Origin: Pontiellaceae bacterium B12227
Lineage (GTDB): Bacteria; Verrucomicrobiota; Kiritimatiellia; Kiritimatiellales; Pontiellaceae
Assembly (NCBI GenBank): GCA_029432775.1
Contig: JAROAZ010000002.1
Coordinates: 1 to 64,000 of the forward strand
DNA length: 64,000 nt
Reading direction: 5' to 3'
The notes under the pieces are model-generated. The model was given only the letters and a program-made list of their open reading frames with translations. It did no database searches and was not told the DNA's origin. Of this stretch, positions 1 to 64,000 are shown in pieces. The position numbers and the translations under genes were made by a program. Numbering within the stretch: position 1 is the first letter of the stretch; every line of letters starts with the position of its first letter.

Positions 1-302
1 GGAAACGTACCGCAGGCCTCTGGCCTGCCCCGTCGCACCGGCAATTCTAGGGTGAAATCCTTAAGTCAGCGCCATTAGTGCTCCGCGCCGTTTCAGCAGC
101 ACACGGCCCGGAGGACCATGCTACGCTCCTGATTCTGTAAGGGCGGCCCCATGTGACCGCCCGCTCCAAACCCGTGTCCTTTGTAATGTCTTGTTTTACA
201 CCCGCGACTCTTTATGATGATCATATGTGGAAAACTTCGCCACCTATAGCAGTGATATATGGGAAATATTCCACATATGACACTGTTCTGCATGAATAAA
301 AA
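1..302. other. Intergenic region with hairpins and an inverted repeat
   Basis: No convincing gene. Small GC-rich hairpins are visible near 12-28 and 146-167. The segment next to the following gene is AT-rich and holds a 12-bp perfect inverted repeat: TCATATGTGGAA at 221-232 and its complement at 269-280. The right arm is followed by CTGTTCTG at 283-290. The same TTCCA-N9-CTGTTCTG arrangement lies upstream of the gene at 60409. Confidence 0.5.
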
Positions 303-668
303 ATGAACACAATCGAACCAATAATATTTTACGGATCAATCTGGGTCGTATTGACATGGAGATGTTTTGCGGTCACATCCATCTGTAAAGAAGTGGCCGA
401 AGGCAAAACAACCAAAGACGCATTACTCTTTCAGTTATTCCAAGTTGGCATATTTATCTTTGCCACCTACACTTTGTTAAATCCTGTCCCAAAGGATCTA
501 CCAACTTTCATTACTGCCATATCACTAATCATTACTGCTGTTTGGTACGTTTACTCGATTTCAAAAGCAGGATTACAGATAAAGAAAAATAGGCAGAACC
601 AGGTGGACCCTACCGTGAAAACGCCCGTTGAGTCAGGCAACGAACAAGGCACGGCGGGTCACCCGTAA
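303..668 (+). CDS. Small hypothetical membrane protein
   Basis: I do not recognise this 121-residue protein. Three hydrophobic stretches (about residues 7-25, 44-60 and 68-88) suggest an inner-membrane protein with a polar tail of about 30 residues. The gene and its leader look more AT-rich than the neighbours, and there is no clear Shine-Dalgarno sequence before the ATG, only an A-run. It sits alone, convergent with the YchJ-like gene. Its upstream inverted repeat resembles that of the orphan membrane gene at 60409, which suggests both are accessory genes of similar origin. The reading frame is plausible but not proven. Confidence 0.55.
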   Translation: MNTIEPIIFYGSIWVVLTWRCFAVTSICKEVAEGKTTKDALLFQLFQVGIFIFATYTLLNPVPKDLPTFITAISLIITAVWYVYSISKAGLQIKKNRQNQVDPTVKTPVESGNEQGTAGHP

Positions 669-674
669 CGTCCT

Positions 675-1046
675 TTACGCTTCCCCAACATAAAACCATT
701 CACCTTTGTGTTTTTTGAAGAGGGAGCGTTCGTGGTGCTGGGCGGGTTTTCCGTCGGAGATGTATTCGGCGATAAATTCGACCGTCTCTTTTTCGGCGTT
801 GAGCACGTGGAGCCGGATCCACTGGACCTGATTCATCCAGGATGCAATCGACTGCGCGAGGTCGGACGTTCGGGATTTCGGATGCGTGGTGCTGACGAGA
901 TAGTCGACATCGTGTTTCACATAGGCGGAATAGCGCGAGCGCATCAGCTGTTCAGCGGTGTGCGCTTTTTCTTTGCCGGAGATCAGCGGACCGCAGCATT
1001 CCACAAAGAGCTCCCCGCTCCCGCAGGGACATGATGTTGAGTTCAT
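675..1046 (-). CDS. YchJ-like (UPF0225) protein with N-terminal Cys-rich motif
   Basis: A 123-residue protein starting MNSTSCPCGSG, with Cys6, Cys8, Cys17 and Cys18 forming the SEC-C-like metal-binding motif at the N-terminus. It continues into the YchJ middle domain (AEQLMRSRYSAYVKHDVDYL, about residues 32-51). The function of the family is unknown; a role in metal binding or protein handling is usually assumed. I chose the ATG at 1046 because GGAGAG lies 5 nt upstream; the frame stays open 15 codons further up without such a site. The length is typical of the family. It is convergent with the gene at 303 and lies just downstream of the efflux operon without being clearly part of it. Confidence 0.85.
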   Translation of the reverse strand: MNSTSCPCGSGELFVECCGPLISGKEKAHTAEQLMRSRYSAYVKHDVDYLVSTTHPKSRTSDLAQSIASWMNQVQWIRLHVLNAEKETVEFIAEYISDGKPAQHHERSLFKKHKGEWFYVGEA

Positions 1047-1133
1047 TTTTCTCTCCAAATAAAATCGTTCGACAAGGCCACGGAACAACACTGATTTAAA
1101 AATCCGTGTTATCCCGTGTTTATCTGTGGCGGC

Positions 1134-4100
1134 TCATTCGCCCGCCTCCTTGCCGCGGTTCCGCAGCGCGTGCGCTTTTTCGCGGATGCTCTGGAACAGG
1201 ACAAACAGGGCCGGCACTAACATGATGCCGAAGAGCGTGGCCGCAAGCATACCGCAGAAGACCGTGGTGCCGATGACCCGGCGGCTGGCGGAGCCGGCGC
1301 CGTCGGCAAACATCATCGGCAGCACACCGAGGATGAAGGTGAAGGCCGTCATGAGCACCGCCCGGAAACGCTGGCCGGCGCCATCGGCGGCCGCTTCAAT
1401 AATCGAAAGCCCCTCGTCTCTGCGGGTCTTGGAAAATTCGACAATCAGGATGGCATTTTTACTGGCAAGGCCGATCAGCAGAATCAGTCCGAGCTGCGCA
1501 TAGATGCTCAACGGCAGTTGAAGCACAAACAGGCCGAGCAGGGCGCCGAACACCGCAACAATGGTGGAAAGAATTACCGGCAGCGGCGTGGTCCAGCTTT
1601 CATACTGCGCCACGAGGAAGAGATAGCCGAAGACCACCGCCATGAGCAGCAGCAAATTGGTACCGCCCGAGGCCCGGGCTTCCTGATAACTCAGGTTCGA
1701 CCAGTCGAAGCTGTATCCTTCCGGCAGCACCCGTCCGGCAATCTCGGAAACCTTTTCCATGGCCACGCCGCTGCTGATCCACGGCATGGCAAAGGCATTG
1801 ATGCCGGCGGAGGGAAACTTGTTGTAGCGCTCCACCACCCGCGGAGCGAGGGTGGTCTGAATTTTCACCAGACTGCCGAGCGGAACCATATCACCGGTCA
1901 TGCTCTTCACGTGAATCCTGTCCAGCGAATCCAGATCCTTACGGAACTCCCAGTCGGCCTGAATGATGGCGCGGTTGACCTGCCCGTCGAAGTTCACATC
2001 GTTCACATACATGGACCCCAGATAGGTCTGCAAGGCACTGAAGATGCTGCCGACTTCCACATGCATGAGCGCGGCTTTCACCCGGTCGACCTCCAGGAAG
2101 AGGTGCGGGGTGTTGGCGGAATAAGACGCAAAGGCAAACATGATTTCGGGTGCCATGTTGAGTTCCATCAGGAAGGTGTTCATGACGGCCTGCAGTTTTT
2201 GCGGATCGTCGCTGTCGGTGGCCTGCAGCTTAATGTCCAGACCGCCGCTCACACCGAGCCCCATAATGGCCGGCGGAACAAAGAGGTTCAGCTGGGCACC
2301 GGGCACGGCGGCCAGTCGGCCCTGCAGCTTCTGCTGAATGGCGGTGACGTGCAGCGCGGGATCCATGCGCTCGGTCCAGTTGTCGAGACCGAGCAGGAAA
2401 AAGGCTACGTTCTCGGCCGAGCCGCCCATCATGCTGAAGCCGGTGACCTGAATGGTATAGTTCACGCCCTCTTCATCCAGCAGCGGGCCGATGACTTCGT
2501 CGAGCAGGGCTTCGGTACGGGCCTGCGTTGCCCCTTCCGGCAGCTGGGCCATCCCGAAGATGATCCCGGCGTCTTCATCGGGAAGAAACGAACCCGGGCT
2601 CATTTTGAAAATCAGGAACGAGGCGCCGAACACACTCACCAGAATGAAGGCGGTAATGATGAGCCGCCGCGCAAGCGCGCTGCTGCCGGCCACATAGAGT
2701 TTCCGAACTTTGGAAAGCCCGGTATTAAACCAGCGAAGCGGCCCGTGCTGCTTCGGTTTGATAACATAGAGGATGGTGGCGCAAAGCGCCGGACTGAGCG
2801 TGAGGGCATTGATGGTTGAAAAGAAAACCGCCGCCGAAATCGCTACCGCAAACTGTTGATAGATCTTGCCGGTGATCCCGCTCATGAAACCGATCGGAAC
2901 AAAGATCGACAGCAGCACCAGCGTGGTGGCAATCACCGCTCCGCTCACCTGCTCCATGGCTTTGATGGTGGCCGCTTTGTGATCCAGCCCCTCGCTTTCC
3001 ATCAGCTCCAGCACACGCTCCACCACCACAATGGCGTCGTCCACCACCAGCCCGATCGCCAGCACAAGGCCGAAAAGCGTGAGCGTGTTAATGCTGTAGC
3101 CGAGTACAGCGAGCACAGCAAAGGTGGCGCACAGGGAAACCGGAATCGTGATGGCCGGAATCAACGTGGCCCGCCAATCCTGCAGGAAGACATAGCAGAC
3201 AATCACAACGAGCAGGAATGTCAGCAGCAGGGTTGTGACAATTTCGCGGATACTGGTGCGGACAAAATCGGTGGCGTCGTAGGGCAGAATAATTTCCACC
3301 CCGCCCGGAGCGGCCGCGCGGAGGCGCTCCAGTTCGGACTGCACCTCGCGCATGGTATCGAGCGCATTGGAACCGGGGGTGCGGGACAGCCCCAGCGCCA
3401 CGGCGGTGCGCGCGTTATATTTTGAAGAGAACATATAGCTGTCGGCCCCCTTTTCCACCCGGCCGATATCCTTCAGATAAACCGCAGCGCCGTGGTCATC
3501 GGTCCGAATCACAATCTTCTCAAAGTCGGCGGGTTTATTCAGCCGGCCCCGCGCTTTCAAGGTATAGGCCACTTTGCCGGAGCCATCGTCCGGTGAAACT
3601 CCGAGCGAGCCGATGGAGGCCTGGATGTTCTGGGACTGAATGGCGGCCGTCACTTCATCGGGACTGATTCCCAGCGCAGTAAGGCGGTCGGCATCCATCC
3701 ACAGACGCATGCTGTATTTCGGCCCCCAGACCTGCGCGCGGCTGATGCCGCGGATGCGCTCCAGCGTCGGCTGGAGAATCTTATAGGCATAGTCGCTGAG
3801 GAACAGGCTGTCGCGGTCGCCATCCGGCGAACGGACCACCACGAAACCGAGCATATCGGCGGACTCCGTTTCCACGGTGACGCCCTGCTGCACCACTTCG
3901 CGCGGCAGCATGGGTTCGGCCTGCGCCACCCGGTTCTGTACTTTGACCTGCGCCATGTCGGGATCGGTACCAACCGCAAAGGTTACGGTCAGCGAATACG
4001 ATCCGGAGTTATCGGATGAGGAGGACATATAGATCATGTCCTGCACCCCGTTCACCGCATCTTCAATCGGGCTGGCCACGGTGGCCGCCATGACTTCCGA

Positions 4101-4262
4101 GCTGGCTCCGGGATACATCGCGCGCACCACAATCTGCGGCGGAGTGACCTGCGGGTACTGGGTGATCGGAAGCGAGCGGATGGAAAGAATCCCCGCCAGC
4201 ATCAGAACAATGGACACCACGCCGGCTAAACGCGGGCGATTGATGAAAACGCGGGAGATCAT
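1134..4262 (-). CDS. RND efflux pump, AcrB/HAE1 type (second pump of the operon)
   Basis: A 1042-residue inner-membrane proton/drug antiporter of the AcrB/MexB class. It has the first membrane helix at residues 10-30, a large periplasmic loop, a helix bundle carrying the proton-relay aspartates ([12 protein letters not shown], about 403-414), a second loop, and the C-terminal bundle with the relay lysine ([13 protein letters not shown]). Length and both relay motifs match a functional pump that works with a periplasmic adaptor and an outer-membrane channel. Its ATG overlaps the adaptor stop by 4 bp (ATGA), so the two are translationally coupled. The substrate cannot be read from the sequence. 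It is the last gene of the efflux operon. Confidence 0.95.
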
Positions 4263-5398
4263 TGCGCAGCCTCCAGCAGTGTAACCATGGCGGTGGCCCC
4301 CGGCTGGACTTTCTGCACACCGTCCACCACCACCCGGTCGCCGGCCTTGAGTCCGGCCAGCGCCACAAAATTATCTCCGACCACCTGACCTGTCGTGACC
4401 CGGGCCGTGCCGACCAGACCTTCTTCATTCACCGTCAGCACATAACTGCCATCCAGATCCACCAGAATGGCCTGCTGCGGAACCACGAGCCCCATCGGGC
4501 GGTCGGGCTTCCCGAGCAGAATGGTCACGTAGCCGCCGGCCACGAGCATTTCGTCGGGATTATCAAACAGATAGCGCACGGCCATGGTTCCGGTTCTGGA
4601 ATTCATGGTGTTGTCGTCGAAATCTTTTTTTCCAACCATTGGAAGAACGGTTCCGTTCGGGAGCCGTGCGTGCGCCACCAGGCCGGCGGCTTCGCCATTG
4701 AGCACTCTGGCGCGCAGGTTCAGGAAGGCGCGGTCGGTCAGCGAGAACGCAACGCGGATCGGGTCGAGCTGCACAATGGTGGCCAGTGCTTCGGTTCCGG
4801 AATCCACATAGTTGCCTTTCGTGACCCGTGCCGCGCCAATGCGGCCGCTGATCGGCGCACGGATTTCAGAATAGGAAAGGTCGAGCTGCGCAATATTCAA
4901 ATTCGCTTCGGCCTGTTTCAGATTCGCCACGCCCTGGAGCTGCAGCGCAATGGCCTGGTCCTTGTCGGATTGAGAGACACTGCCGCCGGCCTTCTGGATC
5001 CGCTCGAGATATTTATCCGCGCGGTTCAACTCGGCTTTTGCACTCGCCAGGTCGGCTTCGCGCGCTTCCACCATGGCGGTATAACGTTTCTGATCCACTG
5101 TAAAGAGCAGGTCGCCCGCATTCACCATGGCACCTTCGGTGAAATGCACCTGGTCGAGATAGCCGGAGACTTCCGCTTTCACCATGACCATCTGGACCGG
5201 TTCGACCGTGGCAATATATTCATCCAGCACATCCAGCGGCACGGGCTGCAGCTCCACCGCTTTCACAGCCGGAGGCGGCATTTCACCCATCCCCATCATG
5301 CCCATCGGCGGCGGGCCGGACGGCAGGAATCCGCGAACAACGAAACCCAGGACAATGCCCAGAATGAATCCAACAATGATACCGATCTGTTTCAGCAT
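4259..5398 (-). CDS. RND periplasmic adaptor (membrane fusion protein), AcrA type
   Basis: A 379-residue adaptor with an N-terminal membrane anchor or signal (residues 5-25), a Gly/Pro/Met-rich linker, lipoyl-like half motifs ([23 protein letters not shown]), an alpha-hairpin and a beta-barrel domain. It would bridge the AcrB-type pump encoded next to it and an outer-membrane channel. A good AGGAG lies before the ATG. The 174-bp gap upstream of it is the largest in the operon and could hold a second promoter. One copy of the dispersed 15-bp palindrome lies in the gene (4630-4644), read as LPMVGK. Confidence 0.94.
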
Positions 5399-5572
5399 TT
5401 CTCTTCTCCTAAGCTATTTTCTGTGAGCACAAAACGGCCCCGGCAGATGTAATAGGGTGTGTAGACGCAATGGAACCGTATTCCCCGGCATTTCACAACC
5501 CGTTTTTCCATGCATATAAGCGGCCGTTTCCAGGGATTGGAAGGCGCAATTCTGAAGGGCGGTTGATAAAGC

Positions 5573-5830
5573 CTACCAGTCGAGCTGCCCGTCGCGTTCC
5601 AATGTCTGGATAAATGCAAACAGCACAATGGAACCGACCAGGCTCAAGCCCAGCAGGGAGGAAATCAGCAAAGCCGACCAGCCGAACGATACGCCGGTCC
5701 GCGCGGCCAGATGATGCGGCAGCGTATTTCCAACCATTGGAAAAATGGACCAGATCAAACCGAGAACAAATATCCCAAGCAGTGCAAAAGCAAACGTACC
5801 GATGCTCCAGATGGCAATTTTACGCTTCAT
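5573..5830 (-). CDS. Small two-helix membrane protein inside the efflux operon
   Basis: An 85-residue protein with two strong hydrophobic segments (about residues 7-29 and 50-73) and short charged ends. I do not recognise a family. It lies 24 bp downstream of the TolC-like gene and 174 bp before the second adaptor, so co-transcription is likely. A small accessory subunit of an RND pump, comparable in kind to AcrZ, is possible, but nothing in the sequence proves it. A 15-bp palindrome copy at 5728-5742 encodes FPMVGN between the helices. Confidence 0.7.
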   Translation of the reverse strand: MKRKIAIWSIGTFAFALLGIFVLGLIWSIFPMVGNTLPHHLAARTGVSFGWSALLISSLLGLSLVGSIVLFAFIQTLERDGQLDW

Positions 5831-5854
5831 ACGATTGCTCTTCCCGCATGGGAA

Positions 5855-7162
5855 TCAAAGATCCTCGAGCACCCGGCCGGTTTCGATATCGAGCTGATTG
5901 AGGGTGAGCTGATAGGCAATGTAGGCCCGGGAATAGGCGCCGCGGGCGCGGGTCAGATCGGTCTGAGCTTCATTCAACCGGGTGATGGAAGCCGCACCGG
6001 CTTTGTAGGCTTTCTCCACACTGTCGCGCACCTGGATGGAGAGCTCGTGAATCTTTCCCTGGCGTTCATACACCGCCATGGCCGTAACCGCTTCGTCGAT
6101 GCGGCGGCGCAGGGAGGAGCGAATGGATAGGCGCAGCGATTCCTGCTGCTCTTCCAATGCCCGCATTTCTGCATAAATCTCCTTAACCGTATTCGCTTTC
6201 CGCCCGCCGGTGAAAAGATCCCAGCTGGCCGCAACGCCCACAAACGAGTCGTAGTTTCCATGCTGCCCGGAATTGGCATAGCCTTCGCGGTCTGCATAGT
6301 TGATGTCGCCGGTCAGGGCAATTTTCGGATACATGTCGCCTTTGGCCACGCGGACCTGCTGCGCCATCATTAGCTGACCGCTCTTCACGGCTTTATAATC
6401 CGGCCGGTGGGCAAGCGCATATTCCAGCTCGCTCGCCAGCTGCGGCGCAGCCGTTAGTGTATTGAACGCAATGGCGGCCGGGCACATTGATTCCGGCAGG
6501 ATGGCATCGGGCAGGGCCATCAGTTCGGCCAGCACCGCGCGGGCGGTATCGTACTCGAGCCGCGCCTGTAGCGCAGCGCTTTCGGCCTGCAGAGCGCGAA
6601 TGGAAAAGTTATGCACATCCGCTTCCGGCAAGGCCCCGGCCTCGAAGCGTTTGCGGGCGTCGTCTTCCAGATTCGTATTGAATGAAAAATCGCGTTCAGC
6701 AATCTCGACCCCTTCCCGGGCAAGCTGCGCCTGGCGGAACGAAACTGTGGCCGAAAGAATCAGCAGCCGGTTGGTTTCTTCCGACAGTTCGTGCGACTGC
6801 TGCACACCCAGGTCGGCTCCCAGTGTACGGGCGCGGCGGGCAAAGCCATCGAACAACAGCCAGTTGGCCTGCATGCCGGCAGAACCCTGCTTGAAGCTGT
6901 CGCTATAGCGTGTGGTTGGATCGATGTCCGGATGAAGACTCGCGTCGATATGCCCATAGCTGCCGGTCATGGTAATGGTCGGCAGATAGGCGGACTTCGC
7001 CTGCCTCAGCACCGCCTCGGCCGCCGCAACCCGCTGCAGCGATTCGCGGACGGACGGATTACCGGCGAGCACCATGGCGCGCGTTTCCGCCAGCGTCAGT
7101 CCATTGGTCTGCGCCGTTCCAAGCATTGGAACAAGTAAGGTCAGTAAAATCAGTTTTTTCAT
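5855..7162 (-). CDS. TolC-family outer-membrane efflux channel
   Basis: A 435-residue outer-membrane efflux protein with signal peptide (residues 1-18, ending near GTAQT) and two repeated coiled-coil/strand halves typical of TolC/OprM. Examples are the LAETRAMVLAGNPSVRE start and the C-terminal DLTRARGAYSRAYIAYQLTLNQ segment. It forms the exit duct for the RND pumps. It is the only outer-membrane channel gene in an operon with two adaptors and two pumps, so it is probably shared. AGGAG precedes the ATG. A palindrome copy lies within the signal-peptide coding region (7117-7131). Confidence 0.93.
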   Translation of the reverse strand: MKKLILLTLLVPMLGTAQTNGLTLAETRAMVLAGNPSVRESLQRVAAAEAVLRQAKSAYLPTITMTGSYGHIDASLHPDIDPTTRYSDSFKQGSAGMQANWLLFDGFARRARTLGADLGVQQSHELSEETNRLLILSATVSFRQAQLAREGVEIAERDFSFNTNLEDDARKRFEAGALPEADVHNFSIRALQAESAALQARLEYDTARAVLAELMALPDAILPESMCPAAIAFNTLTAAPQLASELEYALAHRPDYKAVKSGQLMMAQQVRVAKGDMYPKIALTGDINYADREGYANSGQHGNYDSFVGVAASWDLFTGGRKANTVKEIYAEMRALEEQQESLRLSIRSSLRRRIDEAVTAMAVYERQGKIHELSIQVRDSVEKAYKAGAASITRLNEAQTDLTRARGAYSRAYIAYQLTLNQLDIETGRVLEDL

Positions 7163-7199
7163 TTTTATCTCCTACGCCGGACGAAGCTGGCGCTTCATC

Positions 7200-10100
7200 C
7201 TACAGATGGGTTTTATCGACCTTGACGCGATAGACGAGGGTGTAGACCACCGGCACCACAATCAGCGTCAGGAAGGTGGCGGCAAAGAGACCGCCCATAA
7301 TCGTGATGGCCATGCCCGAATAGAGCGCGTCAGCCAGAAGCGGTGCCATGCCGAGAATGGTGGTTCCGGCGGCCATCATGACGGGGCGCATACGGCTGAC
7401 GGATGAATCGAGCACGGCTTTATAGGGCTCGACGCCACGGGTCAGCTGCAGTTCTATTTCATCGATCAGCACCACGGCATTTTTAATCAGCATGCCGGAG
7501 AGCCCCAGAAAGCCGAGGATCGACATAAAACCGAACGGCAGGCCGGTGAGCAACAGGGCCGCAGTTACTCCGATGATGGACAGCGGTACGGTCATGAAAA
7601 TAATGAGCGGCCGGCGCACGGAGTTAAACAGCCAGATCAGGATGACAAACATTCCGAGCAGACAGATCGGGAACGTGGCTGCCAGGGGCGCCTGGGCTTC
7701 GGCCGACTCCTCAAATTCGCCGGCCCATTCGAAACGGTAGCCTGGCGGCAGTTCAAGGTCTTCGATCTGCGTGGCCAGCTTCCGGCGCAGCGTGTCCGGC
7801 AGACCCACCACGGGATTACAGCGGGCCGTGATGGAGTTACGGCGGTCACGCCGCATGATATAGGGCCATTCCCATTCGCTGTTCATTCCGGTCACGACCT
7901 GACCGACCGGAATAAAGGCCTGGTTCACGGAGCTCCAAACCTGCACATCATCAAAGTTTTCAATAGAGGTGCGTTCGGATTCCGGCGGACGGAACATGAT
8001 GGGGATCAGCTCGTTCCCTTCGCGGTAGAGCCCGACGGGCATGCTGTTGAAGTTCAACTGAAGCGACTGCGCCAGATCGGAACGGGTTACCCCCACCCTG
8101 CGCGCCTGTGTTTCAGAAAACTCCGGACGCAGCACTTTCACGCGCTGGCGCCAGTCGAGACGGGCATCCTTCGCGGTCGGCTCGGCCTGCATGATTTCCA
8201 ATGCCTGGAAACCCAGCTTTTCAAGCACTACTTTATCGGGGCCGAAGAAACGGGCCTCCACATAAAAGGCAAGCGGCGGGCCGTTCGGGATGGTGCTGCA
8301 ATAGGGCTCGGCCGACGGATAGTTTTCTTTGAGATACACCTCGATGTCTTCCACCAGTCCGGGAATATCGTGATAGTCATCGGTCTCGATGAGAATCATT
8401 CCATAGCTCGGGTCGGCCGTTTCGTAGTTATACGAAAGCATGAAGCGCAGCGTGCCCTCGCCGGCAAAGGCGCTGGTCTGCTTGACGCCGTCAAGCGAGC
8501 GGATATATTCATCGATCGACGCAAGATCAGAAGCCGTGCGGTCAATGTGCGCGCCGGCCGGCAGCCAGTAGTTCACATAAAAATAGGGCGTCGGCGATCC
8601 CGGGAAAAAGGCCTGCGGAACTTTCTTAAACCCGGCCATCGCAGCAATCAACAGCACCACCGTGATCAGGATCGTGATCAGACGATGATGAATCGTGAGG
8701 TGCAGGACGTTGCGGTAGCGGCGGAACATGGGTTTATCGTACGGGTCTTCACCATGCGTATCCGGAATCTTCAGGAACCAGACGCAGAAGAGCGGCGTGA
8801 TGGTTACGGCCAGAATCCAGCTGAAGAGCAGGGAAATGGTCATGACATAAAAGAGCGAGCGGCAGAACTCGCCGATATTCCCCGGCGCAAAGCCGATGGC
8901 CGTGAAGGCCAGAATAGAAATAAAGGTGGCTCCGAGCAGCGGCCACTGGGTGTCGCGCACGACTTCCTGCGCCGCCTCTTCGCGCCCCTCTCCCCGCTCC
9001 ACGCGGATCAGGATTCCATCGGCCACCACAATCGCATTATCCACCAGCATCCCGAGCGCAAGAATCAGCGCGCCCAGCGAAATTTTCTGGAGGGTGATGT
9101 CCATGACGTGCATACCGAGCAGTGTTCCGCAAATGTTAAGCAACAGTACGGCACCGATGAGCAGGCCGCTCTGCCATCCCATGAAAAACATCAGCAGCAC
9201 CACCACAATAACCACCGCTTCAATCAGGTTGAGCACAAAACCGTCCACGGATTCGACCACCATTTCACTCTGGTAATAAATGGAATCAAGCTCCATGCCT
9301 TCGGGGCGGGTCTGTTCCAGCTCGGCCAGCTTCAACTTGACCGATTCACCCATGGTGACGACGTTTCCGCCCACAATGGTGGATACGCCGAGGGCAATGG
9401 CCGGCTTGCCGTTGAAGGTCATTTTATTTCGGGCCGGATCGTAGTACCCGCGTTTAATCTCGGCAATATCGCCCAGACGCACCAGCTGGTTTCCGCCTCC
9501 AACGTAGAGGTCGGCAATCACCTGCTCACTGGCAAAATCGCCGGTCGGTGTGATGCGGATATAATTTCCATCAATCTCGACTTTCCCGCTCGACTGCACC
9601 GCATTCTGCGACTGCAGGGTGCCGGCAATCATATTGGGAGAAAGGCCGAGCTCGGTAATTTTTGCGCGCTCGAATTCCACATAGACCACTTCCTGCTGCA
9701 GTCCCCAGAAGGCAATCTTGGCGACATCGTCGCAGGAGAGCAGTTCAGTTTTCAGGTCTTCGGCATAGGCTTTCAGCTCGGCATAGGAATAGTCCTCTCC
9801 GGTCAATGCAAAGAAGACCCCATACACATCGCCGAAGTCGTCGTTGACAATCGAGGGACCGGCACCGGGCGGAAGCTGACCCTGCATGTCGCCGATCTTC
9901 TTGCGCAGCTCATCCCAGATCTGCGGCAACTGTGTGCTCTTGAAGGAGTCCTGCACATCAACATAGACAATTGAAAGTCCATCCATCGAAGTGGAGTAGA
10001 CCTCCTTCAGCTGGCTCATCGACTGGATGGCTTCTTCGATCGGGTCGGTGACCTCCTCTTCCACTTCCGTCGGACTGGCACCCGGATACTGGGTGACCAC

Positions 10101-10238
10101 CAGGGCCGTTTTAATGGTAAAGTCCGGATTTTCAAGGCGGCCGAGCTTCTGATAGGACAGAAGGCCGGCGGCGATCAGCATGATGGTCATTACCACCATC
10201 ACGGTGCGTTTTCTTAATGCAAATGCTGCTGGGTTCAT
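7200..10238 (-). CDS. RND efflux pump (first pump of the operon), LVDNAIVV subtype
   Basis: A 1012-residue RND permease whose first helix is at residues 12-30. It has the relay motif GMLVDNAIVVADG in the first bundle, with Asp-Asn where AcrB has Asp-Asp, and MLIKNAVVLIDEIE in the second. The Asp-Asn form is common in a branch of drug/solvent RND pumps distinct from AcrB, so the two pumps of this operon belong to different branches and are not a tandem duplication. It lies 12 bp downstream of its adaptor gene and 37 bp upstream of tolC. A palindrome copy at 8196-8210 encodes FQALE. Confidence 0.95.
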   Translation of the reverse strand: MNPAAFALRKRTVMVVMTIMLIAAGLLSYQKLGRLENPDFTIKTALVVTQYPGASPTEVEEEVTDPIEEAIQSMSQLKEVYSTSMDGLSIVYVDVQDSFKSTQLPQIWDELRKKIGDMQGQLPPGAGPSIVNDDFGDVYGVFFALTGEDYSYAELKAYAEDLKTELLSCDDVAKIAFWGLQQEVVYVEFERAKITELGLSPNMIAGTLQSQNAVQSSGKVEIDGNYIRITPTGDFASEQVIADLYVGGGNQLVRLGDIAEIKRGYYDPARNKMTFNGKPAIALGVSTIVGGNVVTMGESVKLKLAELEQTRPEGMELDSIYYQSEMVVESVDGFVLNLIEAVVIVVVLLMFFMGWQSGLLIGAVLLLNICGTLLGMHVMDITLQKISLGALILALGMLVDNAIVVADGILIRVERGEGREEAAQEVVRDTQWPLLGATFISILAFTAIGFAPGNIGEFCRSLFYVMTISLLFSWILAVTITPLFCVWFLKIPDTHGEDPYDKPMFRRYRNVLHLTIHHRLITILITVVLLIAAMAGFKKVPQAFFPGSPTPYFYVNYWLPAGAHIDRTASDLASIDEYIRSLDGVKQTSAFAGEGTLRFMLSYNYETADPSYGMILIETDDYHDIPGLVEDIEVYLKENYPSAEPYCSTIPNGPPLAFYVEARFFGPDKVVLEKLGFQALEIMQAEPTAKDARLDWRQRVKVLRPEFSETQARRVGVTRSDLAQSLQLNFNSMPVGLYREGNELIPIMFRPPESERTSIENFDDVQVWSSVNQAFIPVGQVVTGMNSEWEWPYIMRRDRRNSITARCNPVVGLPDTLRRKLATQIEDLELPPGYRFEWAGEFEESAEAQAPLAATFPICLLGMFVILIWLFNSVRRPLIIFMTVPLSIIGVTAALLLTGLPFGFMSILGFLGLSGMLIKNAVVLIDEIELQLTRGVEPYKAVLDSSVSRMRPVMMAAGTTILGMAPLLADALYSGMAITIMGGLFAATFLTLIVVPVVYTLVYRVKVDKTHL

Positions 10239-10250
10239 GGCCGCATCCCC

Positions 10251-11405
10251 CTATTGAACCGACGCGGTTTTCAGCGAAAGGTCTTCATGAATCAGGCGAC
10301 TGCCCGTAACCACCACAAGCTCGCCTTCAGCAAGTCCTTCCGTGATGACCACCCGGGAAGCACCGTGAAGCGGGCCTGTTGCCACACTGCGCAGTTCAGC
10401 CTTGCCGCCTTCCTCATTATAAACCCAAACGGATGAGCCCAGGCGGCCTCCCGGCACCAGTGCCGAAACCGGCACGGTCAGCACCATGATCTGCTCCTGT
10501 GCGGTTGAAAGATCCACATTGGCCGTCATGCCCGGAAGAATATGTACGCCTTTCGGGGCCTGCAGTTCGAAGGTCGAGGAATAGGTCCGCGTCAGCGGGT
10601 CGGCCTTGGTGCTCCACTCTTTCAAACGGGCCGTGAACGACTGTCCACGGAGGGCGGGAAACGTTACCGCCACTTCGGTGCCAATCGCATCCGCCGCGGC
10701 ATTGGCCACTTCGTTTTCAGGAATATGAACGATAATTTCCAGGGTTTGGATATTGTGATAGCTCAGCACCACCGTGCCCGCCCTCACCATTTCATGATTT
10801 TCAACAAGCTGTCCGGTCACGGTGCCGTCATAGGGCGCGCGGAGCGAAGTGTCGGCCAATGCATGGCGCGCAATGTCCAGCTGTACGTTGATGTTCTGTA
10901 CGGCCGCAACGGCCGAATCGACGGTGCTCTTCGCCCGGTCGTAGTCCGCCTGCGGCACCACTTTGCCTTTAAAGAGTTCCGCAATGCGTGTGAAATCCTG
11001 CTTGGCATTCTGCTGCCGCGCCACGGCCCCCGCAAGCTGTGCTTCCAGGGAGTGGATGCGGTCTTTAAAATCGCGCGGATCAATCTGCATGAGCAGGTCG
11101 CCCTGTTTAACGGGCTCCCCGAGCACCACGTTCACTTCGGTCAGCGGACCGCCCACCCGGAAGGAAAGAGCCGACTCCTCGGAAGCTTTTACAATGCCGG
11201 GAAAACGGCGCTGCCTGCCCAGAGGGCTCGACTGCACCTTCTCGAAGCGAACAGGCCGCGGCGATCGGTTATGCTCCATCTTCTTTTCGGTTTCATGTTT
11301 CGCAGCCTCTTTTTTCTTTGCACCGGCCGCGCTGACCAGAATGATGACCGCAACAGCCAGAACAACGCCGCCGATTCCGGTTATAAGTCTCTTATTCAGT
11401 TTCAT
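10251..11405 (-). CDS. RND periplasmic adaptor (membrane fusion protein)
   Basis: A 384-residue adaptor for the pump encoded just downstream. It has an N-terminal membrane segment (about residues 8-27), a charged linker, the lipoyl-like domain (FRVGGPLTEVNVVLGEPV), a coiled-coil hairpin and the C-terminal barrel with a conserved PGM segment (HILPGMTANVDLS). GGGGGA precedes the ATG. It starts 19 bp after the TetR-type gene, so regulator and pump share a transcript. A near-palindrome at 10737-10751 encodes IQTLE. Confidence 0.93.
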   Translation of the reverse strand: MKLNKRLITGIGGVVLAVAVIILVSAAGAKKKEAAKHETEKKMEHNRSPRPVRFEKVQSSPLGRQRRFPGIVKASEESALSFRVGGPLTEVNVVLGEPVKQGDLLMQIDPRDFKDRIHSLEAQLAGAVARQQNAKQDFTRIAELFKGKVVPQADYDRAKSTVDSAVAAVQNINVQLDIARHALADTSLRAPYDGTVTGQLVENHEMVRAGTVVLSYHNIQTLEIIVHIPENEVANAAADAIGTEVAVTFPALRGQSFTARLKEWSTKADPLTRTYSSTFELQAPKGVHILPGMTANVDLSTAQEQIMVLTVPVSALVPGGRLGSSVWVYNEEGGKAELRSVATGPLHGASRVVITEGLAEGELVVVTGSRLIHEDLSLKTASVQ

Positions 11406-11424
11406 TTTATCTGTCCCCCAACGC

Positions 11425-12069
11425 TCAATCTTCCGGCAGGCCCAATACCAACAGAGCCTGCTTCACTAATAAATCTTCCAGCTTCTGCAGATATTCTCTT
11501 GAATATGCATCCACGCCCAACCGCTCCTGCATGGCCTTGCTGTAATTTGCATGCGCGAAAATCGGCATTTTCATCACCGTCGTATGCAGGAAAGCCTCTT
11601 CTTCCGAAAGCCTCGGATCAATCAGCTGGAACAGGCGGCACATCTGCCCCATGTTCGGCTCCAGTACATTCTTCCTGAACAGGTCATAGAGCACATCATC
11701 GCGCTGCAGCAGCTGATAGATCACATGCGAATGCCAAGCCGGACGATCGGAACAAAACAGCCCCTCAATCTCTCCGGCAATAATGCTGCGAATGGCCTTT
11801 GCATAATCTGCAGGAGTCGAGGTTTCGTTCAGCTCGTCGATCACCGCATGAAAATCTTTTTCCGCACAACCGGTAATCGCATCCTGCGCAACCGCCTCAA
11901 AAAGACCATCCTTCCCACCAAAATGGTAATGGATGCTCCCGATATTTTCCCCGGACATTTCCGCCACGGCCCGGGTGGAAACATTATCCAGCCCCACTTC
12001 CGCCGCAAGGGCTCCAGCCGCCTGGATCAGTTTTTGTTTTGTTGTATCAGCTGCCGCATAGGTGCTCAT
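11425..12069 (-). CDS. TetR-family repressor of the efflux operon
   Basis: A 214-residue regulator with an N-terminal TetR helix-turn-helix (about residues 8-55: LIQAAGALAAEVGLDNVSTR, then IHYHFGGKDGLFEAV) and a C-terminal ligand/dimer domain resembling the CerR/YbiH group. I place the start at 12069 because GGAG lies 8 nt upstream; an ATG 48 nt further up would run into the operator array. It is the first gene of the operon. Three palindromes of the form TTTA-R-TC-N4-GA-YY-AAA overlap the predicted promoter, so autorepression with ligand-induced release is the simplest reading (inferred, not shown). Confidence 0.92.
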   Translation of the reverse strand: MSTYAAADTTKQKLIQAAGALAAEVGLDNVSTRAVAEMSGENIGSIHYHFGGKDGLFEAVAQDAITGCAEKDFHAVIDELNETSTPADYAKAIRSIIAGEIEGLFCSDRPAWHSHVIYQLLQRDDVLYDLFRKNVLEPNMGQMCRLFQLIDPRLSEEEAFLHTTVMKMPIFAHANYSKAMQERLGVDAYSREYLQKLEDLLVKQALLVLGLPED

Positions 12070-12084
12070 CGCTTGCTCCAATAA

Positions 12085-12162
12085 TTTAATCAGGCGACCA
12101 AATTTAGTCATCCGCACAATTTAGTCAACCGATTAAATATAATTTTTAATCAGTCGATTAAA
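12085..12162 (-). promoter_or_regulatory. Promoter and triple TetR-type operator of the efflux operon
   Basis: On the minus strand a promoter reads TTGACT (12128-12123), 16-bp spacer, TAAATT (12106-12101). Three similar palindromes cover it: 12085-12102, 12120-12137 and 12145-12162. The last is perfect, TTTAATC-AGTC-GATTAAA; the other two have the same 18-bp frame with one to three mismatches. One overlaps the -10 and one the -35 element. Centre spacings are 35 and 25 bp. Extra half-sites (AATTTAGTC) lie between and beyond them. Confidence 0.75.
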
Positions 12163-12163
12163 T

Positions 12164-12391
12164 TTAGTCGCCCGGAGTTCCAAGGGTTGGTTTTAACACC
12201 CGCTGCGCTAAAGGGCGCAAAGAACTAAAAGGCGAATCAAGCGGGAATTGGGCAGAATAATCCCCCTTTTCGGTGCAGCATGGATTCCGAGATAAAGACG
12301 ATGCGCTGTAGGCGCTAAATAATTCAGCCTTGGACGCAGTCCAAGGTTTCATAATATCGATGCCGTTTGCCCTGAAGGGGCAACACAATCA
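12164..12391. repeat. Probable decayed intergenic repeat with two hairpins
   Basis: No gene is supported here. Two clear hairpins are seen: CCTTGGAC-GCA-GTCCAAGG at 12328-12346 and TTGCCC-N5-GGGCAA at 12367-12383. They lie in a stretch of compact, low-information sequence. The arrangement looks like the dispersed intergenic elements common in large environmental genomes, but a second copy is not present in this window, so the repeat status is inferred. Confidence 0.4.
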
Positions 12392-12737
12392 GCCGCGCTT
12401 CGCGTCCCGCCGCTCGGCTCGGTAGAAGTCGCAATCGCACCCGTTTCCGCCCCACAAAATAATCATAATGACTTTTCAACATAGCAGATACCGAGGTTCA
12501 GATCGCGCAACACACTTCGTATCACTTGCCTTGTACCACAAAGTATTTCACTTGCTATAAATTCCCTTACTCACCAACATGTGTTCTTTAATAAAGAACA
12601 CGAATATTGGAAACAGGCCATTCTGTCGGACTATACCTCAATATCCGGATATCAGGCAGAATTGCCGATCAATAAACTGTTAGCTAGAGAATAAGATAAA
12701 TTTACCTGACGAAGGGTGACGAATCTTAGAGTGCAAT
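12392..12737. other. AT-rich gap with a perfect 21-bp palindrome
   Basis: No gene is seen. At 12581-12601 GTGTTCTTTA and its complement flank a single A, a perfect palindrome with 10-bp arms. It lies about 140 bp upstream of the CoiA-like fragment and could be an operator or a weak hairpin. The sequence is clearly more AT-rich than the efflux operon on its left, which fits recently acquired DNA. Confidence 0.45.
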
Positions 12738-13031
12738 ATGGATATTAAAGTGCCATATGGGTTAAAGGATGGTCGAACAGTCCACATAAAAGAGGTGGAA
12801 GAAAAAGGGTTCGCCTGTGACTGCGTTTGTCCCGGATGCGGAAAACGACTAATGGCGCGTTTTTGTAAGAACAAGACGGACCACTTTGCCCATGAAAAAG
12901 GAGAAGGCCACAAAGATTGCCTAGAGTCAGCCCTGCACCATGCAGCCAAAGATATCCTGCTGGACAGAAAGGAGATCATGCTCCCCTCTGTAGAAGTCGG
13001 CGTCCCGGCGGGACATCATCTCTTCAGATAA
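12738..13031 (+). pseudogene. Truncated CoiA-like N-terminal domain
   Basis: The reading frame gives 97 residues. Residues 25-80 carry the metal-binding and His pattern seen at the N-terminus of competence protein CoiA-like nucleases: CPGCGKRL, then HFAH, then C-x3-ES-x2-HHAAKDIL. After about residue 86 the frame runs into DNA that is the antisense of an ABC-F gene end (12995-13127), so the native C-terminal part, including any nuclease domain, is missing. I read it as a gene remnant cut by recombination. The weak ribosome binding site also argues against a functional product. Confidence 0.65.
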
Positions 13032-13127
13032 AGCCGCCTGCTCTTCCGTCAGCTTTTCGATTTTGTTTTCGATCTTTTTCAGCGCCTTTTCCGTCTCGCG
13101 CTGGGCCGCACGGGCCTTCCGGCGCAT
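12995..13127 (-). pseudogene. Duplicated fragment of the ABC-F gene C-terminus
   Basis: This segment repeats 14570-14702, inside the intact ABC-F gene, in the same orientation, with about 16 differences over some 130 bp by eye. On the minus strand it encodes KARAAQRETEKALKKIENKI and continues to SRRDADF, matching the intact protein with only about two amino-acid changes. Most base differences are therefore synonymous. That points to a fragment from a diverged homologue kept under protein-level selection, rather than a fresh local copy. The two copies form a direct repeat bracketing the DUF4143 ATPase gene. Confidence 0.8.
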
Positions 13128-13237
13128 TCATAGAATTCTCCCAGGCTCAATTACAGGATCTCGATTTACAAGTATTTCTCGCCTTTAGCTTGCGAATTTT
13201 ACTTGTTTATTGTTCTCCCGCGATATAAACACCCGTT

Positions 13238-14476
13238 ATGAGCCTGAAGAGAAATGTGGAATTGAAGATACAGGAATACCTCGAAAGCTTTCCTGTAGTG
13301 GCTATTCTCGGGTCACGCCAATGCGGGAAAACTACACTGAGCCGAATGACCTGCCCGGATTGGAACTATTTCGATTTGGAAAACAGCGACGACCGGGATT
13401 TCGTTACTCAGGATTACACCTTCTTCTTCAAGAAATACCCGGACACGACCATCATCGATGAAGCACAAGCCTCTCCCGATATTTTTAAAGAGCTTCGGGG
13501 GGTGATTGACCAAAAACGGAATCAGTACGGCCGCTTCATCCTGACCGACTCAAGTTCACCGCATTTAAAAAACAGCGTCTCCGAAAGCCTGGCCGGACGG
13601 GTTGGCATCATAGAGCTCGGAACGCTTAAAATGAATGAACGGTATGAACGGGCACATCCGGATATTTACAGGATTCTGGATCGGTTCTCTCCGTCAGAAC
13701 ACCTCGAACATCTGCAGGAACTCAAGCCTTCTTTGAATGTAAACCAGGTGATGCACCATTTTTTACATGGCGGCTATCCGGAACCCGTGACTCGCGATCA
13801 GCCATACTTTGAACGCTGGATGAGCAACTATCATAAAACCTATATTGAGCGCGATATTCGCAGCCTCTTCCCCAATCTGAACATGGAGAACTATCGCCGC
13901 TTCATTTCCATGCTGTCGGATCTTTCCGGCACAATAGTAAATCGTTCGGAAGTAGGCCGCTCCCTGAACGTGGGTGAATCATCGATACGGAACTACCTCG
14001 ACATCGCAGAAGGAACCTACATTTGGCGCAGCCTGCCCAGCCTTGAAAAAACAGCTTCGAAATCAATGGTTAAGATGGCGAAAGGTTACCTGCGCGACAG
14101 CGGACTTCTGTTCCATCTCCTACGCATCCGGGACATTGAACGCCTATACCGCTATCCCGGCGTTGGTGCCGCTTTTGAAGGGTTTATCTGCGAAGAAATT
14201 ATCCAAGGCCTCAGCGCAATTGAAAACATCCCATGGGGCACAAACTATTACCGCACCCGAAACGGAGCCGAGGTCGATCTGATTCTCACCTCGCCCGATG
14301 GTGCTCGAATCCCCGTTGAAATCAAATTCGGCATGTCAACGCGCCGCGCCGACCTGCGCTCGCTCAGCCGGTTCATCGAACAGGAAGACTGCCCCTACGG
14401 CATTCTGGTGAACAACAACGAAGAGGTCACCATGCTGACCGAAAACATTATCCAGATACCCGCCGGGTGCCTTTAA
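13238..14476 (+). CDS. AAA-type ATPase with DUF4143 C-terminal domain
   Basis: A 412-residue protein with Walker A GSRQCGKT (residues 25-32) and Walker B TTIIDEAQ (about 70-77). The C-terminal DUF4143 region has a nuclease-fold-like motif, RNGAEVDLI followed by PVEIKFG. These stand-alone ATPases are common, patchily distributed accessory genes of unclear function, often considered mobile or toxin-related. The usual LTGSSS sensor motif reads LTDSSS here. The gene has its own AT-rich leader with a 7-bp inverted repeat (ACAAGTA/TACTTGT, about 13168-13204). It ends 4 bp inside the convergent ABC-F gene and is bracketed by the ABC-F direct repeat, which supports insertion. Confidence 0.88.
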   Translation: MSLKRNVELKIQEYLESFPVVAILGSRQCGKTTLSRMTCPDWNYFDLENSDDRDFVTQDYTFFFKKYPDTTIIDEAQASPDIFKELRGVIDQKRNQYGRFILTDSSSPHLKNSVSESLAGRVGIIELGTLKMNERYERAHPDIYRILDRFSPSEHLEHLQELKPSLNVNQVMHHFLHGGYPEPVTRDQPYFERWMSNYHKTYIERDIRSLFPNLNMENYRRFISMLSDLSGTIVNRSEVGRSLNVGESSIRNYLDIAEGTYIWRSLPSLEKTASKSMVKMAKGYLRDSGLLFHLLRIRDIERLYRYPGVGAAFEGFICEEIIQGLSAIENIPWGTNYYRTRNGAEVDLILTSPDGARIPVEIKFGMSTRRADLRSLSRFIEQEDCPYGILVNNNEEVTMLTENIIQIPAGCL

Positions 14477-16383
14477 CCCAAAGCTTCGGCGGTGGTTTCC
14501 CAGTCGGTTTCCAAGGATTGGATCTCGGACTGGATTTTGGCGAGGCGGGCGTTGATGGTGGCGAAGTCGGCATCGCGGCGGGACATCATCTCTTCCGAAA
14601 GAGCCGTCTGCTCTTCGGTCAGCTTCTCTATCTTGTTCTCGATTTTCTTCAGTGCCTTTTCCGCCTCGCGCTGGGCCGCACGGGCCTTGCGGGCATCTTT
14701 GCCTTTCGGGGCCGGAGCAGCGGAAGAGGATGACACAGAGGTCGTCCCTCCAGGCGCACTTCCCTCGCTCGGCGTTCGGCCTTCCAGCTTCTCCAGATAA
14801 TAATCGTAGCTGCCCGGGTAGCGCGTCACGCCGGTGTCATCGATTGCGATGATCTGTTCGGCAATGTTGCGCGTAAAGGTGACATCATGGCTGACCACAC
14901 AGAGCGCGCCTTTGTATTCCTTCAGTGCGTTTTCGAGCGCCTCGCGCCCGTTTACGTCGAGATGGGTGGTTGGCTCGTCGAGCAGCAGGAAATTCGGCGG
15001 GTTGATAAAGAGGCGGGCAAAGGCCAGACGGATTTTTTCCCCGCCGCTGAGGACCTCACACTTTTTGTCCACTGAGTCGCCACTGAAACCGAACCCGCCC
15101 AGCAGGTTGCGCACATCGGCTTCCGACGCCGCCGGATTGCCCTCTTTCACAATATGATAGACCGACTTCTCGGGCGCCATGGTTTCGGCAAAGTCCTGCG
15201 ACTGATAACCAATGACCACTTTATGCCCGAGCACGCGTTTGCCGGCGCTCAGCTCCAGTGCACCGGCCAACGACCGGAGCAGCGTGGTTTTACCCATGCC
15301 GTTATAACCAACCAGCGCAATCTTTTCGCCGCGGTTAATATTCAGATCCAGATCCTGGAAAATCCAGCGTTGCTGATCGTAGGTCAGTCCGCTCTGCTCC
15401 AGACGGATAATCTCGTGGCCGGAGTGCGGCGGGTCGCCCAGGCGGATTTTAGAATTGTTGGCGACCGCGGCCGGAGCCTCCAAGCGCTCAATCTTTTCCA
15501 GCTGTTTGATCCGACTCTGCACCTGCGCGGCCTTGGTGGCCTTAGCGCGGAAGCGGCGGATGAAACTTTCCATCTGCTCAATTTCGCGGTCCTGATTTTT
15601 CTTGGCCGCCAGCTGATGATAGATCCGGTCTTCGCGCTCTTTCAAATAGTAATCATAACCACCCTGATAGCGCGTTGTTTTGCCGCCCGCAATTTCGAGC
15701 GTTACGGTGACGAGCGATCGGAGCAGATAGCGGTCGTGCGAAATCAGCAGCATCGTTCCTTCATAGCTGCGCAGGAATTTCTGGAGCCATTCCACCGCCG
15801 GAAGGTCGAGAAAGTTTGACGGTTCGTCGAGCATCAGCAGGTCGGGGTTCGCAATCAGAGTCCGCGCCAGCTCGGCACGCATCTGCCAACCGCCGGAAAA
15901 CGAGGAAAACGGCTTGGTGAATTCTTCCACATGGAAACCCAGCCCGCAGAGTGCCGCTTCGGCACGGGCCCGCATTTCGTAGCCGCCCAGGTGCTCATAG
16001 GTGTGCTGCAGCTCGCCGATCTGTTTCAACGCCCGCTCTTTTTCCACCGGCTCCATGGAATCCATCCGATGCTCCAGTTCGTGGATGCGGGCCGGAATAG
16101 TTTTGAGCTCAGGAATGGAGTCTTCGGTATAGTCGAGCAGGTTAAGCTCCACTTCGTGCGGGTTCAGCTGCTGATGCAGATAGCCGATCCGGCAGTGCTT
16201 CGGAATGACAATCTCGCCTTTATCGGCTTCGATGTCATGACCGATCAGCCCGAAAATCGTCGATTTGCCCGCCCCGTTCGGCCCGACAATACCCATCCGC
16301 TCACCGGCATTAATCCGGAACGTGACGGACTTGAGCACGTCCTGCGTGCCGAACTGTTTGCTTACCTGTATGAAGTCGATCAT
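14473..16383 (-). CDS. ABC-F family ATPase (Uup/YheS-like)
   Basis: A 636-residue soluble protein with two ABC ATPase domains and no membrane segments. Domain 1 has GPNGAGKST (about 34-42), signature FSGGWQMR and Walker B LLMLDEPSNFLD. Domain 2 has GYNGMGKTT (about 353-361), LSGGEKIR and FLLLDEPTTHLD. ABC-F proteins act on the ribosome in translation or stalled-complex rescue. The C-terminal tail (about 535-636) is a Ser/Ala/Pro linker followed by a Lys/Glu-rich coiled coil like that of Uup, and is the piece duplicated at 12995-13127. A near-palindrome at 14509-14523 encodes IQSLE close to the C-terminus. Confidence 0.94.
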   Translation of the reverse strand: MIDFIQVSKQFGTQDVLKSVTFRINAGERMGIVGPNGAGKSTIFGLIGHDIEADKGEIVIPKHCRIGYLHQQLNPHEVELNLLDYTEDSIPELKTIPARIHELEHRMDSMEPVEKERALKQIGELQHTYEHLGGYEMRARAEAALCGLGFHVEEFTKPFSSFSGGWQMRAELARTLIANPDLLMLDEPSNFLDLPAVEWLQKFLRSYEGTMLLISHDRYLLRSLVTVTLEIAGGKTTRYQGGYDYYLKEREDRIYHQLAAKKNQDREIEQMESFIRRFRAKATKAAQVQSRIKQLEKIERLEAPAAVANNSKIRLGDPPHSGHEIIRLEQSGLTYDQQRWIFQDLDLNINRGEKIALVGYNGMGKTTLLRSLAGALELSAGKRVLGHKVVIGYQSQDFAETMAPEKSVYHIVKEGNPAASEADVRNLLGGFGFSGDSVDKKCEVLSGGEKIRLAFARLFINPPNFLLLDEPTTHLDVNGREALENALKEYKGALCVVSHDVTFTRNIAEQIIAIDDTGVTRYPGSYDYYLEKLEGRTPSEGSAPGGTTSVSSSSAAPAPKGKDARKARAAQREAEKALKKIENKIEKLTEEQTALSEEMMSRRDADFATINARLAKIQSEIQSLETDWETTAEALG

Positions 16384-16447
16384 GTTATTAATTTTCCAAA
16401 GACCGGAAAACGTAGCGAATCACCGCAGAGGGTTCCAGACAATAGGG

Positions 16448-17290
16448 CTAAAAGGGGAATTCCGTTCCGAAGGTCCAGCCTCGAACGCCTGCCCCGAACT
16501 GAAAGCCCGTACGAATGCGGGAAATGGAGATTCCGTATTTTTTCCACGGCTTCCGCAGTCCCATCGACACCCCGATTTCGTGCATCAGCACCAACTCGGT
16601 TCTTCCATCATTCGACATATTATCGAAGCGCCATTTCGGCAGGAACAGCTGAAATTTATAATAGGTGCCGATATTTGTATCGTGCGACAGGAGGTTCAGG
16701 TTCGTATCCCGTCGATAATCCACACCCCCTTCTATCATCGAAAAATCGGTAAAACGCCCGGCTTGAATCTGGTATTCCCCTGCGTATCGGTATGATGTTC
16801 CCACACGCAGTTCCGACGCATCATCATAGACCCACGTTCCGAGCCCGCGGATGCCCAGCACGCCCATCAGAATGGTTTCGTTCCGGGTGAAATCATAGGC
16901 CGCACCCAAATTCCCGAACGGTTTAAAAACCCACCAGTCGGTGAGGGACTGCTCCAGTTCAAAGCCCGGCAGAACCGTTAATGTGACCAGCTCATCATCC
17001 AGAAACCGATCGAGCCAATCCGAATAGTTTAAAGCATCGTATCCCACCGTCACCGGCAGATGCCACTTAATGCCGGCGGTATCGTTGGTCATTTCCCGCT
17101 GGGTCCAGGCAAACGGAATCCGCAACATGGACACCCGGCGGTCCTCAATTTTATAGGTTCCCGATCCCATGACCGCAGAATAGATATAGCTGACCTCCGT
17201 CAACTCATCGGCCGTCTGCGTCCAGCCGGCAAAAGGAATCAGACTGATCGCACAGGTCAGCGCCCCGTATTTATACTTCAGTTTGTGCAT
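16448..17290 (-). CDS. Predicted outer-membrane beta-barrel protein
   Basis: A 280-residue protein with a signal peptide (residues 1-24, cleavage near AGWTQ) and alternating-hydrophobicity strands rich in Tyr, Trp and Gly. It ends in a phenylalanine (EFPF), as outer-membrane barrel proteins usually do. I cannot name the family with certainty; DUF6268-like or a general porin-like barrel are candidates. It stands alone between the ABC-F gene and the tRNA genes, on the minus strand. A 15-bp palindrome (17315-17329) lies about 25 bp upstream of its start codon. Confidence 0.75.
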   Translation of the reverse strand: MHKLKYKYGALTCAISLIPFAGWTQTADELTEVSYIYSAVMGSGTYKIEDRRVSMLRIPFAWTQREMTNDTAGIKWHLPVTVGYDALNYSDWLDRFLDDELVTLTVLPGFELEQSLTDWWVFKPFGNLGAAYDFTRNETILMGVLGIRGLGTWVYDDASELRVGTSYRYAGEYQIQAGRFTDFSMIEGGVDYRRDTNLNLLSHDTNIGTYYKFQLFLPKWRFDNMSNDGRTELVLMHEIGVSMGLRKPWKKYGISISRIRTGFQFGAGVRGWTFGTEFPF

Positions 17291-17363
17291 GATCCGGATT
17301 CTTCACGTTCTCTCTTCCAAGGTTTGGAACAAATACAGGAAAGCAGCAGAGTAGAAAATAAGA

Positions 17364-17394
17364 AAGGCCGGTTCCAGAAACTGGAACCGGCCTT
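17364..17394 (-). terminator. Strong hairpin terminator after tRNA-Gly
   Basis: A perfect 14-bp stem (17364-17377 with 17381-17394) closes a 3-nt loop. On the minus strand it is followed by a T-rich run. It lies 7 bp past the 3' end of tRNA-Gly. The upper part of the stem is itself a copy of the dispersed palindrome (TTCCAGAAACTGGAA, 17372-17386). Confidence 0.85.
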
Positions 17395-17400
17395 CTAAAA

Positions 17401-17475
17401 TGGAGCGAGCGAAGAGATTCGAACTCTCGACAACGACCTTGGCAAGGTCGAGCTCTACCACTGAGCTACGCTCGC
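17401..17475 (-). tRNA. tRNA-Gly (anticodon GCC)
   Basis: On the minus strand the 75-nt cloverleaf starts GCGAGCG, pairs with CGCTCGC at the 3' end and has an encoded CCA. The anticodon loop is TTGCCAA, giving GCC. The T arm GAGAGTTCGAATCTCT is intact. It is followed by the hairpin terminator and preceded by tRNA-Ser, from which it may be co-transcribed. Confidence 0.95.
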
Positions 17476-17546
17476 TTATAACATCCTGTTCCATGCCGAC
17501 CCTTTCCCGGGCTGCGGCCTGCGATCTTTCCCAACCTTTGGAAAAG

Positions 17547-17637
<91 letters not shown>

Positions 17638-17696
17638 TGATTTGGAACAAGGTCGGAGAAGCTACACACTTCGTTTTTGGAAAGCAACCGGGTTTT

Positions 17697-17751
17697 TTGA
17701 CAAAAAAATTCAGGCCGCATGATATAGGATCAATCAGGTCCTCTTTGATCC
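17697..17751 (+). promoter_or_regulatory. Promoter and possible operator of the metal-uptake operon
   Basis: TTGACA at 17697-17702 is a consensus -35 element, followed at 17-18 bp by a weak TGATATA -10 region. Directly downstream a perfect inverted repeat, GGATCAA (17727-17733) and TTGATCC (17745-17751), spans 25 bp where the transcript would begin. A metal-responsive repressor of the Zur/Mur type is a reasonable candidate to bind here given the genes that follow, but the repeat does not match a Zur box I can name. Confidence 0.5.
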
Positions 17752-17788
17752 TTGACCATACGGTCTTAATCTTATCTTCTAGGCGCTT

Positions 17789-18151
17789 ATGACCGCGGTG
17801 CGATCCATACTCATTTTCCTGTACTTTCTCACGATGGTACTGCTGCCCTATGGGCATATGCCGTTTCATGCCGAGGGTCATGCTGAGGTTGCGGAAGGCC
17901 ATCACGGCTGCCAGCACCACCATCACGAACCGGATCCGGAATCGGATTCGGATTCGGATTCGGAATCAGATTCCGGACATGACTGCTCCCTGTGCAACCT
18001 GACGGTTCTGCTCACGGACGTTCCTTCGGTCTTCAGTTTTACCGACTTCTGCTTCACCCTGCATACTCAAGCTGAACGGGACAACACCTTTTCAGACCCT
18101 TCCCTGCTCGTTGAACATAAAGCCCGCGCCCCTCCGTTTATGACTGTTTAG
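17789..18151 (+). CDS. Secreted or membrane-anchored His/Asp/Ser-rich protein
   Basis: A 120-residue protein with an N-terminal hydrophobic segment (residues 5-22), then a metal-binding-looking stretch with CQHHHHEP, an acidic ESDSDSDSESDS run and a CSLC motif (about residues 35-70). The DNA for the Ser/Asp run is an imperfect tandem GGATTC hexamer array (17931-17976). No family is recognised with confidence. It heads the zinc/manganese uptake operon, so a periplasmic metal buffer or sensor is likely by context. The hexamer unit keeps frame, so length variation would only change the acidic run. Confidence 0.65.
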   Translation: MTAVRSILIFLYFLTMVLLPYGHMPFHAEGHAEVAEGHHGCQHHHHEPDPESDSDSDSESDSGHDCSLCNLTVLLTDVPSVFSFTDFCFTLHTQAERDNTFSDPSLLVEHKARAPPFMTV

Positions 18152-18212
18152 CTATCATCGCCATTCGCCTGTTTCGGCAGGTTTACAGTCAAATTTTATA
18201 AACGGAGAACCC

Positions 18213-19466
18213 ATGAACTATCTCAATTCTTCCGCCATGCTTATGGCGGGAACTTTACTAGCTTTTCACGCTTCGGCTCAAGAGGCCGCCCCGTCCATCC
18301 CCCCGCTGAATGATTCAACGAGCGGCGCAATGCGCTCCTTCAATCCGGCAGTCTCTGCCATTGTTGATATGTACTACTACCATGAAGGTTCCGAAGAGGG
18401 TCTTTCCCACATGAAGGAAGAGATGGCCGGCTTTGGCGGGCACGGACATGACGAGGAACACGAACATGGCGGCAAGGAAAACGGTTTCAACCTGAATCAC
18501 GTTGAACTGACATTTTCCGCGGAAGTCGATAACTACTTCAAGGCGTTGGCCAACGTGGCCGTCTCTGAAGACGGTGCAGAAATTGAAGAAGCCTGGGCGG
18601 AAACCACCGGCCTGCCGTGGGGCCTCCAGGCGAAGGCCGGTAAGTTCTACAGTAACTTCGGCTACATCAATGCCCAGCATACGCACATGTGGGATTTCAG
18701 CGACCAACCGCTGATATATGAACTTTCGCTGGGCGAGCATGGACTGAACGACAAAGGGGTACAGCTGAGCTGGCTTGCGCCGACTCCGGTTTACCTGCTG
18801 TTTGGTGCTGAAATATTCCAGGGCGACAACGAAATGATGTATGTCCAGGAAGAGTCCGATGATCTGCCGGAAAATGATGGCCCACGCCTGGGCGTCGGCT
18901 GGGTCAAACTCGCCCCGTTCCAGTTTGAAAAAAGTGAACTCCAGCTTGGACTGTTCGGTGCTTCCGGCAGCCATCAGGAAATCCATGAAGAAGGCGGGGC
19001 AACCAACAACTATGATGGAGTGAACTGGTTTGCCGGTGCCGACGTGGTGTATAAGTTTGATTCTGGAAAAGCCTATGGACAGGGCGATGCCACGATTCAG
19101 GCGGAATACTTTTACCGCAACAAGGATCTCGACCTGCAGAATGGAACGGGCTCTCTGACCGGTGCACAGGATGGCTATTACATCCAGGGCACCTATGGAA
19201 TTCTGCCGCGCTGGCGGGCGGGCCTGCGATGGGAACAGGTTGGGCTGACCAACGAAGAGCAGGAGCCGGGTGAAGATAAGGAAGAGTTCGGCGAAAGCTG
19301 GCGCGCGTCAGCCATGCTTGATTTCCGGCCTTCGGAGTTCTCGCAGGTTCGCTTCCAGTTGAACAACGGCGACTACGATCTCGGCGACGAAGGTGTTGAG
19401 AATGCCTGGGAAGCTTTTGTTCAGCTCACCTTTTCCATCGGTGCCCATGGCGCCCACCGCTTCTAG
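18213..19466 (+). CDS. Outer-membrane barrel protein with His-rich loop (metal uptake)
   Basis: A 417-residue protein with a signal peptide (cleavage near HASAQ, residue 22), a His/Asp/Glu-rich segment (GGHGHDEEHEHGGKE, about residues 74-88) and many amphipathic strands in a porin-like pattern. GGAG lies 5 nt before the ATG. It sits between the His-rich gene and the metal-binding protein gene, 8 bp from the latter, so it is part of the same operon. The role inferred is passage of Zn or Mn across the outer membrane. The barrel fold is a prediction from composition. Confidence 0.78.
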   Translation: MNYLNSSAMLMAGTLLAFHASAQEAAPSIPPLNDSTSGAMRSFNPAVSAIVDMYYYHEGSEEGLSHMKEEMAGFGGHGHDEEHEHGGKENGFNLNHVELTFSAEVDNYFKALANVAVSEDGAEIEEAWAETTGLPWGLQAKAGKFYSNFGYINAQHTHMWDFSDQPLIYELSLGEHGLNDKGVQLSWLAPTPVYLLFGAEIFQGDNEMMYVQEESDDLPENDGPRLGVGWVKLAPFQFEKSELQLGLFGASGSHQEIHEEGGATNNYDGVNWFAGADVVYKFDSGKAYGQGDATIQAEYFYRNKDLDLQNGTGSLTGAQDGYYIQGTYGILPRWRAGLRWEQVGLTNEEQEPGEDKEEFGESWRASAMLDFRPSEFSQVRFQLNNGDYDLGDEGVENAWEAFVQLTFSIGAHGAHRF

Positions 19467-19474
19467 GAGGAATT

Positions 19475-20374
19475 ATGATATATAAAACCGGACTTTTATT
19501 GCTGGCTCTCTCCGCTTCGGCGCTGAGTTATGCCGGCAAACTCAACGTGGTCACCACCACGTCCGACCTGGCCTCCATCACCGAAACCGTTGCGGGAGAT
19601 CTGGCCAACGTCAGTTCCATCTGCTCGGGTAACCAGGATCCGCACCATCTGCAGGCGCGCCCGAAGTATGTGATGATGGCGCGCAAGGCGGATCTATGGA
19701 TCCGCATCGGCATGGACCTCGAAGTTGGCTGGGAAATGCCTGTGATCGACGGTTCCAGGAATCGAAAAATCCGGCCGGGTAATCCGGGGCATCTCGATGC
19801 TTCGGCCCATGTCCACAAACTGGACATTCCGGATGCCGGGATACTCAGTCGAGCCATGGGCGATGTCCATGCCTCGGGTAATCCGCATTATCTGATCGAT
19901 CCGGACAATGCAAAGCACGTCGCCGATGACATCGCTGAGCGTCTTACCCAACTGGATCCAAAAAACGCGGAGACCTATAAGGAAAATGCCGCAGCCTTTT
20001 CATCTAAAATCGATGAGAAGATGGCTGGATGGAAGAGCGCCATGGCTCCGCTGAATGGAAAGTCGATTGTGACGTACCACAAGAGTTGGATCTACTTCTG
20101 CGAACAGTTCGGCATTGAAATTGCCATTGAGCTGGAGCCGAAGCCGGGCGTGCCGCCCAGCCCGACTCACCTGACACGCGTCATCCAGACGATCCAGGCG
20201 GAGGATATTGAAATTATCCTGCAGGAACCGTGGTACAGCAAAAAGGCGGCAGAACGTGTGGCCGAAAAAACGGGTGCCCGCGTGGTGGCCGCTCCGACCT
20301 ACACCGGAAGCGACCCGGAAGCAGGCGATTATATTGCCCTGATCGACCTGATCGTGAAGCGTTTAACGGAGTAA
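19475..20374 (+). CDS. Metal ABC transporter substrate-binding protein (ZnuA/TroA type)
   Basis: A 299-residue periplasmic binding protein of cluster A-I with signal peptide (residues 1-20, ending SYA). It has the typical start of the mature protein (LNVVTTTSDLASITETVAGD) and His ligands in NQDPHHLQARP (about 54-64), GNPHYLIDPD and TYHKSWIYF. It lacks the long His-rich loop of classical ZnuA, so Zn and Mn are both possible. AGGAGG lies just before the ATG and overlaps the end of the barrel gene. Confidence 0.93.
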   Translation: MIYKTGLLLLALSASALSYAGKLNVVTTTSDLASITETVAGDLANVSSICSGNQDPHHLQARPKYVMMARKADLWIRIGMDLEVGWEMPVIDGSRNRKIRPGNPGHLDASAHVHKLDIPDAGILSRAMGDVHASGNPHYLIDPDNAKHVADDIAERLTQLDPKNAETYKENAAAFSSKIDEKMAGWKSAMAPLNGKSIVTYHKSWIYFCEQFGIEIAIELEPKPGVPPSPTHLTRVIQTIQAEDIEIILQEPWYSKKAAERVAEKTGARVVAAPTYTGSDPEAGDYIALIDLIVKRLTE

Positions 20375-20379
20375 GCTGC

Positions 20380-21054
20380 ATGAAAGATCCGATCATTACA
20401 TGTTCAGATCTCTGCATAGCCTACGGGCGGCAGGAGGTCCTGCACGGAATCAATCTTGAGATTCCACGCGGTGTCTTTCTGCCGTTTACCGGCCCTAATG
20501 GATCGGGCAAGACCACGTTGCTTCGCGCAATCCTCGGTCTGGTCCCGGTTCGGCAGGGCAAAATTGAAACACCGTTCCGTCAACGGCCGGCGGGATATGT
20601 TCCGCAGCATAAAGTCATTGATCCGCTCTACCCGGTCTCCGTGCTGCAGATTGTGGAGATGGGATTATATAGGGAACGGCGCTGGTTCCGCCCGCTCACT
20701 CCGGCGCAAAAAAGAGCCGCCATGAAAGCCCTGGATCAACTGGGCATGGAGGAACACAGCAGAAAAAACTTCAGAGAGCTTTCGGGCGGCATGAAACAGA
20801 AAGTGCTGATTGCACGAGCACTGGTCTGCCAACCGGAAGTCATCATCATGGATGAACCGACATCCGAACTCGATGAGCAGGCAGAACGTGATGTGCTTAA
20901 CCGGCTTCAACAACTCAACAAAGAACACGGAAAAACCATTCTAATGGTGCATCACGATCTTGAGCTGGCCAAACAGTTCAGCGAAACCGTATGCAAGGTC
21001 GGACGCGGGAAGGCGGAAATCGTAAAAATCAATGGAGGCCAAAATCATGCATGA
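20380..21054 (+). CDS. Metal ABC transporter ATP-binding protein
   Basis: A 224-residue ATPase with Walker A GPNGSGKTT (about 37-45), signature LSGGMKQK and Walker B VIIMDEPTSELD, followed by the switch His (MVHHD). It belongs to the Zn/Mn uptake ATPase family. The ATG at 20380 has GGAG 8 nt upstream, overlapping the stop of the binding-protein gene; it ends overlapping the permease gene. Substitution of the usual LIGPNG by FTGPNG in Walker A is minor. Confidence 0.92.
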   Translation: MKDPIITCSDLCIAYGRQEVLHGINLEIPRGVFLPFTGPNGSGKTTLLRAILGLVPVRQGKIETPFRQRPAGYVPQHKVIDPLYPVSVLQIVEMGLYRERRWFRPLTPAQKRAAMKALDQLGMEEHSRKNFRELSGGMKQKVLIARALVCQPEVIIMDEPTSELDEQAERDVLNRLQQLNKEHGKTILMVHHDLELAKQFSETVCKVGRGKAEIVKINGGQNHA

Positions 21055-21883
21055 TGCCATGAGCTGCCTCTACTGCCAATTTCCCGAAGCGCTCGTTGCC
21101 GGCCTGCTTATCTCGGCCGTCTGTGCTTTGCTGGGTGTATTCGTCATCCTGAAGCGCGCCGTTTTTATTGGCATCACCCTTTCCGAAGTTGCAGCCTGCG
21201 GTGTTGCGGCTTCTTTCCTTCTGGGCATTCCTCCATTTGCGGGATCGCTGGTGCTGGTCCTCGGAGCAGTAAGCCTGCTGGCCGTGCCGGCCGAAAACCA
21301 GCGAATTCCGCGCGATACGCTCATGGGTATTCTTTTCATTGCCGCCACCGCAATGACCATCCTGCTGGTTTCCAAAAGCGGGACCGGGCTGATGGAAATT
21401 AATGCGGTCCTTTATGGAGATCTCATTCTGGCATCCAGCCGGGAACTGAAAATCCTGTTCGGCATTCTTACACCGGCATTAATCCTGTTTGTGGCCATCC
21501 TTCGCCCAACACTTTACAGCTTTATGGACCGGGAAGGATCTAAAGTACTCGGGATCAAAACATGGATCTGGGAATCACTCTATTTCCTGATGCTGGGTGT
21601 GATCATTTCTGCGGCCTCGCAGATCGCCGGAGCACTCCTGATCTTCTGCTATCTGGTCGTCTGTCCGGCCACCGCACTGGTGGCCAGTAAGCGGATTACG
21701 ATTGTGCTGCTCATCGCCCCGGTCATCGCCATGATCGCCACCTTCATCGGAATGGTTGTTTCGTTCCGCTATGACCTGCCGACCAATCAAACCATCTGCA
21801 TGATCAGCTGCATTCTGTTTGCACTCATTTCAACTACCTGCTGGATCTACCGCAAAGTGCTTCCCATCAGCCACAACACCTAA
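21047..21883 (+). CDS. Metal ABC transporter permease (ZnuB/MntB type)
   Basis: A 278-residue inner-membrane protein with eight to nine hydrophobic helices. It matches the ABC-3 permease family: RAVFIGITLSEVAACGVAAS (about 40-59) and the SKVLGIKTWIWE segment. I choose the ATG at 21047 because GGAGG lies 8 nt upstream; it overlaps the ATPase stop, giving tight coupling. A second in-frame ATG at 21032 precedes that site. Together with the two genes before it this completes the importer. Confidence 0.92.
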   Translation: MHDAMSCLYCQFPEALVAGLLISAVCALLGVFVILKRAVFIGITLSEVAACGVAASFLLGIPPFAGSLVLVLGAVSLLAVPAENQRIPRDTLMGILFIAATAMTILLVSKSGTGLMEINAVLYGDLILASSRELKILFGILTPALILFVAILRPTLYSFMDREGSKVLGIKTWIWESLYFLMLGVIISAASQIAGALLIFCYLVVCPATALVASKRITIVLLIAPVIAMIATFIGMVVSFRYDLPTNQTICMISCILFALISTTCWIYRKVLPISHNT

Positions 21884-21906
21884 ACATAAGAATCAGCCCC
21901 ACCATC

Positions 21907-22362
21907 ATGAAAGCGACCCTGCTTCAATCCAACACAAGCGGCATACTTGACCGGCTCGCCATCGGCATGGCCGTCGTCTGCGGCATTCATTGCCTGATGA
22001 TGCCGATCATCATCGCCCTGCTTCCCATCGTGACAGCCAGCTTCTTTGCACACGAGCACTTCCACCTCTGGATGCTTTTGTTTGTGCTTCCAACCACTGG
22101 ATTTTCCATCTTTATGGGCTGCCGGGAGCATAAAGATAAATGGACGGCTACACTGAGCCTGACAGGCCTCGGGATTATGATTGCCGTGACGGCAATTGAG
22201 TACGCAACTCACTCATCGTGCGCCACATGTGCAGGATGCTCCCGCTCCTCAACCGCACCGGTTCCCCCAAGCGCATGGTTCAACACTATCGGCGGGCTGT
22301 TCCTGGCCTCAGCCCACGTCCGGAACTTCAAGCTGTGCCGGAATAGCAGCTGCCACCACTAA
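21907..22362 (+). CDS. MerC-family membrane protein
   Basis: A 151-residue protein with four hydrophobic segments and the MerC-type CGIHC motif near the first helix (about residues 25-29), plus HEHFH and a CATCAGC cluster in the C-terminal half. MerC proteins move mercury or other soft metals across the inner membrane. Here the gene closes a zinc/manganese uptake operon, 23 bp after the permease, so handling of Zn or another divalent metal is more likely than mercury resistance; no merR, merA or merP is near. Confidence 0.8.
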   Translation: MKATLLQSNTSGILDRLAIGMAVVCGIHCLMMPIIIALLPIVTASFFAHEHFHLWMLLFVLPTTGFSIFMGCREHKDKWTATLSLTGLGIMIAVTAIEYATHSSCATCAGCSRSSTAPVPPSAWFNTIGGLFLASAHVRNFKLCRNSSCHH

Positions 22363-22400
22363 GCAAGACGGCCAAGATGACGGCGATTCATATCGCGCCC

Positions 22401-22880
22401 TTAGCCGAAACGTTTTTTGAGGGCTTCCTGCACCGGTGGCGGCACAAACTGATTGATGTCGCCGCCGAGCTGCGCCACTTCACGCACGTTGCTTGAACTG
22501 ACGTAGGAATAGTCCTGCTTGGGCATCAGAAAGATGGTTTCAATTTCAGATTTCAGTTTGCGGTTGGTCAGAGCCATCTGAAATTCATATTCAAAATCAG
22601 AAAAGGCACGGAGTCCCCGGACAATGACTTTCACCCCTTTGGATTCAGCAAAATCGACCAGCAGGCCGCTGAAAGTTTCAACCTCGACACCCGTCAGGTG
22701 CGCCGTGGACCTTTTCACCAGTTCCACGCGCTCTTCCGGACTGAAGAGCGGGTTTTTTCCGGGGCTGGACGCCACACCGATCACGACACGCGGGAAAATG
22801 CGGGCGGCGCGCTCAATTACATCAAGGTGCCCCATGGTGATGGGGTCAAAAGTACCGGCGCAAAGGGCGGCTTCATTCAT
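22401..22880 (-). CDS. coaD: Phosphopantetheine adenylyltransferase
   Basis: A 159-residue enzyme of CoA synthesis converting 4'-phosphopantetheine and ATP to dephospho-CoA. It shows the nucleotidyl-transferase start (AGTFDPITMGHLDVIERA, with TMGH at residues 15-18), VRGLRAFSDFEYEFQMA and the YVSSSNVRE motif. Length is normal. It overlaps the rsmD stop by 4 bp (ATGA) with a GAGGAT site inside rsmD, the common rsmD-coaD pairing. Confidence 0.97.
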   Translation of the reverse strand: MNEAALCAGTFDPITMGHLDVIERAARIFPRVVIGVASSPGKNPLFSPEERVELVKRSTAHLTGVEVETFSGLLVDFAESKGVKVIVRGLRAFSDFEYEFQMALTNRKLKSEIETIFLMPKQDYSYVSSSNVREVAQLGGDINQFVPPPVQEALKKRFG

Positions 22881-23437
22881 GTTTCATCCTCAGTCTTCTT
22901 CAGCTTTAAAACCAGGACGCGCGTTTTGCCATAGCGTTTGTCACGCATGATGTTCCAATCACTGGAAACCACGGGATCGCCCTTTGAACGCATCTCGTAT
23001 ACCAGTATTCCGTCGGGAGTCAAAACCGAATGCTCAACGATTCCCTCGAGCGTATGCTGCATGGCACCGGGAAGGTCGTAAGGCGGGTCGGCCAGAATCA
23101 GATCAAACGTCGCCCCGGCCCGGCTCAGCCACTGGATGGCATCTGACTTGAATACCCTGGTTCCACCGAGCGCCTCGCTTTCCAATGATTGGATATTTTT
23201 CTGCAGGTTTTTCCAGACCTTGGCATGCTGCTCCACAAAAGTGACCGTATCCGCACCGCGGCTCCAAGCCTCCATTCCCAATGCTCCGGAGCCGGCAAAC
23301 AGATCCAACACCTTCAAGCCTTCCACGCTGCCGAGCGACGAAAAAATCGCCTCGCGCACCGACTCCATAGTCGGTCGCACTTCGCTGTCGGGCACTTCGA
23401 ATCGCCGGTTCCGCAATATTCCACTCGTAATTCTCAT
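22877..23437 (-). CDS. rsmD: 16S rRNA m2G966 methyltransferase
   Basis: A 186-residue SAM-dependent methyltransferase with the SAM motif LDLFAGSGALGMEAWSRGA (about 44-62) and the catalytic ADPPYDLP motif (about 115-122). It modifies G966 of 16S rRNA in the small subunit. It is the first gene of the rsmD-coaD pair, divergent from the PaaX-type regulator. Two palindrome copies lie in it: an exact one (22953-22967, read SSDWN) and a near copy (23180-23194, read IQSLE). Confidence 0.95.
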   Translation of the reverse strand: MRITSGILRNRRFEVPDSEVRPTMESVREAIFSSLGSVEGLKVLDLFAGSGALGMEAWSRGADTVTFVEQHAKVWKNLQKNIQSLESEALGGTRVFKSDAIQWLSRAGATFDLILADPPYDLPGAMQHTLEGIVEHSVLTPDGILVYEMRSKGDPVVSSDWNIMRDKRYGKTRVLVLKLKKTEDET

Positions 23438-23497
23438 TCCACCACCCTACCGAAATTTCCAAGCACTGGAACCCAAATCAAATCTCAATTCCACCAC

Positions 23498-23537
23498 AGT
23501 CACGAAAGTATTCACGATCGTGAGTTTTTCCGTGACT
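23498..23537. promoter_or_regulatory. Imperfect 40-bp palindrome upstream of the PaaX-type gene
   Basis: The palindrome is centred on CACGATCGTG (23513-23522), with outer arms AGTCACG and CGTGACT. It ends 29 bp before the start codon of the PaaX-type regulator, the usual place for an autoregulatory operator. The arms agree closely with the perfect palindrome at 24379-24422 on the other side of the same gene. Confidence 0.7.
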
Positions 23538-23565
23538 CCAGAGACAGGGTTGATATGCTGATCGC

Positions 23566-24375
23566 ATGAACTGGAAAGCATTCCACCACCCGGATATTTC
23601 GATGCCTGTGGTACGCCGCAAGGCCAGCGAGGAGTTGCTTACACTGCTGGAAGGCATGGGAGCAACGGTTCTCTCTCCGGGGGCCGAAATTTATGGTCAC
23701 TGCTACCCCAGCCATCGGGCATTCAGGGCATCTCTTTCCCGCCTGCGCGACAAGGGAATGGTTGTCACTCCGAAAACAGACGGCAGCATGCCTTCCTTGC
23801 TTTTATCGCCTGAAGGGAAAAAGCATGTGCCGGATTATTACAATCCAACCCGCTTCTGGTCAAAACCCTGGAATAAGTGGTGGTATATTCTAATGTTCGA
23901 CGTTCCGGAAAAAGACCGGTCCTATCGGGATACCTTGCGGAACTTCCTGAAAACGGAGCGTTTCGGCTACCTGCAGCGCAGTGTCTGGGTGAGCCCAAGG
24001 GACGTACGGCCGGTTTACGACGATCTTGACCGGGCTGCGGCAGTGGATAGCGTTGCATTCCTTTTTGAAGCAAAAACCGTATTGGGCCATGGTAATCAAT
24101 CCGTGGTTTCCGAAGCCTGGAACTTTGATCGAATTAATGAGATCCAACAGGTGTACATTGATTCCGCAAACGAAAACCTTTCCCTGCTCCAACGGGCTGA
24201 TCCGCCTGTTTCGGAATTAGTGAAACTGTTGAGAATGGAAAATCAGGCCTACGCCCAAGCCATGTCAATCGATCCGCTTCTGCCGGAGGAACTGCATCCG
24301 GATCATTATGCCGGTCCCAGAGTATTCGAACTCAGGCGGGAACTGATCGCCCGCGTATCCGAACTGCTCAACTAA
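23566..24375 (+). CDS. PaaX-family transcriptional regulator
   Basis: A 269-residue protein with an N-terminal winged-helix region (residues 15-95), the PaaX central domain (KWWYILMFDVPEKDR at 104-118, then FGYLQRSVWVSPRDV at 133-147) and a helical C-terminal domain. The central domain has the ferredoxin-like fold related to Cas2, but no CRISPR genes or repeats are nearby. PaaX proteins repress catabolic operons in response to an acyl-CoA. No such operon is adjacent; the next genes are proBA. The gene is bracketed by two related long palindromes, suggesting autoregulation and control of the downstream promoter. Confidence 0.82.
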   Translation: MNWKAFHHPDISMPVVRRKASEELLTLLEGMGATVLSPGAEIYGHCYPSHRAFRASLSRLRDKGMVVTPKTDGSMPSLLLSPEGKKHVPDYYNPTRFWSKPWNKWWYILMFDVPEKDRSYRDTLRNFLKTERFGYLQRSVWVSPRDVRPVYDDLDRAAAVDSVAFLFEAKTVLGHGNQSVVSEAWNFDRINEIQQVYIDSANENLSLLQRADPPVSELVKLLRMENQAYAQAMSIDPLLPEELHPDHYAGPRVFELRRELIARVSELLN

Positions 24376-24378
24376 GTC

Positions 24379-24422
24379 AAAGTCACGGAAGTATTCACGA
24401 TCGTGAATACTTCCGTGACTTT
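24379..24422. promoter_or_regulatory. Perfect 44-bp palindrome between the PaaX-type gene and proB
   Basis: A perfect palindrome centred at 24400/24401 with core GTATTCACGATCGTGAATAC (24391-24410) and outer arms AAAGTCACGG. It begins 4 bp after the regulator stop codon and lies about 100 bp upstream of proB. Its 3' side is followed by a short TTTATT, so it could also act as a terminator; the related sequence upstream of the regulator favours an operator. Confidence 0.75.
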
Positions 24423-24519
24423 ATTGACCAGAGGCGATGTTGTAGGGTGCGGGTAGCCTCGACAAAGGCGGGTTAATCTGATAGCACCTTCGACTTGTTT
24501 AACAAAAAACGAAACAGAT

Positions 24520-25608
24520 ATGGCGTATAAAAAACATAGAGAGTCGCTGAAGAACGCGAAACGAGTGGTGGTCAAAGCGGGCAGTAAAGTCCTGGTGGAG
24601 AGCTCCGGCCGGCCGGATGACCGCCAACTCAAGCTGCTGGTCGACGAGCTTGCCACCTTCCACAAAAACGGCGGTGAAGTGGCCTTTGTTTCGTCGGGAG
24701 CGGTAGGTGCCGGACTGGATGCGCTGGGCCTGAAAACTCGTCCGAAGGAAGTTCAGGACCTGCAGATGGCGGCGGCCGTTGGTCAGATCTGCCTGATGAG
24801 TGTTTACAACGATCTCTTCCGAGCGAATGAAATCGGGATTGGCCAGGTCCTGCTGACCCATGACGGGCTGAAAGACCGGGAGCGACATCTGAATGCCCGT
24901 AATACCCTTTTGAATCTGATCGCGAACCGCATTGTTCCGATCATTAATGAAAACGATGCTGTTTCAGCGGAAGAGATTAAGTTTGGTGATAATGATGTAC
25001 TGGCCGCGCTGGTGGCGATTCTGATCGATGCGGATGCGTTGGTACTGCTGAGCACGACGGATGGACTGCGCGACGAAGATGACAACCGGGTCTCCTATAT
25101 AGAGGAGGTCGATAACGATGTGCTCGAGCTGGTGAGCGATACGGCCGATAAACTTTCTACCGGCGGCATGGCTTCTAAATTAAATTCGGCGCAGATTGCC
25201 GCACATAACGGCGTACCTGTGGTGATCGCCGATGGCCGCAAGGCGGAGGTGCTTACCCGAATCTTTGCAGGCGAGGACGAAGGCACCCTACTGTTTCCAA
25301 AGGCTGGAAACATTTCAAAACGTAAACGATGGATCGCATTCTTCAACCGGGCTGAAGGCCGGGTGTTGGTGGATGACGGAGCCGTTGAGGCCATGCGCTC
25401 AGGCAGCAGTCTGCTCCCGGTCGGCATTAAAGAGGTCCAGGGCAGCTTTCAAGTTGGAGCCATGGTGGATGTCGAATCATTGAGCGGTGATCATGTTGCG
25501 AGCGGGCTGGTTGAATATGCCAGCGATGAAATCGAAACGCTCAAGGGGCAGAAAACCTCGGGCAAGTCCGGTGAGGTAATTCACCATGACAATATGGTAC
25601 TACTTTAA
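24520..25608 (+). CDS. proB: Glutamate 5-kinase with PUA domain
   Basis: A 362-residue enzyme for the first step of proline synthesis, phosphorylating glutamate. The amino-acid kinase domain shows VVVKAGSKVL (16-25), VSSGAVGAG (about 57-65), NENDAVS and FGDNDVLAALVA; the C-terminal PUA domain covers about 275-350. Proline is also a common compatible solute. The ribosome binding site is weak. It is 14 bp upstream of proA, and the long palindrome lies in its promoter region. A palindrome copy (25295-25309) encodes FPKAGN at the linker to the PUA domain. Confidence 0.96.
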   Translation: MAYKKHRESLKNAKRVVVKAGSKVLVESSGRPDDRQLKLLVDELATFHKNGGEVAFVSSGAVGAGLDALGLKTRPKEVQDLQMAAAVGQICLMSVYNDLFRANEIGIGQVLLTHDGLKDRERHLNARNTLLNLIANRIVPIINENDAVSAEEIKFGDNDVLAALVAILIDADALVLLSTTDGLRDEDDNRVSYIEEVDNDVLELVSDTADKLSTGGMASKLNSAQIAAHNGVPVVIADGRKAEVLTRIFAGEDEGTLLFPKAGNISKRKRWIAFFNRAEGRVLVDDGAVEAMRSGSSLLPVGIKEVQGSFQVGAMVDVESLSGDHVASGLVEYASDEIETLKGQKTSGKSGEVIHHDNMVLL

Positions 25609-25622
25609 GTAAGGATAAAAAT

Positions 25623-26879
25623 ATGGATATTAATGAACAGGTTTTAAAAATCGGAGCGGATGCCAAAGCGGCAAGCCGCGAACTCGCAAAACTGTCCACC
25701 CGCAAGAAAAATTCGATTCTTGAAGCGATGGCGGATGAGCTGGATGCACAGCGCATCTTTATTCAGGAAGAGAATGCCAAGGATCTGGTCGCCGGGCGCG
25801 AAGCCGGACTGACCAACGCCATGCTGGACCGGCTGGAACTGACCGACGACCGCATTGACAGCATGATTAAGGGGTTGCGCGATGTCGCCGTTCTGACGGA
25901 TCCGGTCGGCGAGCAGATCAGCACCTGGAACCGCCCGAATGGACTGGAAATTCATAAGCGGCGCGTTCCGATCGGTGTAATCGGCATTATTTTTGAGTCG
26001 CGCCCGAATGTGACCTGCGATGCCGCCGCGCTCTGCTTTAAAACCTCCAACGCGGTGATTCTGCGTGGAGGCAAGGAAGCCATTCATTCCAATCTCGCCA
26101 TTGCCTCAGCCATGCAAAAAGGCGGCGAGACCAAAGGGATGCCGGCAAACTGCATTCAGCTGATTCCCACGATTGATCGTGAAGCGGTGAAGGTCATGTG
26201 CCAGATGGTGGGTTATCTGGACCTGATTATTCCACGCGGCGGCGAAAGCCTGATCCGGGCAGTAATGCAAATGGCGCACGTTCCTGTGATTAAACACTAC
26301 ACCGGCGTCTGCCACACCTACATCGATGCCTCTGCCAACCTTTCCATGGGCTGGAAGATTGCGGAGAATGCCAAGTGCCAGCGCCCGGGCGTATGTAATG
26401 CCATGGAAACTTTGTTGGTGCATCGCGATGTTGCAGCTGAGTTCCTGCCGAAGATGGGTGAAATTCTTACTGAACAGAAAGTGGAAATGCGAGGCGACGC
26501 AGCCACCTGTGCACTCATTCCTTCAGCCATTGCCGCCACGGAAGAGGACTGGAGCACGGAGTATGTTGACCTGATCCTTTCTATTAAAGTGGTCGATGGG
26601 GTAGAAGCCGCCATTCAGCACATCAATACATACGGATCGGGCCATTCGGATGCGATTATTTCCGAAGATGAGAAAGCAACGGTTCAGTTTCTGAACGAAG
26701 TCGATGCGGCCACCGTGTACGTGAATGCATCAACCCGCTTCACAGATGGGGCCGAGTTCGGAATGGGAGCTGAAATCGGCGTAAGCACCGATAAACTTCA
26801 TGCGCGCGGCCCCATGGGACTCGAAGAGCTGACTACCTATAAGTATGTGGTTGAAGGTAAGGGGCAGATCCGGGAATAA
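25623..26879 (+). CDS. proA: Gamma-glutamyl phosphate reductase
   Basis: A 418-residue aldehyde-dehydrogenase-fold enzyme that reduces gamma-glutamyl phosphate to the semialdehyde with NADPH. It has the family motifs PIGVIGIIFESRPNVTCDAA (about 117-136), the KHYTGVCHTYID region and the catalytic Cys segment CQRPGVCNAMETLLVH. AAGGAT precedes the ATG. It forms an operon with proB; proC is not in the window. A hairpin terminator follows inside the convergent gene. Confidence 0.97.
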   Translation: MDINEQVLKIGADAKAASRELAKLSTRKKNSILEAMADELDAQRIFIQEENAKDLVAGREAGLTNAMLDRLELTDDRIDSMIKGLRDVAVLTDPVGEQISTWNRPNGLEIHKRRVPIGVIGIIFESRPNVTCDAAALCFKTSNAVILRGGKEAIHSNLAIASAMQKGGETKGMPANCIQLIPTIDREAVKVMCQMVGYLDLIIPRGGESLIRAVMQMAHVPVIKHYTGVCHTYIDASANLSMGWKIAENAKCQRPGVCNAMETLLVHRDVAAEFLPKMGEILTEQKVEMRGDAATCALIPSAIAATEEDWSTEYVDLILSIKVVDGVEAAIQHINTYGSGHSDAIISEDEKATVQFLNEVDAATVYVNASTRFTDGAEFGMGAEIGVSTDKLHARGPMGLEELTTYKYVVEGKGQIRE

Positions 26880-26889
26880 ACTTCCCGGA

Positions 26890-28875
26890 TTAATTCAACA
26901 CAAGCTCAGGCCGGCATTCAGTGTCGGCCTTTTCATTTGCTACCGACTTTGAGCACTGCTCTACGCGGGAGCAGAGATTGCGGCAGTCCAGCTCTACAGT
27001 CGAATAGGGTTTAACAATGCCCATACAGGCGCCATTCTCATCGAGATCACGCAGATTAAACACAAAATCACGGACCATCAGGTTGTATTTGGACTTCAGC
27101 GCAAGGATGGAAGCGCGCAGCTCATCACTGTAATGATGCGTGAAAATAATTTCATCAACGTGCTTGTCTTCAATAACCAATTCCAGCTCGCTGAAATTTC
27201 CCAGAACAGGAAAACCATATACGGTTTTCTGATAGAGGGCCGGATTGTCATCAATCAGACCAACCACCTTGCGGGAAGCCTTTTGCTGATCCTCAAATGA
27301 AGCCTGGCGGAGATAAAGAATTGCATTTTCACCGGCACCAAGAATCAGGGTTTTGACATCATTCTCAGAACTGACCGAACTTCGGAGCCATGCACTCAGG
27401 TCGCGGGCAACGCGCAGAGCCGCTCGGGTTCCTACAACACCAATACTAACAATCAGGAAATGCAGGATCAGCCCGAGAGCCAATTCGCTGCCCGTCAGGT
27501 CGGATACCCATAGCAGAGCAACATAGGCTAATGCTTCACCTGCGAAAAGCTGAAGAAGCAGTACCAGCAATTGCGAGATACGCGAGCGGGTCCATACGGT
27601 TTTATAGATATTGTAGAAATAAATGGTGGCAAACGGAATCGACACACAAACCGCGAGATGAAGTACCGAAAACTCCCGCTCAAACATGATGCCGAACACA
27701 AAATAGGTTGCCAAAAGCAGACAGCTGATGTCCCAGCCAATTGCAACCAGCTGACTTACCACATTCCGAGGTCGCCGCACGCCCTCCAGCACGACTTGCG
27801 TTGTGGTCCAAAGCTCAACCTGAGCGATCTGACGCACAACTACATGAAGCACAACAATCATGCCGATCATCAGGAACGCCACCCGGTTATCAGACATCGC
27901 AGTGGCACCCAGAGCCAGTAAACAAATAAAGATCGCAGCACAATACAGCGCAATGGCGGCACGGCGCTGGCTCATTCCGCCGCGCAACAGTTTGTGGTGA
28001 ATATGATCCAGGTCCGGCCCGAACACCTTCGTGGCAATACCGTCGTCCTTGATCGTTGAAACCAGCTTACGAGCCACACGTCGCCAAACGGCCATCATAA
28101 CGTCAAACACCGGAACGCCCACGGCGAGTAACGGCACGATGAGAGCAACCACCATGGATTGCTTTACATTGGCCTTAAGCGATACTGCAGCCAGCAGGAA
28201 GCCGATGAACATGCTTCCGCAGTCACCAAGAAAGATCGAAGCCGGATTAAAGTTATAGCGTAGAAACCCAAGACAGGCTCCAGCCAGAGCAACCAGCACC
28301 ATGGCATCGGTTGGCTGGTGCAACGACAACAGCATGCCGGCAAGCCCGGCACTGGCAATCATACCGAGTCCAGCACAGGCCCCATCCATTCCGTCAATCA
28401 GATTGAATGCATTGATCAGAAGGGCAAACCAGAAGAGCGTCGCTCCCAGGTTTACAATCCAGGGCAGTTGAATATGCAGAAAGGCCTCAAAAGTGAACCC
28501 CCCGAAAAACATCAGAAGAGCCACTGCAAGCTGGCCCAGCAATTTAAACCAGGCCTTCATATCAAACATATCGTCAAATATGCCGACCAACAGAAGAATC
28601 GTGGAGCCGGCCAGAATGAAGCCCCAATCGGACGTTTGTGTAGAACCGGCCAGATTTTGCCACGGTCCGAAAAACACGGCTAAAAGCCCGAGGTGAGTCG
28701 CAATAAAAACTGCAATACCACCGCAGCGGGGAATCGGTGTTTTATGAATACGCCGTTCATCAGGCTCATCCACCATTTTCAATGCCGGCGCCATTCGTTT
28801 TACAATCGGAACCAGAATCCAGGATGCGATCAGACTGATGATAAACACTACGATATATTTAATTATAAAACTCAT
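26890..28875 (-). CDS. WecA/TagO-like glycosyl-1-phosphate transferase fused to FlaA1-like domain
   Basis: A 661-residue inner-membrane protein. Residues 1-345 match the MraY/WecA family that transfers a sugar phosphate from a UDP-sugar to undecaprenyl phosphate: CGGIAVF, GIFDDMFDMKAW, NAFNLIDGMDGACAGLG, FLGDCGSMFIGFL and DHIHHKLL. Residues about 375-640 add four more helices and a Rossmann-like region (LILGAGENAILYLRQA; VVGLIDDNP) as in the N-terminal half of FlaA1/WbpM-type nucleotide-sugar enzymes or undecaprenyl-sugar transferases. No catalytic dehydratase half follows. It probably starts a surface polysaccharide, yet no other glycan genes are adjacent. The fusion is the notable feature. 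Confidence 0.88.
   Translation of the reverse strand: MSFIIKYIVVFIISLIASWILVPIVKRMAPALKMVDEPDERRIHKTPIPRCGGIAVFIATHLGLLAVFFGPWQNLAGSTQTSDWGFILAGSTILLLVGIFDDMFDMKAWFKLLGQLAVALLMFFGGFTFEAFLHIQLPWIVNLGATLFWFALLINAFNLIDGMDGACAGLGMIASAGLAGMLLSLHQPTDAMVLVALAGACLGFLRYNFNPASIFLGDCGSMFIGFLLAAVSLKANVKQSMVVALIVPLLAVGVPVFDVMMAVWRRVARKLVSTIKDDGIATKVFGPDLDHIHHKLLRGGMSQRRAAIALYCAAIFICLLALGATAMSDNRVAFLMIGMIVVLHVVVRQIAQVELWTTTQVVLEGVRRPRNVVSQLVAIGWDISCLLLATYFVFGIMFEREFSVLHLAVCVSIPFATIYFYNIYKTVWTRSRISQLLVLLLQLFAGEALAYVALLWVSDLTGSELALGLILHFLIVSIGVVGTRAALRVARDLSAWLRSSVSSENDVKTLILGAGENAILYLRQASFEDQQKASRKVVGLIDDNPALYQKTVYGFPVLGNFSELELVIEDKHVDEIIFTHHYSDELRASILALKSKYNLMVRDFVFNLRDLDENGACMGIVKPYSTVELDCRNLCSRVEQCSKSVANEKADTECRPELVLN
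26908..26934 (+). terminator. Hairpin terminator of proBA
   Basis: AGGCCG (26908-26913) pairs with CGGCCT (26925-26930) and is followed by TTTTCATTT, about 28 bp after the proA stop. It lies within the 3' end of the convergent glycosyl-phosphate transferase gene. Confidence 0.6.
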
Positions 28876-29206
28876 TTTACGAATCTCAGATGCTCCAACC
28901 CCAGGAGCGAACTGCGACCTCTTTAAAGTTCTTTCCTAATAAAGCAAATGTTGTGCCCATTTCCGATTTTAGATGGGTCGGACTCTAAATTGCCCCCTCA
29001 CAAAAAGAAAGTCGCTAAACCGGCTTTTATAAAAACCACCGGAGAAAAACCATTTCATGGGTTGCAACTGGTTATCCCGAATAAAAAAACAGGTTTTTTT
29101 CTATGGGAATCGCCCATTTTCAAGGAGTTACAAAGGTCGCAAAAAAAAAGTGAACATTTCCCCTTGCGCGATCTGCAATTTTGAATACTATATGCGCTCC
29201 TTTCAC
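28876..29206. other. Intergenic region with tRNA-Asp promoter
   Basis: No gene is seen in this AT-rich stretch of about 330 bp between the divergent transferase gene and tRNA-Asp. A promoter for the tRNA can be read as TTGCGC (29164-29169), a 16-bp spacer and TACTAT (29186-29191). Confidence 0.5.
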
Positions 29207-29283
29207 GGGGGTGTAGCTCAATTGGTTAGAGCGCCAGCCTGTCACGCTGGAGGTTGCGAGTTCGAGTCTCGTCATCCTCGCCA
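29207..29283 (+). tRNA. tRNA-Asp (anticodon GTC)
   Basis: A 77-nt tRNA starting GGGGGTG and pairing with CATCCTC with two G-U pairs. The D arm is TAGCTCAATTGGTTAGAGC, the anticodon loop CTGTCAC gives GTC, the T arm is intact and CCA is encoded. A rho-independent terminator follows at once. Confidence 0.95.
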
Positions 29284-29289
29284 TACTTT

Positions 29290-29316
29290 AAAGGCCTGCT
29301 TATGCAGGCCTTTTTT
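29290..29316 (+). terminator. Rho-independent terminator of tRNA-Asp
   Basis: AAAGGCCTGC (29290-29299) pairs with GCAGGCCTTT (29304-29313) around a TTAT loop and runs into six T residues. Confidence 0.9.
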
Positions 29317-29331
29317 AGTGCCCGGACGGCG

Positions 29332-29748
29332 CTACATCGCCGTATTGAAAGAGAGATTTCCAACCTTTGCAGCGGCGCAGGCGTCCATGACCGAAATGAT
29401 GGCCCCGTGCATTGTTTGATCAGCCGGCAGAATGCTGACCGACATTTTGCTGCCGGAGGCAACGGCCACCGTTTTCAGAAGTTCCAACCGTTGGAAAAGT
29501 AGATCACCGTCTGCAAAGCGCTCTCCCTCGATGGTCACCTCGCCGTCGGGAGCTATTTCAACCACTAAATCAATTGCACGGTCTGAGAGCGATTGATCGG
29601 GCAGCGGAAGCTGAAAGGAAAGGTCGGCCTCTTTCTTAATCAGGGATGACGTCACCATAAAATAGACCAGTAACAGAAAAACAACGTCGATCAGCGATGC
29701 CATCGGCATCTCCTTTTTACGGTTCAGCACTTCAGCAACAGCCTTCAT
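29332..29748 (-). CDS. ExbD/TolR-family energy-coupling protein
   Basis: A 138-residue protein with one membrane helix (about residues 17-37) carrying the functional Asp (MASLIDVVFLLLVYFMVTSS) and a periplasmic C-terminal domain. With an ExbB/TolQ partner such proteins couple the proton gradient to outer-membrane transport. No exbB, tolQ, tonB or TonB-dependent receptor is in the window, so it is an orphan here. It lies 17 bp after the permease-EIIA gene with a good AGGAG site, so the two are probably co-transcribed. A palindrome copy (29482-29496) encodes FQRLE. Confidence 0.88.
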   Translation of the reverse strand: MKAVAEVLNRKKEMPMASLIDVVFLLLVYFMVTSSLIKKEADLSFQLPLPDQSLSDRAIDLVVEIAPDGEVTIEGERFADGDLLFQRLELLKTVAVASGSKMSVSILPADQTMHGAIISVMDACAAAKVGNLSFNTAM

Positions 29749-29765
29749 GATTTTCTCCTGATGTA

Positions 29766-31610
29766 TTATTCCTGTTTAGTGGTCAACAACCCCGGCAATT
29801 GGGATACGTCTGCCGCGTCGATCCACTTTGGAATAAAATCAGGATTTTCCGCCCGTCGCGCAATTTCTGCAAGGAAGCGCAGGTGCCGTGTTGGATCCTT
29901 GCGCGCTCCGAGCAGCATGAAAACTGCATGAATGGATTGTCCAGACATTGGAAATTCCAACCCCTGGATACTTCGGACGGCCACCATATGAAACCCATCC
30001 ACATCATCGAGCAGCAGATGCGGGAGTGCCACCCCGGCATCGGCAGGCGTCTCGCCGAGCCGATTACGCTCCAACAGGGCTCCGAGAATCAAATCCCGTG
30101 AAATTCCACTCTGCCCGGCCAGCAACTCCGCACCGCGCCGGATCACCTCCTCGCAATCGACCTCGCCCTCCACTTCAATAAAGTCGGCATGCTGCACCAC
30201 ATCAATAAACGGATCTTCATCGCGCAGGCCGCGCTCTTTCATAATCTGCCGAAGCTCGGTACGCAGCCCCATCACATCAGCATCGCGTTCCAAAAGGCGT
30301 TCACCCAGCCGCTCCGCCATTTTGGCAACGGCCCCGACGCGGGGAGCAATATGCTTCCTTGCATACAGGTTGTGCCAAACCACGCCAATGGCCACCAGCC
30401 CCATGGCAAAGATACTGGAGAGCAGCCCCATCTCCGGAATCAGCACCACGGAAATCAGAATACCGATCACCTGCATCCAGGGATAGAATGGACTCTTGAA
30501 GCCCGGGTCGTAGCTCTTGATTCCACTCTCCCGCATCACAATGACCGCAATATTCACAAAGGCAAAAACCAGCAACTGGAACGTACTGGCCAGCTTGGCA
30601 ATCCGCTCCAATCCGGTCACCGCCACAATGGCAAGAATAACGCAGGAAGTAAGCACAATGGCATTCACCGGCGTTTTAAAGCGCGAAAAATGAGAAAGTC
30701 CATGCGGAATCACCCGATCCCGGCTCATTGCCAGGAGATACCGACTGGCCGACATAATTCCCGCATTAGCCGTGGTGGCAAATGCCAGTGTCGCAGCAAC
30801 ACTGATTAAATTCCGCCCTAAAGGGCCCATCGCAATATCGGCCGCATCGCTCAAGGGCGTCAGGCTCTTGTACAGCTGTTCAGCCGGAACAATTCCAACC
30901 ACAACAGCAACAACAGCGCCATACAGAATCAAAATCGTAAACAGAGAAATAAACATGCCCAAAGGCAAATTGCGGGAAGGGTTTTTCACCTCCTCGGCCA
31001 TGCTGGCCACTTTGGTTACCCCGATATAACTAATGAATACCAGCGCAGCGGTCGGCAGTATCTTTTCCCACCCCTTCGGAGCCATTGGTGTATATCGCCC
31101 CGGATCCACCACCGGCGCCCCTTTGAATATGAGTATGACCAGAATAACCAACAGCCCGATCACCATGACAACCTGAAGGCGCGTGGTCTCTTTGGCTCCA
31201 ACAATATTTAACCCCATAAAAACGAGGCCGGCCAAAATGGCAATGACCTGCATTGGAAGATGCACATAGACGGCCAGGTAGGCCCCTAGACCCAACAGAG
31301 CAATGGACGTCTTGAGAATCAGTGCCAGCCAGACGCCGACTCCATCAATCGTGCCGAAAACACCCCCCAGGCTGCGGCTGACAAAAAAATAGGATCCACC
31401 AGCCCGAGGAAGAGCCGTCGACATTTCCGCCATTGAAAGCATAGAAGGAATGAGCAACAGACCGGACAGCAGATAGGCCAAGATGACCGCGGGTCCCACT
31501 TTGGAGGCCGCGATGCCCGGCAGGACAAACAGACCGGAGCTGATCATCGCTCCGCTACATATCGCGTAGACGTCCAGCAACCCGAGCTGTTTCTTTAGCG
31601 TTTTAACCAT
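29766..31610 (-). CDS. APC-family amino-acid permease fused to a PTS EIIA(Ntr)-like domain
   Basis: A 614-residue protein. Residues 1-420 form the twelve-helix APC transporter, beginning KKQLGLLDVYAICSGAMISS with the usual glycine-rich first helix. After a coiled linker, residues about 455-614 form a type-2 EIIA domain with the phosphorylatable His in VALPHLLL (about His531). In such fusions the EIIA part presumably gates transport according to phosphorylation state. The start at 31610 is supported by GGAGG 5 nt upstream. Two adjacent palindrome-like sequences (about 29940-29969) fall inside the EIIA part, read IQGLE-FPMSG. It follows parA. Confidence 0.9.
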   Translation of the reverse strand: MVKTLKKQLGLLDVYAICSGAMISSGLFVLPGIAASKVGPAVILAYLLSGLLLIPSMLSMAEMSTALPRAGGSYFFVSRSLGGVFGTIDGVGVWLALILKTSIALLGLGAYLAVYVHLPMQVIAILAGLVFMGLNIVGAKETTRLQVVMVIGLLVILVILIFKGAPVVDPGRYTPMAPKGWEKILPTAALVFISYIGVTKVASMAEEVKNPSRNLPLGMFISLFTILILYGAVVAVVVGIVPAEQLYKSLTPLSDAADIAMGPLGRNLISVAATLAFATTANAGIMSASRYLLAMSRDRVIPHGLSHFSRFKTPVNAIVLTSCVILAIVAVTGLERIAKLASTFQLLVFAFVNIAVIVMRESGIKSYDPGFKSPFYPWMQVIGILISVVLIPEMGLLSSIFAMGLVAIGVVWHNLYARKHIAPRVGAVAKMAERLGERLLERDADVMGLRTELRQIMKERGLRDEDPFIDVVQHADFIEVEGEVDCEEVIRRGAELLAGQSGISRDLILGALLERNRLGETPADAGVALPHLLLDDVDGFHMVAVRSIQGLEFPMSGQSIHAVFMLLGARKDPTRHLRFLAEIARRAENPDFIPKWIDAADVSQLPGLLTTKQE

Positions 31611-31770
31611 ATACGCCTCCAAGTCAGTGCCCCTGTGCAACAGGAAGAGCATAGACCGGAATGTGTAACAGATCAACTTCCAATGATTGGAAGGAGCCGA
31701 TGCGGGCGAATATAGTGCCGCTCGACCCTCGGGTATTCGATAAACTTAGATAACGAGCAACAAAAACGTA

Positions 31771-32616
31771 CTAATCGTCTGAATCTTCGGACTGGGCCAG
31801 CACATCTGAGATGGTGGGCAATGCTTCGGACTCCGGCTCCATCTGCTTTTTCCGGCGTTTAATGAATTCTTTCGCCAGATTGCGATAGGCCGCCGAACCG
31901 ACGCAGTGCGGATCGTACTCAATGACGGGCTTTCCATAACTCGGCGCTTCGCTCAAACGGACGTTACGGGGAATGAGCGTATCAAAAACCCGCTCGCCGA
32001 AGTGTTTCACCACTTCCTGAACGACCTGCTGCGAAAGATTTGTGCTGACGTTGTACATGGTCATGAGGATGCCGCTGATGTGCAGGTTCGGGTTGCCGGC
32101 TTCAGAAATCTGATTCACGATATCCACCATCACACCGAGCCCTTCCAGTGCCAGATATTCGCACTGGATCGGGATGATGACTTCGTCGGCAATGTTCAGC
32201 GCGTTCATGAACAGAATGCCGAGCGAAGGCGGGCAGTCCATAATGATGTAGTCGTAGGTGCCGCTCTCAATCACCGGCTTCATGGCCTCATCCAGGCGGT
32301 GCAGATAGTCATCGCGGCGGGCAATGGCAATTTCCGCTCCGGCCAGATCCAGCTCCGAAGGAATAATATCCAGATTTTTAATGCCGGTTTCTTTGATCAG
32401 ACTGGCGACATCCGATTCGCCGAGCAATGCCGGAAAGATGCTCGAACCAAAGCCTTTTTCCAGACCGAGTCCACTGGTAGCATTGGCCTGCGGATCGAGA
32501 TCGACCAATAAAACTTTCTTACGTTTTTCCGCCAGGCAGGCAGAGAAATTGATGGCAGTTGTGGTTTTACCCACCCCGCCCTTCTGGTTCGCCAATGCAA
32601 CAACAGTTGTTTTCAT
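31771..32616 (-). CDS. parA: ParA/Soj-family chromosome-partition ATPase
   Basis: A 281-residue ATPase with the deviant Walker A KGGVGKTT (about 12-19), LLVDLDPQAN (about 35-44) and IMDCPPSLG. It resembles chromosomal Soj proteins in length and lacks the N-terminal HTH of plasmid ParA. Usually parB follows; here a permease gene does, and no parS-like GTTTCACGTGAAAC sequence is seen. It follows rsmE by 36 bp. A palindrome (31678-31692) lies between this gene and the permease. Confidence 0.93.
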   Translation of the reverse strand: MKTTVVALANQKGGVGKTTTAINFSACLAEKRKKVLLVDLDPQANATSGLGLEKGFGSSIFPALLGESDVASLIKETGIKNLDIIPSELDLAGAEIAIARRDDYLHRLDEAMKPVIESGTYDYIIMDCPPSLGILFMNALNIADEVIIPIQCEYLALEGLGVMVDIVNQISEAGNPNLHISGILMTMYNVSTNLSQQVVQEVVKHFGERVFDTLIPRNVRLSEAPSYGKPVIEYDPHCVGSAAYRNLAKEFIKRRKKQMEPESEALPTISDVLAQSEDSDD

Positions 32617-32652
32617 AAGGTTCGTATCCGATTCGTTTGAAAAAAGTGGCCT

Positions 32653-33366
32653 TTAAAGTAGCTGATAGGCGAGCACGCTTAAACCAAAAATTGCGGCGGT
32701 TTCGGTGCGGAGGATACGGTCGCCGAAGGAAACGGGGATCGCTCCGGCCTCAACGGCGGCTTTTACTTCTTCTTCCGAGAAGTCGCCTTCAGGACCGATC
32801 AACATCGCGATGCGCTTATTTCCAGCGATTGGAACTTCGCGGAAGGGCCTTGAACCTTCGTAGAGCGAGCCGATCAGAACCAGGTCGTAGCTTCCAAGGG
32901 TTGGAAGAACGGCAGCGTATTTTTCCAGGGGTTGGAGGTCCGGCAGCCAGCGGACTTCGCATTGCTGGGCGGCATTGAGCACAATCTTACTCCAGCGATC
33001 CTGCTTTTTCGGATTCGGTTTAAACTCCGTGTGCTTCGAAAGTACGGGGCGAATCGTGGTTGCCCCCAGCTCGACGGCCTTTTGCAGCACCAGCTCCCAG
33101 CGGTCGGGTTTCGGGACGGCCTGAATCAGATCGATCTCAACGGCGGGTTTCGGCGTTTTCCAATGGTTGGAAATGCGTACTTCGACCGCCGTTTTGGAAA
33201 CGGCTTCGATTTCACCTTCGGCCACTCCGCCCTGCCCGTCGAACAGGATGATTTCCTGCCCGGACTGCACACGCAGCACCCGCGCCAGATGATGCGACTC
33301 GTCCGGAGAGAGGACCGCAATGTCCTTCTCCAGATCCGTAGCATCAACTAGTGAATTAATTCTCAT
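32653..33366 (-). CDS. rsmE: 16S rRNA m3U1498 methyltransferase
   Basis: A 237-residue SPOUT-fold enzyme methylating U1498 of 16S rRNA. The SAM-binding knot is visible in LIGPEGDFSEEEVKAA (about 169-184) and SFGDRILRTETA near the C-terminus; the N-terminal PUA-like part begins HHLARVLRVQSGQEIILFDG. It follows dnaJ, a common arrangement. It carries four palindrome copies (32820, 32892, near-copy 32922, 33158) in about 350 bp, read as VPIAGN, LPTLGS, LQPLEK and SNHWKT in three different frames. Confidence 0.95.
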   Translation of the reverse strand: MRINSLVDATDLEKDIAVLSPDESHHLARVLRVQSGQEIILFDGQGGVAEGEIEAVSKTAVEVRISNHWKTPKPAVEIDLIQAVPKPDRWELVLQKAVELGATTIRPVLSKHTEFKPNPKKQDRWSKIVLNAAQQCEVRWLPDLQPLEKYAAVLPTLGSYDLVLIGSLYEGSRPFREVPIAGNKRIAMLIGPEGDFSEEEVKAAVEAGAIPVSFGDRILRTETAAIFGLSVLAYQLL

Positions 33367-33378
33367 GACTGGAGATTA

Positions 33379-33450
33379 GCCACAAAGAACACAAAAAGTC
33401 ACAAAAAAGAAGCTACTCTGTTGTTCGTGTGCTTCTGTGTTTCTTGTGGC
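33379..33450. repeat. Intergenic hairpin between dnaJ and rsmE
   Basis: A near-perfect inverted repeat: GCCACAAAGAACACA (33379-33393) against TGTGTTTCTTGTGGC (33436-33450). It belongs with the similar A-rich/GCAAAG hairpins at 61596-61642 and 62518-62574. It may terminate or attenuate transcription from dnaJ into rsmE. Confidence 0.6.
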
Positions 33451-33457
33451 CGAATAC

Positions 33458-34627
33458 TTACTCCGCTTCGAGCTTGCGTTTGCGCTCGTAGAATTTATCG
33501 GCCTGCTTCTGCATCCGGATGGTTTCTTCGAAGTGGTTATCGTGTAATTGATCGCACAGCTCTTTCATAGCCTTCTTTTCCTTGCCGGAAAGACGGCTGG
33601 GCACTTCAATTTTCACCTGAATGTGCTGATCGCCCTTGCCATGGCCGTGGGCGGCATCGACCACCCCCTGTCCGCGCAGGCGGAAAATCTTTCCGCTTTC
33701 GGTTCCCGAAGGAATCTTGAGCTTGGCCCCGCCGTGGAGGGTCGGCACCTGAATCTCGCCACCGAGCATGGCAATATGGAACGGCACCGGTATCTCGCAA
33801 TAGATGTCGAGGTCGTTGCGTTTGAACAGCTCGTGATCGCGCACGTGGAAGACGATAAACAGATCGCCGGCCGGACCGCCGCGGGCACCCGCTTCGCCTT
33901 TGCCGGGCAGGCGCTGGCGCGAACCGGATTCAACACCGGCCGGAATGCGCAGCTTGATCGTCTTGCGTTCTTTTATGCTGCCGGCCCCGTTACAGGCCGT
34001 GCACGGATTCGAAATGGTTTCGCCGGCACCACCACAGGTCGGGCAGGTCTGGGAAAACTGAATAAAGCCGCCGCCGGACGAAACCTGACCGCGTCCACCG
34101 CAGCTTGGGCAGGTGCTCTTCGAGGTTCCCGGCTCCGCGCCGCTTCCGGTACACCGGCCACAGGTTTCAGCCACCGGCAGTGTGAGGGTACGCTGTGAAC
34201 CAAGGGCTGCTTCTTCAAAATCGACATCGAGATCGTAGCGCAGGTCCGACCCGCGAGCCGGACCATTCGAACGGCGGCGTCCGCCGCCTCCGCCACCAAA
34301 CAGATCATTAATGTTAAATCCGCCTCCGAATACCTGCTCAAAAATATCGCCGGCATCGTGGAAACCACCGCCGAAACCGCCGCCGAATCCACCGCCCGGA
34401 GCAAATGCCTGGTGGCCGAACTGATCGTATTTTGCCTTTTTATCGCTGTCGGACAGCACTTCGTAGGCTTCCGAAGCTTCCTTGAAGCTTTCCTCGGCTT
34501 CCGCATCGCCCGGATTTTTATCCGGGTGATATTTCATGGCCACCTTGCGGTAGGCCTTTTTAATCTGATCGTCCGAGGCCCCTTTATCAACGCCAAGGAT
34601 TTCGTAATAATCGCGTTTTTCAGCCAT
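33458..34627 (-). CDS. dnaJ: Chaperone DnaJ
   Basis: A 389-residue type-I Hsp40. It has the J domain with HPD at residues 34-36, a Gly/Phe-rich linker ([12 protein letters not shown]), four zinc-binding CxxCxGxG-type repeats ([32 protein letters not shown], about 150-215) and the substrate-binding C-terminal domain. It stimulates DnaK ATPase and delivers substrates. It starts 2 bp after the grpE stop with GGAG inside grpE. dnaK is not in the window. Confidence 0.97.
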
Positions 34628-34629
34628 GG

Positions 34630-35223
34630 TTATTCCGCTCCTTCAGCCGCTTCGGCCGGGCCGGAGGAGACGACCACCTGCGCAGCGCGCAGGAGCTTGT
34701 CGCCGAACATATAACCGCGGCGCACCTGGTTGGAGCAGATCTCGGCAGCAAACTCGTCGGACGGCATATGGGTGAGCGCCTCGTGTTTGTGCGGATCGAA
34801 TTCCTGTCCGACCGCGTCAATCGGCTCCAGGTTGAATTTGTTCAACACATTCTGGAACTGGTCGAAGACCATTTTGAAGCCATCCACAACCGCTTTATCG
34901 GCATCATGCTGCTCTGCCGTCTGCAGGCCCATTTCATAGTGATCGAGCACGGGGAGGATTTCCAGCAACAGATCTTCGTTGGCCCGCTGATAAAGCTCAA
35001 CACGCTCGCGCTGAGTGCGGTTACGGAAGTTGGCGAAGTCGGCCTGAAGGCGCACAAACTGATCGCGCAGCGACTCGTCCTCTTCCTCTTCTTCGACGAC
35101 CGGAGCCGGCTCGTCCTCTTCAATTATTTCTGTATCGGGAAGCTCTTCCTCTTCAACGGTTTCTTCAGCTGCAGCTTCTTCCGCTTTGAGTTCTTCTTCT
35201 TTTGTTTTCTGTTTCTTGCCCAT
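34630..35223 (-). CDS. grpE: GrpE nucleotide exchange factor
   Basis: A 197-residue protein with a long acidic N-terminal tail (about residues 1-50, Glu-rich), a coiled coil (about 55-110, [20 protein letters not shown]) and the C-terminal beta-wing domain ([10 protein letters not shown], then [17 protein letters not shown]). It releases ADP from DnaK. AAGGAT precedes the ATG. A palindrome (35241-35255) lies 18-32 bp upstream of the start, overlapping where transcription or translation signals would be. Confidence 0.96.
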
Positions 35224-35332
35224 AACTAAATCCTTTGTGTTTCCAGAGCTTGGAAAAATACGCTAAACGGCCGGAGAGTCAACAAACAGATGCTACTCAA
35301 AATATTGGCCAAAAAGTTGCTATATCTCTGGC

Positions 35333-36100
35333 ATGACTATTCACTCTATTTTCAGAAACCTGCTGCTGTGCACTCTATTAAGCAGTGCCACGGCCGAAAC
35401 AACCGACTGGAAACTGGCGCGCGACCACGACGGCATACAGGTTTATACGCGCGAAATAGAGGGGATTGCCTTCCGGCAATTCAAGGGAGCGGTAACGATT
35501 GAGGCACCGCTTTCTGCCGTTGTGGCGGCTTTTGAGGATCTGGACGCGGCTGAGAAATGGGTTCGCAGTTGTAAAAAAATGGAACTGCTGGAACGGGTGA
35601 GTCCGACCGAGACCTATGTTTATTCCTATTCCCCTGCCCCCTGGCCGATCCGCGACCGCGATGTGGTGGTGCGAAATACCATCTCTCAGGATCCTGAATC
35701 GCTGGTGGTCACCATTCAGCAGACGGCCGCGCCGCGAAAAACAATGCGATTGGCGAATACCATCCGAATCGAATTGATTGAAGGTTGCTGGAAGATGACC
35801 CCACGGCCCGATGGCAAAACCGACCTGGAATATTCGGTTTTGTCGGACCCCGGCGGCGGCCTTCCGGCCTGGTTTGTGAACCGGATCTCTATTTCCATGC
35901 CCAAAGACATTCTTTCCGGCATGCGGAATGCCGCCTGCAGCGCCAAGCATGCGAATGCCCGCTTCGATTTCATTACCGAACCGGTTCAGTGGAAGGCCGA
36001 CAGCCCGCAGCTGACCGACGATTCAGCGCATTTCGAGCGCGTGCTGCCCGATTTTGGAAGTCGTTCCACTCTGCTCCAGGCCGGCAAGCCCGGAATCTAA
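35333..36100 (+). CDS. Secreted START-domain lipid-binding protein
   Basis: A 255-residue protein with a signal peptide (residues 1-21, cleavage near SSATA) and a START/Bet v1-like fold: WKLARDHDGIQVYTRE at the start of the domain, APWPIRDRDVVVRN in the middle and the C-terminal helix. Such proteins bind lipids or hydrophobic ligands; a periplasmic location is inferred. Its last 78 bp overlap the 3' end of the antisense lipoprotein gene. The extreme C-terminal residues after about 215 look less conserved, so the overlap may be the result of read-through of an older stop. Confidence 0.85.
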   Translation: MTIHSIFRNLLLCTLLSSATAETTDWKLARDHDGIQVYTREIEGIAFRQFKGAVTIEAPLSAVVAAFEDLDAAEKWVRSCKKMELLERVSPTETYVYSYSPAPWPIRDRDVVVRNTISQDPESLVVTIQQTAAPRKTMRLANTIRIELIEGCWKMTPRPDGKTDLEYSVLSDPGGGLPAWFVNRISISMPKDILSGMRNAACSAKHANARFDFITEPVQWKADSPQLTDDSAHFERVLPDFGSRSTLLQAGKPGI

Positions 36101-36625
36101 CGCCTGGGCACTATTGAGCCCTTCCGGCAACGGCCGCAGCAGATCGCGCCCCCAGCGCTGCGGTTCCGATCCATCGTCCTCAAATCCGCTGGTGTCCACC
36201 AATTGCTCTGCAGACAACAGGGGTTGAATGGAAGCGGCTTTCCCCAGTCCTTCGGTCGTTTTTGCAACCGCTTTGGCAATTAAGATTCCGTCGTCATTAA
36301 AATGGAGCATGGCGGTGTTGCGGAACAGGCGCGAGTCGGCTACAGAAAACTTGATCAACTGCAACCATCCGCTCTGCCCGGCCAGTCCGGTTTGCAGTTC
36401 CCGAATCAGCATATCCTCATAAAGGAAAGCAAAACCTCCGGCACACGCCGTCATCCGGCTGGGCGGTCCAACCGCATCGAGCACTTCATGGAAATGAGTC
36501 TCGTATGTTTTGAACGAAATTCCCTGATCCGAAATGCCGGGGTCCACCCTCTTATAGAGCGTGGAGCAACCGGATAAGGCGACCACAGCCAGCAGATAGG
36601 AAAACTTACTGATCCGGAGACTCAT
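36023..36625 (-). CDS. Hypothetical lipoprotein
   Basis: A 200-residue protein with a lipoprotein signal (lipobox LSGC, Cys at residue 20). The mature part has no family I can name; it contains a VGPPSRMTACAGGFAFLYED segment resembling the conserved VG-PP-S motif of its neighbour at 36606. It is downstream of that lipoprotein gene and overlaps it by 20 bp, so the two are an operon and perhaps related. Its 3' end overlaps the START-domain gene on the other strand by 78 bp. Confidence 0.75.
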   Translation of the reverse strand: MSLRISKFSYLLAVVALSGCSTLYKRVDPGISDQGISFKTYETHFHEVLDAVGPPSRMTACAGGFAFLYEDMLIRELQTGLAGQSGWLQLIKFSVADSRLFRNTAMLHFNDDGILIAKAVAKTTEGLGKAASIQPLLSAEQLVDTSGFEDDGSEPQRWGRDLLRPLPEGLNSAQALDSGLAGLEQSGTTSKIGQHALEMR

Positions 36626-36971
36626 AAGGCAATGCCTCAGGACTGTAGGAATATTTCGTCAGTTTGCCACCGGCATCAAAAAAGAAAGCGGCCCGGTCGT
36701 AGGTCAGCTTCTGATAGCCCCAGTTATAAATCAACAGCACGAGCCCTTTTCCACTGCGATGCTCGCGGAGATAGTAATAGACCGTCTGGTCGCCCAGGCT
36801 GATCAACTGCGAAGGCGGGCCCAACTGTTCGGCCACCTCCTGCTCCGTGGTGATTCCGACTTCCCAGACGGGGGCATCGGCCGCCCTCCATCGGTTTTCA
36901 ACGCCGTTATCCCCGCTGAAACTCGCACAGCCGGCCAGCAACACAGTCAGTATTCCGAGTAACCATTTCAT
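36606..36971 (-). CDS. Small hypothetical lipoprotein (SmpA/OmlA-like pattern)
   Basis: A 121-residue protein with lipobox LAGC (Cys near residue 15). Its mature domain has the pattern TTEQEVAEQLGPPSQLISLG-DQTVYYY, reminiscent of the SmpA/BamE fold, with a modelled short beta-rich domain. That link is by pattern only. The start at 36971 is supported by GGAG 6 nt upstream; an ATG 12 nt earlier is in frame. It is the first gene of the two-gene lipoprotein operon. Confidence 0.75.
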   Translation of the reverse strand: MKWLLGILTVLLAGCASFSGDNGVENRWRAADAPVWEVGITTEQEVAEQLGPPSQLISLGDQTVYYYLREHRSGKGLVLLIYNWGYQKLTYDRAAFFFDAGGKLTKYSYSPEALPYESPDQ

Positions 36972-37092
36972 TCTGGGCTCCATTTGAAATTAAGATATCA
37001 GTTCTATGCTTCCGACAACTGTTGGTAACGATTCCCATTAATGCAGAATAAACACCCTTTCCCAAAACAAAAGGCCTGAGCCGGGCGTGATC

Positions 37093-37809
37093 CTAGAATA
37101 CAATTCCAATCCCGAGCGTGTAGCCTTGCTGATAGAAATCGGTGCTGTCCTCGTCCTCGCCCAGATCGTAGCCGGAGATCCGATAGCCGGCACGCACATC
37201 AAAGTTGTCGCCGAACTGATACAGCAGCTGGACGCCGGCGTCGTAAACAAATTGGGAATCGCTCAGATAGCCGCCCCCGATGGATAGCGGAATGTTGATA
37301 TAAAAATTGCTGAACAGCTCCTGCTTAATACGCAGCATCACCACGGCGTCGTATACATCTGTACTGTCGCTGGAAGGAGCACTTCCGCTGAGTTCCAGAT
37401 CATTGTCCAGACGCAGCGTCTGAAGGCCGAAAAGAATATCCATGGTTGATTTACCCGAACCCAAAGGATAGCCGATGGCGATGCAGCCGACGATCTCTGA
37501 GGTTTCCAGTGTACCTTCTACACCACCGACTGTCACATCGGCAGAAAGGGGGTCAAAATAGTCGACAAAACCGAGCAGGATCATCTGGTCGTTTCTAAGC
37601 ACGAGTTCCAAAGAGTATCCATAGTTCAGATCGCTGAAATAGTTATCCGCATCGCGGGCCACTTTCGCTTTCTGTCCATCGACATTCACATTCCCGCGCA
37701 TCCAGGCCGCCCAGACAGAGGGTACGAGTTCCAATTCGTCGTTTGCTGCTTCAACCGTAGAAAGTGCACTCAGACACAGCAGTCCAGCCAATAAAAATTT
37801 AAGCTTCAT
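37093..37809 (-). CDS. Predicted outer-membrane beta-barrel protein
   Basis: A 238-residue protein with signal peptide (cleavage near TVEAAND), amphipathic strands, and a C-terminal aromatic residue (GIVF), all typical of a small barrel. No specific family is recognised. The ATG at 37809 is chosen; a GTG 12 nt upstream is equally possible since the AAAGAG site sits very close to the ATG. It is monocistronic between lipoprotein genes and the GltS-type symporter. Confidence 0.75.
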   Translation of the reverse strand: MKLKFLLAGLLCLSALSTVEAANDELELVPSVWAAWMRGNVNVDGQKAKVARDADNYFSDLNYGYSLELVLRNDQMILLGFVDYFDPLSADVTVGGVEGTLETSEIVGCIAIGYPLGSGKSTMDILFGLQTLRLDNDLELSGSAPSSDSTDVYDAVVMLRIKQELFSNFYINIPLSIGGGYLSDSQFVYDAGVQLLYQFGDNFDVRAGYRISGYDLGEDEDSTDFYQQGYTLGIGIVF

Positions 37810-37863
37810 GATCTCTTTCACCCAACTTTAGTTTTTCATACGTTTTCGAAAATTTCAGAGAGA

Positions 37864-39195
37864 TTACCTAACCCGCCGGTTTAAAACAATCAGCACGATG
37901 GTCCAGATTGTGATGGCCGCCATGGCGATGCCGAAAATCGGCCAGCCGCCCCAAAGGGCAAGCAGCGGAATGGCGGCCCCGGTCCAAAGGCCGCCGCCCA
38001 TAAAGGGTTCGTGCAGCAGCTGCTTGGCGGCAAACGCCTCCGCGGCTTCGGTTTCATAGTCGGGATCCACCACGCGCAGGAGCAGAAGTCCAGTGGCGGT
38101 TACGCCCATGGACTGTCCCATTTCGGCAATGCCGCGCTCGAACCAGGCATCTTTAAAGGCTAGGCGTGCGAAGACCGTCAACATCAGCACATTCCACAGA
38201 ATCCCGGCCAGAATCAGGACAACAATCGGAACCCACTGCTGCGCCACGACATCAATCCGGATGGTGGCAATGGCGGCGACCACCAGAAAATCGAGCGCGC
38301 AGTTCTGAATGCGCAGCATGAGCCCTTCATCCATATGTTCGTGCGGATCGAACTTGTCGGCCAGCAGCTGGACAATGACTCCGCCCAGCATGCAGAGCGG
38401 GAAGAGCGGAAAGCTTTGAAAAATATCACTTCCAGACCCTGGAAGCCGGGCGGCCAGCAAAAGCAGGCCCTGTTTCATCAGCCAGCCGAGCACAATGGCC
38501 GCGCCCACAAAAACCAGATGCAGCGAAAGCGAGCCGATGACATCGGACGAAACCGTAACTTTTCCAGCCATTGGACGATGCTCATGGGGAATGATGCCGC
38601 TAAAGTCCTCATCACTAACGCCCGGTTTCGCCTTCCTTTTCACATGGCCTTTTCGAACGGCCCAGTTGACCAGTCCCATTCCGACGATGATGGCACCCAT
38701 GATTCCGCCGGTGGCGGCAGCGAGAGCGTAGTCCTTCATTTCGGAATAGCCTAACTCGTCGAACACGGGCCCCATGCCGCCGGCGGTGCCGTGGCCGCCT
38801 TCGAAGCCGACAGGCATGATGCCCGAAAAAATATCGGGCAAACCGAAGATCGGTTTGAGCAATAACAGCACCACAAAACAGCCGACCGCATATTGGCCCC
38901 AGGCCACAATCTGGCCATAGGCCAGTTGGCGGCTGGAACTTTTCCAGACTCTGGAAACCGGCGGCAGCGCGGTGCCGAGAAAAAGGCAGGCAAAGACAAT
39001 GTTGATCAACTGCCCCGGCAGCTTGTTCCAGCCTTTGGAAACTTCGGCCGGGACTTCCAGCGTCTGGAAAAGCAGCAGGCCGAGCAGGCCGGCAATGACG
39101 CTGGCCGGGAGATAGAGTTTCTGCAGCAGTACGATCTTGCGGCGCAGCCAATAGCCAAGCCCAAGCAACAGACACAAACATCCGAATGAAAGCAT
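37864..39195 (-). CDS. GltS-family sodium:glutamate-type symporter
   Basis: A 443-residue membrane protein with ten to twelve helices and the GltS hallmark GFEGGHGTAGGMGP (about 145-158), repeated in weaker form in the C-terminal half as the family requires. It should import glutamate or a related acid with sodium. GGAGG precedes the ATG. It is unusually rich in the dispersed palindrome: four exact copies (38430, 38942, 39026, 39055) and one near copy (38562), coding for LPGSGS, SRVWKS, SKGWNK, FQTLEV and RPMAGK. Confidence 0.9.
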   Translation of the reverse strand: MLSFGCLCLLLGLGYWLRRKIVLLQKLYLPASVIAGLLGLLLFQTLEVPAEVSKGWNKLPGQLINIVFACLFLGTALPPVSRVWKSSSRQLAYGQIVAWGQYAVGCFVVLLLLKPIFGLPDIFSGIMPVGFEGGHGTAGGMGPVFDELGYSEMKDYALAAATGGIMGAIIVGMGLVNWAVRKGHVKRKAKPGVSDEDFSGIIPHEHRPMAGKVTVSSDVIGSLSLHLVFVGAAIVLGWLMKQGLLLLAARLPGSGSDIFQSFPLFPLCMLGGVIVQLLADKFDPHEHMDEGLMLRIQNCALDFLVVAAIATIRIDVVAQQWVPIVVLILAGILWNVLMLTVFARLAFKDAWFERGIAEMGQSMGVTATGLLLLRVVDPDYETEAAEAFAAKQLLHEPFMGGGLWTGAAIPLLALWGGWPIFGIAMAAITIWTIVLIVLNRRVR

Positions 39196-39217
39196 GGTAA
39201 AACCTCCGCTTTTCCAG

Positions 39218-39247
39218 GCTGTAAGCTTTTGGCGGTCAGCTTACAGC
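39218..39247 (-). terminator. Hairpin between the autotransporter and symporter genes
   Basis: GCTGTAAGCT (39218-39227) pairs perfectly with AGCTTACAGC (39238-39247) across a 10-nt loop, 5 bp past the autotransporter stop. On the minus strand no long T-run follows, so termination is possible but not certain. Confidence 0.5.
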
Positions 39248-39251
39248 TAAA

Positions 39252-42200
39252 TTAAAACCTGACATCGAGCATCAGGGTGCCGGCGTGCTCTTCATAATTA
39301 TCGCTGAAGCGCCCGTTATAGCCCACGCCGATCTCCATGTAATCGGTACAGATCCAACTGAGACCCAGACCGGCATTCACGACATCGCTTTCGGGTGCAA
39401 TCCGGGCATAATCAACCGGTGAAAGGTTTGCACTGCCGGGTCCGAGGGCTGAAAGCGTGGAATAAACATCGTCCTGAATAAAGTCGTGGGTCCATTCGGC
39501 ATATCCGGAGGTCTGGAACCGACCGATGCCCGTGTCGAAGCGGTAGCGCCCTTTGAAGCCCAGTGCCGATTCGAGGATGTTGCGGGTTTTCCCGTCCACC
39601 TTGAGCTGACTGTTTCCAGCCTCATTATCCTCGATGTGATCTTCGCTTTTCATGGTCAACAGGTGCAGGCCGACGTAGGGAGACAGCGCCAGATTTTTGT
39701 AATAGAAGTACTGACCCAGATCGACATAGGAACCGAAGTTATCCCCGCGATAAGACGACGTTCCGCGGTAGTTGCGGTTCCCTTCCGTTTCGACCCGCAC
39801 AGAATCGTAATTAGAACGTCCATACGCCGCCAAGGCATCGACATAGAGGCCGTTCTTGCTCACCCATTCCCCGAAAGCCCCGATCCAGTAGGTTTCGGTA
39901 TCGAGATAATCCTGATTCGTGGTGCGTGCATCGCCGCGGGCATAGGTGTAGTTAAAGCCGACGGTCAGGTCCTCACCGACCAGGCGGTCCGCACCAATGG
40001 TGGTGCCGCTGTTATTCAACGAGAAGCCGTGCGACTTACCCTGCGCATCGTAGTCACCTTGTCCGTTGAAAAACTGCACCCAGATGTGCATATCGAAAAT
40101 GGTATTTTCATCCCCCGGGCCCTGCGCCCCGGCCGGAGCATTGGTGTTCGACAACAAATAGGCCTCGTGCGGAATCGAATGGGCCGTCGAAACCAGATTC
40201 CGGCGCAGTTGCTTGGTTCGGGTGAAGACAGCATTCTTCATCGACCCGAATCCAGCCCGCACCGTTTCAGTTGCGGCATAGTCGAGCGATGAACTGAACT
40301 GGTCCGTATTCGCGGTCAGGTTTACATCCATATTCGTGTCCCCGACCGCCATCAGTTCCGCATCATAGAGCAGCAGGCCATTAATAATGCTGTTAGAATT
40401 AAAGGTTGAACCTCCAAACCCTCCATCAGCGCTCAGGATGGTGGCCGTGAGGTTGGATGGCGCCTGAGTAATCCACACCTCCGCATTGAGACCTGAGAGA
40501 TCAACCCCGTCGGCATGGGTAAAGTGCAGGAGATCACTTCCGGAATCACCATTGATCCGCGCAACATAGCGAGTGTCAGATGCGGTAAACTTTCCAGGAA
40601 TGACCAATGTGCCGATCGAGTCCGAGCCAATGTCTGCGGAAGGCACAATCGAACCTCCGGACATCGTGACTGTACCGAACGCATCGTTGGTTCCATAGCC
40701 GTACAGCATGGTATCCGTCAGATCCAGCGTCTCGAATTTCCGATACTGGTTGGAGTTCGAACCGATCACAAAGAAGGTTCCGCCGTCAACGTCCACCGTG
40801 TTATCTCCCTGCCCCTCAAAAAGGATGGTGCTTGAGATATTACCGTTTCCGTATTTCAGGTTCAGTGCCTTGCCGGCCGTATTGAGTGTGATGATGCCGG
40901 AGCCGGTTACCGTGGCATTACTGTGAATGGTCATATCGCCGTCCACATCAATCGCGCCGTCCGATGCCAGCTCAACCGAATTGCTGGAATAAACAATCAG
41001 GTCCGTTCCAACAGATACCGTGCCCTGATCGTAAACCAACAAGGCATTGTCCACGCCGCCGGTTGAGGAGCCGACTTCCAGGCCCCCGCCGATGTTCCAC
41101 CAGGAATTCGAGCCCTGAATCCGGGCATAGTTCCCGATCGTATTGGTTCCGCCGATGTAGGCCGAGCCATCCATATCATTGGTGGAGGCGCCGTAGATCA
41201 ACAGAGCATTCCCGGAAGACAAGGAGCCGAGTTTCAGATCCCCGGTCGATTTCCAGTAGGAACCGAAATTCATCTGAATGCTGTGGGAACCGGAATTGGT
41301 TGAAGCGCCGATCATGGTGTCTGCACTCGTAAGAGTTGCTCCGTTCTGTAACGACAGCACACTGCCGGCAGTTCCATCCGCACCGATCTTAAGCGTATCT
41401 CCCGAAGCATCCCACTCGGCATCGGAACCATCCAGCGTCAGGTCCTGCCCCATCGACAGATCGGATGTTTTTCCGGTGAGCTCCCCCCCGACGGACAGGG
41501 TGGAGTTTGAGCCCCAATTGAACCCGGCGGTTGTTACATCAAAATCGGAGCGGATATCGAATGTACCGCCGCTCAGAAGATTCAAAACATTGTTTGTACT
41601 GGCCGCATAGGCAATATCCAGACTGCCAACCGATAGCGTGCCTCCGCTGTAAATCGTTGCGGAGCCGGTCTGGGTGGCACTGAGGCCCAGTGTCAGCGTA
41701 TCATCAATCGCGGCCGAGCCGTTCCAGATGTTAAAGGTTGCTCCGTTAGTTGAAGCCACTAACAGGCCGTCCACATTATTGGTACCCTCACCGACAAAAA
41801 CTTTGGCGCCATCCGTTACGGTCAGATAGTTCTGGCCGCCGGTGGTTGCTGAAACATTGGTTCCGGCCGTTCGGTAAGCTCCCACATACAGGTCGCCGCC
41901 GGCATTGTGCCATACGGAATCGGAAACGAGCACGGAGTTACCGCCGGATCCTCCCCATCCAATGTAGGCATCCTCATTATGAACCGTAGTTCCATTGGTG
42001 ATTGCGAGTGACGCGCTCGATGCTCCATAGCCCACCACCAGATCTTTATCGGCACCTTCAACCCAATTGCCGCCGTTCAGCGTCAAATGCCGGCCGCCAC
42101 CGATATAAGCAGCGTTGTTGGTGGCACCATCCACCACAATATTCGTTGTCGTCATGCCTTCGAAAGTGCCCATCGTCACCTGAAGGTTGCCGCCCTCATT

Positions 42201-43874
42201 CCAGTTGACATTTTCCGTGGCAGACCAGTCCAGCAGGTTGGTCGTCAGCTCCAGCGTACCGCCCGAGTGAATATCCAGCGAGTTACCCGCACCGATGCTC
42301 ACATCCACGGCGGAAACTCTGCCGCCGCCGGAAATCGAAATATTGTTTTTCGTATCTATCATGCTCAGCGTTCCGGTGTTATCCCACCGCGAACCGCTGC
42401 CATACACATATGCGATATTATTGGTGCCCGAAACAACGCCATCGGTGGAGTTCAGTTGCGTCCCCGCAGCAATCTCAAGCTGGTTGCTTACGCCCGTTAA
42501 AACAGTTGCCGCACCGGGCGACCAGCTTCCGCCATTGAGAATCAGCGTGCGCTCCACGCCATCCAGGCCAGTGGCTTTCGTCAGCTCACCACCAACTGTC
42601 AGCGTGGTGTTATCTTCCCACACAAATTTTGCGGTGTCATCGCCATACTTGAAATCGCCTGCAACCGTAAATGCTCCGGTTTCCTTCAGATTCAAAGAAC
42701 TGCCATCTTCAATGGCCAATGTCGCCGCGCTCAAGGTGCTGTTGCTTTGCACAGTAACCGTCCCGCTCATTCCGCTGGTCGTTCCCAGAAACAGGCCGCC
42801 TTCGGTTTGAACCGAAGCACTGTTGTTCAACACCATGGAAGCGCCACCGGCCGATGCCACAGCAATGCCGCCGTTGGTCGTGGTGTTCACAAGGTCCGAT
42901 TCGGCAACATCGCCGACAAAGGCCCAGGCCCCGTTGGTCTGAACCAGTCGGTTCCCTTCACCCGCTCCGACGCCTATATCAAGCGAGCCGCCGTTGTTTC
43001 TCCAGATCGAACCCGCCCCATCCAGATAGACCAGGTTATTATCCGACCCTTCGCCGGATCCAATCATGCCATTTTCACTGGTGACGACGGTGCCGCTTCG
43101 AATGGCCATGTAGGTGTTTGTTCCGTTAAGGCCGACCGTAAGATCCGATCCACTCACATCCAGCACCGAATCATACAGAGACAGAATACGCGATCCGGTT
43201 AGAACCGCAGTTCCATTGGTCTCTGTCAGCCCGGTCAGCGTACCGTTGGTCATGGAAAACTGGCCGCCTTCATTCCAGTTGAATCCACTGGTGGAGACGT
43301 CGAAATCGCTTTTCAGCTGGAGGAATCCCCCGTCATGCAGGTTAAAGATGTTATCGCCGTTCATCAGCAGCTCATCAGCGGAAACCTGCCCCCCGTCCGA
43401 AACGGACACCGAATTCGAGATTCCGGCATTCAGCATGAGTTTGCCATCAATTATCCAGCTTCCGGAATCGGATACGGATACGCTGTTGTTGCCGGCTCCG
43501 GTCTGGGCCCCAACCCAGGCATCCGCATTCTCTACATATCCGCCATCGCTGATCTCTAAAGAGTTTTCGGACCCCTGATCTCCGATTTTCAGGTCGCCGG
43601 AGCTGATCAGCGCAGCATTCTCAACCAAAATCGTGTTATCATCCGCTCCGGCATCGCGCCCGGCGGTTACTGACACGGCATTCGAAACCAGGCTGGCATT
43701 GTAAATATCCAGTGTATTCCCGGAGGTTGATCCCCCGACAACAATCTCCAGCCCGCCGACCTGCCAGTCATTCGTTACGGGCTGATAGGTTCCATCTTCA
43801 ACAATGTTCGTATAAGCCGATGCCAGCGTAATGGTACCGAGCAATACAGCGAAAATATTCAAAAAGCGTGTCAT
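39252..43874 (-). CDS. Large autotransporter with repeat-rich passenger
   Basis: A 1540-residue type V secreted protein. It has a signal peptide (residues 1-20), then about 1200 residues of degenerate beta-helix repeats with phrases such as VSVSDGGQV, WVG or YIGG, and NSTLSVGGELTG. A C-terminal 12-stranded autotransporter barrel (about 1245-1540) ends in LDVRF. The passenger is rich in Asn, Gly, Ser and Thr and nearly free of Cys, like adhesin-type autotransporters. AGGAG precedes the ATG, and a palindrome (43890-43904) lies 15 bp upstream of it. Inside this 4.6-kb gene I found no palindrome copy, in contrast to the adjacent symporter gene. Confidence 0.92.
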   Translation of the reverse strand: MTRFLNIFAVLLGTITLASAYTNIVEDGTYQPVTNDWQVGGLEIVVGGSTSGNTLDIYNASLVSNAVSVTAGRDAGADDNTILVENAALISSGDLKIGDQGSENSLEISDGGYVENADAWVGAQTGAGNNSVSVSDSGSWIIDGKLMLNAGISNSVSVSDGGQVSADELLMNGDNIFNLHDGGFLQLKSDFDVSTSGFNWNEGGQFSMTNGTLTGLTETNGTAVLTGSRILSLYDSVLDVSGSDLTVGLNGTNTYMAIRSGTVVTSENGMIGSGEGSDNNLVYLDGAGSIWRNNGGSLDIGVGAGEGNRLVQTNGAWAFVGDVAESDLVNTTTNGGIAVASAGGASMVLNNSASVQTEGGLFLGTTSGMSGTVTVQSNSTLSAATLAIEDGSSLNLKETGAFTVAGDFKYGDDTAKFVWEDNTTLTVGGELTKATGLDGVERTLILNGGSWSPGAATVLTGVSNQLEIAAGTQLNSTDGVVSGTNNIAYVYGSGSRWDNTGTLSMIDTKNNISISGGGRVSAVDVSIGAGNSLDIHSGGTLELTTNLLDWSATENVNWNEGGNLQVTMGTFEGMTTTNIVVDGATNNAAYIGGGRHLTLNGGNWVEGADKDLVVGYGASSASLAITNGTTVHNEDAYIGWGGSGGNSVLVSDSVWHNAGGDLYVGAYRTAGTNVSATTGGQNYLTVTDGAKVFVGEGTNNVDGLLVASTNGATFNIWNGSAAIDDTLTLGLSATQTGSATIYSGGTLSVGSLDIAYAASTNNVLNLLSGGTFDIRSDFDVTTAGFNWGSNSTLSVGGELTGKTSDLSMGQDLTLDGSDAEWDASGDTLKIGADGTAGSVLSLQNGATLTSADTMIGASTNSGSHSIQMNFGSYWKSTGDLKLGSLSSGNALLIYGASTNDMDGSAYIGGTNTIGNYARIQGSNSWWNIGGGLEVGSSTGGVDNALLVYDQGTVSVGTDLIVYSSNSVELASDGAIDVDGDMTIHSNATVTGSGIITLNTAGKALNLKYGNGNISSTILFEGQGDNTVDVDGGTFFVIGSNSNQYRKFETLDLTDTMLYGYGTNDAFGTVTMSGGSIVPSADIGSDSIGTLVIPGKFTASDTRYVARINGDSGSDLLHFTHADGVDLSGLNAEVWITQAPSNLTATILSADGGFGGSTFNSNSIINGLLLYDAELMAVGDTNMDVNLTANTDQFSSSLDYAATETVRAGFGSMKNAVFTRTKQLRRNLVSTAHSIPHEAYLLSNTNAPAGAQGPGDENTIFDMHIWVQFFNGQGDYDAQGKSHGFSLNNSGTTIGADRLVGEDLTVGFNYTYARGDARTTNQDYLDTETYWIGAFGEWVSKNGLYVDALAAYGRSNYDSVRVETEGNRNYRGTSSYRGDNFGSYVDLGQYFYYKNLALSPYVGLHLLTMKSEDHIEDNEAGNSQLKVDGKTRNILESALGFKGRYRFDTGIGRFQTSGYAEWTHDFIQDDVYSTLSALGPGSANLSPVDYARIAPESDVVNAGLGLSWICTDYMEIGVGYNGRFSDNYEEHAGTLMLDVRF

Positions 43875-43994
43875 TCAAAAAACTCCTGTTTCCAATGGTT
43901 GGAAAAATAGGCGCGAACCTTACAGGAAAGAGCGTTTTCTCAAAAGGATTTAGAAAAGGAGAATCAACACGATGAATAGGTAGAATAACTGAGT

Positions 43995-44052
43995 GGCAGA
44001 ATGATTATTTCCACCCCGCGCAGGAATGATTTTGCCGCTGAATTATTCTGCC
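43995..44052. repeat. Intergenic hairpin downstream of the secreted-protein gene
   Basis: GGCAGAATGATT (43995-44006) pairs with AATTATTCTGCC (44041-44052) with one mismatch; the loop has another GGAATGATTTTGCC-like copy. It lies in the 190-bp gap before the autotransporter and reads like a dispersed intergenic element or terminator. Confidence 0.5.
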
Positions 44053-44065
44053 TAAAGCCATCCCA

Positions 44066-45049
44066 TCAGGGGGCCACGTAGCCGAAATCGACCAGAAGTT
44101 TCTGATAGAGCGCCTTTTTATCCGGATTTTTCATCCATTCTTCCAACTCTGTAATCGCGTTGATCTGCTCCCGGGTACGCATATTCTCATAGGCCTTAAG
44201 CATCGAAACAAAGGCCTCAAATTCGCCGCCGTGCTCCAGCTCCCCTGGAATCACCACCTTAAGCATCCCGGCAAAATAGGCCGCCATCAGCAGATCCGCA
44301 TTTTTCGGTTTGCTGTAATTCTGGGGCCAGACAAACAGAGCATCATAGATATTGAGCTCGCCAAACGTCTGGGATTTGGCAAACACCCGCTGTGCGGCCG
44401 AACGGCCGCTGAAGTCCGCCGGGTTATTCACCAGGGCATCGCACGCCGCCAGGATCAGATCATCCTCGGAATTTTTGGCAATCAGCATTAAAACCAGTTG
44501 TTTTACCAACTGATCTGCCATCACGCGGGCCTCTTTCCCTTTGGCCACATCGAACCGGAACTGGACTTTAATAAAGTTGTTGTGCGCCCCCGTCACATAG
44601 ACCGAATTGAACCGGGGCACAGAAACAGAGGCCCCGTCGGTATCCTTGATTTGCGAATATTGGAACACCGTGTTGGCGAATTGAAGCGGCGACTTTTTCG
44701 GCACCACCAGCGAGCCCCGCTTCTTCAGGTTTTCAATAATGCCGCCCTTCTGCTCCTTATTCATGAGCATTTCCACGCTCTGGAACATCATCTGCACTCC
44801 GTCGGCCTTATGGCCGTCGGCAATTTCCGGACGGCCCATGGTGAGCACCGACACTTCCACCTGAAATTCCGTACCGCGGGAATAAAAAACAGAATAACCC
44901 AGATCGTCGTTATCGTAATTTTCAACGGTATCGCACGCCATTCCGCCCAGCTGCTGTGGAAAAACAAGCCCCAGATCAAAATCAACGTGTGCGGTATCGG
45001 CCGCCGCCTGCATAGCGAGTACCCCTGCCAGAACAATAATCCATTTCAT
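44066..45049 (-). CDS. Hypothetical secreted protein
   Basis: A 327-residue protein with signal peptide (residues 1-17, cleavage near QAAAD) and a soluble, mixed alpha/beta mature part without Cys pairs or a recognisable motif. I do not recognise a family. GGGGG lies close to the ATG. It is on the minus strand, upstream of the autotransporter with a hairpin between them, and divergent from the flavoprotein gene. Confidence 0.72.
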   Translation of the reverse strand: MKWIIVLAGVLAMQAAADTAHVDFDLGLVFPQQLGGMACDTVENYDNDDLGYSVFYSRGTEFQVEVSVLTMGRPEIADGHKADGVQMMFQSVEMLMNKEQKGGIIENLKKRGSLVVPKKSPLQFANTVFQYSQIKDTDGASVSVPRFNSVYVTGAHNNFIKVQFRFDVAKGKEARVMADQLVKQLVLMLIAKNSEDDLILAACDALVNNPADFSGRSAAQRVFAKSQTFGELNIYDALFVWPQNYSKPKNADLLMAAYFAGMLKVVIPGELEHGGEFEAFVSMLKAYENMRTREQINAITELEEWMKNPDKKALYQKLLVDFGYVAP

Positions 45050-45178
45050 ATGGCCCCCTTGGTTAAAGGGGCATGATACCGGCTTTCAGCTGAAATTCAA
45101 TCCGCCGCATAACATAAACAAATCCACCCTCTGCGTCTCTGCGAGGAATTTTGTACCTATCCGGACGCGTTCTCTGGT

Positions 45179-46426
45179 ATGCATTCAGACATGGAAACAT
45201 TCGATGTGATAGTTGTGGGCGGCGGCCCCGCCGGAATGATGGCGGCGGGGCATGCGGCGGAATATGGGCGCAAGGTCCTGCTGCTGGAAAAGAATCCGAA
45301 ACTTGGAAAAAAACTGGAACTCAGCGGCGGCGGACGCTGCAACATTACCAATGCCGAGTTCGACAATCGCCTGTTCCTCGCCAACTACAGCGAAAACGCT
45401 AAATTCCTCTTTTCCCCGTTCTCCCGCTTCGCTGCGCAGGACACCTTCGACTTTTTCTCCGAGCGTGGACTGCCCTTCATTGTGGAAGACCGAAAGCGCG
45501 CCTTTCCCGAAACAGAAAAGGCCACCGATGTCACCCGGGTCATGAAAAAATTTATGGATGAACATGAGGTGGACATCCGTTTCGGTGTGGAGGTCAAAGA
45601 TTTACTGCTCGAAGACGGAGTCCTTGTCGGCGTGGAAACGAACCGCGGCGTGTTGCGGGCCGAGAGTGTCATTCTGGCAACCGGCGGCGCATCCTATAAG
45701 GAAACCGGCTCCACCGGGGAAGCCTTCCAATGGTTGGAAAAGATCGGTCATCGCGTGGCCGAAGCCACGCCCGACATCGTGCCGCTTCGGGTGAAAGAAA
45801 AATGGGTGAAAGACCTCTCCGGCACTGCGATTGATCCCATGAGAATCGTTTTTACGGCCAAAGACGGCTCCCGGCTGGTCCGCCAGGGCAAAATCCTCTT
45901 CACCCACTTCGGCATCTCCGGTCCGCTTATCCTCAACAGCGCCCATCAGGTGAAAAAACTGCTCAAGCAGGGACCGGTCGACGCAAACATCGACCTGTTC
46001 CCATCTCTGGAAGTCAACGAAATCGACCGCCGGATTCTTGAGGTTTTCGACGAAAACAAAAACAAGATTGTGCGCAACGTGACCAAGCTGTTTGTTCCAA
46101 TCGGCATGGCTAAAACCCTGAATGCCAATCTGCCGGACCCCCTGCTCGAAAAGAAAATCAACGGAGTCTCTGCCGAGGAGCGCAAACAGATTGCCCGAAT
46201 CATCAAAGGGCTGCCGCTCACCGTCACCGGGACCATGGGCTATGACTGGGCCGTGGTTTGCGACGGCGGCGTACCGCTCGAAGAGGTCGACACCCGCACC
46301 ATGGCTTCGCGCATCCACCCCAACCTGTTCATTGTCGGCGATCTGCTGCATGTCAGCCGGCCCTCCGGCGGCTTTTCGCTTCAGCTCTGCTGGACGTCCG
46401 GTTTTGTGGCCGGAGAAAATGCCTGA
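45179..46426 (+). CDS. BaiN/HI0933-family flavoprotein
   Basis: A 415-residue FAD-dependent oxidoreductase with the N-terminal dinucleotide-binding motif VVGGGPAGMMAA (about 12-23), LSGGGRCNITN (about 49-59) and the C-terminal FAD motif LFIVGDLLHVSRPSGGFSLQ. The reaction of most family members is unknown. Two starts, 45179 and 45191, are possible and neither has a strong ribosome binding site. A palindrome copy (45725-45739) encodes FQWLE. Confidence 0.92.
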   Translation: MHSDMETFDVIVVGGGPAGMMAAGHAAEYGRKVLLLEKNPKLGKKLELSGGGRCNITNAEFDNRLFLANYSENAKFLFSPFSRFAAQDTFDFFSERGLPFIVEDRKRAFPETEKATDVTRVMKKFMDEHEVDIRFGVEVKDLLLEDGVLVGVETNRGVLRAESVILATGGASYKETGSTGEAFQWLEKIGHRVAEATPDIVPLRVKEKWVKDLSGTAIDPMRIVFTAKDGSRLVRQGKILFTHFGISGPLILNSAHQVKKLLKQGPVDANIDLFPSLEVNEIDRRILEVFDENKNKIVRNVTKLFVPIGMAKTLNANLPDPLLEKKINGVSAEERKQIARIIKGLPLTVTGTMGYDWAVVCDGGVPLEEVDTRTMASRIHPNLFIVGDLLHVSRPSGGFSLQLCWTSGFVAGENA

Positions 46427-46510
46427 TGACCTCCGAAATTGCACCGAGATAGTTCTTCCAAACCATGGAAGTGGCGATACACTTTTACTAACGGGAAAGA
46501 GGATCTGACT

Positions 46511-46882
46511 ATGCCTTTCAACATTGAATATGATCAGGATGAAGACTGTATTGTCGCCACGTTTATTGGCGAAATCGGAATGACCACGGTGAAAGAATAC
46601 ATTGCCGCGCTACTGCCTGTTCTTGAATCAACGGGATGCCGGCGGGTGCTGAGCGATTCCCGCAACGGCGAGCTGAAGCTGACTTCACTCGACATTATGC
46701 AGTTTCCGAAAATGGCCAAATCCTCGCCGCTGACCGCCGGGCTCAGGCGAGCGGTACTTGCGCGGCAAGGCCGAAGCGGCTACGACCTCTATGCCACGCT
46801 GTGCAACCTGCAGGGTCAGCAGGTTAAAGTGTTCTCTTCCCGCACCGAAGCCATGAAATGGCTCCGAGGTGATGAGGAATAG
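46511..46882 (+). CDS. STAS/SpoIIAA-like small protein
   Basis: A 123-residue protein of alternating strands and helices (IEYDQDEDCIVATFIGEIGM; RRVLSDSRNGE) resembling the STAS-like SpoIIAA fold of unknown function. The assignment is by pattern only. The ATG at 46511 has AGAGGA 8 nt upstream. A palindrome (46456-46470) lies in the 85-bp gap after the flavoprotein gene, in the likely leader. It converges with the MscS-type channel gene. Confidence 0.7.
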   Translation: MPFNIEYDQDEDCIVATFIGEIGMTTVKEYIAALLPVLESTGCRRVLSDSRNGELKLTSLDIMQFPKMAKSSPLTAGLRRAVLARQGRSGYDLYATLCNLQGQQVKVFSSRTEAMKWLRGDEE

Positions 46883-46885
46883 ACG

Positions 46886-48577
46886 CTAACTCTGTGGCGG
46901 AATAACCGGGCTTCCTGATTCGTCATCCACTTTGGTTGTGAATGAGGGCAATGCAATGGAAATTCCGGCGGCCTCGAACCGCGAAAGGATCTCCCGGTTA
47001 ACCCAGTCCGCATGTTTGGTGAATTCCCAATATTCCGGCGGGTGGTACCAATACATCATTTTCAGTTCGAGGTGGTCGTCCTCGAAATCGTTGACCCAGA
47101 CACGCGGCGGGAATCCGGCATTCAGGCCTTCATGATCTTTCAGCAGGTCTTCAATAATTTTTACCGAGGCTTCCGCCTGAGCGGATCCGATATCGACCGG
47201 AAGCCGGATTTTTGAAACCCGGCGGATGAACGGGCGGCGCCCGACATTTTCAATGTCATCCCGCGCCATGGCCTCGTTTGGAATCGATGCCTGATGCCCG
47301 TTGAGCAGCCGGATTTTGGTGGAACGCAATCCGATTTCCTCCACGACTCCGTCGTAGCCCTTCACCTTGATGCGCTCTCCGACGGAAAACGGTTTATCCA
47401 TGATCAGCATGATGCTGCCGAACACGTTTTTGAGCACATCCTGCGCAGAGAGTGCCAAAGCCATACCGATTACCCCCGCACCAGCCAGTAACGAGGAGAG
47501 CGGAATGCCCAGATGTTTTCCGCCCTGCAGCAGCAGAACCATCGCCGCAGAGAACCCCATCAAACGACACATCACCCGAATCAATTGTGCATCAATGCTC
47601 CGCGCAGCGATATGCGGTGCAGAAACAATCACTTCCCCCACCCGCCGGCCGATCCCCAGAATCACGACCATACCCGCAAAAAGTGTTATCAGCGATAGAT
47701 TGAATTTCACGACATGGAGCGTCAGCCCGGATATGACCAGCTCATCGGTTATAACTGACTGAGCCTGTGCGGGAATGAACACCGCCATGATCGGAAAAGC
47801 AAGGCCCAGCACATATTTAAACAGGCCGCCCTCGGCACCGCCGCGGGAGACCCGTCGGCCGATATAGTAGAGAATCACCATAGCCATAGCCGTCAGAATC
47901 AATACGGCCGTCATACCGACCCATTGCCAAACCGCCTGCCCGGATTTCCTCTCCTGCCAGGATGCCGGCAGGCGCTTAACCACCTCGGCCAGCCATTTAC
48001 TGCCCGGAGAAGTGAGATAGATCTTCGCAAAGTTTTCAGTTGCCCCTTCTTTGTAGGGCAGATGCTTTATCCGGCCATAGAAATCGGTGGAATTTTCAAT
48101 CGTATAGGCACTGAACAGATAGCTTCCTTCGTAGGGCCCTTCCTTCATCAATTGAAAGGTAATTTCGGTATCGGGAATGGTCCATTTTTCAATCAGCCCG
48201 CCGTCCTTAGCAGTCATCATTTCCCGGTCGGGAATCTGCTTTTCCTTCGGCAGCTCAATGCGATCGAGCACTTCTTTCAGCGAAACCGCAGCCTCCTTGG
48301 CTGAGTTGTCGCGCCGGAATTCCGCAATCTCGCTCAGATCCATACAGCGCTTGATCCGCCGGACGGCATCCCTTGCATCTCCCATAAATTCGGCATCATG
48401 CGAGGAGCGCCCGTTGTTTTTAAGCAGGTCGTAGGCATTTTCACAACTTTCCACAAAAGTGTTCAACGTGGCCCGCGGGCTGGACGTATCCGCCGGTAAC
48501 AACGGGTGCTCGACCTCCTCCTCTCCAAGCGAAGGAAAAACAACCGATAAAAAAAAGACAAGCCACAGGTATTTCAT
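46886..48577 (-). CDS. MscS-family mechanosensitive channel with N-terminal periplasmic domain
   Basis: A 563-residue protein with a signal peptide (residues 1-19), an alpha-helical periplasmic region (20-230), four to five membrane helices (about 235-390), the MscS pore helix and beta domain (AGVIGMALALSAQDVLKNVF; DKPFSVGERIKVKGYDGVVE) and the C-terminal alpha/beta domain. It releases solutes on hypo-osmotic shock or carries ions at rest. The ATG at 48577 is preceded by GGAGGA; the frame is open 31 codons further without a site. Confidence 0.92.
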   Translation of the reverse strand: MKYLWLVFFLSVVFPSLGEEEVEHPLLPADTSSPRATLNTFVESCENAYDLLKNNGRSSHDAEFMGDARDAVRRIKRCMDLSEIAEFRRDNSAKEAAVSLKEVLDRIELPKEKQIPDREMMTAKDGGLIEKWTIPDTEITFQLMKEGPYEGSYLFSAYTIENSTDFYGRIKHLPYKEGATENFAKIYLTSPGSKWLAEVVKRLPASWQERKSGQAVWQWVGMTAVLILTAMAMVILYYIGRRVSRGGAEGGLFKYVLGLAFPIMAVFIPAQAQSVITDELVISGLTLHVVKFNLSLITLFAGMVVILGIGRRVGEVIVSAPHIAARSIDAQLIRVMCRLMGFSAAMVLLLQGGKHLGIPLSSLLAGAGVIGMALALSAQDVLKNVFGSIMLIMDKPFSVGERIKVKGYDGVVEEIGLRSTKIRLLNGHQASIPNEAMARDDIENVGRRPFIRRVSKIRLPVDIGSAQAEASVKIIEDLLKDHEGLNAGFPPRVWVNDFEDDHLELKMMYWYHPPEYWEFTKHADWVNREILSRFEAAGISIALPSFTTKVDDESGSPVIPPQS

Positions 48578-48639
48578 AATAAATCCTCCACTCATTGGAA
48601 AAGAGCTTAGCGGGAACTTCCAGCGGTTGAAAGTGCGGA

Positions 48640-49536
48640 TTAAAGTCCACCGCCCCAGCGGTATTGCCATGCGACCCCGGCAATTGTGAAATCACTTCCG
48701 GTTCGTTTGGAAATCCCTTCGCTGAAATATAGTTTAAGGGAGTTCTTTTTGTTAACCGGAAGCGCCAGCGTGGCCCCCAGCCGTGAATTGCCCAGCGTGT
48801 TATCTTTTTCGACTCCGCCAACCGTGGTTTCTCCGCCGGCATAATAGGTGGCATCAAGGGCAATCCAGATGGCCTTGGGTAAGGTATACACCAGATGCCC
48901 CTGCACCGCGTAAATAGGATCCTGCTCAAGCGTCATTCCAAATGCATCGTCATTATTAGAAAAGAAGCTCACCGAACCGGCCACCTCCAGAATCAATGGT
49001 CCTAAGGTTTTAGACATCCCCAGTTCCGGTGTGATCGACCAGCGATTCTGACCGATGTTAACCAGTTTGCTGTTGTCATACTGCCCCAGGGGCGCGGTCA
49101 TCTTCAAACTCGCTCCCATCACAAAGTTTTGCTGATACGCCATGAACTCCTTCAGCGAAAGTGCCGGGGCTCCGATAAAATTGACTGACGCCCTGAACTG
49201 CGGATCATTAAACCCGTCCACCTCGCGGGAAACCGGATTCCCATTCTGCGTAGCCGTTCCAGACAGGTAGCTATAGGGTACCACCACATCAAATTTGGCT
49301 GATTTCCCGAAAAAATCCAGCGACCGGGCATAGGCCACTACTGGCGAATGAATATTCATATTGGCATCATCAAGCTCCAGCGCAGGATCGAACGCGACTC
49401 CGCCATGAGAATAAACATATCCGCCCAGGAGAAAATTCATCCCCTTCGGAGCATTTGAGTAAAACCGCGGCTCCATCGACTGTGCTTCAGCCCGGCCTGC
49501 AAGACCGAGCACCACTAAAACCCCCAACCACTTCAT
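48640..49536 (-). CDS. Outer-membrane protein, phenol-degradation MetA/transporter family
   Basis: A 298-residue predicted barrel with signal peptide (cleavage near RAEAQ) and the family pattern NFLLGGYVYSHGGVAFDPA early in the mature part and DNSKLVNIGQNRWSITPELG in the middle. The family is named for phenol-degradation gene clusters, but most members have no known role. The start at 49536 has AAGGGG upstream; an ATG 15 nt earlier is in frame. It is divergent from the carbonic anhydrase gene, with a palindrome (49607-49621) in the shared upstream region. Confidence 0.85.
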   Translation of the reverse strand: MKWLGVLVVLGLAGRAEAQSMEPRFYSNAPKGMNFLLGGYVYSHGGVAFDPALELDDANMNIHSPVVAYARSLDFFGKSAKFDVVVPYSYLSGTATQNGNPVSREVDGFNDPQFRASVNFIGAPALSLKEFMAYQQNFVMGASLKMTAPLGQYDNSKLVNIGQNRWSITPELGMSKTLGPLILEVAGSVSFFSNNDDAFGMTLEQDPIYAVQGHLVYTLPKAIWIALDATYYAGGETTVGGVEKDNTLGNSRLGATLALPVNKKNSLKLYFSEGISKRTGSDFTIAGVAWQYRWGGGL

Positions 49537-49650
49537 CTGCACCCCTTTCATATAACAGGCATCCTATCTCTAATTTCCGGCCAATGGAACTTTCGGCTCG
49601 CGTTTTTTCCAAGGTCTGGAAACATGCAGGAAGTTTAAGCGAGGATTGCC

Positions 49651-50253
49651 ATGAAGACACTGAAATCACTATTCGACAGCAACCGCATCTGGGCAGAACA
49701 GATCGAAAAAGAGCAGCCGGGCTTTTTTGAGCAGCTCTCGAAACAACAGACCCCGGAATATCTCTGGATCGGTTGTGCCGACAGCCGCGTGCCCGCCAAT
49801 GAAATCATCAACCTCCCGCCTGGCGAGGTGTTTGTGCATCGCAATATTGCCAACGTGGTCGTTCACACCGATCTCAACTGCCTATCCGTTATTCAATACG
49901 CGGTTGAAGTGCTGAAAGTGAAACACATCATTGTATGCGGTCACTATGGATGCGGCGGAGTGGCCGCCTCGCTCGATGACAATGATCATGGCCTGATCGA
50001 TAACTGGCTTCAGCACATCCGCGATGTCTACCGCTTCCACTCCGCCGAGCTCGACTCCATTGAAGACCCAACTGCGAAAAAAGAACGCCTTTGCGAACTC
50101 AACGTGATCGAACAGGTGGGTAATGTCTGTGCCACCCGTACGGTCAGAACTGCATTCAAAAACGGTCAGAACCTGAACATCCACGGTTGGATCTACCGCC
50201 TCGAAGACGGTCTCCTGCAGGATCTCGGCGTAACCGTTACCGGCCTGGAATAG
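49651..50253 (+). CDS. Beta-class carbonic anhydrase
   Basis: A 200-residue enzyme interconverting CO2 and bicarbonate. The zinc ligands are visible as Cys42 and Asp44 in GCADSRVP and His98 and Cys101 in CGHYGCGG. Length is normal for the cytosolic Can type. It overlaps the next gene by 1 bp (TAGTG). It lies next to an operon with a SulP carrier and antiporter-type carriers, which suggests a joint role in bicarbonate and pH balance (inference). Confidence 0.95.
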   Translation: MKTLKSLFDSNRIWAEQIEKEQPGFFEQLSKQQTPEYLWIGCADSRVPANEIINLPPGEVFVHRNIANVVVHTDLNCLSVIQYAVEVLKVKHIIVCGHYGCGGVAASLDDNDHGLIDNWLQHIRDVYRFHSAELDSIEDPTAKKERLCELNVIEQVGNVCATRTVRTAFKNGQNLNIHGWIYRLEDGLLQDLGVTVTGLE

Positions 50254-50666
50254 TGAGCACAGACCTGTTTGCCGATATGGTCCCGGCAAAGGCCATGCAG
50301 ATCGCCGTTTCCAAGCATTGGAAAAACGGGATTGAACTCTCTGCCCCGCTCGCCGCCAACCTGAATGATAAAGGAACGGCTTTCGCCGGTTCCATTTCCT
50401 CCATGCTCACCCTCGCCGGGTGGGCGCTGATCACCCATCAGCTCAACGAAGGCGGGGTCAGCGCGGAAGTCATGGTCGTGGAAAGTTCCGCGCACTATTC
50501 ATCTGCCGTCCGAACCGATCTCAAATCGGTCGCCGAAGTTTCCGAAGAGGAAATCGCCCGGGTTTTCCGGGAACTGGAAACCTGCGGACGCAGCCGGGTC
50601 CGCATCGAAAGCACCCTTCCCGGCCACGCCTCCATGACCGCCTCATTCGCGATCATCGCACCTTAA
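50253..50666 (+). CDS. YiiD C-terminal-type thioesterase domain protein
   Basis: A 137-residue hotdog-fold protein of the putative YiiD C-terminal thioesterase family. It has the LAANLNDKGTAFAGSISSML motif (about 30-49) and an ALITHQLNE helix. The GTG at 50253 is the likely start because it overlaps the carbonic anhydrase stop; upstream codons of the frame lie within that gene. The function is unknown, perhaps an acyl-thioesterase. A palindrome copy (50309-50323) encodes SKHWKN near the N-terminus. Confidence 0.82.
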   Translation: MSTDLFADMVPAKAMQIAVSKHWKNGIELSAPLAANLNDKGTAFAGSISSMLTLAGWALITHQLNEGGVSAEVMVVESSAHYSSAVRTDLKSVAEVSEEEIARVFRELETCGRSRVRIESTLPGHASMTASFAIIAP

Positions 50667-50667
50667 A

Positions 50668-50709
50668 GCGTAACGTTTGAGCTGACGGCCGTCAGCTCAA
50701 ACGTTACGC
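50668..50709. terminator. Perfect 42-bp palindrome between convergent genes
   Basis: The sequence is its own complement from 50668 to 50709, centred at 50688/50689 (core AGCTGACGGCCGTCAGCT, 50680-50697). It sits 2 bp after the thioesterase stop and 20 bp before the stop of the convergent EIIA gene. A bidirectional terminator is likely, although neither side has a clear T-run. It differs in sequence from the 44-bp palindrome at 24379. Confidence 0.6.
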
Positions 50710-50728
50710 CCGGGAATGACCGGATCAC

Positions 50729-51571
50729 CTACTGGATTGTTGTGCGGGTCTCGCGGACAACTATTTTCCAGAGCTCTTCTTCGCTTTCGGCAGCCAACAG
50801 GGCTTCGCGCACGTCCTTCTGGCGGAAGGTCTGTGAAAGGCCGGAAATCAGCTTCATGTAAAATGCGCTGGTTGCGGTGGGGATGACCATAAAGAAAAAG
50901 ATGCGCGTGAGCGTCCGGCCCGGCCCGCCGAAGTGAATCCCTTTTTTATGGATCCCCAGCGCCATCGACAGGCCGCCGCCCTCCACTCCGCGCACATGAG
51001 GGAAAGCCATCCCGCTATCGACCGCCGTGCTGATGATGGCCTCGCGCTGCAGGGCCAGGTCCAGCAACTGGCTGCCATCTTCCACAAAACCCTGCGACTG
51101 CATGCGGGAGCAAAGCTGGCCGAGTACATCCTCCGGCGTTGTGCCGGTCAGCGGCGTCACCATCAGCGGCTCGGTTGAAAACCGGGCAATACCGACCTGC
51201 CGCTTTTCGCCATACACCCGGCTGGCGTGCTCGCGGGCAACGATTTCGGATGGAATATACAGATAGCGCGTGCAGTTCAGGCAGCGGTGCAGTTCTTTCG
51301 CATGATGGATCTCGTTAATTAAGCTCGATTTCACCTCCATGCCGCAGCCGGTGCAGTGCCCGTCCACGATCGGCACCATGGCTTCCGGATTTTTTTTGAG
51401 CAGATCGTTGAGATGGCTTTTCACCCGCATGGGGAGGTCGGTGCTGAGCAGTTTAATGTTGGCGTCCAGCGCATCAAGGGAAGGGTTGGCCATGGAGGCC
51501 TTTTTCTGAATCCGGGCAACAATGAGTTCCTGTAACTGTATGAGCTGATTGATGAGTTTTCGATTAGACAT
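50729..51571 (-). CDS. Zinc-ribbon protein fused to a PTS EIIA(Ntr)-like domain
   Basis: A 280-residue protein. Residues 1-65 are a likely coiled coil; 70-112 form a C4 zinc ribbon (CTGC at 73-76, CLNC at 97-100) resembling zf-RING_7-type proteins; about 135-280 form a type-2 EIIA domain with the active His192 in FPHVRG. The start at 51571 has AAGGAG upstream and lies 2 bp past the SulP stop. It is the last gene of the ion-transport operon. The EIIA part could sense phosphorylation state and the ribbon could bind nucleic acid or protein; the partner is unknown. Confidence 0.88.
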   Translation of the reverse strand: MSNRKLINQLIQLQELIVARIQKKASMANPSLDALDANIKLLSTDLPMRVKSHLNDLLKKNPEAMVPIVDGHCTGCGMEVKSSLINEIHHAKELHRCLNCTRYLYIPSEIVAREHASRVYGEKRQVGIARFSTEPLMVTPLTGTTPEDVLGQLCSRMQSQGFVEDGSQLLDLALQREAIISTAVDSGMAFPHVRGVEGGGLSMALGIHKKGIHFGGPGRTLTRIFFFMVIPTATSAFYMKLISGLSQTFRQKDVREALLAAESEEELWKIVVRETRTTIQ

Positions 51572-51573
51572 GA

Positions 51574-53229
51574 TTAACTCCTTATTAGTTGATTCGCCCG
51601 TTCTAACGCGGTGTCGATGGAGGGGCAAAAGTTTTCTGTGCCGACGTCCCCGAGGAAGCCGGACTTTTCGAATACCTGGCGCGGTTGTTTGTTCACACCG
51701 GAAAAGACGAGCTGGGTTCCCTGCTTTCGGCATTGCAGATGAAGCTGTTGAAGGTTGTGCAGTCCGGTGGCGTCGATGGCCGGCACGTTACGGGTCCGCA
51801 GAATCAGCACACGAATATTCTTATTGATCCGCCCCAGCGTATTCCAGAAGGTATCGACCATTCCAAAGAAAAACGGCCCCTCTATTTCATACACCTCGAC
51901 CCCTTTCGGGACTTCGCGCAGGGCAAAGGCCTGCGGATCCTCGGCAGAGTCTACATCGCCGATGACTGCATCGGTGATGACGCTGACGTTGGCAATTTCG
52001 GACATCCGCCGGATGAAGAGCAAGGCCGAGAGCACAATGCCCACCTCGACGGCTACGGTCAGATCGATCAGCACCGTCAGCAGGAACGTAAGGCCCAGTA
52101 CCAAACGGTCGCTGCGCGGTCCCTTCAGGATGGCCATAAAATGGTGGCGCTCGCTCATATTCCACGCCACGACCACCAGAATTCCGGCCAGTGCGGCCAG
52201 AGGAACCTGCTTGGCCAGCGGAGCAAACAGCAACAGCACCAGCGCCAGTGTGATTGCATGAATGATGCCGGCCAGCGGCGATCGCGCACCGCTTTTGACA
52301 TTGGCCGCTGTGCGCGCAATCGCACCGGTTGCCGGAATTCCGCCAAAGAAGGCCGAACCGAGATTGGCAATACCCTGAGCAATCAGCTCCGTATTCGGCC
52401 GGTGCTTCCCGCCGATCATCCCGTCGGCCACCGTGGCGGATAGCAGCGACTCAATCGCCGCCAGCATGGCCACCGTAAAGGCCGGAGCCACCAGATTCCG
52501 GAAATCGGAAATTCCAAGGTCTGGAAGTCCGGGGGCCGGAAGCATCCGCGGCAGGTCGCCGAAGCGGCTGCCGATGGTTTCGACATCCAAATGAAAGAGC
52601 GTCGCGGCGGCAGTTGTAACCAGCATGGCTATCAGCATACCGGGAACACGGGGGCACCACCGCCGCGACGCAGAAATAATTAAAATGGCTCCCACCCCGA
52701 GGAGGGCCGCCGCGGGCGAAACGGTTTCCAATGCTTGGAAAATCGCCGCCCATTTCGGAATAAAATCCGCGGGTACAGCTTCCATCTGCAAACCCAGCAG
52801 ATCTTTGATCTGCGTGGAAAAGATGACCACCGCAATGCCCGTCGTGAAACCGGTCGTTACGGGAAACGGGATAAACCGTATCAGCCCGCCGAGCCGGAAA
52901 ATACCGAACAGGATCAGCAGCACCCCCGCCATCAGCATACAGGCCACCAGGCCGTTGTAGCCATACTGCGCCATGATCCCGGCCACCAGCACCACAAACG
53001 CGCCGGTCGGTCCGCCGATCTGCACCCGGCTTCCGCCCAGCAGGGAAATCAGGAAACCCGCTACAATGGCGGTGAACAGACCCCGTTCGGGAGGAAGCCC
53101 GCTGGCAATGGCAAACGCCATGGCCAGCGGCAGGGCAATGATACCGACCGTAATCCCTGCCCCGACATCCGCCGCCAGTGTGGAACGGTTGTAGGTTTCT
53201 AATAAGGTGATCAGCTTCGGGCGGAACAT
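51574..53229 (-). CDS. SulP-family anion transporter with STAS domain
   Basis: A 551-residue inner-membrane carrier with ten to fourteen helices: the first-helix region ITVGIIALPLAMAFAIASGL, the GGSRVQIGGPTGAFV motif and a cytosolic STAS domain (about 440-551: VLILRTRNVPAIDATGLHN). SulP members move sulfate or, as BicA, bicarbonate with sodium. The neighbouring carbonic anhydrase and antiporters make bicarbonate a plausible substrate, but the sequence does not prove it. AAGGAG precedes the ATG. Palindrome copies at 52512 and 52726 encode LPDLGI and FQALET. Confidence 0.93.
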   Translation of the reverse strand: MFRPKLITLLETYNRSTLAADVGAGITVGIIALPLAMAFAIASGLPPERGLFTAIVAGFLISLLGGSRVQIGGPTGAFVVLVAGIMAQYGYNGLVACMLMAGVLLILFGIFRLGGLIRFIPFPVTTGFTTGIAVVIFSTQIKDLLGLQMEAVPADFIPKWAAIFQALETVSPAAALLGVGAILIISASRRWCPRVPGMLIAMLVTTAAATLFHLDVETIGSRFGDLPRMLPAPGLPDLGISDFRNLVAPAFTVAMLAAIESLLSATVADGMIGGKHRPNTELIAQGIANLGSAFFGGIPATGAIARTAANVKSGARSPLAGIIHAITLALVLLLFAPLAKQVPLAALAGILVVVAWNMSERHHFMAILKGPRSDRLVLGLTFLLTVLIDLTVAVEVGIVLSALLFIRRMSEIANVSVITDAVIGDVDSAEDPQAFALREVPKGVEVYEIEGPFFFGMVDTFWNTLGRINKNIRVLILRTRNVPAIDATGLHNLQQLHLQCRKQGTQLVFSGVNKQPRQVFEKSGFLGDVGTENFCPSIDTALERANQLIRS

Positions 53230-53259
53230 GATGACTCCTTCGGAGTCGAAAGTCGGAAG

Positions 53260-53297
53260 GTCAAAGGTCGAACGTCACTGTGCCGCCGACCTTTGAC
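53260..53297 (-). terminator. Hairpin between the antiporter and SulP genes
   Basis: GTCAAAGGTCG (53260-53270) pairs perfectly with CGACCTTTGAC (53287-53297). A smaller GACTCC/GGAGTC hairpin covers the SulP ribosome binding site. They may attenuate read-through inside the operon. Confidence 0.45.
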
Positions 53298-53313
53298 TTT
53301 CGACCTTCAGACC

Positions 53314-54615
53314 TTAGACAAAATATCTCAGATAAATATAAACACTGGCAACGACCAGGCTGATGAGCATGAAGGGGAAGCCGTATTTGGTGAACGAACC
53401 GAACGTGATTTTACATCCGTTGCGGTTGGCCACCTGGGCAATCACCACGTTGGCCGAGGCACCGACCAGCGTTCCGTTGCCGCCGAAACAGGCACCCAGT
53501 GCGAGCGACCACAACAGCGGCTCACCAACCTGCGAATGAATCAGGGCGGGATCATCAATCCCCATCTGCTGGGCAAAGACCGGAATGATTCCTTTCACCA
53601 GCGGGATCATGGCCATCACCAGCGGGATGTTATCGACAATGGCCGAGGCAATGGCGCTGAACCAGAGAATAGTGAGCGCCGTGGCCATCAGATTACCGCC
53701 GCAGATGTGCAGAATATATTCCCCCATCGCTTCGAAGACATGCGCATGCTCAAGCGCCCCGATCATCATAAACAGTCCGGCAAAAAACAGAATGGTGTTC
53801 CATTCCACATGCACCAGCGAATGGTGAATATCTTTTTTGCAAACCAGTACCATCAGCATGGCACCGGCCAGCGCAATAATACCCGGCTCGATTTCCAGCA
53901 CCCGGCCGCCGAAGAAGCCGGCGAGAATCAGACCGAATACCGCGAGCGATTTTTTGAGCACCATCGGTTGCAGGATCGCCTTTTCGGGACGGGATGTCTC
54001 GATGCGCTTCCGGGTTGTCTCCGTGGTCCGGGTCGTTTTGCGGAACAGCAGCACCATCAGGCCCAGCAACAGCACCATGGCCACCACCACCGGCGGGGTC
54101 AGGTTGATCAGGAAGTCGTTGAATGATAACGCCGTCTGCGATCCAATCAGAATGTTGGGCGGGTCGCCCACGAGCGTGGCCGTTCCGCCGATGTTGGAAA
54201 AGATCGCTTCCATAATCAGGATCGGTGCGGCCGGCAACTCGAGCAGTTGACAGAGCAGAATCGTGATCGGCGCCATCAGGATGACGGTGGTCACGTTATC
54301 CAGGAAGGCCGAGAGCACGGCCGTGAGGATCATGAAAAAGACCACAATCAGCATCCCGTTGCCTTTGGCCAGGCGGGCCAGTTTAATGGCGAGCCATTCA
54401 AAGACCCCGGTATCGGTGAGCGTGTTCACGACGATCATCATCCCGATCAGCAGGAACAGCACGTTCATATCGATGGCATGCAGCGCCTCTTCGTAGCCGA
54501 CGAGGTGGAGCCCGATCATCAGTCCGGCACCGATCAGCGATGCGATGGTTTTATCAATAATTTCCGTGGCGATGAAAAAGTAGACCACCAGAAAAACAAG
54601 TATGGGAATTAACAT
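53314..54615 (-). CDS. ArsB/NhaD-type ion transporter
   Basis: A 433-residue membrane protein with about eleven helices. It carries two copies of the family's glycine-rich loop: SNIGGTATLVGDPPN (about 151-165) and ACFGGNGTLVGASANVV (about 377-393), with DNVTT and DNIPLV before them. NhaD members exchange sodium for protons; P-protein/YbiR members of the same superfamily are less defined. A role in Na+/H+ balance is likely from its neighbours. AAGGAT precedes the ATG. Confidence 0.9.
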   Translation of the reverse strand: MLIPILVFLVVYFFIATEIIDKTIASLIGAGLMIGLHLVGYEEALHAIDMNVLFLLIGMMIVVNTLTDTGVFEWLAIKLARLAKGNGMLIVVFFMILTAVLSAFLDNVTTVILMAPITILLCQLLELPAAPILIMEAIFSNIGGTATLVGDPPNILIGSQTALSFNDFLINLTPPVVVAMVLLLGLMVLLFRKTTRTTETTRKRIETSRPEKAILQPMVLKKSLAVFGLILAGFFGGRVLEIEPGIIALAGAMLMVLVCKKDIHHSLVHVEWNTILFFAGLFMMIGALEHAHVFEAMGEYILHICGGNLMATALTILWFSAIASAIVDNIPLVMAMIPLVKGIIPVFAQQMGIDDPALIHSQVGEPLLWSLALGACFGGNGTLVGASANVVIAQVANRNGCKITFGSFTKYGFPFMLISLVVASVYIYLRYFV

Positions 54616-54631
54616 GGGAGAATCCTTTGCC

Positions 54632-55549
54632 TTAGTGGTTGATCACGTTGTCGAGCACAAGGCCCTTATCGATGGTTCCGACCCAGCGGCCTTCTTCATC
54701 GGTAACATAGAGTTTGGAGGCCGACTGAATGGCGAGGTCGAACACGATTTCCATAATGGTGTAATCCATTGGAACAATCCGGGCACCGGGCTCCATCATG
54801 TCTCCGGCGAGAATCGAGCTCTCGTCTTCGAAATATTTTTCGAACGGATCAAACTCGGCAATGAAGGAAACACTTTTCAACTGAGAGAAGAAATCGGGTA
54901 GGCCGTAACGGAAAAGGCGACCGACCGTAATTTCCCCCAGTACTCTGCGTTTTTCATCAACCACCGGAACCGCCATTAACCGGTTTACACTCATGAGATG
55001 TGAACAGGTGGAAACGGGATCGGTATTCATTACACTGAACTTCGGCGGGCGCATGATATCGCGCGCCAACAGGGGCTTATCGATGCGTGGATCGTGCGTC
55101 TTGAAAATGGAGCGCAGTTCGGCTCCGTTTTCGGCATCGAGCACCTGCCGGCGCAAATCGGCCTTCCCGAGCAGCCGGGAAAACTGCGCCATAATTTTCA
55201 GCGATAAGGACGGATCGGAAGTCGGAACGAGAATCAGACAGATGATCTGCACGGGGTTCCCCTCAAAAAGAACGGGTTCCTTGAGCGTTGCGACAGCAAA
55301 AAGCGCTTTTTTCAAGTGCTCCAACCGGGCGTGAGGAAAGGCGATTCCATCGCCCATGGCGGTGGTCTGCCGTTCTTCACGGGCAATAAGCGCTTCCATA
55401 ATGCTTTCGTGCGAAAGCTCGGAATTGACGGTGTAGAACCCGTTATTGCAGAGCGTTTCGAGCATGGTTTCGAGAACCGTATCGCGCGATCCGGACACAA
55501 GCCCGGGAAGCCACGATTCCTCGCGACGGGTATAGTTCATGATGTTCAT
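54632..55549 (-). CDS. PTS EIIA(Ntr)-like domain fused to a CBS pair
   Basis: A 305-residue soluble protein. Residues 20-155 form a type-2 EIIA domain with the active His73 in GIAFPHARLEHLKKA. Residues about 162-303 form two CBS motifs (ARDIMRPPKFSVMNTDPVST; AGDMMEPGARIVPMDYTIME), which usually bind adenine nucleotides. It would link phosphorylation and energy state to the antiporter encoded 16 bp downstream. GGGGACT lies before the ATG, and an in-frame ATG follows three codons later. Confidence 0.9.
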   Translation of the reverse strand: MNIMNYTRREESWLPGLVSGSRDTVLETMLETLCNNGFYTVNSELSHESIMEALIAREERQTTAMGDGIAFPHARLEHLKKALFAVATLKEPVLFEGNPVQIICLILVPTSDPSLSLKIMAQFSRLLGKADLRRQVLDAENGAELRSIFKTHDPRIDKPLLARDIMRPPKFSVMNTDPVSTCSHLMSVNRLMAVPVVDEKRRVLGEITVGRLFRYGLPDFFSQLKSVSFIAEFDPFEKYFEDESSILAGDMMEPGARIVPMDYTIMEIVFDLAIQSASKLYVTDEEGRWVGTIDKGLVLDNVINH

Positions 55550-55563
55550 GGTGCAGTCCCCGC

Positions 55564-56031
55564 TTAAAGCTCGGTCTCGGTTTTAGCCTTGAGATAGTGG
55601 GAGAGAATATTTTTCGCTTCCAGTGTGCCGATCAGGTGCAGCTTTTCATCGACGACCGCAATTTCGCGGATGCTGTTGAGCTGCATCAGTTCCACCACCT
55701 GCTTGAGCGGTGTGGCGGCACGGACATAGACCGGCGGTTCGGCGAGATCGTGCCCGTGGAAAAAGTTCAGCACATAGGCAATGGCCGGCAGCATCTCTTC
55801 TTCGTCGGCTTTCTGACGCGAAAGCTCCAGAATTTTGGTGGCAATCTGCTTGGCCTGAATGACGCCGACGAGCTGGCTGTCGGTATTTTCAAGATAGACT
55901 TTATAGCGGTCGGAGCTGCAGAGCATGCTCGCGAGTTTTTCCAGCGAAACTCCGCTGTTCGCCCGGAGGCACGATGAGTTAATGAGGTACGAAATGTCTT
56001 TTACGGTGGTTTTTTCCAGATTGGCTTTCAT
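55564..56031 (-). CDS. CBS-domain protein
   Basis: A 155-residue protein with two CBS motifs: GVSLEKLASMLCSSDRYKVY, then PVYVRAATPLKQVVELMQLN, with VVDEKLHLIGTLEAKNILSH. It probably binds an adenine nucleotide. The start at 56031 has AGGGA upstream; a longer frame to 56103 lacks such a site. It lies 14 bp before the EIIA-CBS gene, so both are on one transcript. CBS pairs are also fused to the antiporter encoded upstream. Confidence 0.85.
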   Translation of the reverse strand: MKANLEKTTVKDISYLINSSCLRANSGVSLEKLASMLCSSDRYKVYLENTDSQLVGVIQAKQIATKILELSRQKADEEEMLPAIAYVLNFFHGHDLAEPPVYVRAATPLKQVVELMQLNSIREIAVVDEKLHLIGTLEAKNILSHYLKAKTETEL

Positions 56032-56124
56032 GATGTATTCCCTGTTTAAAGATAAATGAGTGCGCGGGATCGCAACTGCCGGCACACGGCCGCAGTTGTT
56101 CAAGGTTGCAGTTCATTACAGGAA

Positions 56125-56439
56125 CTAAATCAGAAGCGGCATCTGCCACCCGATGGCCACAGAACAGGCCAGAGAATCGGGAGTAAAAAACATGCGTTCC
56201 GAAGATTGGAAACTGCATGCCACCACAAGTTGCTGCGAAGGGAGCCCGAAACCAAAGACTTCGTTCTCTTCCTCTTCGCACCGCTCCTCCGCTTCGGAGA
56301 AGAAATCAACCACCTCTTCAGCACCCTCTTCAATCCGGCTTTCAGTTCCGTCCGATGTGGTCAGACCGGAAAAGAACACCAGCAGGTCCAGCGAGAGCAG
56401 GACCAGAAGCAGGAGCATGAATGGACGGTTTTTATGCAT
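56125..56439 (-). CDS. Small acidic single-pass membrane protein
   Basis: A 104-residue frame with an N-terminal helix (about residues 7-26) followed by a very acidic segment (EEGAEEVVDFFSEAEERCEE). No family is recognised. It starts 6 bp after the antiporter gene, in operon orientation, without a clear ribosome binding site. Its place between two members of the ion-transport operon supports it; the unremarkable C-terminal half keeps the confidence moderate. Confidence 0.5.
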   Translation of the reverse strand: MHKNRPFMLLLLVLLSLDLLVFFSGLTTSDGTESRIEEGAEEVVDFFSEAEERCEEEENEVFGFGLPSQQLVVACSFQSSERMFFTPDSLACSVAIGWQMPLLI

Positions 56440-56445
56440 CTGAAT

Positions 56446-58116
56446 TTAACTGACGGTTTGGCGTTTCACCAGTTCGGCTCCGACGCTGCGACGGGCCGCA
56501 CGGATGTCGAGCACGCCGAGCAGTTTGCCGGATTCTTCGTTTTCCACAACCGGGAGCGATTCCACCTGGTTGTTATTCATCTCTTCCAGGGCCTCGGCCA
56601 GATTCATTCCGGAGACCAGACGGTGACGCAGCGGCTGCATGACATCACCGACCAGCAGCCAGTGCCATGTGTCGCGTTCATTCAGCAGCTCTTTCAGGTT
56701 TTCAAACGTCAGCACGCCGATAATGGTGCCTTCGTTGGAAACCACCGGATAAACAAAAGTATCCTGCTGCGCAAAGTGTTGAACCACGGTTTCGAGCGGC
56801 GTCCCTTCGAGCAGCGGAACAATGCGCGTGTCCACCACATCAGCGACCTTCAGCTCGGCCATTATATCCTCTTCAGTCACATTGCGGCCGATCTCGCCCG
56901 CCTTGGTAATTGCCAGTTTGGCAAACGCCGGACCAATCAGCTGCACACAAAGCGTGGTTGCGGTGACCGTGAAAATGATCATATCACCGAGGCTGATGCC
57001 ATCGATAATCTGAATATGCTGCAGGTTATGGCTCGCCACGATGGACAGACCCACCGCCACACCGCCCTGAGCAAAGATTGCCATGCCCAGATAATTTTTG
57101 ACGGATTTATCGGCCTTGGAAACCCGGCCGCCCCAATAGGCACCCGCCCATTTTCCGAGACTGCGCATCAGCACATAGGCGGCAACTAACGCCCACACCC
57201 AGGCCGGCATATTATCCAGCGAAAGACGCGCACCGACGAGTACGAAGAAAATGATATAAATCGGAGTCGAGAAAGAGCGGACGGTCTCAAACAGCTTTTT
57301 CGACCGGTTCGGTGCACGGTTGATCAGCACAATGCCCACCGCCATGGTCGCCAGAATCAGGTCCATGTTAAATGCGACGGCCAGACCGATACAGACCAGC
57401 AGAACGCCGATCGACATACCCAGACGCTTTTCATTCTGCGGCAGATATTTCATCATGGCATCCAGCGCAAAACCGCAGGCCACCCCGAGCACAATCGCCC
57501 CGCCGAGCTCAATAAACGTATGCATCAGCGTTTTGAAGACCGATTCGCCCCCGCCCTGCACCAGAATAGTGGCCACGGAGGTTCCCAGGCCATAGAGGGT
57601 CATCGCCAGTGCATCATCCAGAGCAACAATGGCAACAATCGCCGTCGTAAGCACCCCGGCCGAGCGGTATTCCCAAAGCACATCAATGGTCGAAGCCGGG
57701 TCGGTGGCCGAAGCAATGGCTCCGAACACCACGCCCGCGGCAATTGAAATAATCCAGTCGTTACAAACAAGATAAAGAATCAGCGTGCAGCTGACCCCCA
57801 CCAACAGAAAGGCCGCAATGCCTTCCCCGATCAGAATCGCCGTAAACTGTTTTCCGTATTTCTTAAAAATGTTCGCGCTCAGCTCGCCGCCCACCAGAAA
57901 ACCGATCAGCCCCAGAGCAAAGTTATTGAACGGCTGTAGTGCCTGAATGTCCGCCGGATGCAGCAGGCCGAAACCCGTATCCCCGATCAGCACGCCGATT
58001 ACAATGTAACCGACCACCTGCGGAACTTTCAGCTTCTGGAAAATCCAGGCTCCGACAATTCCGCCGGCTACGCAGATTCCGAGAAGGGCTAAAACGCCTA
58101 GTTCAATTTCGTGCAT
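56446..58116 (-). CDS. CPA-type cation:proton antiporter with C-terminal CBS pair
   Basis: A 556-residue protein. Residues 5-390 form a twelve-to-thirteen-helix Na+(K+)/H+ antiporter of the CPA2 type with KVPQVVGYIVIGVLIGDTGF near the N-terminus, SATDPASTID and ALDDALAM in the core. Residues about 425-545 form two CBS motifs. The CBS part replaces the usual KTN regulatory domain. The ATG at 58116 has GGGGAA upstream; a TTG start 15 nt earlier is less likely. It lies 4 bp after the HTH-EIIA gene. Confidence 0.92.
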   Translation of the reverse strand: MHEIELGVLALLGICVAGGIVGAWIFQKLKVPQVVGYIVIGVLIGDTGFGLLHPADIQALQPFNNFALGLIGFLVGGELSANIFKKYGKQFTAILIGEGIAAFLLVGVSCTLILYLVCNDWIISIAAGVVFGAIASATDPASTIDVLWEYRSAGVLTTAIVAIVALDDALAMTLYGLGTSVATILVQGGGESVFKTLMHTFIELGGAIVLGVACGFALDAMMKYLPQNEKRLGMSIGVLLVCIGLAVAFNMDLILATMAVGIVLINRAPNRSKKLFETVRSFSTPIYIIFFVLVGARLSLDNMPAWVWALVAAYVLMRSLGKWAGAYWGGRVSKADKSVKNYLGMAIFAQGGVAVGLSIVASHNLQHIQIIDGISLGDMIIFTVTATTLCVQLIGPAFAKLAITKAGEIGRNVTEEDIMAELKVADVVDTRIVPLLEGTPLETVVQHFAQQDTFVYPVVSNEGTIIGVLTFENLKELLNERDTWHWLLVGDVMQPLRHRLVSGMNLAEALEEMNNNQVESLPVVENEESGKLLGVLDIRAARRSVGAELVKRQTVS

Positions 58117-58120
58117 TAAA

Positions 58121-58765
58121 TTATTCCCCAATCAACTGGGCGTGGATGAAAGCAGGATCTTCCGACTCGATAATCGCCTGCCGAACCTCCGCATCCTTCA
58201 GCCGGTTACTCACCGCCGAAAGCGTGCGGATATATTTTGCGTGCTGGTCCGACCGTGCCGCCAGCATGCACACAATCTGCACCGGCTGATTATCCAGCGA
58301 GGAATAGCCCGGAATCGGCTGCTTGCTGATGGCCACCGCCATGACCAGATCCGAAACCGAATCAATACGTACATGCGGCACTCCGACCCCAAAGCCGATT
58401 CCCGTGCTCATCAGCTCTTCGCGGGCAAAAATGCCCTTCAGCAGCTCCTCGCGGTTATGAACAAAAGGCGATTCCGCCAGAAGATCCACCAGCTTGCGGA
58501 GCACCGTATCCTTGTCGATCCCGTCCACAATAATCACGCGCTCCGAGGTCAGCGTCGCGCTGCTCGTCACGCCGCTGGCTGACTTCGCCGACACCTGCTT
58601 CGAAATTCGGGAATTCACCCAGCCTTCAACATCATTACGCTTAAAGCGCCAGGTCGTTCCCAGCTTACCGCCCGGAAGGTCACCCTTTTGTGCCCAGTCA
58701 TAAACTGTTCGCTCAGAAACCCGCAGGTATGCGGCCACTTCTTCGATTGTCATAATTTCGTGCAT
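58121..58765 (-). CDS. Excisionase-type HTH fused to a PTS EIIA(Ntr)-like domain
   Basis: A 214-residue protein. Residues 4-52 form a MerR/excisionase-like winged helix (MTIEEVAAYLRVSERTVYDW, then WRFKRNDVEGWV); residues about 72-212 form a type-2 EIIA domain with the active His131 in GVGVPHVR. The start at 58765 has AGGAG 8 nt upstream. It is the first gene of the ion-transport operon and the obvious candidate for its regulator, with DNA binding perhaps set by EIIA phosphorylation (inference). Confidence 0.9.
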   Translation of the reverse strand: MHEIMTIEEVAAYLRVSERTVYDWAQKGDLPGGKLGTTWRFKRNDVEGWVNSRISKQVSAKSASGVTSSATLTSERVIIVDGIDKDTVLRKLVDLLAESPFVHNREELLKGIFAREELMSTGIGFGVGVPHVRIDSVSDLVMAVAISKQPIPGYSSLDNQPVQIVCMLAARSDQHAKYIRTLSAVSNRLKDAEVRQAIIESEDPAFIHAQLIGE

Positions 58766-59061
58766 ATTCGCATCTCCTGCTTCTTGATGCGGCAAACTAC
58801 AACAAACCGCAAGGTTTGCAAGTAAAAGTTTCCCAATGTTTGGAAATGTACCGAAACAGCAGAAAATGGAGCCTTTTTAAATCCGAAGGTTGGAAAACCC
58901 CGCCCGAGCTGCCACCAAACCCTGGCCGGAACACACAATCCCTTTAAAGAAAACAGAATCACTTACATCACAATTAGGCTTTCTCTTGCTTCACGCCTGA
59001 CACTCGGTAAGATCCTAACCTCGAATCTGGAATTTCAGGAATAAACCCATATATAAGGGTG
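58766..59061. other. Upstream region of the ion-transport operon
   Basis: No gene is seen. It should hold the operon promoter. A palindrome variant with an extra pair of bases, TTTCCCAATGTTTGGAAA, lies at 58829-58846, about 65-80 bp before the first start codon. The far end, next to the insertion sequence, is AT-rich and is the original upstream DNA of the gene at 60409. Confidence 0.5.
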
Positions 59062-59082
59062 ATAGTGGGCTGCCCCCAAACG

Positions 59083-60021
59083 TTATGACACCTTCGATGT
59101 GACAATCTCCGGTTCATTAGTACTACGAAGGGCCGACGCACCGCGAGAATGGGAACCATTACTCGTCGGAGCGGAAGGAGGCCCGTCCTTCTGGCGTTCC
59201 TGCTGAGCAAAAAGGCCCGGCGGTATACGGCCGATCGATCGGTGGCAACGGATCCAGTTATACTCATATTTCCAGCTGTTGATCAACTCCCGACAATCTT
59301 CAAGCCCCAGAAACCAATGCTGATTAAGGCACTGAATCCGAAACAGGCTGTTAAAACTTTCTATGTGTGCATTCTGAGTCGGTTTACCCGGCTCGATAAA
59401 ATGATGTTTAATCCCGAGCTTATAGGCCCACTTATCCATGGCCTTCCCTGTAAATTCCGGCCCGTTATCCGTTTGGATGGCAAACGGTTTGCCACGCTCT
59501 TCGATAATGCGGTCGAGAACGCGCGTAACGCGGCCGCCGGTCAACGAAGTATCCACTTCAATGGCCAGACATTCCCGGCTGTAGAGATCAATCACGTTAA
59601 GCGTCCTGACCGTTCTGCCGCCAGCAAGTTGATCACTCACAAAATCCATTGCCCATACTTCATTAAGCCCAGTGACCGGTGGAAGCTTATCTCCCCGCCA
59701 TTTAGCCGTTTTACGTTTCTTCCTTTTAGACAGTTGAAGTCCTACATCACAATATACCCGATAAACACGCTTATGATTATCAAGCCAGCCTTCCAGGCGG
59801 ATACGGTCATAAATCGACCGGTACCCCCAACGACGATGCTTCTGCGCCTTCTCTTTAAGAATGGAAGCAAGTTCAGCATCCTCTCTGCCCTTCGGCTGAT
59901 AGTAATAGCTAGCCGTGGTCAGCTGTACCAGCCCGCAGCTTCGGCGCAGGCCGACATCGAAGGAGTCCCTCAGATAATCGACCGCCATGCGCTTCTGTGC
60001 AGGCTTTACCAGTTTTTTGAG
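59083..60021 (-). CDS. IS3-family transposase OrfB (DDE catalytic part)
   Basis: The frame carries the DDE transposase core: WAMDFVSDQ (first Asp), IQTDNGPEF (second Asp) and HIESFNSLFR (Glu), with the HTH_21 region YRSIYDRIRLEG before it. It is expressed as an OrfAB fusion: on the minus strand A-AAA-AAC (60018-60012) near the end of orfA is a classical -1 slippery heptamer leading exactly into this frame at LKKLVK. No separate strong start is seen. The C-terminal 25 residues reach into the left inverted repeat. Confidence 0.9.
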   Translation of the reverse strand, partial: LKKLVKPAQKRMAVDYLRDSFDVGLRRSCGLVQLTTASYYYQPKGREDAELASILKEKAQKHRRWGYRSIYDRIRLEGWLDNHKRVYRVYCDVGLQLSKRKKRKTAKWRGDKLPPVTGLNEVWAMDFVSDQLAGGRTVRTLNVIDLYSRECLAIEVDTSLTGGRVTRVLDRIIEERGKPFAIQTDNGPEFTGKAMDKWAYKLGIKHHFIEPGKPTQNAHIESFNSLFRIQCLNQHWFLGLEDCRELINSWKYEYNWIRCHRSIGRIPPGLFAQQERQKDGPPSAPTSNGSHSRGASALRSTNEPEIVTSKVS

Positions 60022-60272
60022 TTGATGTCCTTGAGCATTTGGTTGTCGAGGCTCAGGTCGGCCACAAGGCGCTTTAGACGGCGATTCTCTTCTTCGAGTC
60101 CCTTCATCTTTTTGAGTTCGTTGACCTCCATGCCGCCATATTGGTTCCGCCAGCGATAGATGGTGCCGGCGGCAACATCGTGCTTGCGAGCCAGCTGCTC
60201 GACCGACATGCCCGTTTCGTTCTCTTTCAGAATCCCGATGATCTGCTCTTCGGAATAACGCTTCTTCTTCAT
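60006..60272 (-). CDS. IS3-family transposase OrfA (DNA-binding part)
   Basis: An 88-residue protein with a helix-turn-helix (RYSEEQIIGILKENETGMSV; ARKHDVAAGTIYRWRNQYGG) and a leucine-zipper-like tail (LEEENRRLKRLVADLSLDNQ), as in IS407-group OrfA. Its last codons TCA-AAA-AAC contain the slippery site that lets ribosomes shift into orfB. Confidence 0.9.
   Translation of the reverse strand: MKKKRYSEEQIIGILKENETGMSVEQLARKHDVAAGTIYRWRNQYGGMEVNELKKMKGLEEENRRLKRLVADLSLDNQMLKDINSKNW
60012..60018 (-). promoter_or_regulatory. Programmed -1 frameshift site
   Basis: Minus-strand A AAA AAC, phased as codons AAA-AAC in orfA; a -1 slip enters the orfB frame (next codon CTG). It is the standard signal for OrfAB synthesis in IS3-family elements. 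Confidence 0.8.
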
Positions 60273-60408
60273 GTTTATCTCCCATGTTCAGGCTTATCTT
60301 ACTGAGAGATTTCACATTTTAAATGTCATAGTTTATAGGGAACAGCCCAATAGATGGAACATTTTCCATCTATCACTCTGTTCTGTTTTAAAAATTATGG
60401 AGTTAAAA

Positions 60409-60837
60409 ATGAAAAAAATCTCATCACCATTTACGAAGCTTCACAAAACCGGATGGATAGTGTTTGGTGCTTTTTTCATCTTCTTAGTGTTCCCTCATGT
60501 TTTCTCTGACGCTGTAGCAGTCAAAGAGAAAACGGTTAACCTAGTATTCGTACTATCCATTATTCTTTTTGAATATTGGATGTCCTTCAAGCTGAACGAT
60601 GTATTTCTCATCAAAAATGGCATCTTCATTAAGGGATTTTTTAAATCAGAAGAAATCATGATTAACAATATTTATGATGTAACTGATCTGTGGTTTGTCC
60701 AACCCCGTTTAGTCGTTCTTAAATTCAACACGAGGACTAGATTCGGGAAATGGACATTGTTGGTTCCTAAACGTGAAAGTTTTTTATCAGGAACAAGCCC
60801 TGGTGTTGACGCTCTGAGAAGAGCAATAGGAAAATAA
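60409..60837 (+). CDS. Hypothetical membrane protein, possibly with a PH-like domain
   Basis: A 142-residue protein with two membrane helices (about residues 14-31 and 44-60) and a C-terminal soluble part, VFLIKNGIFIKGFFKSEEIM onward, whose strand pattern resembles small bacterial PH-like domains. That similarity is a guess. The ATG at 60409 has GGAG 7 nt upstream. The gene is AT-rich compared with its neighbours. An IS element has inserted 60 bp upstream, splitting an inverted repeat in its leader, so its expression may be altered. Confidence 0.65.
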   Translation: MKKISSPFTKLHKTGWIVFGAFFIFLVFPHVFSDAVAVKEKTVNLVFVLSIILFEYWMSFKLNDVFLIKNGIFIKGFFKSEEIMINNIYDVTDLWFVQPRLVVLKFNTRTRFGKWTLLVPKRESFLSGTSPGVDALRRAIGK

Positions 60838-61201
60838 CCCCAACCAGCCATCTCAGGTTGTCCGCCAACGTGAAACCTGACTTGCGATCGGCCCCGTTCA
60901 GCCTAGCCGCATCCGGAGTCACCGTGACGCTGTAGCCCTACCCGCAATTCAAAAGCGTTCTGCAGGCGGCCCGCCTTCTTCGTCGTGAATGTTTGCTGCT
61001 TGGCCTGCTCTTTCCTCTACTTAAAACGGTCTGGGCGGAATAACACAGGATGATGAAATGACAGGATCATTTTCTCTTATCCGCTGAGTAGAAGTGGGTC
61101 ATGATCCTGTCATTCAATGATCCTGTCCCGGCACAAAACAGTGTGCCGTTACTCCGGCACCGCCGTTAAGCTGAACAGGACTCAATCAATCGCCTGCATG
61201 C
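60838..61201. other. Intergenic region with repeated ACAGGATCATT units
   Basis: No gene is seen. AATGACAGGATCAT (61057-61070) is repeated inverted at 61101-61114 and again as AATGATCCTGTC at 61116-61127. A 7-bp TCAGGTT/AACCTGA hairpin lies near 60854-60881 and a GGCACA/TGTGCC hairpin near 61130-61147. It reads like accumulated intergenic repeats rather than a coding remnant. Confidence 0.5.
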
Positions 61202-61540
61202 TTAATGATCGCAGGCGTTGATGCCGGTGGTGAGCGTACCCGCCAGGTATGAGTGGGCCAACTCATGGGGGTCTAAGGCAGGCGCGCCCACCACCGTTTT
61301 TATATTCTGTTCTTCAAAAAGCGTCTGCGCACGCGAGCCCATGCCGCCGGCAATAATGGCGTTGGCACCCTGTTCTGCCAACCAGGCCGGAAGCACACCC
61401 GGCTCGTGCGGCGGCGGCACCAGCTCCTGGCTGGAAGTCACGGTTTTGTTTTCGGGATCGATGTCGAGCATGGTGAACACTTCACAGTGGCCGAAGTGCA
61501 TGCAGAGTTTCCCGTTGGCAGTTGGAATAGCAATTTTCAT
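61202..61540 (-). CDS. NifX/NifB-C-type dinitrogenase iron-molybdenum cofactor family protein
   Basis: A 112-residue RNase-H-fold protein of the family found in NifX, NafY and the NifB C-terminus. It starts MKIAIPTANGKLCMHFGHCE and has ANAIIAGGMGSRAQTLF in the middle. Outside nitrogen fixers such small proteins occur beside Mrp ATPases and are thought to handle Fe-S or metal cofactors. AAGGAA precedes the ATG. It follows the mrp-like gene with a hairpin between them. Confidence 0.9.
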   Translation of the reverse strand: MKIAIPTANGKLCMHFGHCEVFTMLDIDPENKTVTSSQELVPPPHEPGVLPAWLAEQGANAIIAGGMGSRAQTLFEEQNIKTVVGAPALDPHELAHSYLAGTLTTGINACDH

Positions 61541-61595
61541 GATTTGGTTTCCTTGGTTGTTAGCTTTTCAGTTGTAATTTTTTCAACATCAGGAC

Positions 61596-61642
61596 CGCAA
61601 AGTCCGCAAAGGAAAAGGAATTAGAACTTTGCGCTCTTTGCG
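61596..61642. repeat. GCAAAG-type intergenic hairpin
   Basis: Two CGCAAAG units (61596-61602, 61605-61611) face two CTTTGCG units (61627-61633, 61636-61642). It lies between the mrp-like gene and the NifX-like gene and resembles the hairpins at 62518-62574 and 33379-33450. Confidence 0.65.
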
Positions 61643-61659
61643 TTCTTCTGTTCGTTGTA

Positions 61660-62484
61660 TTATTTAAGTTCAAGCAGCGGTTTAATGATGTCGCGCAGCT
61701 GATGGGCGGTTTCCGTTGCGGCGTGGCTCTGAATAAACGGCAGGCCGGCATCGCACGCTTTTCCAATGGCTGGATCGATCGGCAGTTTTCCAAGGAATGG
61801 AACCCCGAAGTCGTTTGCCATTTTTTCGCCGCCGCCGGACTGGAAAATATTCACTACTTCACCGCATTTCGGGCACGCAAAACCACTCATATTTTCAACA
61901 ATCCCAAGCACCGGCATGGAAAGTTTACCGCAAAACGTCAGCGATTTGCGCACATCCACCGCAGCAACCTGTTGCGGGGTGGTTACAATCACTGCTCCGG
62001 TCGGCTCTTCAATCAGCTGACAGAGCGAAAGGGGTTCGTCGCCGGTGCCGGGCGGGCAGTCGATGATCAGATAATCCAGTTCGCCCCACTCCACATCGCC
62101 GAGGAACTGTTTAATGACCCCCATCTTCATGGGCCCGCGCCAGATAAAGGCTTCGTCCTCGTTCTGGCAGAGAAACCCGACCGACATCACCTTCAGGTTA
62201 CCGGCATAAATCGGGTCCACAGAATCGGCATTGGAGATCAGCGGAGCGGTTCCGAGCCCCAGCATGGTCGGGATACTCGGCCCGTGGATATCGACATCCA
62301 ACAGACCCACCTTTTTTCCGGCTTCGGCGAGCGAGGTGGCCAGGTTCACCGCCACGGTACTTTTGCCGACGCCGCCCTTGCCCGACAGTACACAGATTTT
62401 ATGTTTCACCTGCGCCATCCGCGCATTGATTTTACGTTGGTCCTCCGCAGGATCCACCTGCGGTTGAGCTACACATTCACTCAT
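61660..62484 (-). CDS. mrp: Mrp/NBP35-family Fe-S carrier ATPase
   Basis: A 274-residue P-loop protein with deviant Walker [11 protein letters not shown] (about 34-43), [18 protein letters not shown] (about 59-76), [16 protein letters not shown] and the paired-Cys motif CPKC (in GFACPKCGE) that holds a bridging Fe-S cluster. It delivers Fe-S clusters to apoproteins. GGAGAAGGAG precedes the ATG. Neighbours (NifX-like, Fe-S scaffold) agree with this role. Near-copies of the palindrome at 61761 and 61788 encode DPAIGK and VPFLGK. Confidence 0.94.
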
Positions 62485-62517
62485 CTTTTGTCTCCTTCTC
62501 CGTCAAACTTTCAACAC

Positions 62518-62574
62518 AAAGGCCGCAAAGAGCGCGAAGCCTATGAGTTGCTGCTTCGCGAGCTTTGCGACCTT
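62518..62574. repeat. GCAAAG-type intergenic hairpin
   Basis: A long near-perfect inverted repeat: CGCAAAGAGCGCGAAGC (62524-62540) faces GCTTCGCGAGCTTTGCG (62553-62569), with AAGG/CCTT extending it. It lies between the metallo-hydrolase stop and the mrp start and may attenuate or stabilise the transcript. Confidence 0.7.
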
Positions 62575-62604
62575 CTGTTAAAAATTCAGCAGTACATATT
62601 TTCG

Positions 62605-63447
62605 TTAAGGGTTCTGTAATTGGTAGCCGGCATAGCCGGTGTGGATTTCGGTGTTTAGGTTTTCTTTAAAATAGGTAATGGCGGCCTCGCCGGTGCAGTG
62701 GCACGGCACCATGAAGTCCGGCTTGAATTCTTTCAGAGCGGCGGTTGTGGCTTCGAGCCGCCCGGGCGATGCGTTTTTCAGATGAAACCCGCCGATGATT
62801 CCCCAGATCCGTTGATCACTACTGGCGCTTTGAATGTGGTTGATCGTATTGATCAGCCCGGAATGGCAGCAGCCGCAAACCACGAGCAAGCCCTTCGGTG
62901 TTTCAATCCACAGCGCCATATCGTCTTCAATCGGGTCAGGCTCGGTGCCTTCGGGATCGGTGAAAAACGGACCGCCGACATCTTCCAATGGTTGGAAACG
63001 CGGAATCGGACCGGTCATCCAGACACCGCTTGAAATCTGCGTCGGTTTCCGGATCCACTTGAGCTGCGAGTCGAGCAGGTTGGCCACCACCAGCCGCTCC
63101 TCCGAAGGCATCGAAATCTCTTTCGGATCCTTGCCGGGATAGATGCTGAAGCGCCGGCTGAAAATTTTCGGGTGGGCATAAACACAGACTTCCGGATTTT
63201 CCTGCAGTACAAAATCGATCGCGCCGGTGTGGTCGTAGTGCCCGTGGCTCAGCACAAAGGCATCGATGTGGGTCAGTTCAGTTCCGCGCGTGGCCAAGTT
63301 CCGCTCCAGTGCATCGTTCTGCCCGGCATCGAACAGCAACGTACGGCCGCCGACCTTAATCAGCATTGAAAGCCCATGCTCGGCCACCAGCCCTTCCGCC
63401 GCGTGATTGTCCACCAGAATTTCCAATGATTGGAACTCCGCACTCAT
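62605..63447 (-). CDS. MBL-fold metallo-hydrolase
   Basis: A 280-residue protein with the metallo-beta-lactamase motif SHGHYDHTGA (His68, His70, Asp72, His73) and later metal ligands in CCHSGLINTINH and VPCHCTG. It resembles the stand-alone group related to 7,8-dihydropterin synthase-like hydrolases. The start at 63447 overlaps the stop of the hotdog gene (ATGA). Palindrome copies at 62983 and 63421 encode FQPLE and FQSLE; the second covers residues 5-9. Confidence 0.9.
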   Translation of the reverse strand: MSAEFQSLEILVDNHAAEGLVAEHGLSMLIKVGGRTLLFDAGQNDALERNLATRGTELTHIDAFVLSHGHYDHTGAIDFVLQENPEVCVYAHPKIFSRRFSIYPGKDPKEISMPSEERLVVANLLDSQLKWIRKPTQISSGVWMTGPIPRFQPLEDVGGPFFTDPEGTEPDPIEDDMALWIETPKGLLVVCGCCHSGLINTINHIQSASSDQRIWGIIGGFHLKNASPGRLEATTAALKEFKPDFMVPCHCTGEAAITYFKENLNTEIHTGYAGYQLQNP

Positions 63448-63845
63448 GATGCACGCCCCATTTCCATAAAGCGGGCCTGACCCCGCGCCATGGTTTTTCC
63501 GTCCATCAGGATGCGGGATTTCAGCCGGTAGAGCGGTGGATAGCTCTGCACCAGCGAGGCCTGAACCTCCACCCGGGCATCGCATGGCACTGAATGTTTA
63601 TAGCGCACCTGCAGATCGCCGGTTACGGCTTTGACGCCGATCCGGAACAGACAGTTTGTCATGGCCGAATCGAGCAGCGAAGCAATGATCCCGCCGTGCA
63701 GAATGCCGTCATAGCCCTGCAGCTTTTCCGAACCCTGGAACGCGGCTTTCACCCCCTCGGTTTCGTGAGGCTCGAACCGGAGCCCGAGCGATCCGGCATT
63801 TTCCGTCCCGCAAAGCAGGCAGTTGCGATGGCTCTCTTTAGGCAT
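63444..63845 (-). CDS. PaaI-type hotdog thioesterase
   Basis: A 133-residue acyl-CoA thioesterase-fold protein with the motif GYDGILHGGIIASLLDSAM (about 44-62), which holds the HGG catalytic-loop pattern, and an N-terminal CLLCG pair. The substrate is unknown. Its ATG overlaps the end of the upstream Fe-S scaffold gene by 8 bp. Confidence 0.9.
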   Translation of the reverse strand: MPKESHRNCLLCGTENAGSLGLRFEPHETEGVKAAFQGSEKLQGYDGILHGGIIASLLDSAMTNCLFRIGVKAVTGDLQVRYKHSVPCDARVEVQASLVQSYPPLYRLKSRILMDGKTMARGQARFMEMGRAS

Positions 63846-64000
63846 CGGTCGGCTCCCGGCTTAATAACTGTTTCAGCTTTTCACTCAACGGAATTTTCGG
63901 CGGCGGGTTCAGGTAGTGCTCAACCGCCAGCCCGATGGTATCGGCCGCCAGCAGTGCACAGTGTTCATGATCCTCCGGCAGCGGGCCGGTGACTTCGAGC
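63838..64000 (-). CDS. IscU/NifU-like Fe-S scaffold protein, C-terminal part
   Basis: Only the last 53 residues are in the window. The sequence GPLPEDHEHCALLAADTIGL (about 5-24 of the visible part) matches the conserved C-terminal GLP-EH-x-HC-LA-D pattern of IscU/NifU N-domain scaffolds, including the third cluster-ligand Cys. The tail continues KIPLSEKLKQLL. The gene continues beyond position 64000. It fits the Fe-S function of mrp further along the same transcript. Confidence 0.75.
   Translation of the reverse strand, partial: LEVTGPLPEDHEHCALLAADTIGLAVEHYLNPPPKIPLSEKLKQLLSREPTDA

What the first reader, a model, noticed from the sequence alone, without database searches (positions are those of the whole stretch)
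4630..63435. A highly iterated 15-bp palindrome, TTCCA-N5-TGGAA, of unknown function
Thirty exact copies are visible in 64 kb. Ten fixed bases should occur about 0.06 times in 64 kb at even base composition, so the excess is several hundredfold. The fixed bases extend to TTCCARNNNYTGGAA in almost all copies while the central three bases vary freely. It is short, symmetric, and has no associated gene, so it resembles a highly iterated palindrome such as HIP1 of cyanobacteria or the binding site of an abundant nucleoid, replication or methylation protein. I know of no description of this motif for such an organism.
Basis: partly seen in the sequence, partly recalled or inferred. Interest (0 to 1): 0.88.

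Follow-up and report, generated by a model that had tools for sequence, protein, structure and literature searches.

The report
Genome-wide conserved palindrome in Kiritimatiellia bacteria
A 15-letter mirror-symmetric DNA word is repeated hundreds to thousands of times in the genomes of many little-known bacteria of one class, is kept in place by natural selection even inside genes, and is often spaced by whole turns of the double helix, so it looks like the landing site of an unknown protein that works along the whole chromosome.

Summary
The window holds 32 exact copies of TTCCA-N5-TGGAA (chance 0.05); its Pontiella-like (Kiritimatiellia) genome holds 2,297 against 6 for the reversed pattern. 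Enrichment is patchy in the class (87 of 288 genomes with 40 or more copies, my count); none of 256 genomes of other classes exceeds 30.

New: (1) consensus (T)TTCCA-R-N-S-N-Y-TGGAA(A), C/G at the dyad in 124 of 129 sites, R/Y not covarying: protein-read DNA, not a hairpin. (2) Conserved in place: 39 of 53 alignments to motif-rich relatives keep all ten bases (5.4 expected), 1 of 29 to motif-poor ones. (3) Arrays at 31-32 or 22 bp, whole helical turns, largely between genes of any orientation in two genomes. (4) Equal counts on both skew arms of a closed genome, 48 and 48. (5) Eleven viral contigs carry phased pairs.

Best reading: sites of an unidentified homodimeric, cooperative, chromosome-wide protein. 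No reader was found; Lrp, AbrB-type and a phage XRE protein did not fit. DNA uptake is the main rival.

The parts
4630..4644 (.). site TTCCAACCATTGGAA, in gene 4259-5398(-)
5528..5542 (.). site TTCCAGGGATTGGAA, intergenic
5728..5742 (.). site TTCCAACCATTGGAA, in a short ORF 5573-5830(-)
7117..7131 (.). site TTCCAAGCATTGGAA, in gene 5855-7162(-)
8196..8210 (.). site TTCCAATGCCTGGAA, in gene 7200-10238(-)
17315..17329 (.). site TTCCAAGGTTTGGAA, intergenic
17372..17386 (.). site TTCCAGAAACTGGAA, the one window copy without C/G at the dyad; it sits in a longer hairpin beside a tRNA gene and may be an ordinary terminator
22953..22967 (.). site TTCCAATCACTGGAA, in gene 22877-23437(-)
23457..23471 (.). 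site TTCCAAGCACTGGAA, intergenic
25295..25309 (.). site TTCCAAAGGCTGGAA, in gene 24520-25608(+)
26342..26356 (.). site TTCCATGGGCTGGAA, in gene 25623-26879(+)
29482..29496 (.). site TTCCAACCGTTGGAA, in ORF 29332-29748(-)
31678..31692 (.). site TTCCAATGATTGGAA, intergenic
32820..32834 (.). site TTCCAGCGATTGGAA, in gene 32653-33366(-)
32892..32906 (.). site TTCCAAGGGTTGGAA, in gene 32653-33366(-); 31 bp from the one-mismatch copy at 32923
33158..33172 (.). site TTCCAATGGTTGGAA, in gene 32653-33366(-)
35241..35255 (.). site TTCCAGAGCTTGGAA, intergenic
38430..38444 (.). site TTCCAGACCCTGGAA, in gene 37864-39195(-); not kept in strain B12219
38942..38956 (.). site TTCCAGACTCTGGAA, in gene 37864-39195(-); conserved in place in B12219
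39026..39040 (.). site TTCCAGCCTTTGGAA, in gene 37864-39195(-); conserved in place in B12219 with a changed spacer
39055..39069 (.). site TTCCAGCGTCTGGAA, in gene 37864-39195(-); conserved in place in B12219
43890..43904. site TTCCAATGGTTGGAA, intergenic; B12219 has an exact copy here too, counted as gapped
44771..44785 (.). site TTCCACGCTCTGGAA, in gene 44066-45049(-); conserved in B1224 and B12219
45725..45739 (.). site TTCCAATGGTTGGAA, in gene 45179-46426(+) (HI0933-like); conserved in B1224 and B12219; in 14 other homologs 3-8 of the ten bases differ, without gaps in the MAFFT alignment
46456..46470 (.). site TTCCAAACCATGGAA, in ORF 46439-46882(+); conserved in B1224
49607..49621 (.). site TTCCAAGGTCTGGAA, intergenic; conserved in B1224 and in MAG OB10 (L007); 32 bp from the one-mismatch copy at 49575
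50309..50323 (.). site TTCCAAGCATTGGAA, in ORF 50187-50666(+); conserved in B1224 and B12219 with changed spacers
52512..52526 (.). site TTCCAAGGTCTGGAA, in gene 51574-53229(-); conserved in B1224
52726..52740 (.). site TTCCAATGCTTGGAA, in gene 51574-53229(-); conserved in B1224
61788..61802 (.). site TTCCAAGGAATGGAA, in gene 61660-62484(-)
62983..62997 (.). site TTCCAATGGTTGGAA, in gene 62605-63585(-)
63421..63435 (.). site TTCCAATGATTGGAA, in gene 62605-63585(-)
23180..23225 (.). pair of one-mismatch copies 31 bp apart (23180, 23211)
48586..48632 (.). pair of one-mismatch copies 32 bp apart (48586, 48618)

Best explanation
The palindrome is the binding site of an unidentified homodimeric DNA-binding protein that works along the whole chromosome of many Kiritimatiellia, most likely a sequence-specific nucleoid-organising protein. 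Each subunit reads one TTCCA arm in the major groove, the two arms lying one helical turn apart on one face. Dimers pack side by side at two or three helical turns (22 or 31-32 bp) into small cooperative assemblies. Shown: iteration, the dyad consensus, in-place conservation at the DNA level inside and outside genes, helical spacing, presence in gaps of every gene orientation, and no replichore difference in one closed genome. Inferred: a homodimeric reader, cooperativity, and a chromosome-organising role rather than promoter control.
For: 2,297 against 6 control sites in the genome. C/G at the dyad in 124 of 129 sites, and R6/Y10 assorting independently (AT 71, GT 22, AC 15, GC 10, other 11), which a hairpin would not give. 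Conservation in place: 39 of 53 site alignments to motif-rich relatives against 5.4 expected; over 45 ungapped alignments the arms are 93-100% and the dyad base 96% identical, positions 6, 7, 9 and 10 are 67-82%, like the flanks (64-89%); motif-poor relatives 1 of 29 against 1.7. By distinct sites, 24 of 26 are kept in at least one motif-rich relative and 1 of 19 in a motif-poor one. Spacing: pairs at 30-33 bp in G081 16 against 0.33 expected, in the own genome 8 against 0.66; 76 pair distances in five array-bearing genomes give a resultant of 0.91 at a 10.25-bp period. In G035 43 of 55 and in G089 22 of 28 sites lie between genes, in convergent, divergent and tandem gaps. The 25 commonest 14-mers of 464 kb of the genome are all parts of this motif.
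Against: No reader protein was found. In the own genome 95 of 129 sites lie inside genes and most stand alone; phasing of exact copies alone is weak (12 pairs, R 0.42, p 0.13 at 10.5 bp), and with one-mismatch copies modest (34 pairs, R 0.34, p 0.02). Exact sites carry about 24 bits where 11.4 would locate 2,297 sites, more than a plain binding site needs and compatible with a drive such as uptake. In G015, and in three of 54 pairs of G089, fillers are shared between arrays, so copying contributes there. Alignments of one site to several relatives, and distances within one array, are not independent.
Confidence: 0.5

Rival explanations
1. The motif is a DNA uptake signal: competent cells prefer DNA that holds it, so biased uptake and recombination spread and maintain it by substitution, in genes as well as between them.
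For: Hundreds to thousands of copies, many inside genes, in-place conservation, patchy distribution among relatives, and information in excess of need all fit a drive. A ComEC-type gene (PF03772) is present in 25 of 26 genomes looked at.
Against: ComEC is as common in motif-poor as in motif-rich genomes, so it does not discriminate. Helical spacing at 22 and 31-32 bp is not expected of an uptake signal. [quoted passage not shown] here the frames are 37, 35, 23 (p 0.16) and the in-gene position histogram is roughly flat.
Confidence: 0.17
2. A global transcription regulator with a very large regulon binds the sites at promoters.
For: Dyad of helix-turn-helix type; intergenic sites are over-represented 2.8-fold in the own genome (33 of 128 against 9.3%); arrays or clusters lie upstream of a gene that I read as pheS in three genomes of three families.
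Against: Most sites of the own genome are inside genes; intergenic sites are enriched in convergent as well as divergent gaps.
Confidence: 0.13
3. The sites are methylated or otherwise modified and act as an epigenetic or self mark, as discussed for HIP1 and its orphan methyltransferases.
For: Iterated palindrome across genes and intergenic DNA; viral contigs carry it too.
Against: Ten fixed plus several biased bases, about 24 bits, is far longer than usual methyltransferase sites (general knowledge), and helical spacing has no evident role in methylation. Methylation was not testable here.
Confidence: 0.1
4. A dispersed repeat (REP, BIME or MITE-like) that spreads by copying.
For: In G015 4.4% of filler pairs from different places are 80% alike or more against 0.9% in the null, and arrays L290 and L292 share a flank; G089 shows 3 of 54 against 0.2%, G066 1 of 12 and G104 1 of 17 against 0.
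Against: In G000, G081 and G035 no filler pair reaches 80% and in G023 the share equals the null. At window site 45725 homologs without the site align without a gap. Sites are shared in place by relatives at 74-81% identity. Of 13 gapped alignments to motif-poor relatives none shows a clean 15-bp insertion; one site (L036 10550) lies in a stretch absent from G151 and mostly from G071 and could be inserted.
Confidence: 0.06

Closest known systems
HIP1 (GCGATCGC) of cyanobacteria
   Same: Short palindrome iterated over the genome, patchy within one phylum, function unsettled (PMC4390886, abstract start and passages seen).
   Different: HIP1 is a contiguous octamer with orphan methyltransferases for internal sequences; this is a 5-5-5 dyad of about 24 bits with helically phased arrays and measured in-place conservation.
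DNA uptake sequences of Neisseriaceae and Pasteurellaceae
   Same: Hundreds to thousands of copies, many in genes.
   Different: Those have an orientation preference in the reading frame (PMC2346458, abstract); here the site is symmetric, without significant frame bias, and phased at 22 and 31-32 bp.
Nucleoid-associated proteins with a sequence motif, such as EspR
   Same: EspR binds sites inside and between genes, often clustered, with dimer-of-dimers assembly (PMC3315491, passages seen).
   Different: EspR has a loose TTTGC[TC][GA] motif and at least 165 bound loci; here the site is long, nearly invariant, with 2,297 exact copies, and no protein is known.
matS/MatP and parS/ParB
   Same: Dyads read by chromosome-organising proteins (recalled).
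   Different: Those are few and confined to terminus or origin (recalled); these are in all 20 samples of a closed chromosome.
REP/BIME intergenic repeats
   Same: Palindromes in clusters between genes.
   Different: No shared filler above the null in four of the six genomes with eleven or more fillers (G000, G081, G035, G023; shared in G015 and G089), and most sites of the own genome lie in genes.

Membership tests
Highly iterated palindromes (HIP1-like) | Genome-wide over-representation far above expectation | tested here: met
   2,297 against 6
Highly iterated palindromes (HIP1-like) | Contiguous GCGATCGC octamer | tested here: not met
   Two 5-bp arms with a fixed 5-bp spacer
Highly iterated palindromes (HIP1-like) | Orphan methyltransferase for an internal sequence | not tested
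   No methyltransferase survey was run
DNA uptake sequence | Competence channel gene present | tested here: inconclusive
   PF03772 in 25 of 26 genomes, rich and poor alike
DNA uptake sequence | Reading-frame or gene-terminus bias | tested here: not met
   95 in-gene sites: frames 37/35/23, p 0.16; position histogram roughly flat, not tested formally
DNA uptake sequence | Preferential uptake of motif-bearing DNA | not testable with these tools
   Needs a transformation assay
Nucleoid-associated protein site | Many dispersed sites, intragenic and intergenic, chromosome-wide | tested here: met
Nucleoid-associated protein site | An abundant protein that binds the sites | not testable with these tools
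   Reader not identified; Lrp and AbrB-type candidates did not fit
matS/MatP-type terminus organiser | Sites confined to one macrodomain | tested here: not met
   20 samples of 20 kb over the closed 3.88-Mb G081 hold 1-9 sites each; 48 on each skew arm
REP/BIME/MITE repeat | Copies of a longer unit with shared sequence between palindromes | tested here: not met
   Not met in G000, G081, G035, G023; partly met in G015 and G089; G006, G066 and G104 had seven or fewer fillers
RNA hairpin / terminator element | Paired bases covary beyond the arms | tested here: not met
   R6/Y10 independent; Rfam at gathering threshold finds only three tRNAs in the window

The most novel reading that the evidence does not exclude
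Kiritimatiellia possess a sequence-addressed bacterial chromatin: one homodimeric protein occupies up to two or three thousand fixed, selectively maintained 15-bp sites per genome, assembling as helically phased stacks at gene boundaries in some families and as mostly single in-gene anchors in Pontiella, and viruses of these hosts carry the same phased sites to be packaged into, or to subvert, that chromatin.
Probability: 0.3. Interest if true: 0.92.

Novelty: new variant of a known kind. Interest (0 to 1): 0.82.

Why it matters
Thousands of fixed sites under DNA-level selection, many of them inside genes, imply a chromosome-wide system that none of my seven literature searches turned up. Cultured members of Pontiella exist (PMC7356697, PMC10880615 in the listing), so it is testable by pull-down and ChIP. 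Motif-rich and motif-poor species within one genus give a natural loss experiment, and the system would put the old question of what iterated palindromes such as HIP1 do into an experimental setting.

Tried and rejected
Lrp/AsnC as reader: PF01037 is present in 125 of 145 genomes; the 20 without it have at most 15 sites (counts). But the same ortholog, with a closely similar helix-turn-helix region, sits in motif-rich (2,297 and 2,237 sites) and motif-poor (20 and 20) Pontiella genomes. Rejected as the discriminating factor, not as a possible partner.

AbrB/MazE-type (PF04014): found in 103 of 145 genomes, not in motif-rich G081, G120, G035, G015, G026 or G141; rejected.

Bro-N and KilA-N genes beside arrays in G114 and G081: each found only itself among 259 loci, 2.6 Mb; not pursued.

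Recurrent neighbour genes of 116 site clusters: the 15 largest protein groups shown name no DNA-binding family that recurs in hosts.

Phage XRE-like protein: found on three viral contigs (L084, L087, L091; Pfam HTH_3 over its cut-off in the last two only); in L084 and L087 the sites lie inside its gene. Searched with alignment A1 in 145 genomes: 51 with a match at E 0.01, many only to the peptide that the arrays themselves encode; no match in G000, G114, G120, G061 or G081, but in G000, G114, G120 and G081 only 30 of 38-78 candidates were scored, so absence there is not firm. Of nine loci checked seven matched by tblastn, and one of these (L262) has sites in the gene. Not supported as host reader.

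Alternative palindrome in motif-poor genomes: no strong excess among 5-bp arms with spacers 0-13 in 100 kb each of G071, G091 and G062.

Gene calling failed for G169 (no genes called), so it was dropped from the location counts.

Literature: seven searches gave no description of this motif; I saw passages of PMC4390886, PMC7356697 and PMC3315491, and the abstract and outline of PMC2346458. Most subscription papers are not held.
Full report
Observation. The pattern TTCCA-N5-TGGAA occurs 32 times in the window where dinucleotide shuffles give 0.05. Only the spacer of five is enriched. The whole genome (6.29 Mb, 206 contigs, 95% complete) holds 2,297 copies against 6 for the pattern read backwards. 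The nearest named relatives by a window protein are Pontiellaceae bacteria B1224 and B12219, so the organism is a Pontiella-like member of the Kiritimatiellia.

Distribution. In 288 genomes of the class, 87 by my hand count of the table have 40 or more copies, in 13 of 50 families: 21 of 28 of the own genus (range 5 to 2,297), the one other genome of the family, 14 of 14 of a second family of the order, and 51 members of eleven further families, with a maximum of 3,209 in G089. The others have 0-39, most of them in the range of the reversed control. Of 256 genomes of other classes of the phylum none exceeds 30; a few reach 20-30 against reversed counts of 0-10, and one (G329) has 0 against 55. 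The trait is thus widespread in the class and has been lost or weakened repeatedly, also within one genus (inference).

Anatomy. In 464 kb of the own genome (window plus 200 kb each of two other contigs) 129 sites give (T)TTCCA-R-N-S-N-Y-TGGAA(A). The dyad base is C or G in 124 of 129. Positions 6 and 10 are purine and pyrimidine but do not covary as base pairs (AT 71, GT 22, AC 15, GC 10, other 11). One-mismatch copies are also in excess (147 against 4-17 for six control patterns), as are two-mismatch copies (308 against 74-242). Exact sites carry about 24 bits; 11.4 would locate 2,297 sites. The 25 commonest 14-mers of this sample are all parts of the motif. In the smaller sample the commonest mismatches were A at position 1 and G at position 5.

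Place. In the own genome 95 of 129 sites lie in genes (89.8% of positions do), and 33 of 128 between genes against 9.3% expected (p 5e-8), with tandem, divergent and convergent gaps all enriched; no significant codon-frame bias (p 0.16) and a roughly flat position histogram along genes. In G035 43 of 55 and in G089 22 of 28 sites lie between genes, in all three orientations; in G066 10 of 13, from two arrays. In the closed G081 chromosome 20 samples of 20 kb hold 96 sites (98 expected from the whole), mean 4.8, variance 6.7, with 48 sites in the ten samples of positive and 48 in the ten of negative GC skew. Gene calls are from my own simple codon-usage caller, not from an annotation pipeline. 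Names such as pheS, trpF and topA below are my reading of the sequences, not a database result.

Spacing. Matches to two sites with 0-30 bp between them number 1,359 in G089, 434 in G211, 338 in G066, 290 in G035 and 277 in G169, and 0 for the reversed control in all 15 genomes searched; one of the 15 (motif-poor G022) had none. Start-to-start distances cluster at 31-32 bp, also 22, 42, 62 and 84: 76 distances in five array-bearing genomes give a resultant of 0.91 at 10.25 bp (distances within one array are not independent). In G081 exact plus one-mismatch sites give 16 pairs at 30-33 bp against 0.33 expected, in the own genome 8 against 0.66, in the window 4 against 0.22. In the own genome exact copies alone phase weakly (12 pairs, p 0.13). 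A six-site array with 30-32 bp steps exists in the own genome on contig C162.

Selection. At window site 45725 two relatives keep the site and fourteen other homologs have 3 to 8 of the ten bases changed, without a gap in the MAFFT alignment; in L009, for example, FDWLK is coded where the window codes FQWLE. Over three reference stretches (window, L036, L251) and nine comparisons with motif-rich genomes, 39 of 53 site alignments keep all ten arm bases where the 15-mer background predicts 5.4; eight of the 53 have a gap in or at the site, and in five of those eight the relative still has an exact copy there. In seven comparisons with motif-poor relatives 1 of 29 is kept where 1.7 is expected; 13 of the 29 are gapped, mostly by a few bases, none a clean 15-bp insertion. 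By distinct reference sites, 24 of 26 are kept in at least one motif-rich and 1 of 19 in a motif-poor relative. Per position, over 45 ungapped alignments, arms are 93-100% identical and the dyad base 96%, while positions 6, 7, 9 and 10 (67-82%) behave like the flanks (64-89%). The grouping of L007-L010 as motif-poor was mine, from 0 or 1 site in 13-21 kb; L007 holds the one kept site. One site, L036 10550, lies in a stretch absent from G151 and mostly from G071 and could be an insertion. Across families, a pair inside a trpF-like gene is shared by a Pontiella genome (G209) and G081, and arrays or clusters stand upstream of a pheS-like gene in G015, G007 and G114.

Spread by copying or by substitution. 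Among sequences between phased sites, no pair reaches 80% identity in G000 (44 pairs), G081 (53) or G035 (136), and in G023 the share equals the column-shuffled null (0.25% against 0.21%); mean identities are within about 0.03 of the null in these four. In G015 4.4% of pairs reach 80% against 0.9%, and two arrays share a flank; in G089 3 of 54 do against 0.2%; G066 (1 of 12) and G104 (1 of 17) are small. The own-genome set includes four stretches that I had chosen for their arrays. So copying contributes in some lineages, but not measurably in the own genome.

Viruses. Twelve stretches on eleven viral contigs carry two sites 31-32 bp apart. On three contigs a small XRE-like protein is coded, and on two of these the sites lie inside its gene, between the helix-turn-helix and a C-terminal stretch that looks like a coiled coil. 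Its matches in host genomes do not follow motif abundance (with the scoring limit told under Tried and rejected). That viruses carry the host's sites suggests that the sites matter to any DNA that lives in these cells; that step is inference.

Mechanism. Two 5-bp arms one turn apart, an S at the dyad, R/Y neighbours and whole-turn packing are what a homodimeric helix-turn-helix or similar protein with side-by-side contacts would leave. Spread along the whole chromosome, indifference to orientation and in-gene sites speak for chromosome organisation over promoter control. This is inference until the protein is known. Lrp and AbrB-type candidates did not fit. DNA uptake remains the main rival, because the in-place conservation, the excess information and the patchiness also fit a drive; ComEC presence does not decide.

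Novelty. Searches for the motif, for palindromes in Kiritimatiellia and for Pontiella papers found no description. The kind (a highly iterated palindrome) is known from cyanobacteria; the dyad form, helical arrays, occurrence through a class and measured in-place conservation are new as far as these searches go.

Noticed in passing
window 17372-17386 and L241 6201-6269 (G000 contig C206): Some sites form the stem of terminator-like hairpins (GGCCGG-site-CCGGCC beside a tRNA gene; AAAGGG...site...GCCCTTTTTT), as uptake sequences are recalled to do in other bacteria.
   Followed up: partly
L198 50-179 and 264-8523 (G161): A five-site array (one 22-bp and three 31-bp steps, mostly TTCCATTGTGTGGAA) stands upstream of genes for a protein without a Pfam match, a DUF3800 protein and a DUF1156 DNA methylase, which looks like an antiviral defence operon.
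   Followed up: partly
L243 5501-6582 (G114) and L244 5610-6810 (G081): A Bro-N gene flanked on both sides by three-site arrays, and a KilA-N gene beside a three-site array next to a gene that I read as topA.
   Followed up: partly
L084 3188-3580, L087 6675-7046, L262 1498-1827: XRE-like proteins (two viral, one from genome G050) in whose genes the palindromes lie and code part of the linker.
   Followed up: partly
L092 (G000 contig C55 41236-41460): Most genomes of the class have one Lrp ortholog whose helix-turn-helix region is rather acidic and may not bind DNA; the 20 of 145 genomes without PF01037 are all motif-poor.
   Followed up: partly
L036 8125-8200 and L251 3360-3440: Other short repeats shared by Pontiella genomes (a GTGAGGC tandem run; a hairpin with CGACGAGGGCG arms).
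   Followed up: no
window 8211-17314 and 52741-61787: Two 9-kb stretches without an exact site; 20-kb stretches of the genome hold 0-9 (mean 4.85, variance 7.6), so density is uneven, perhaps marking acquired DNA.
   Followed up: no
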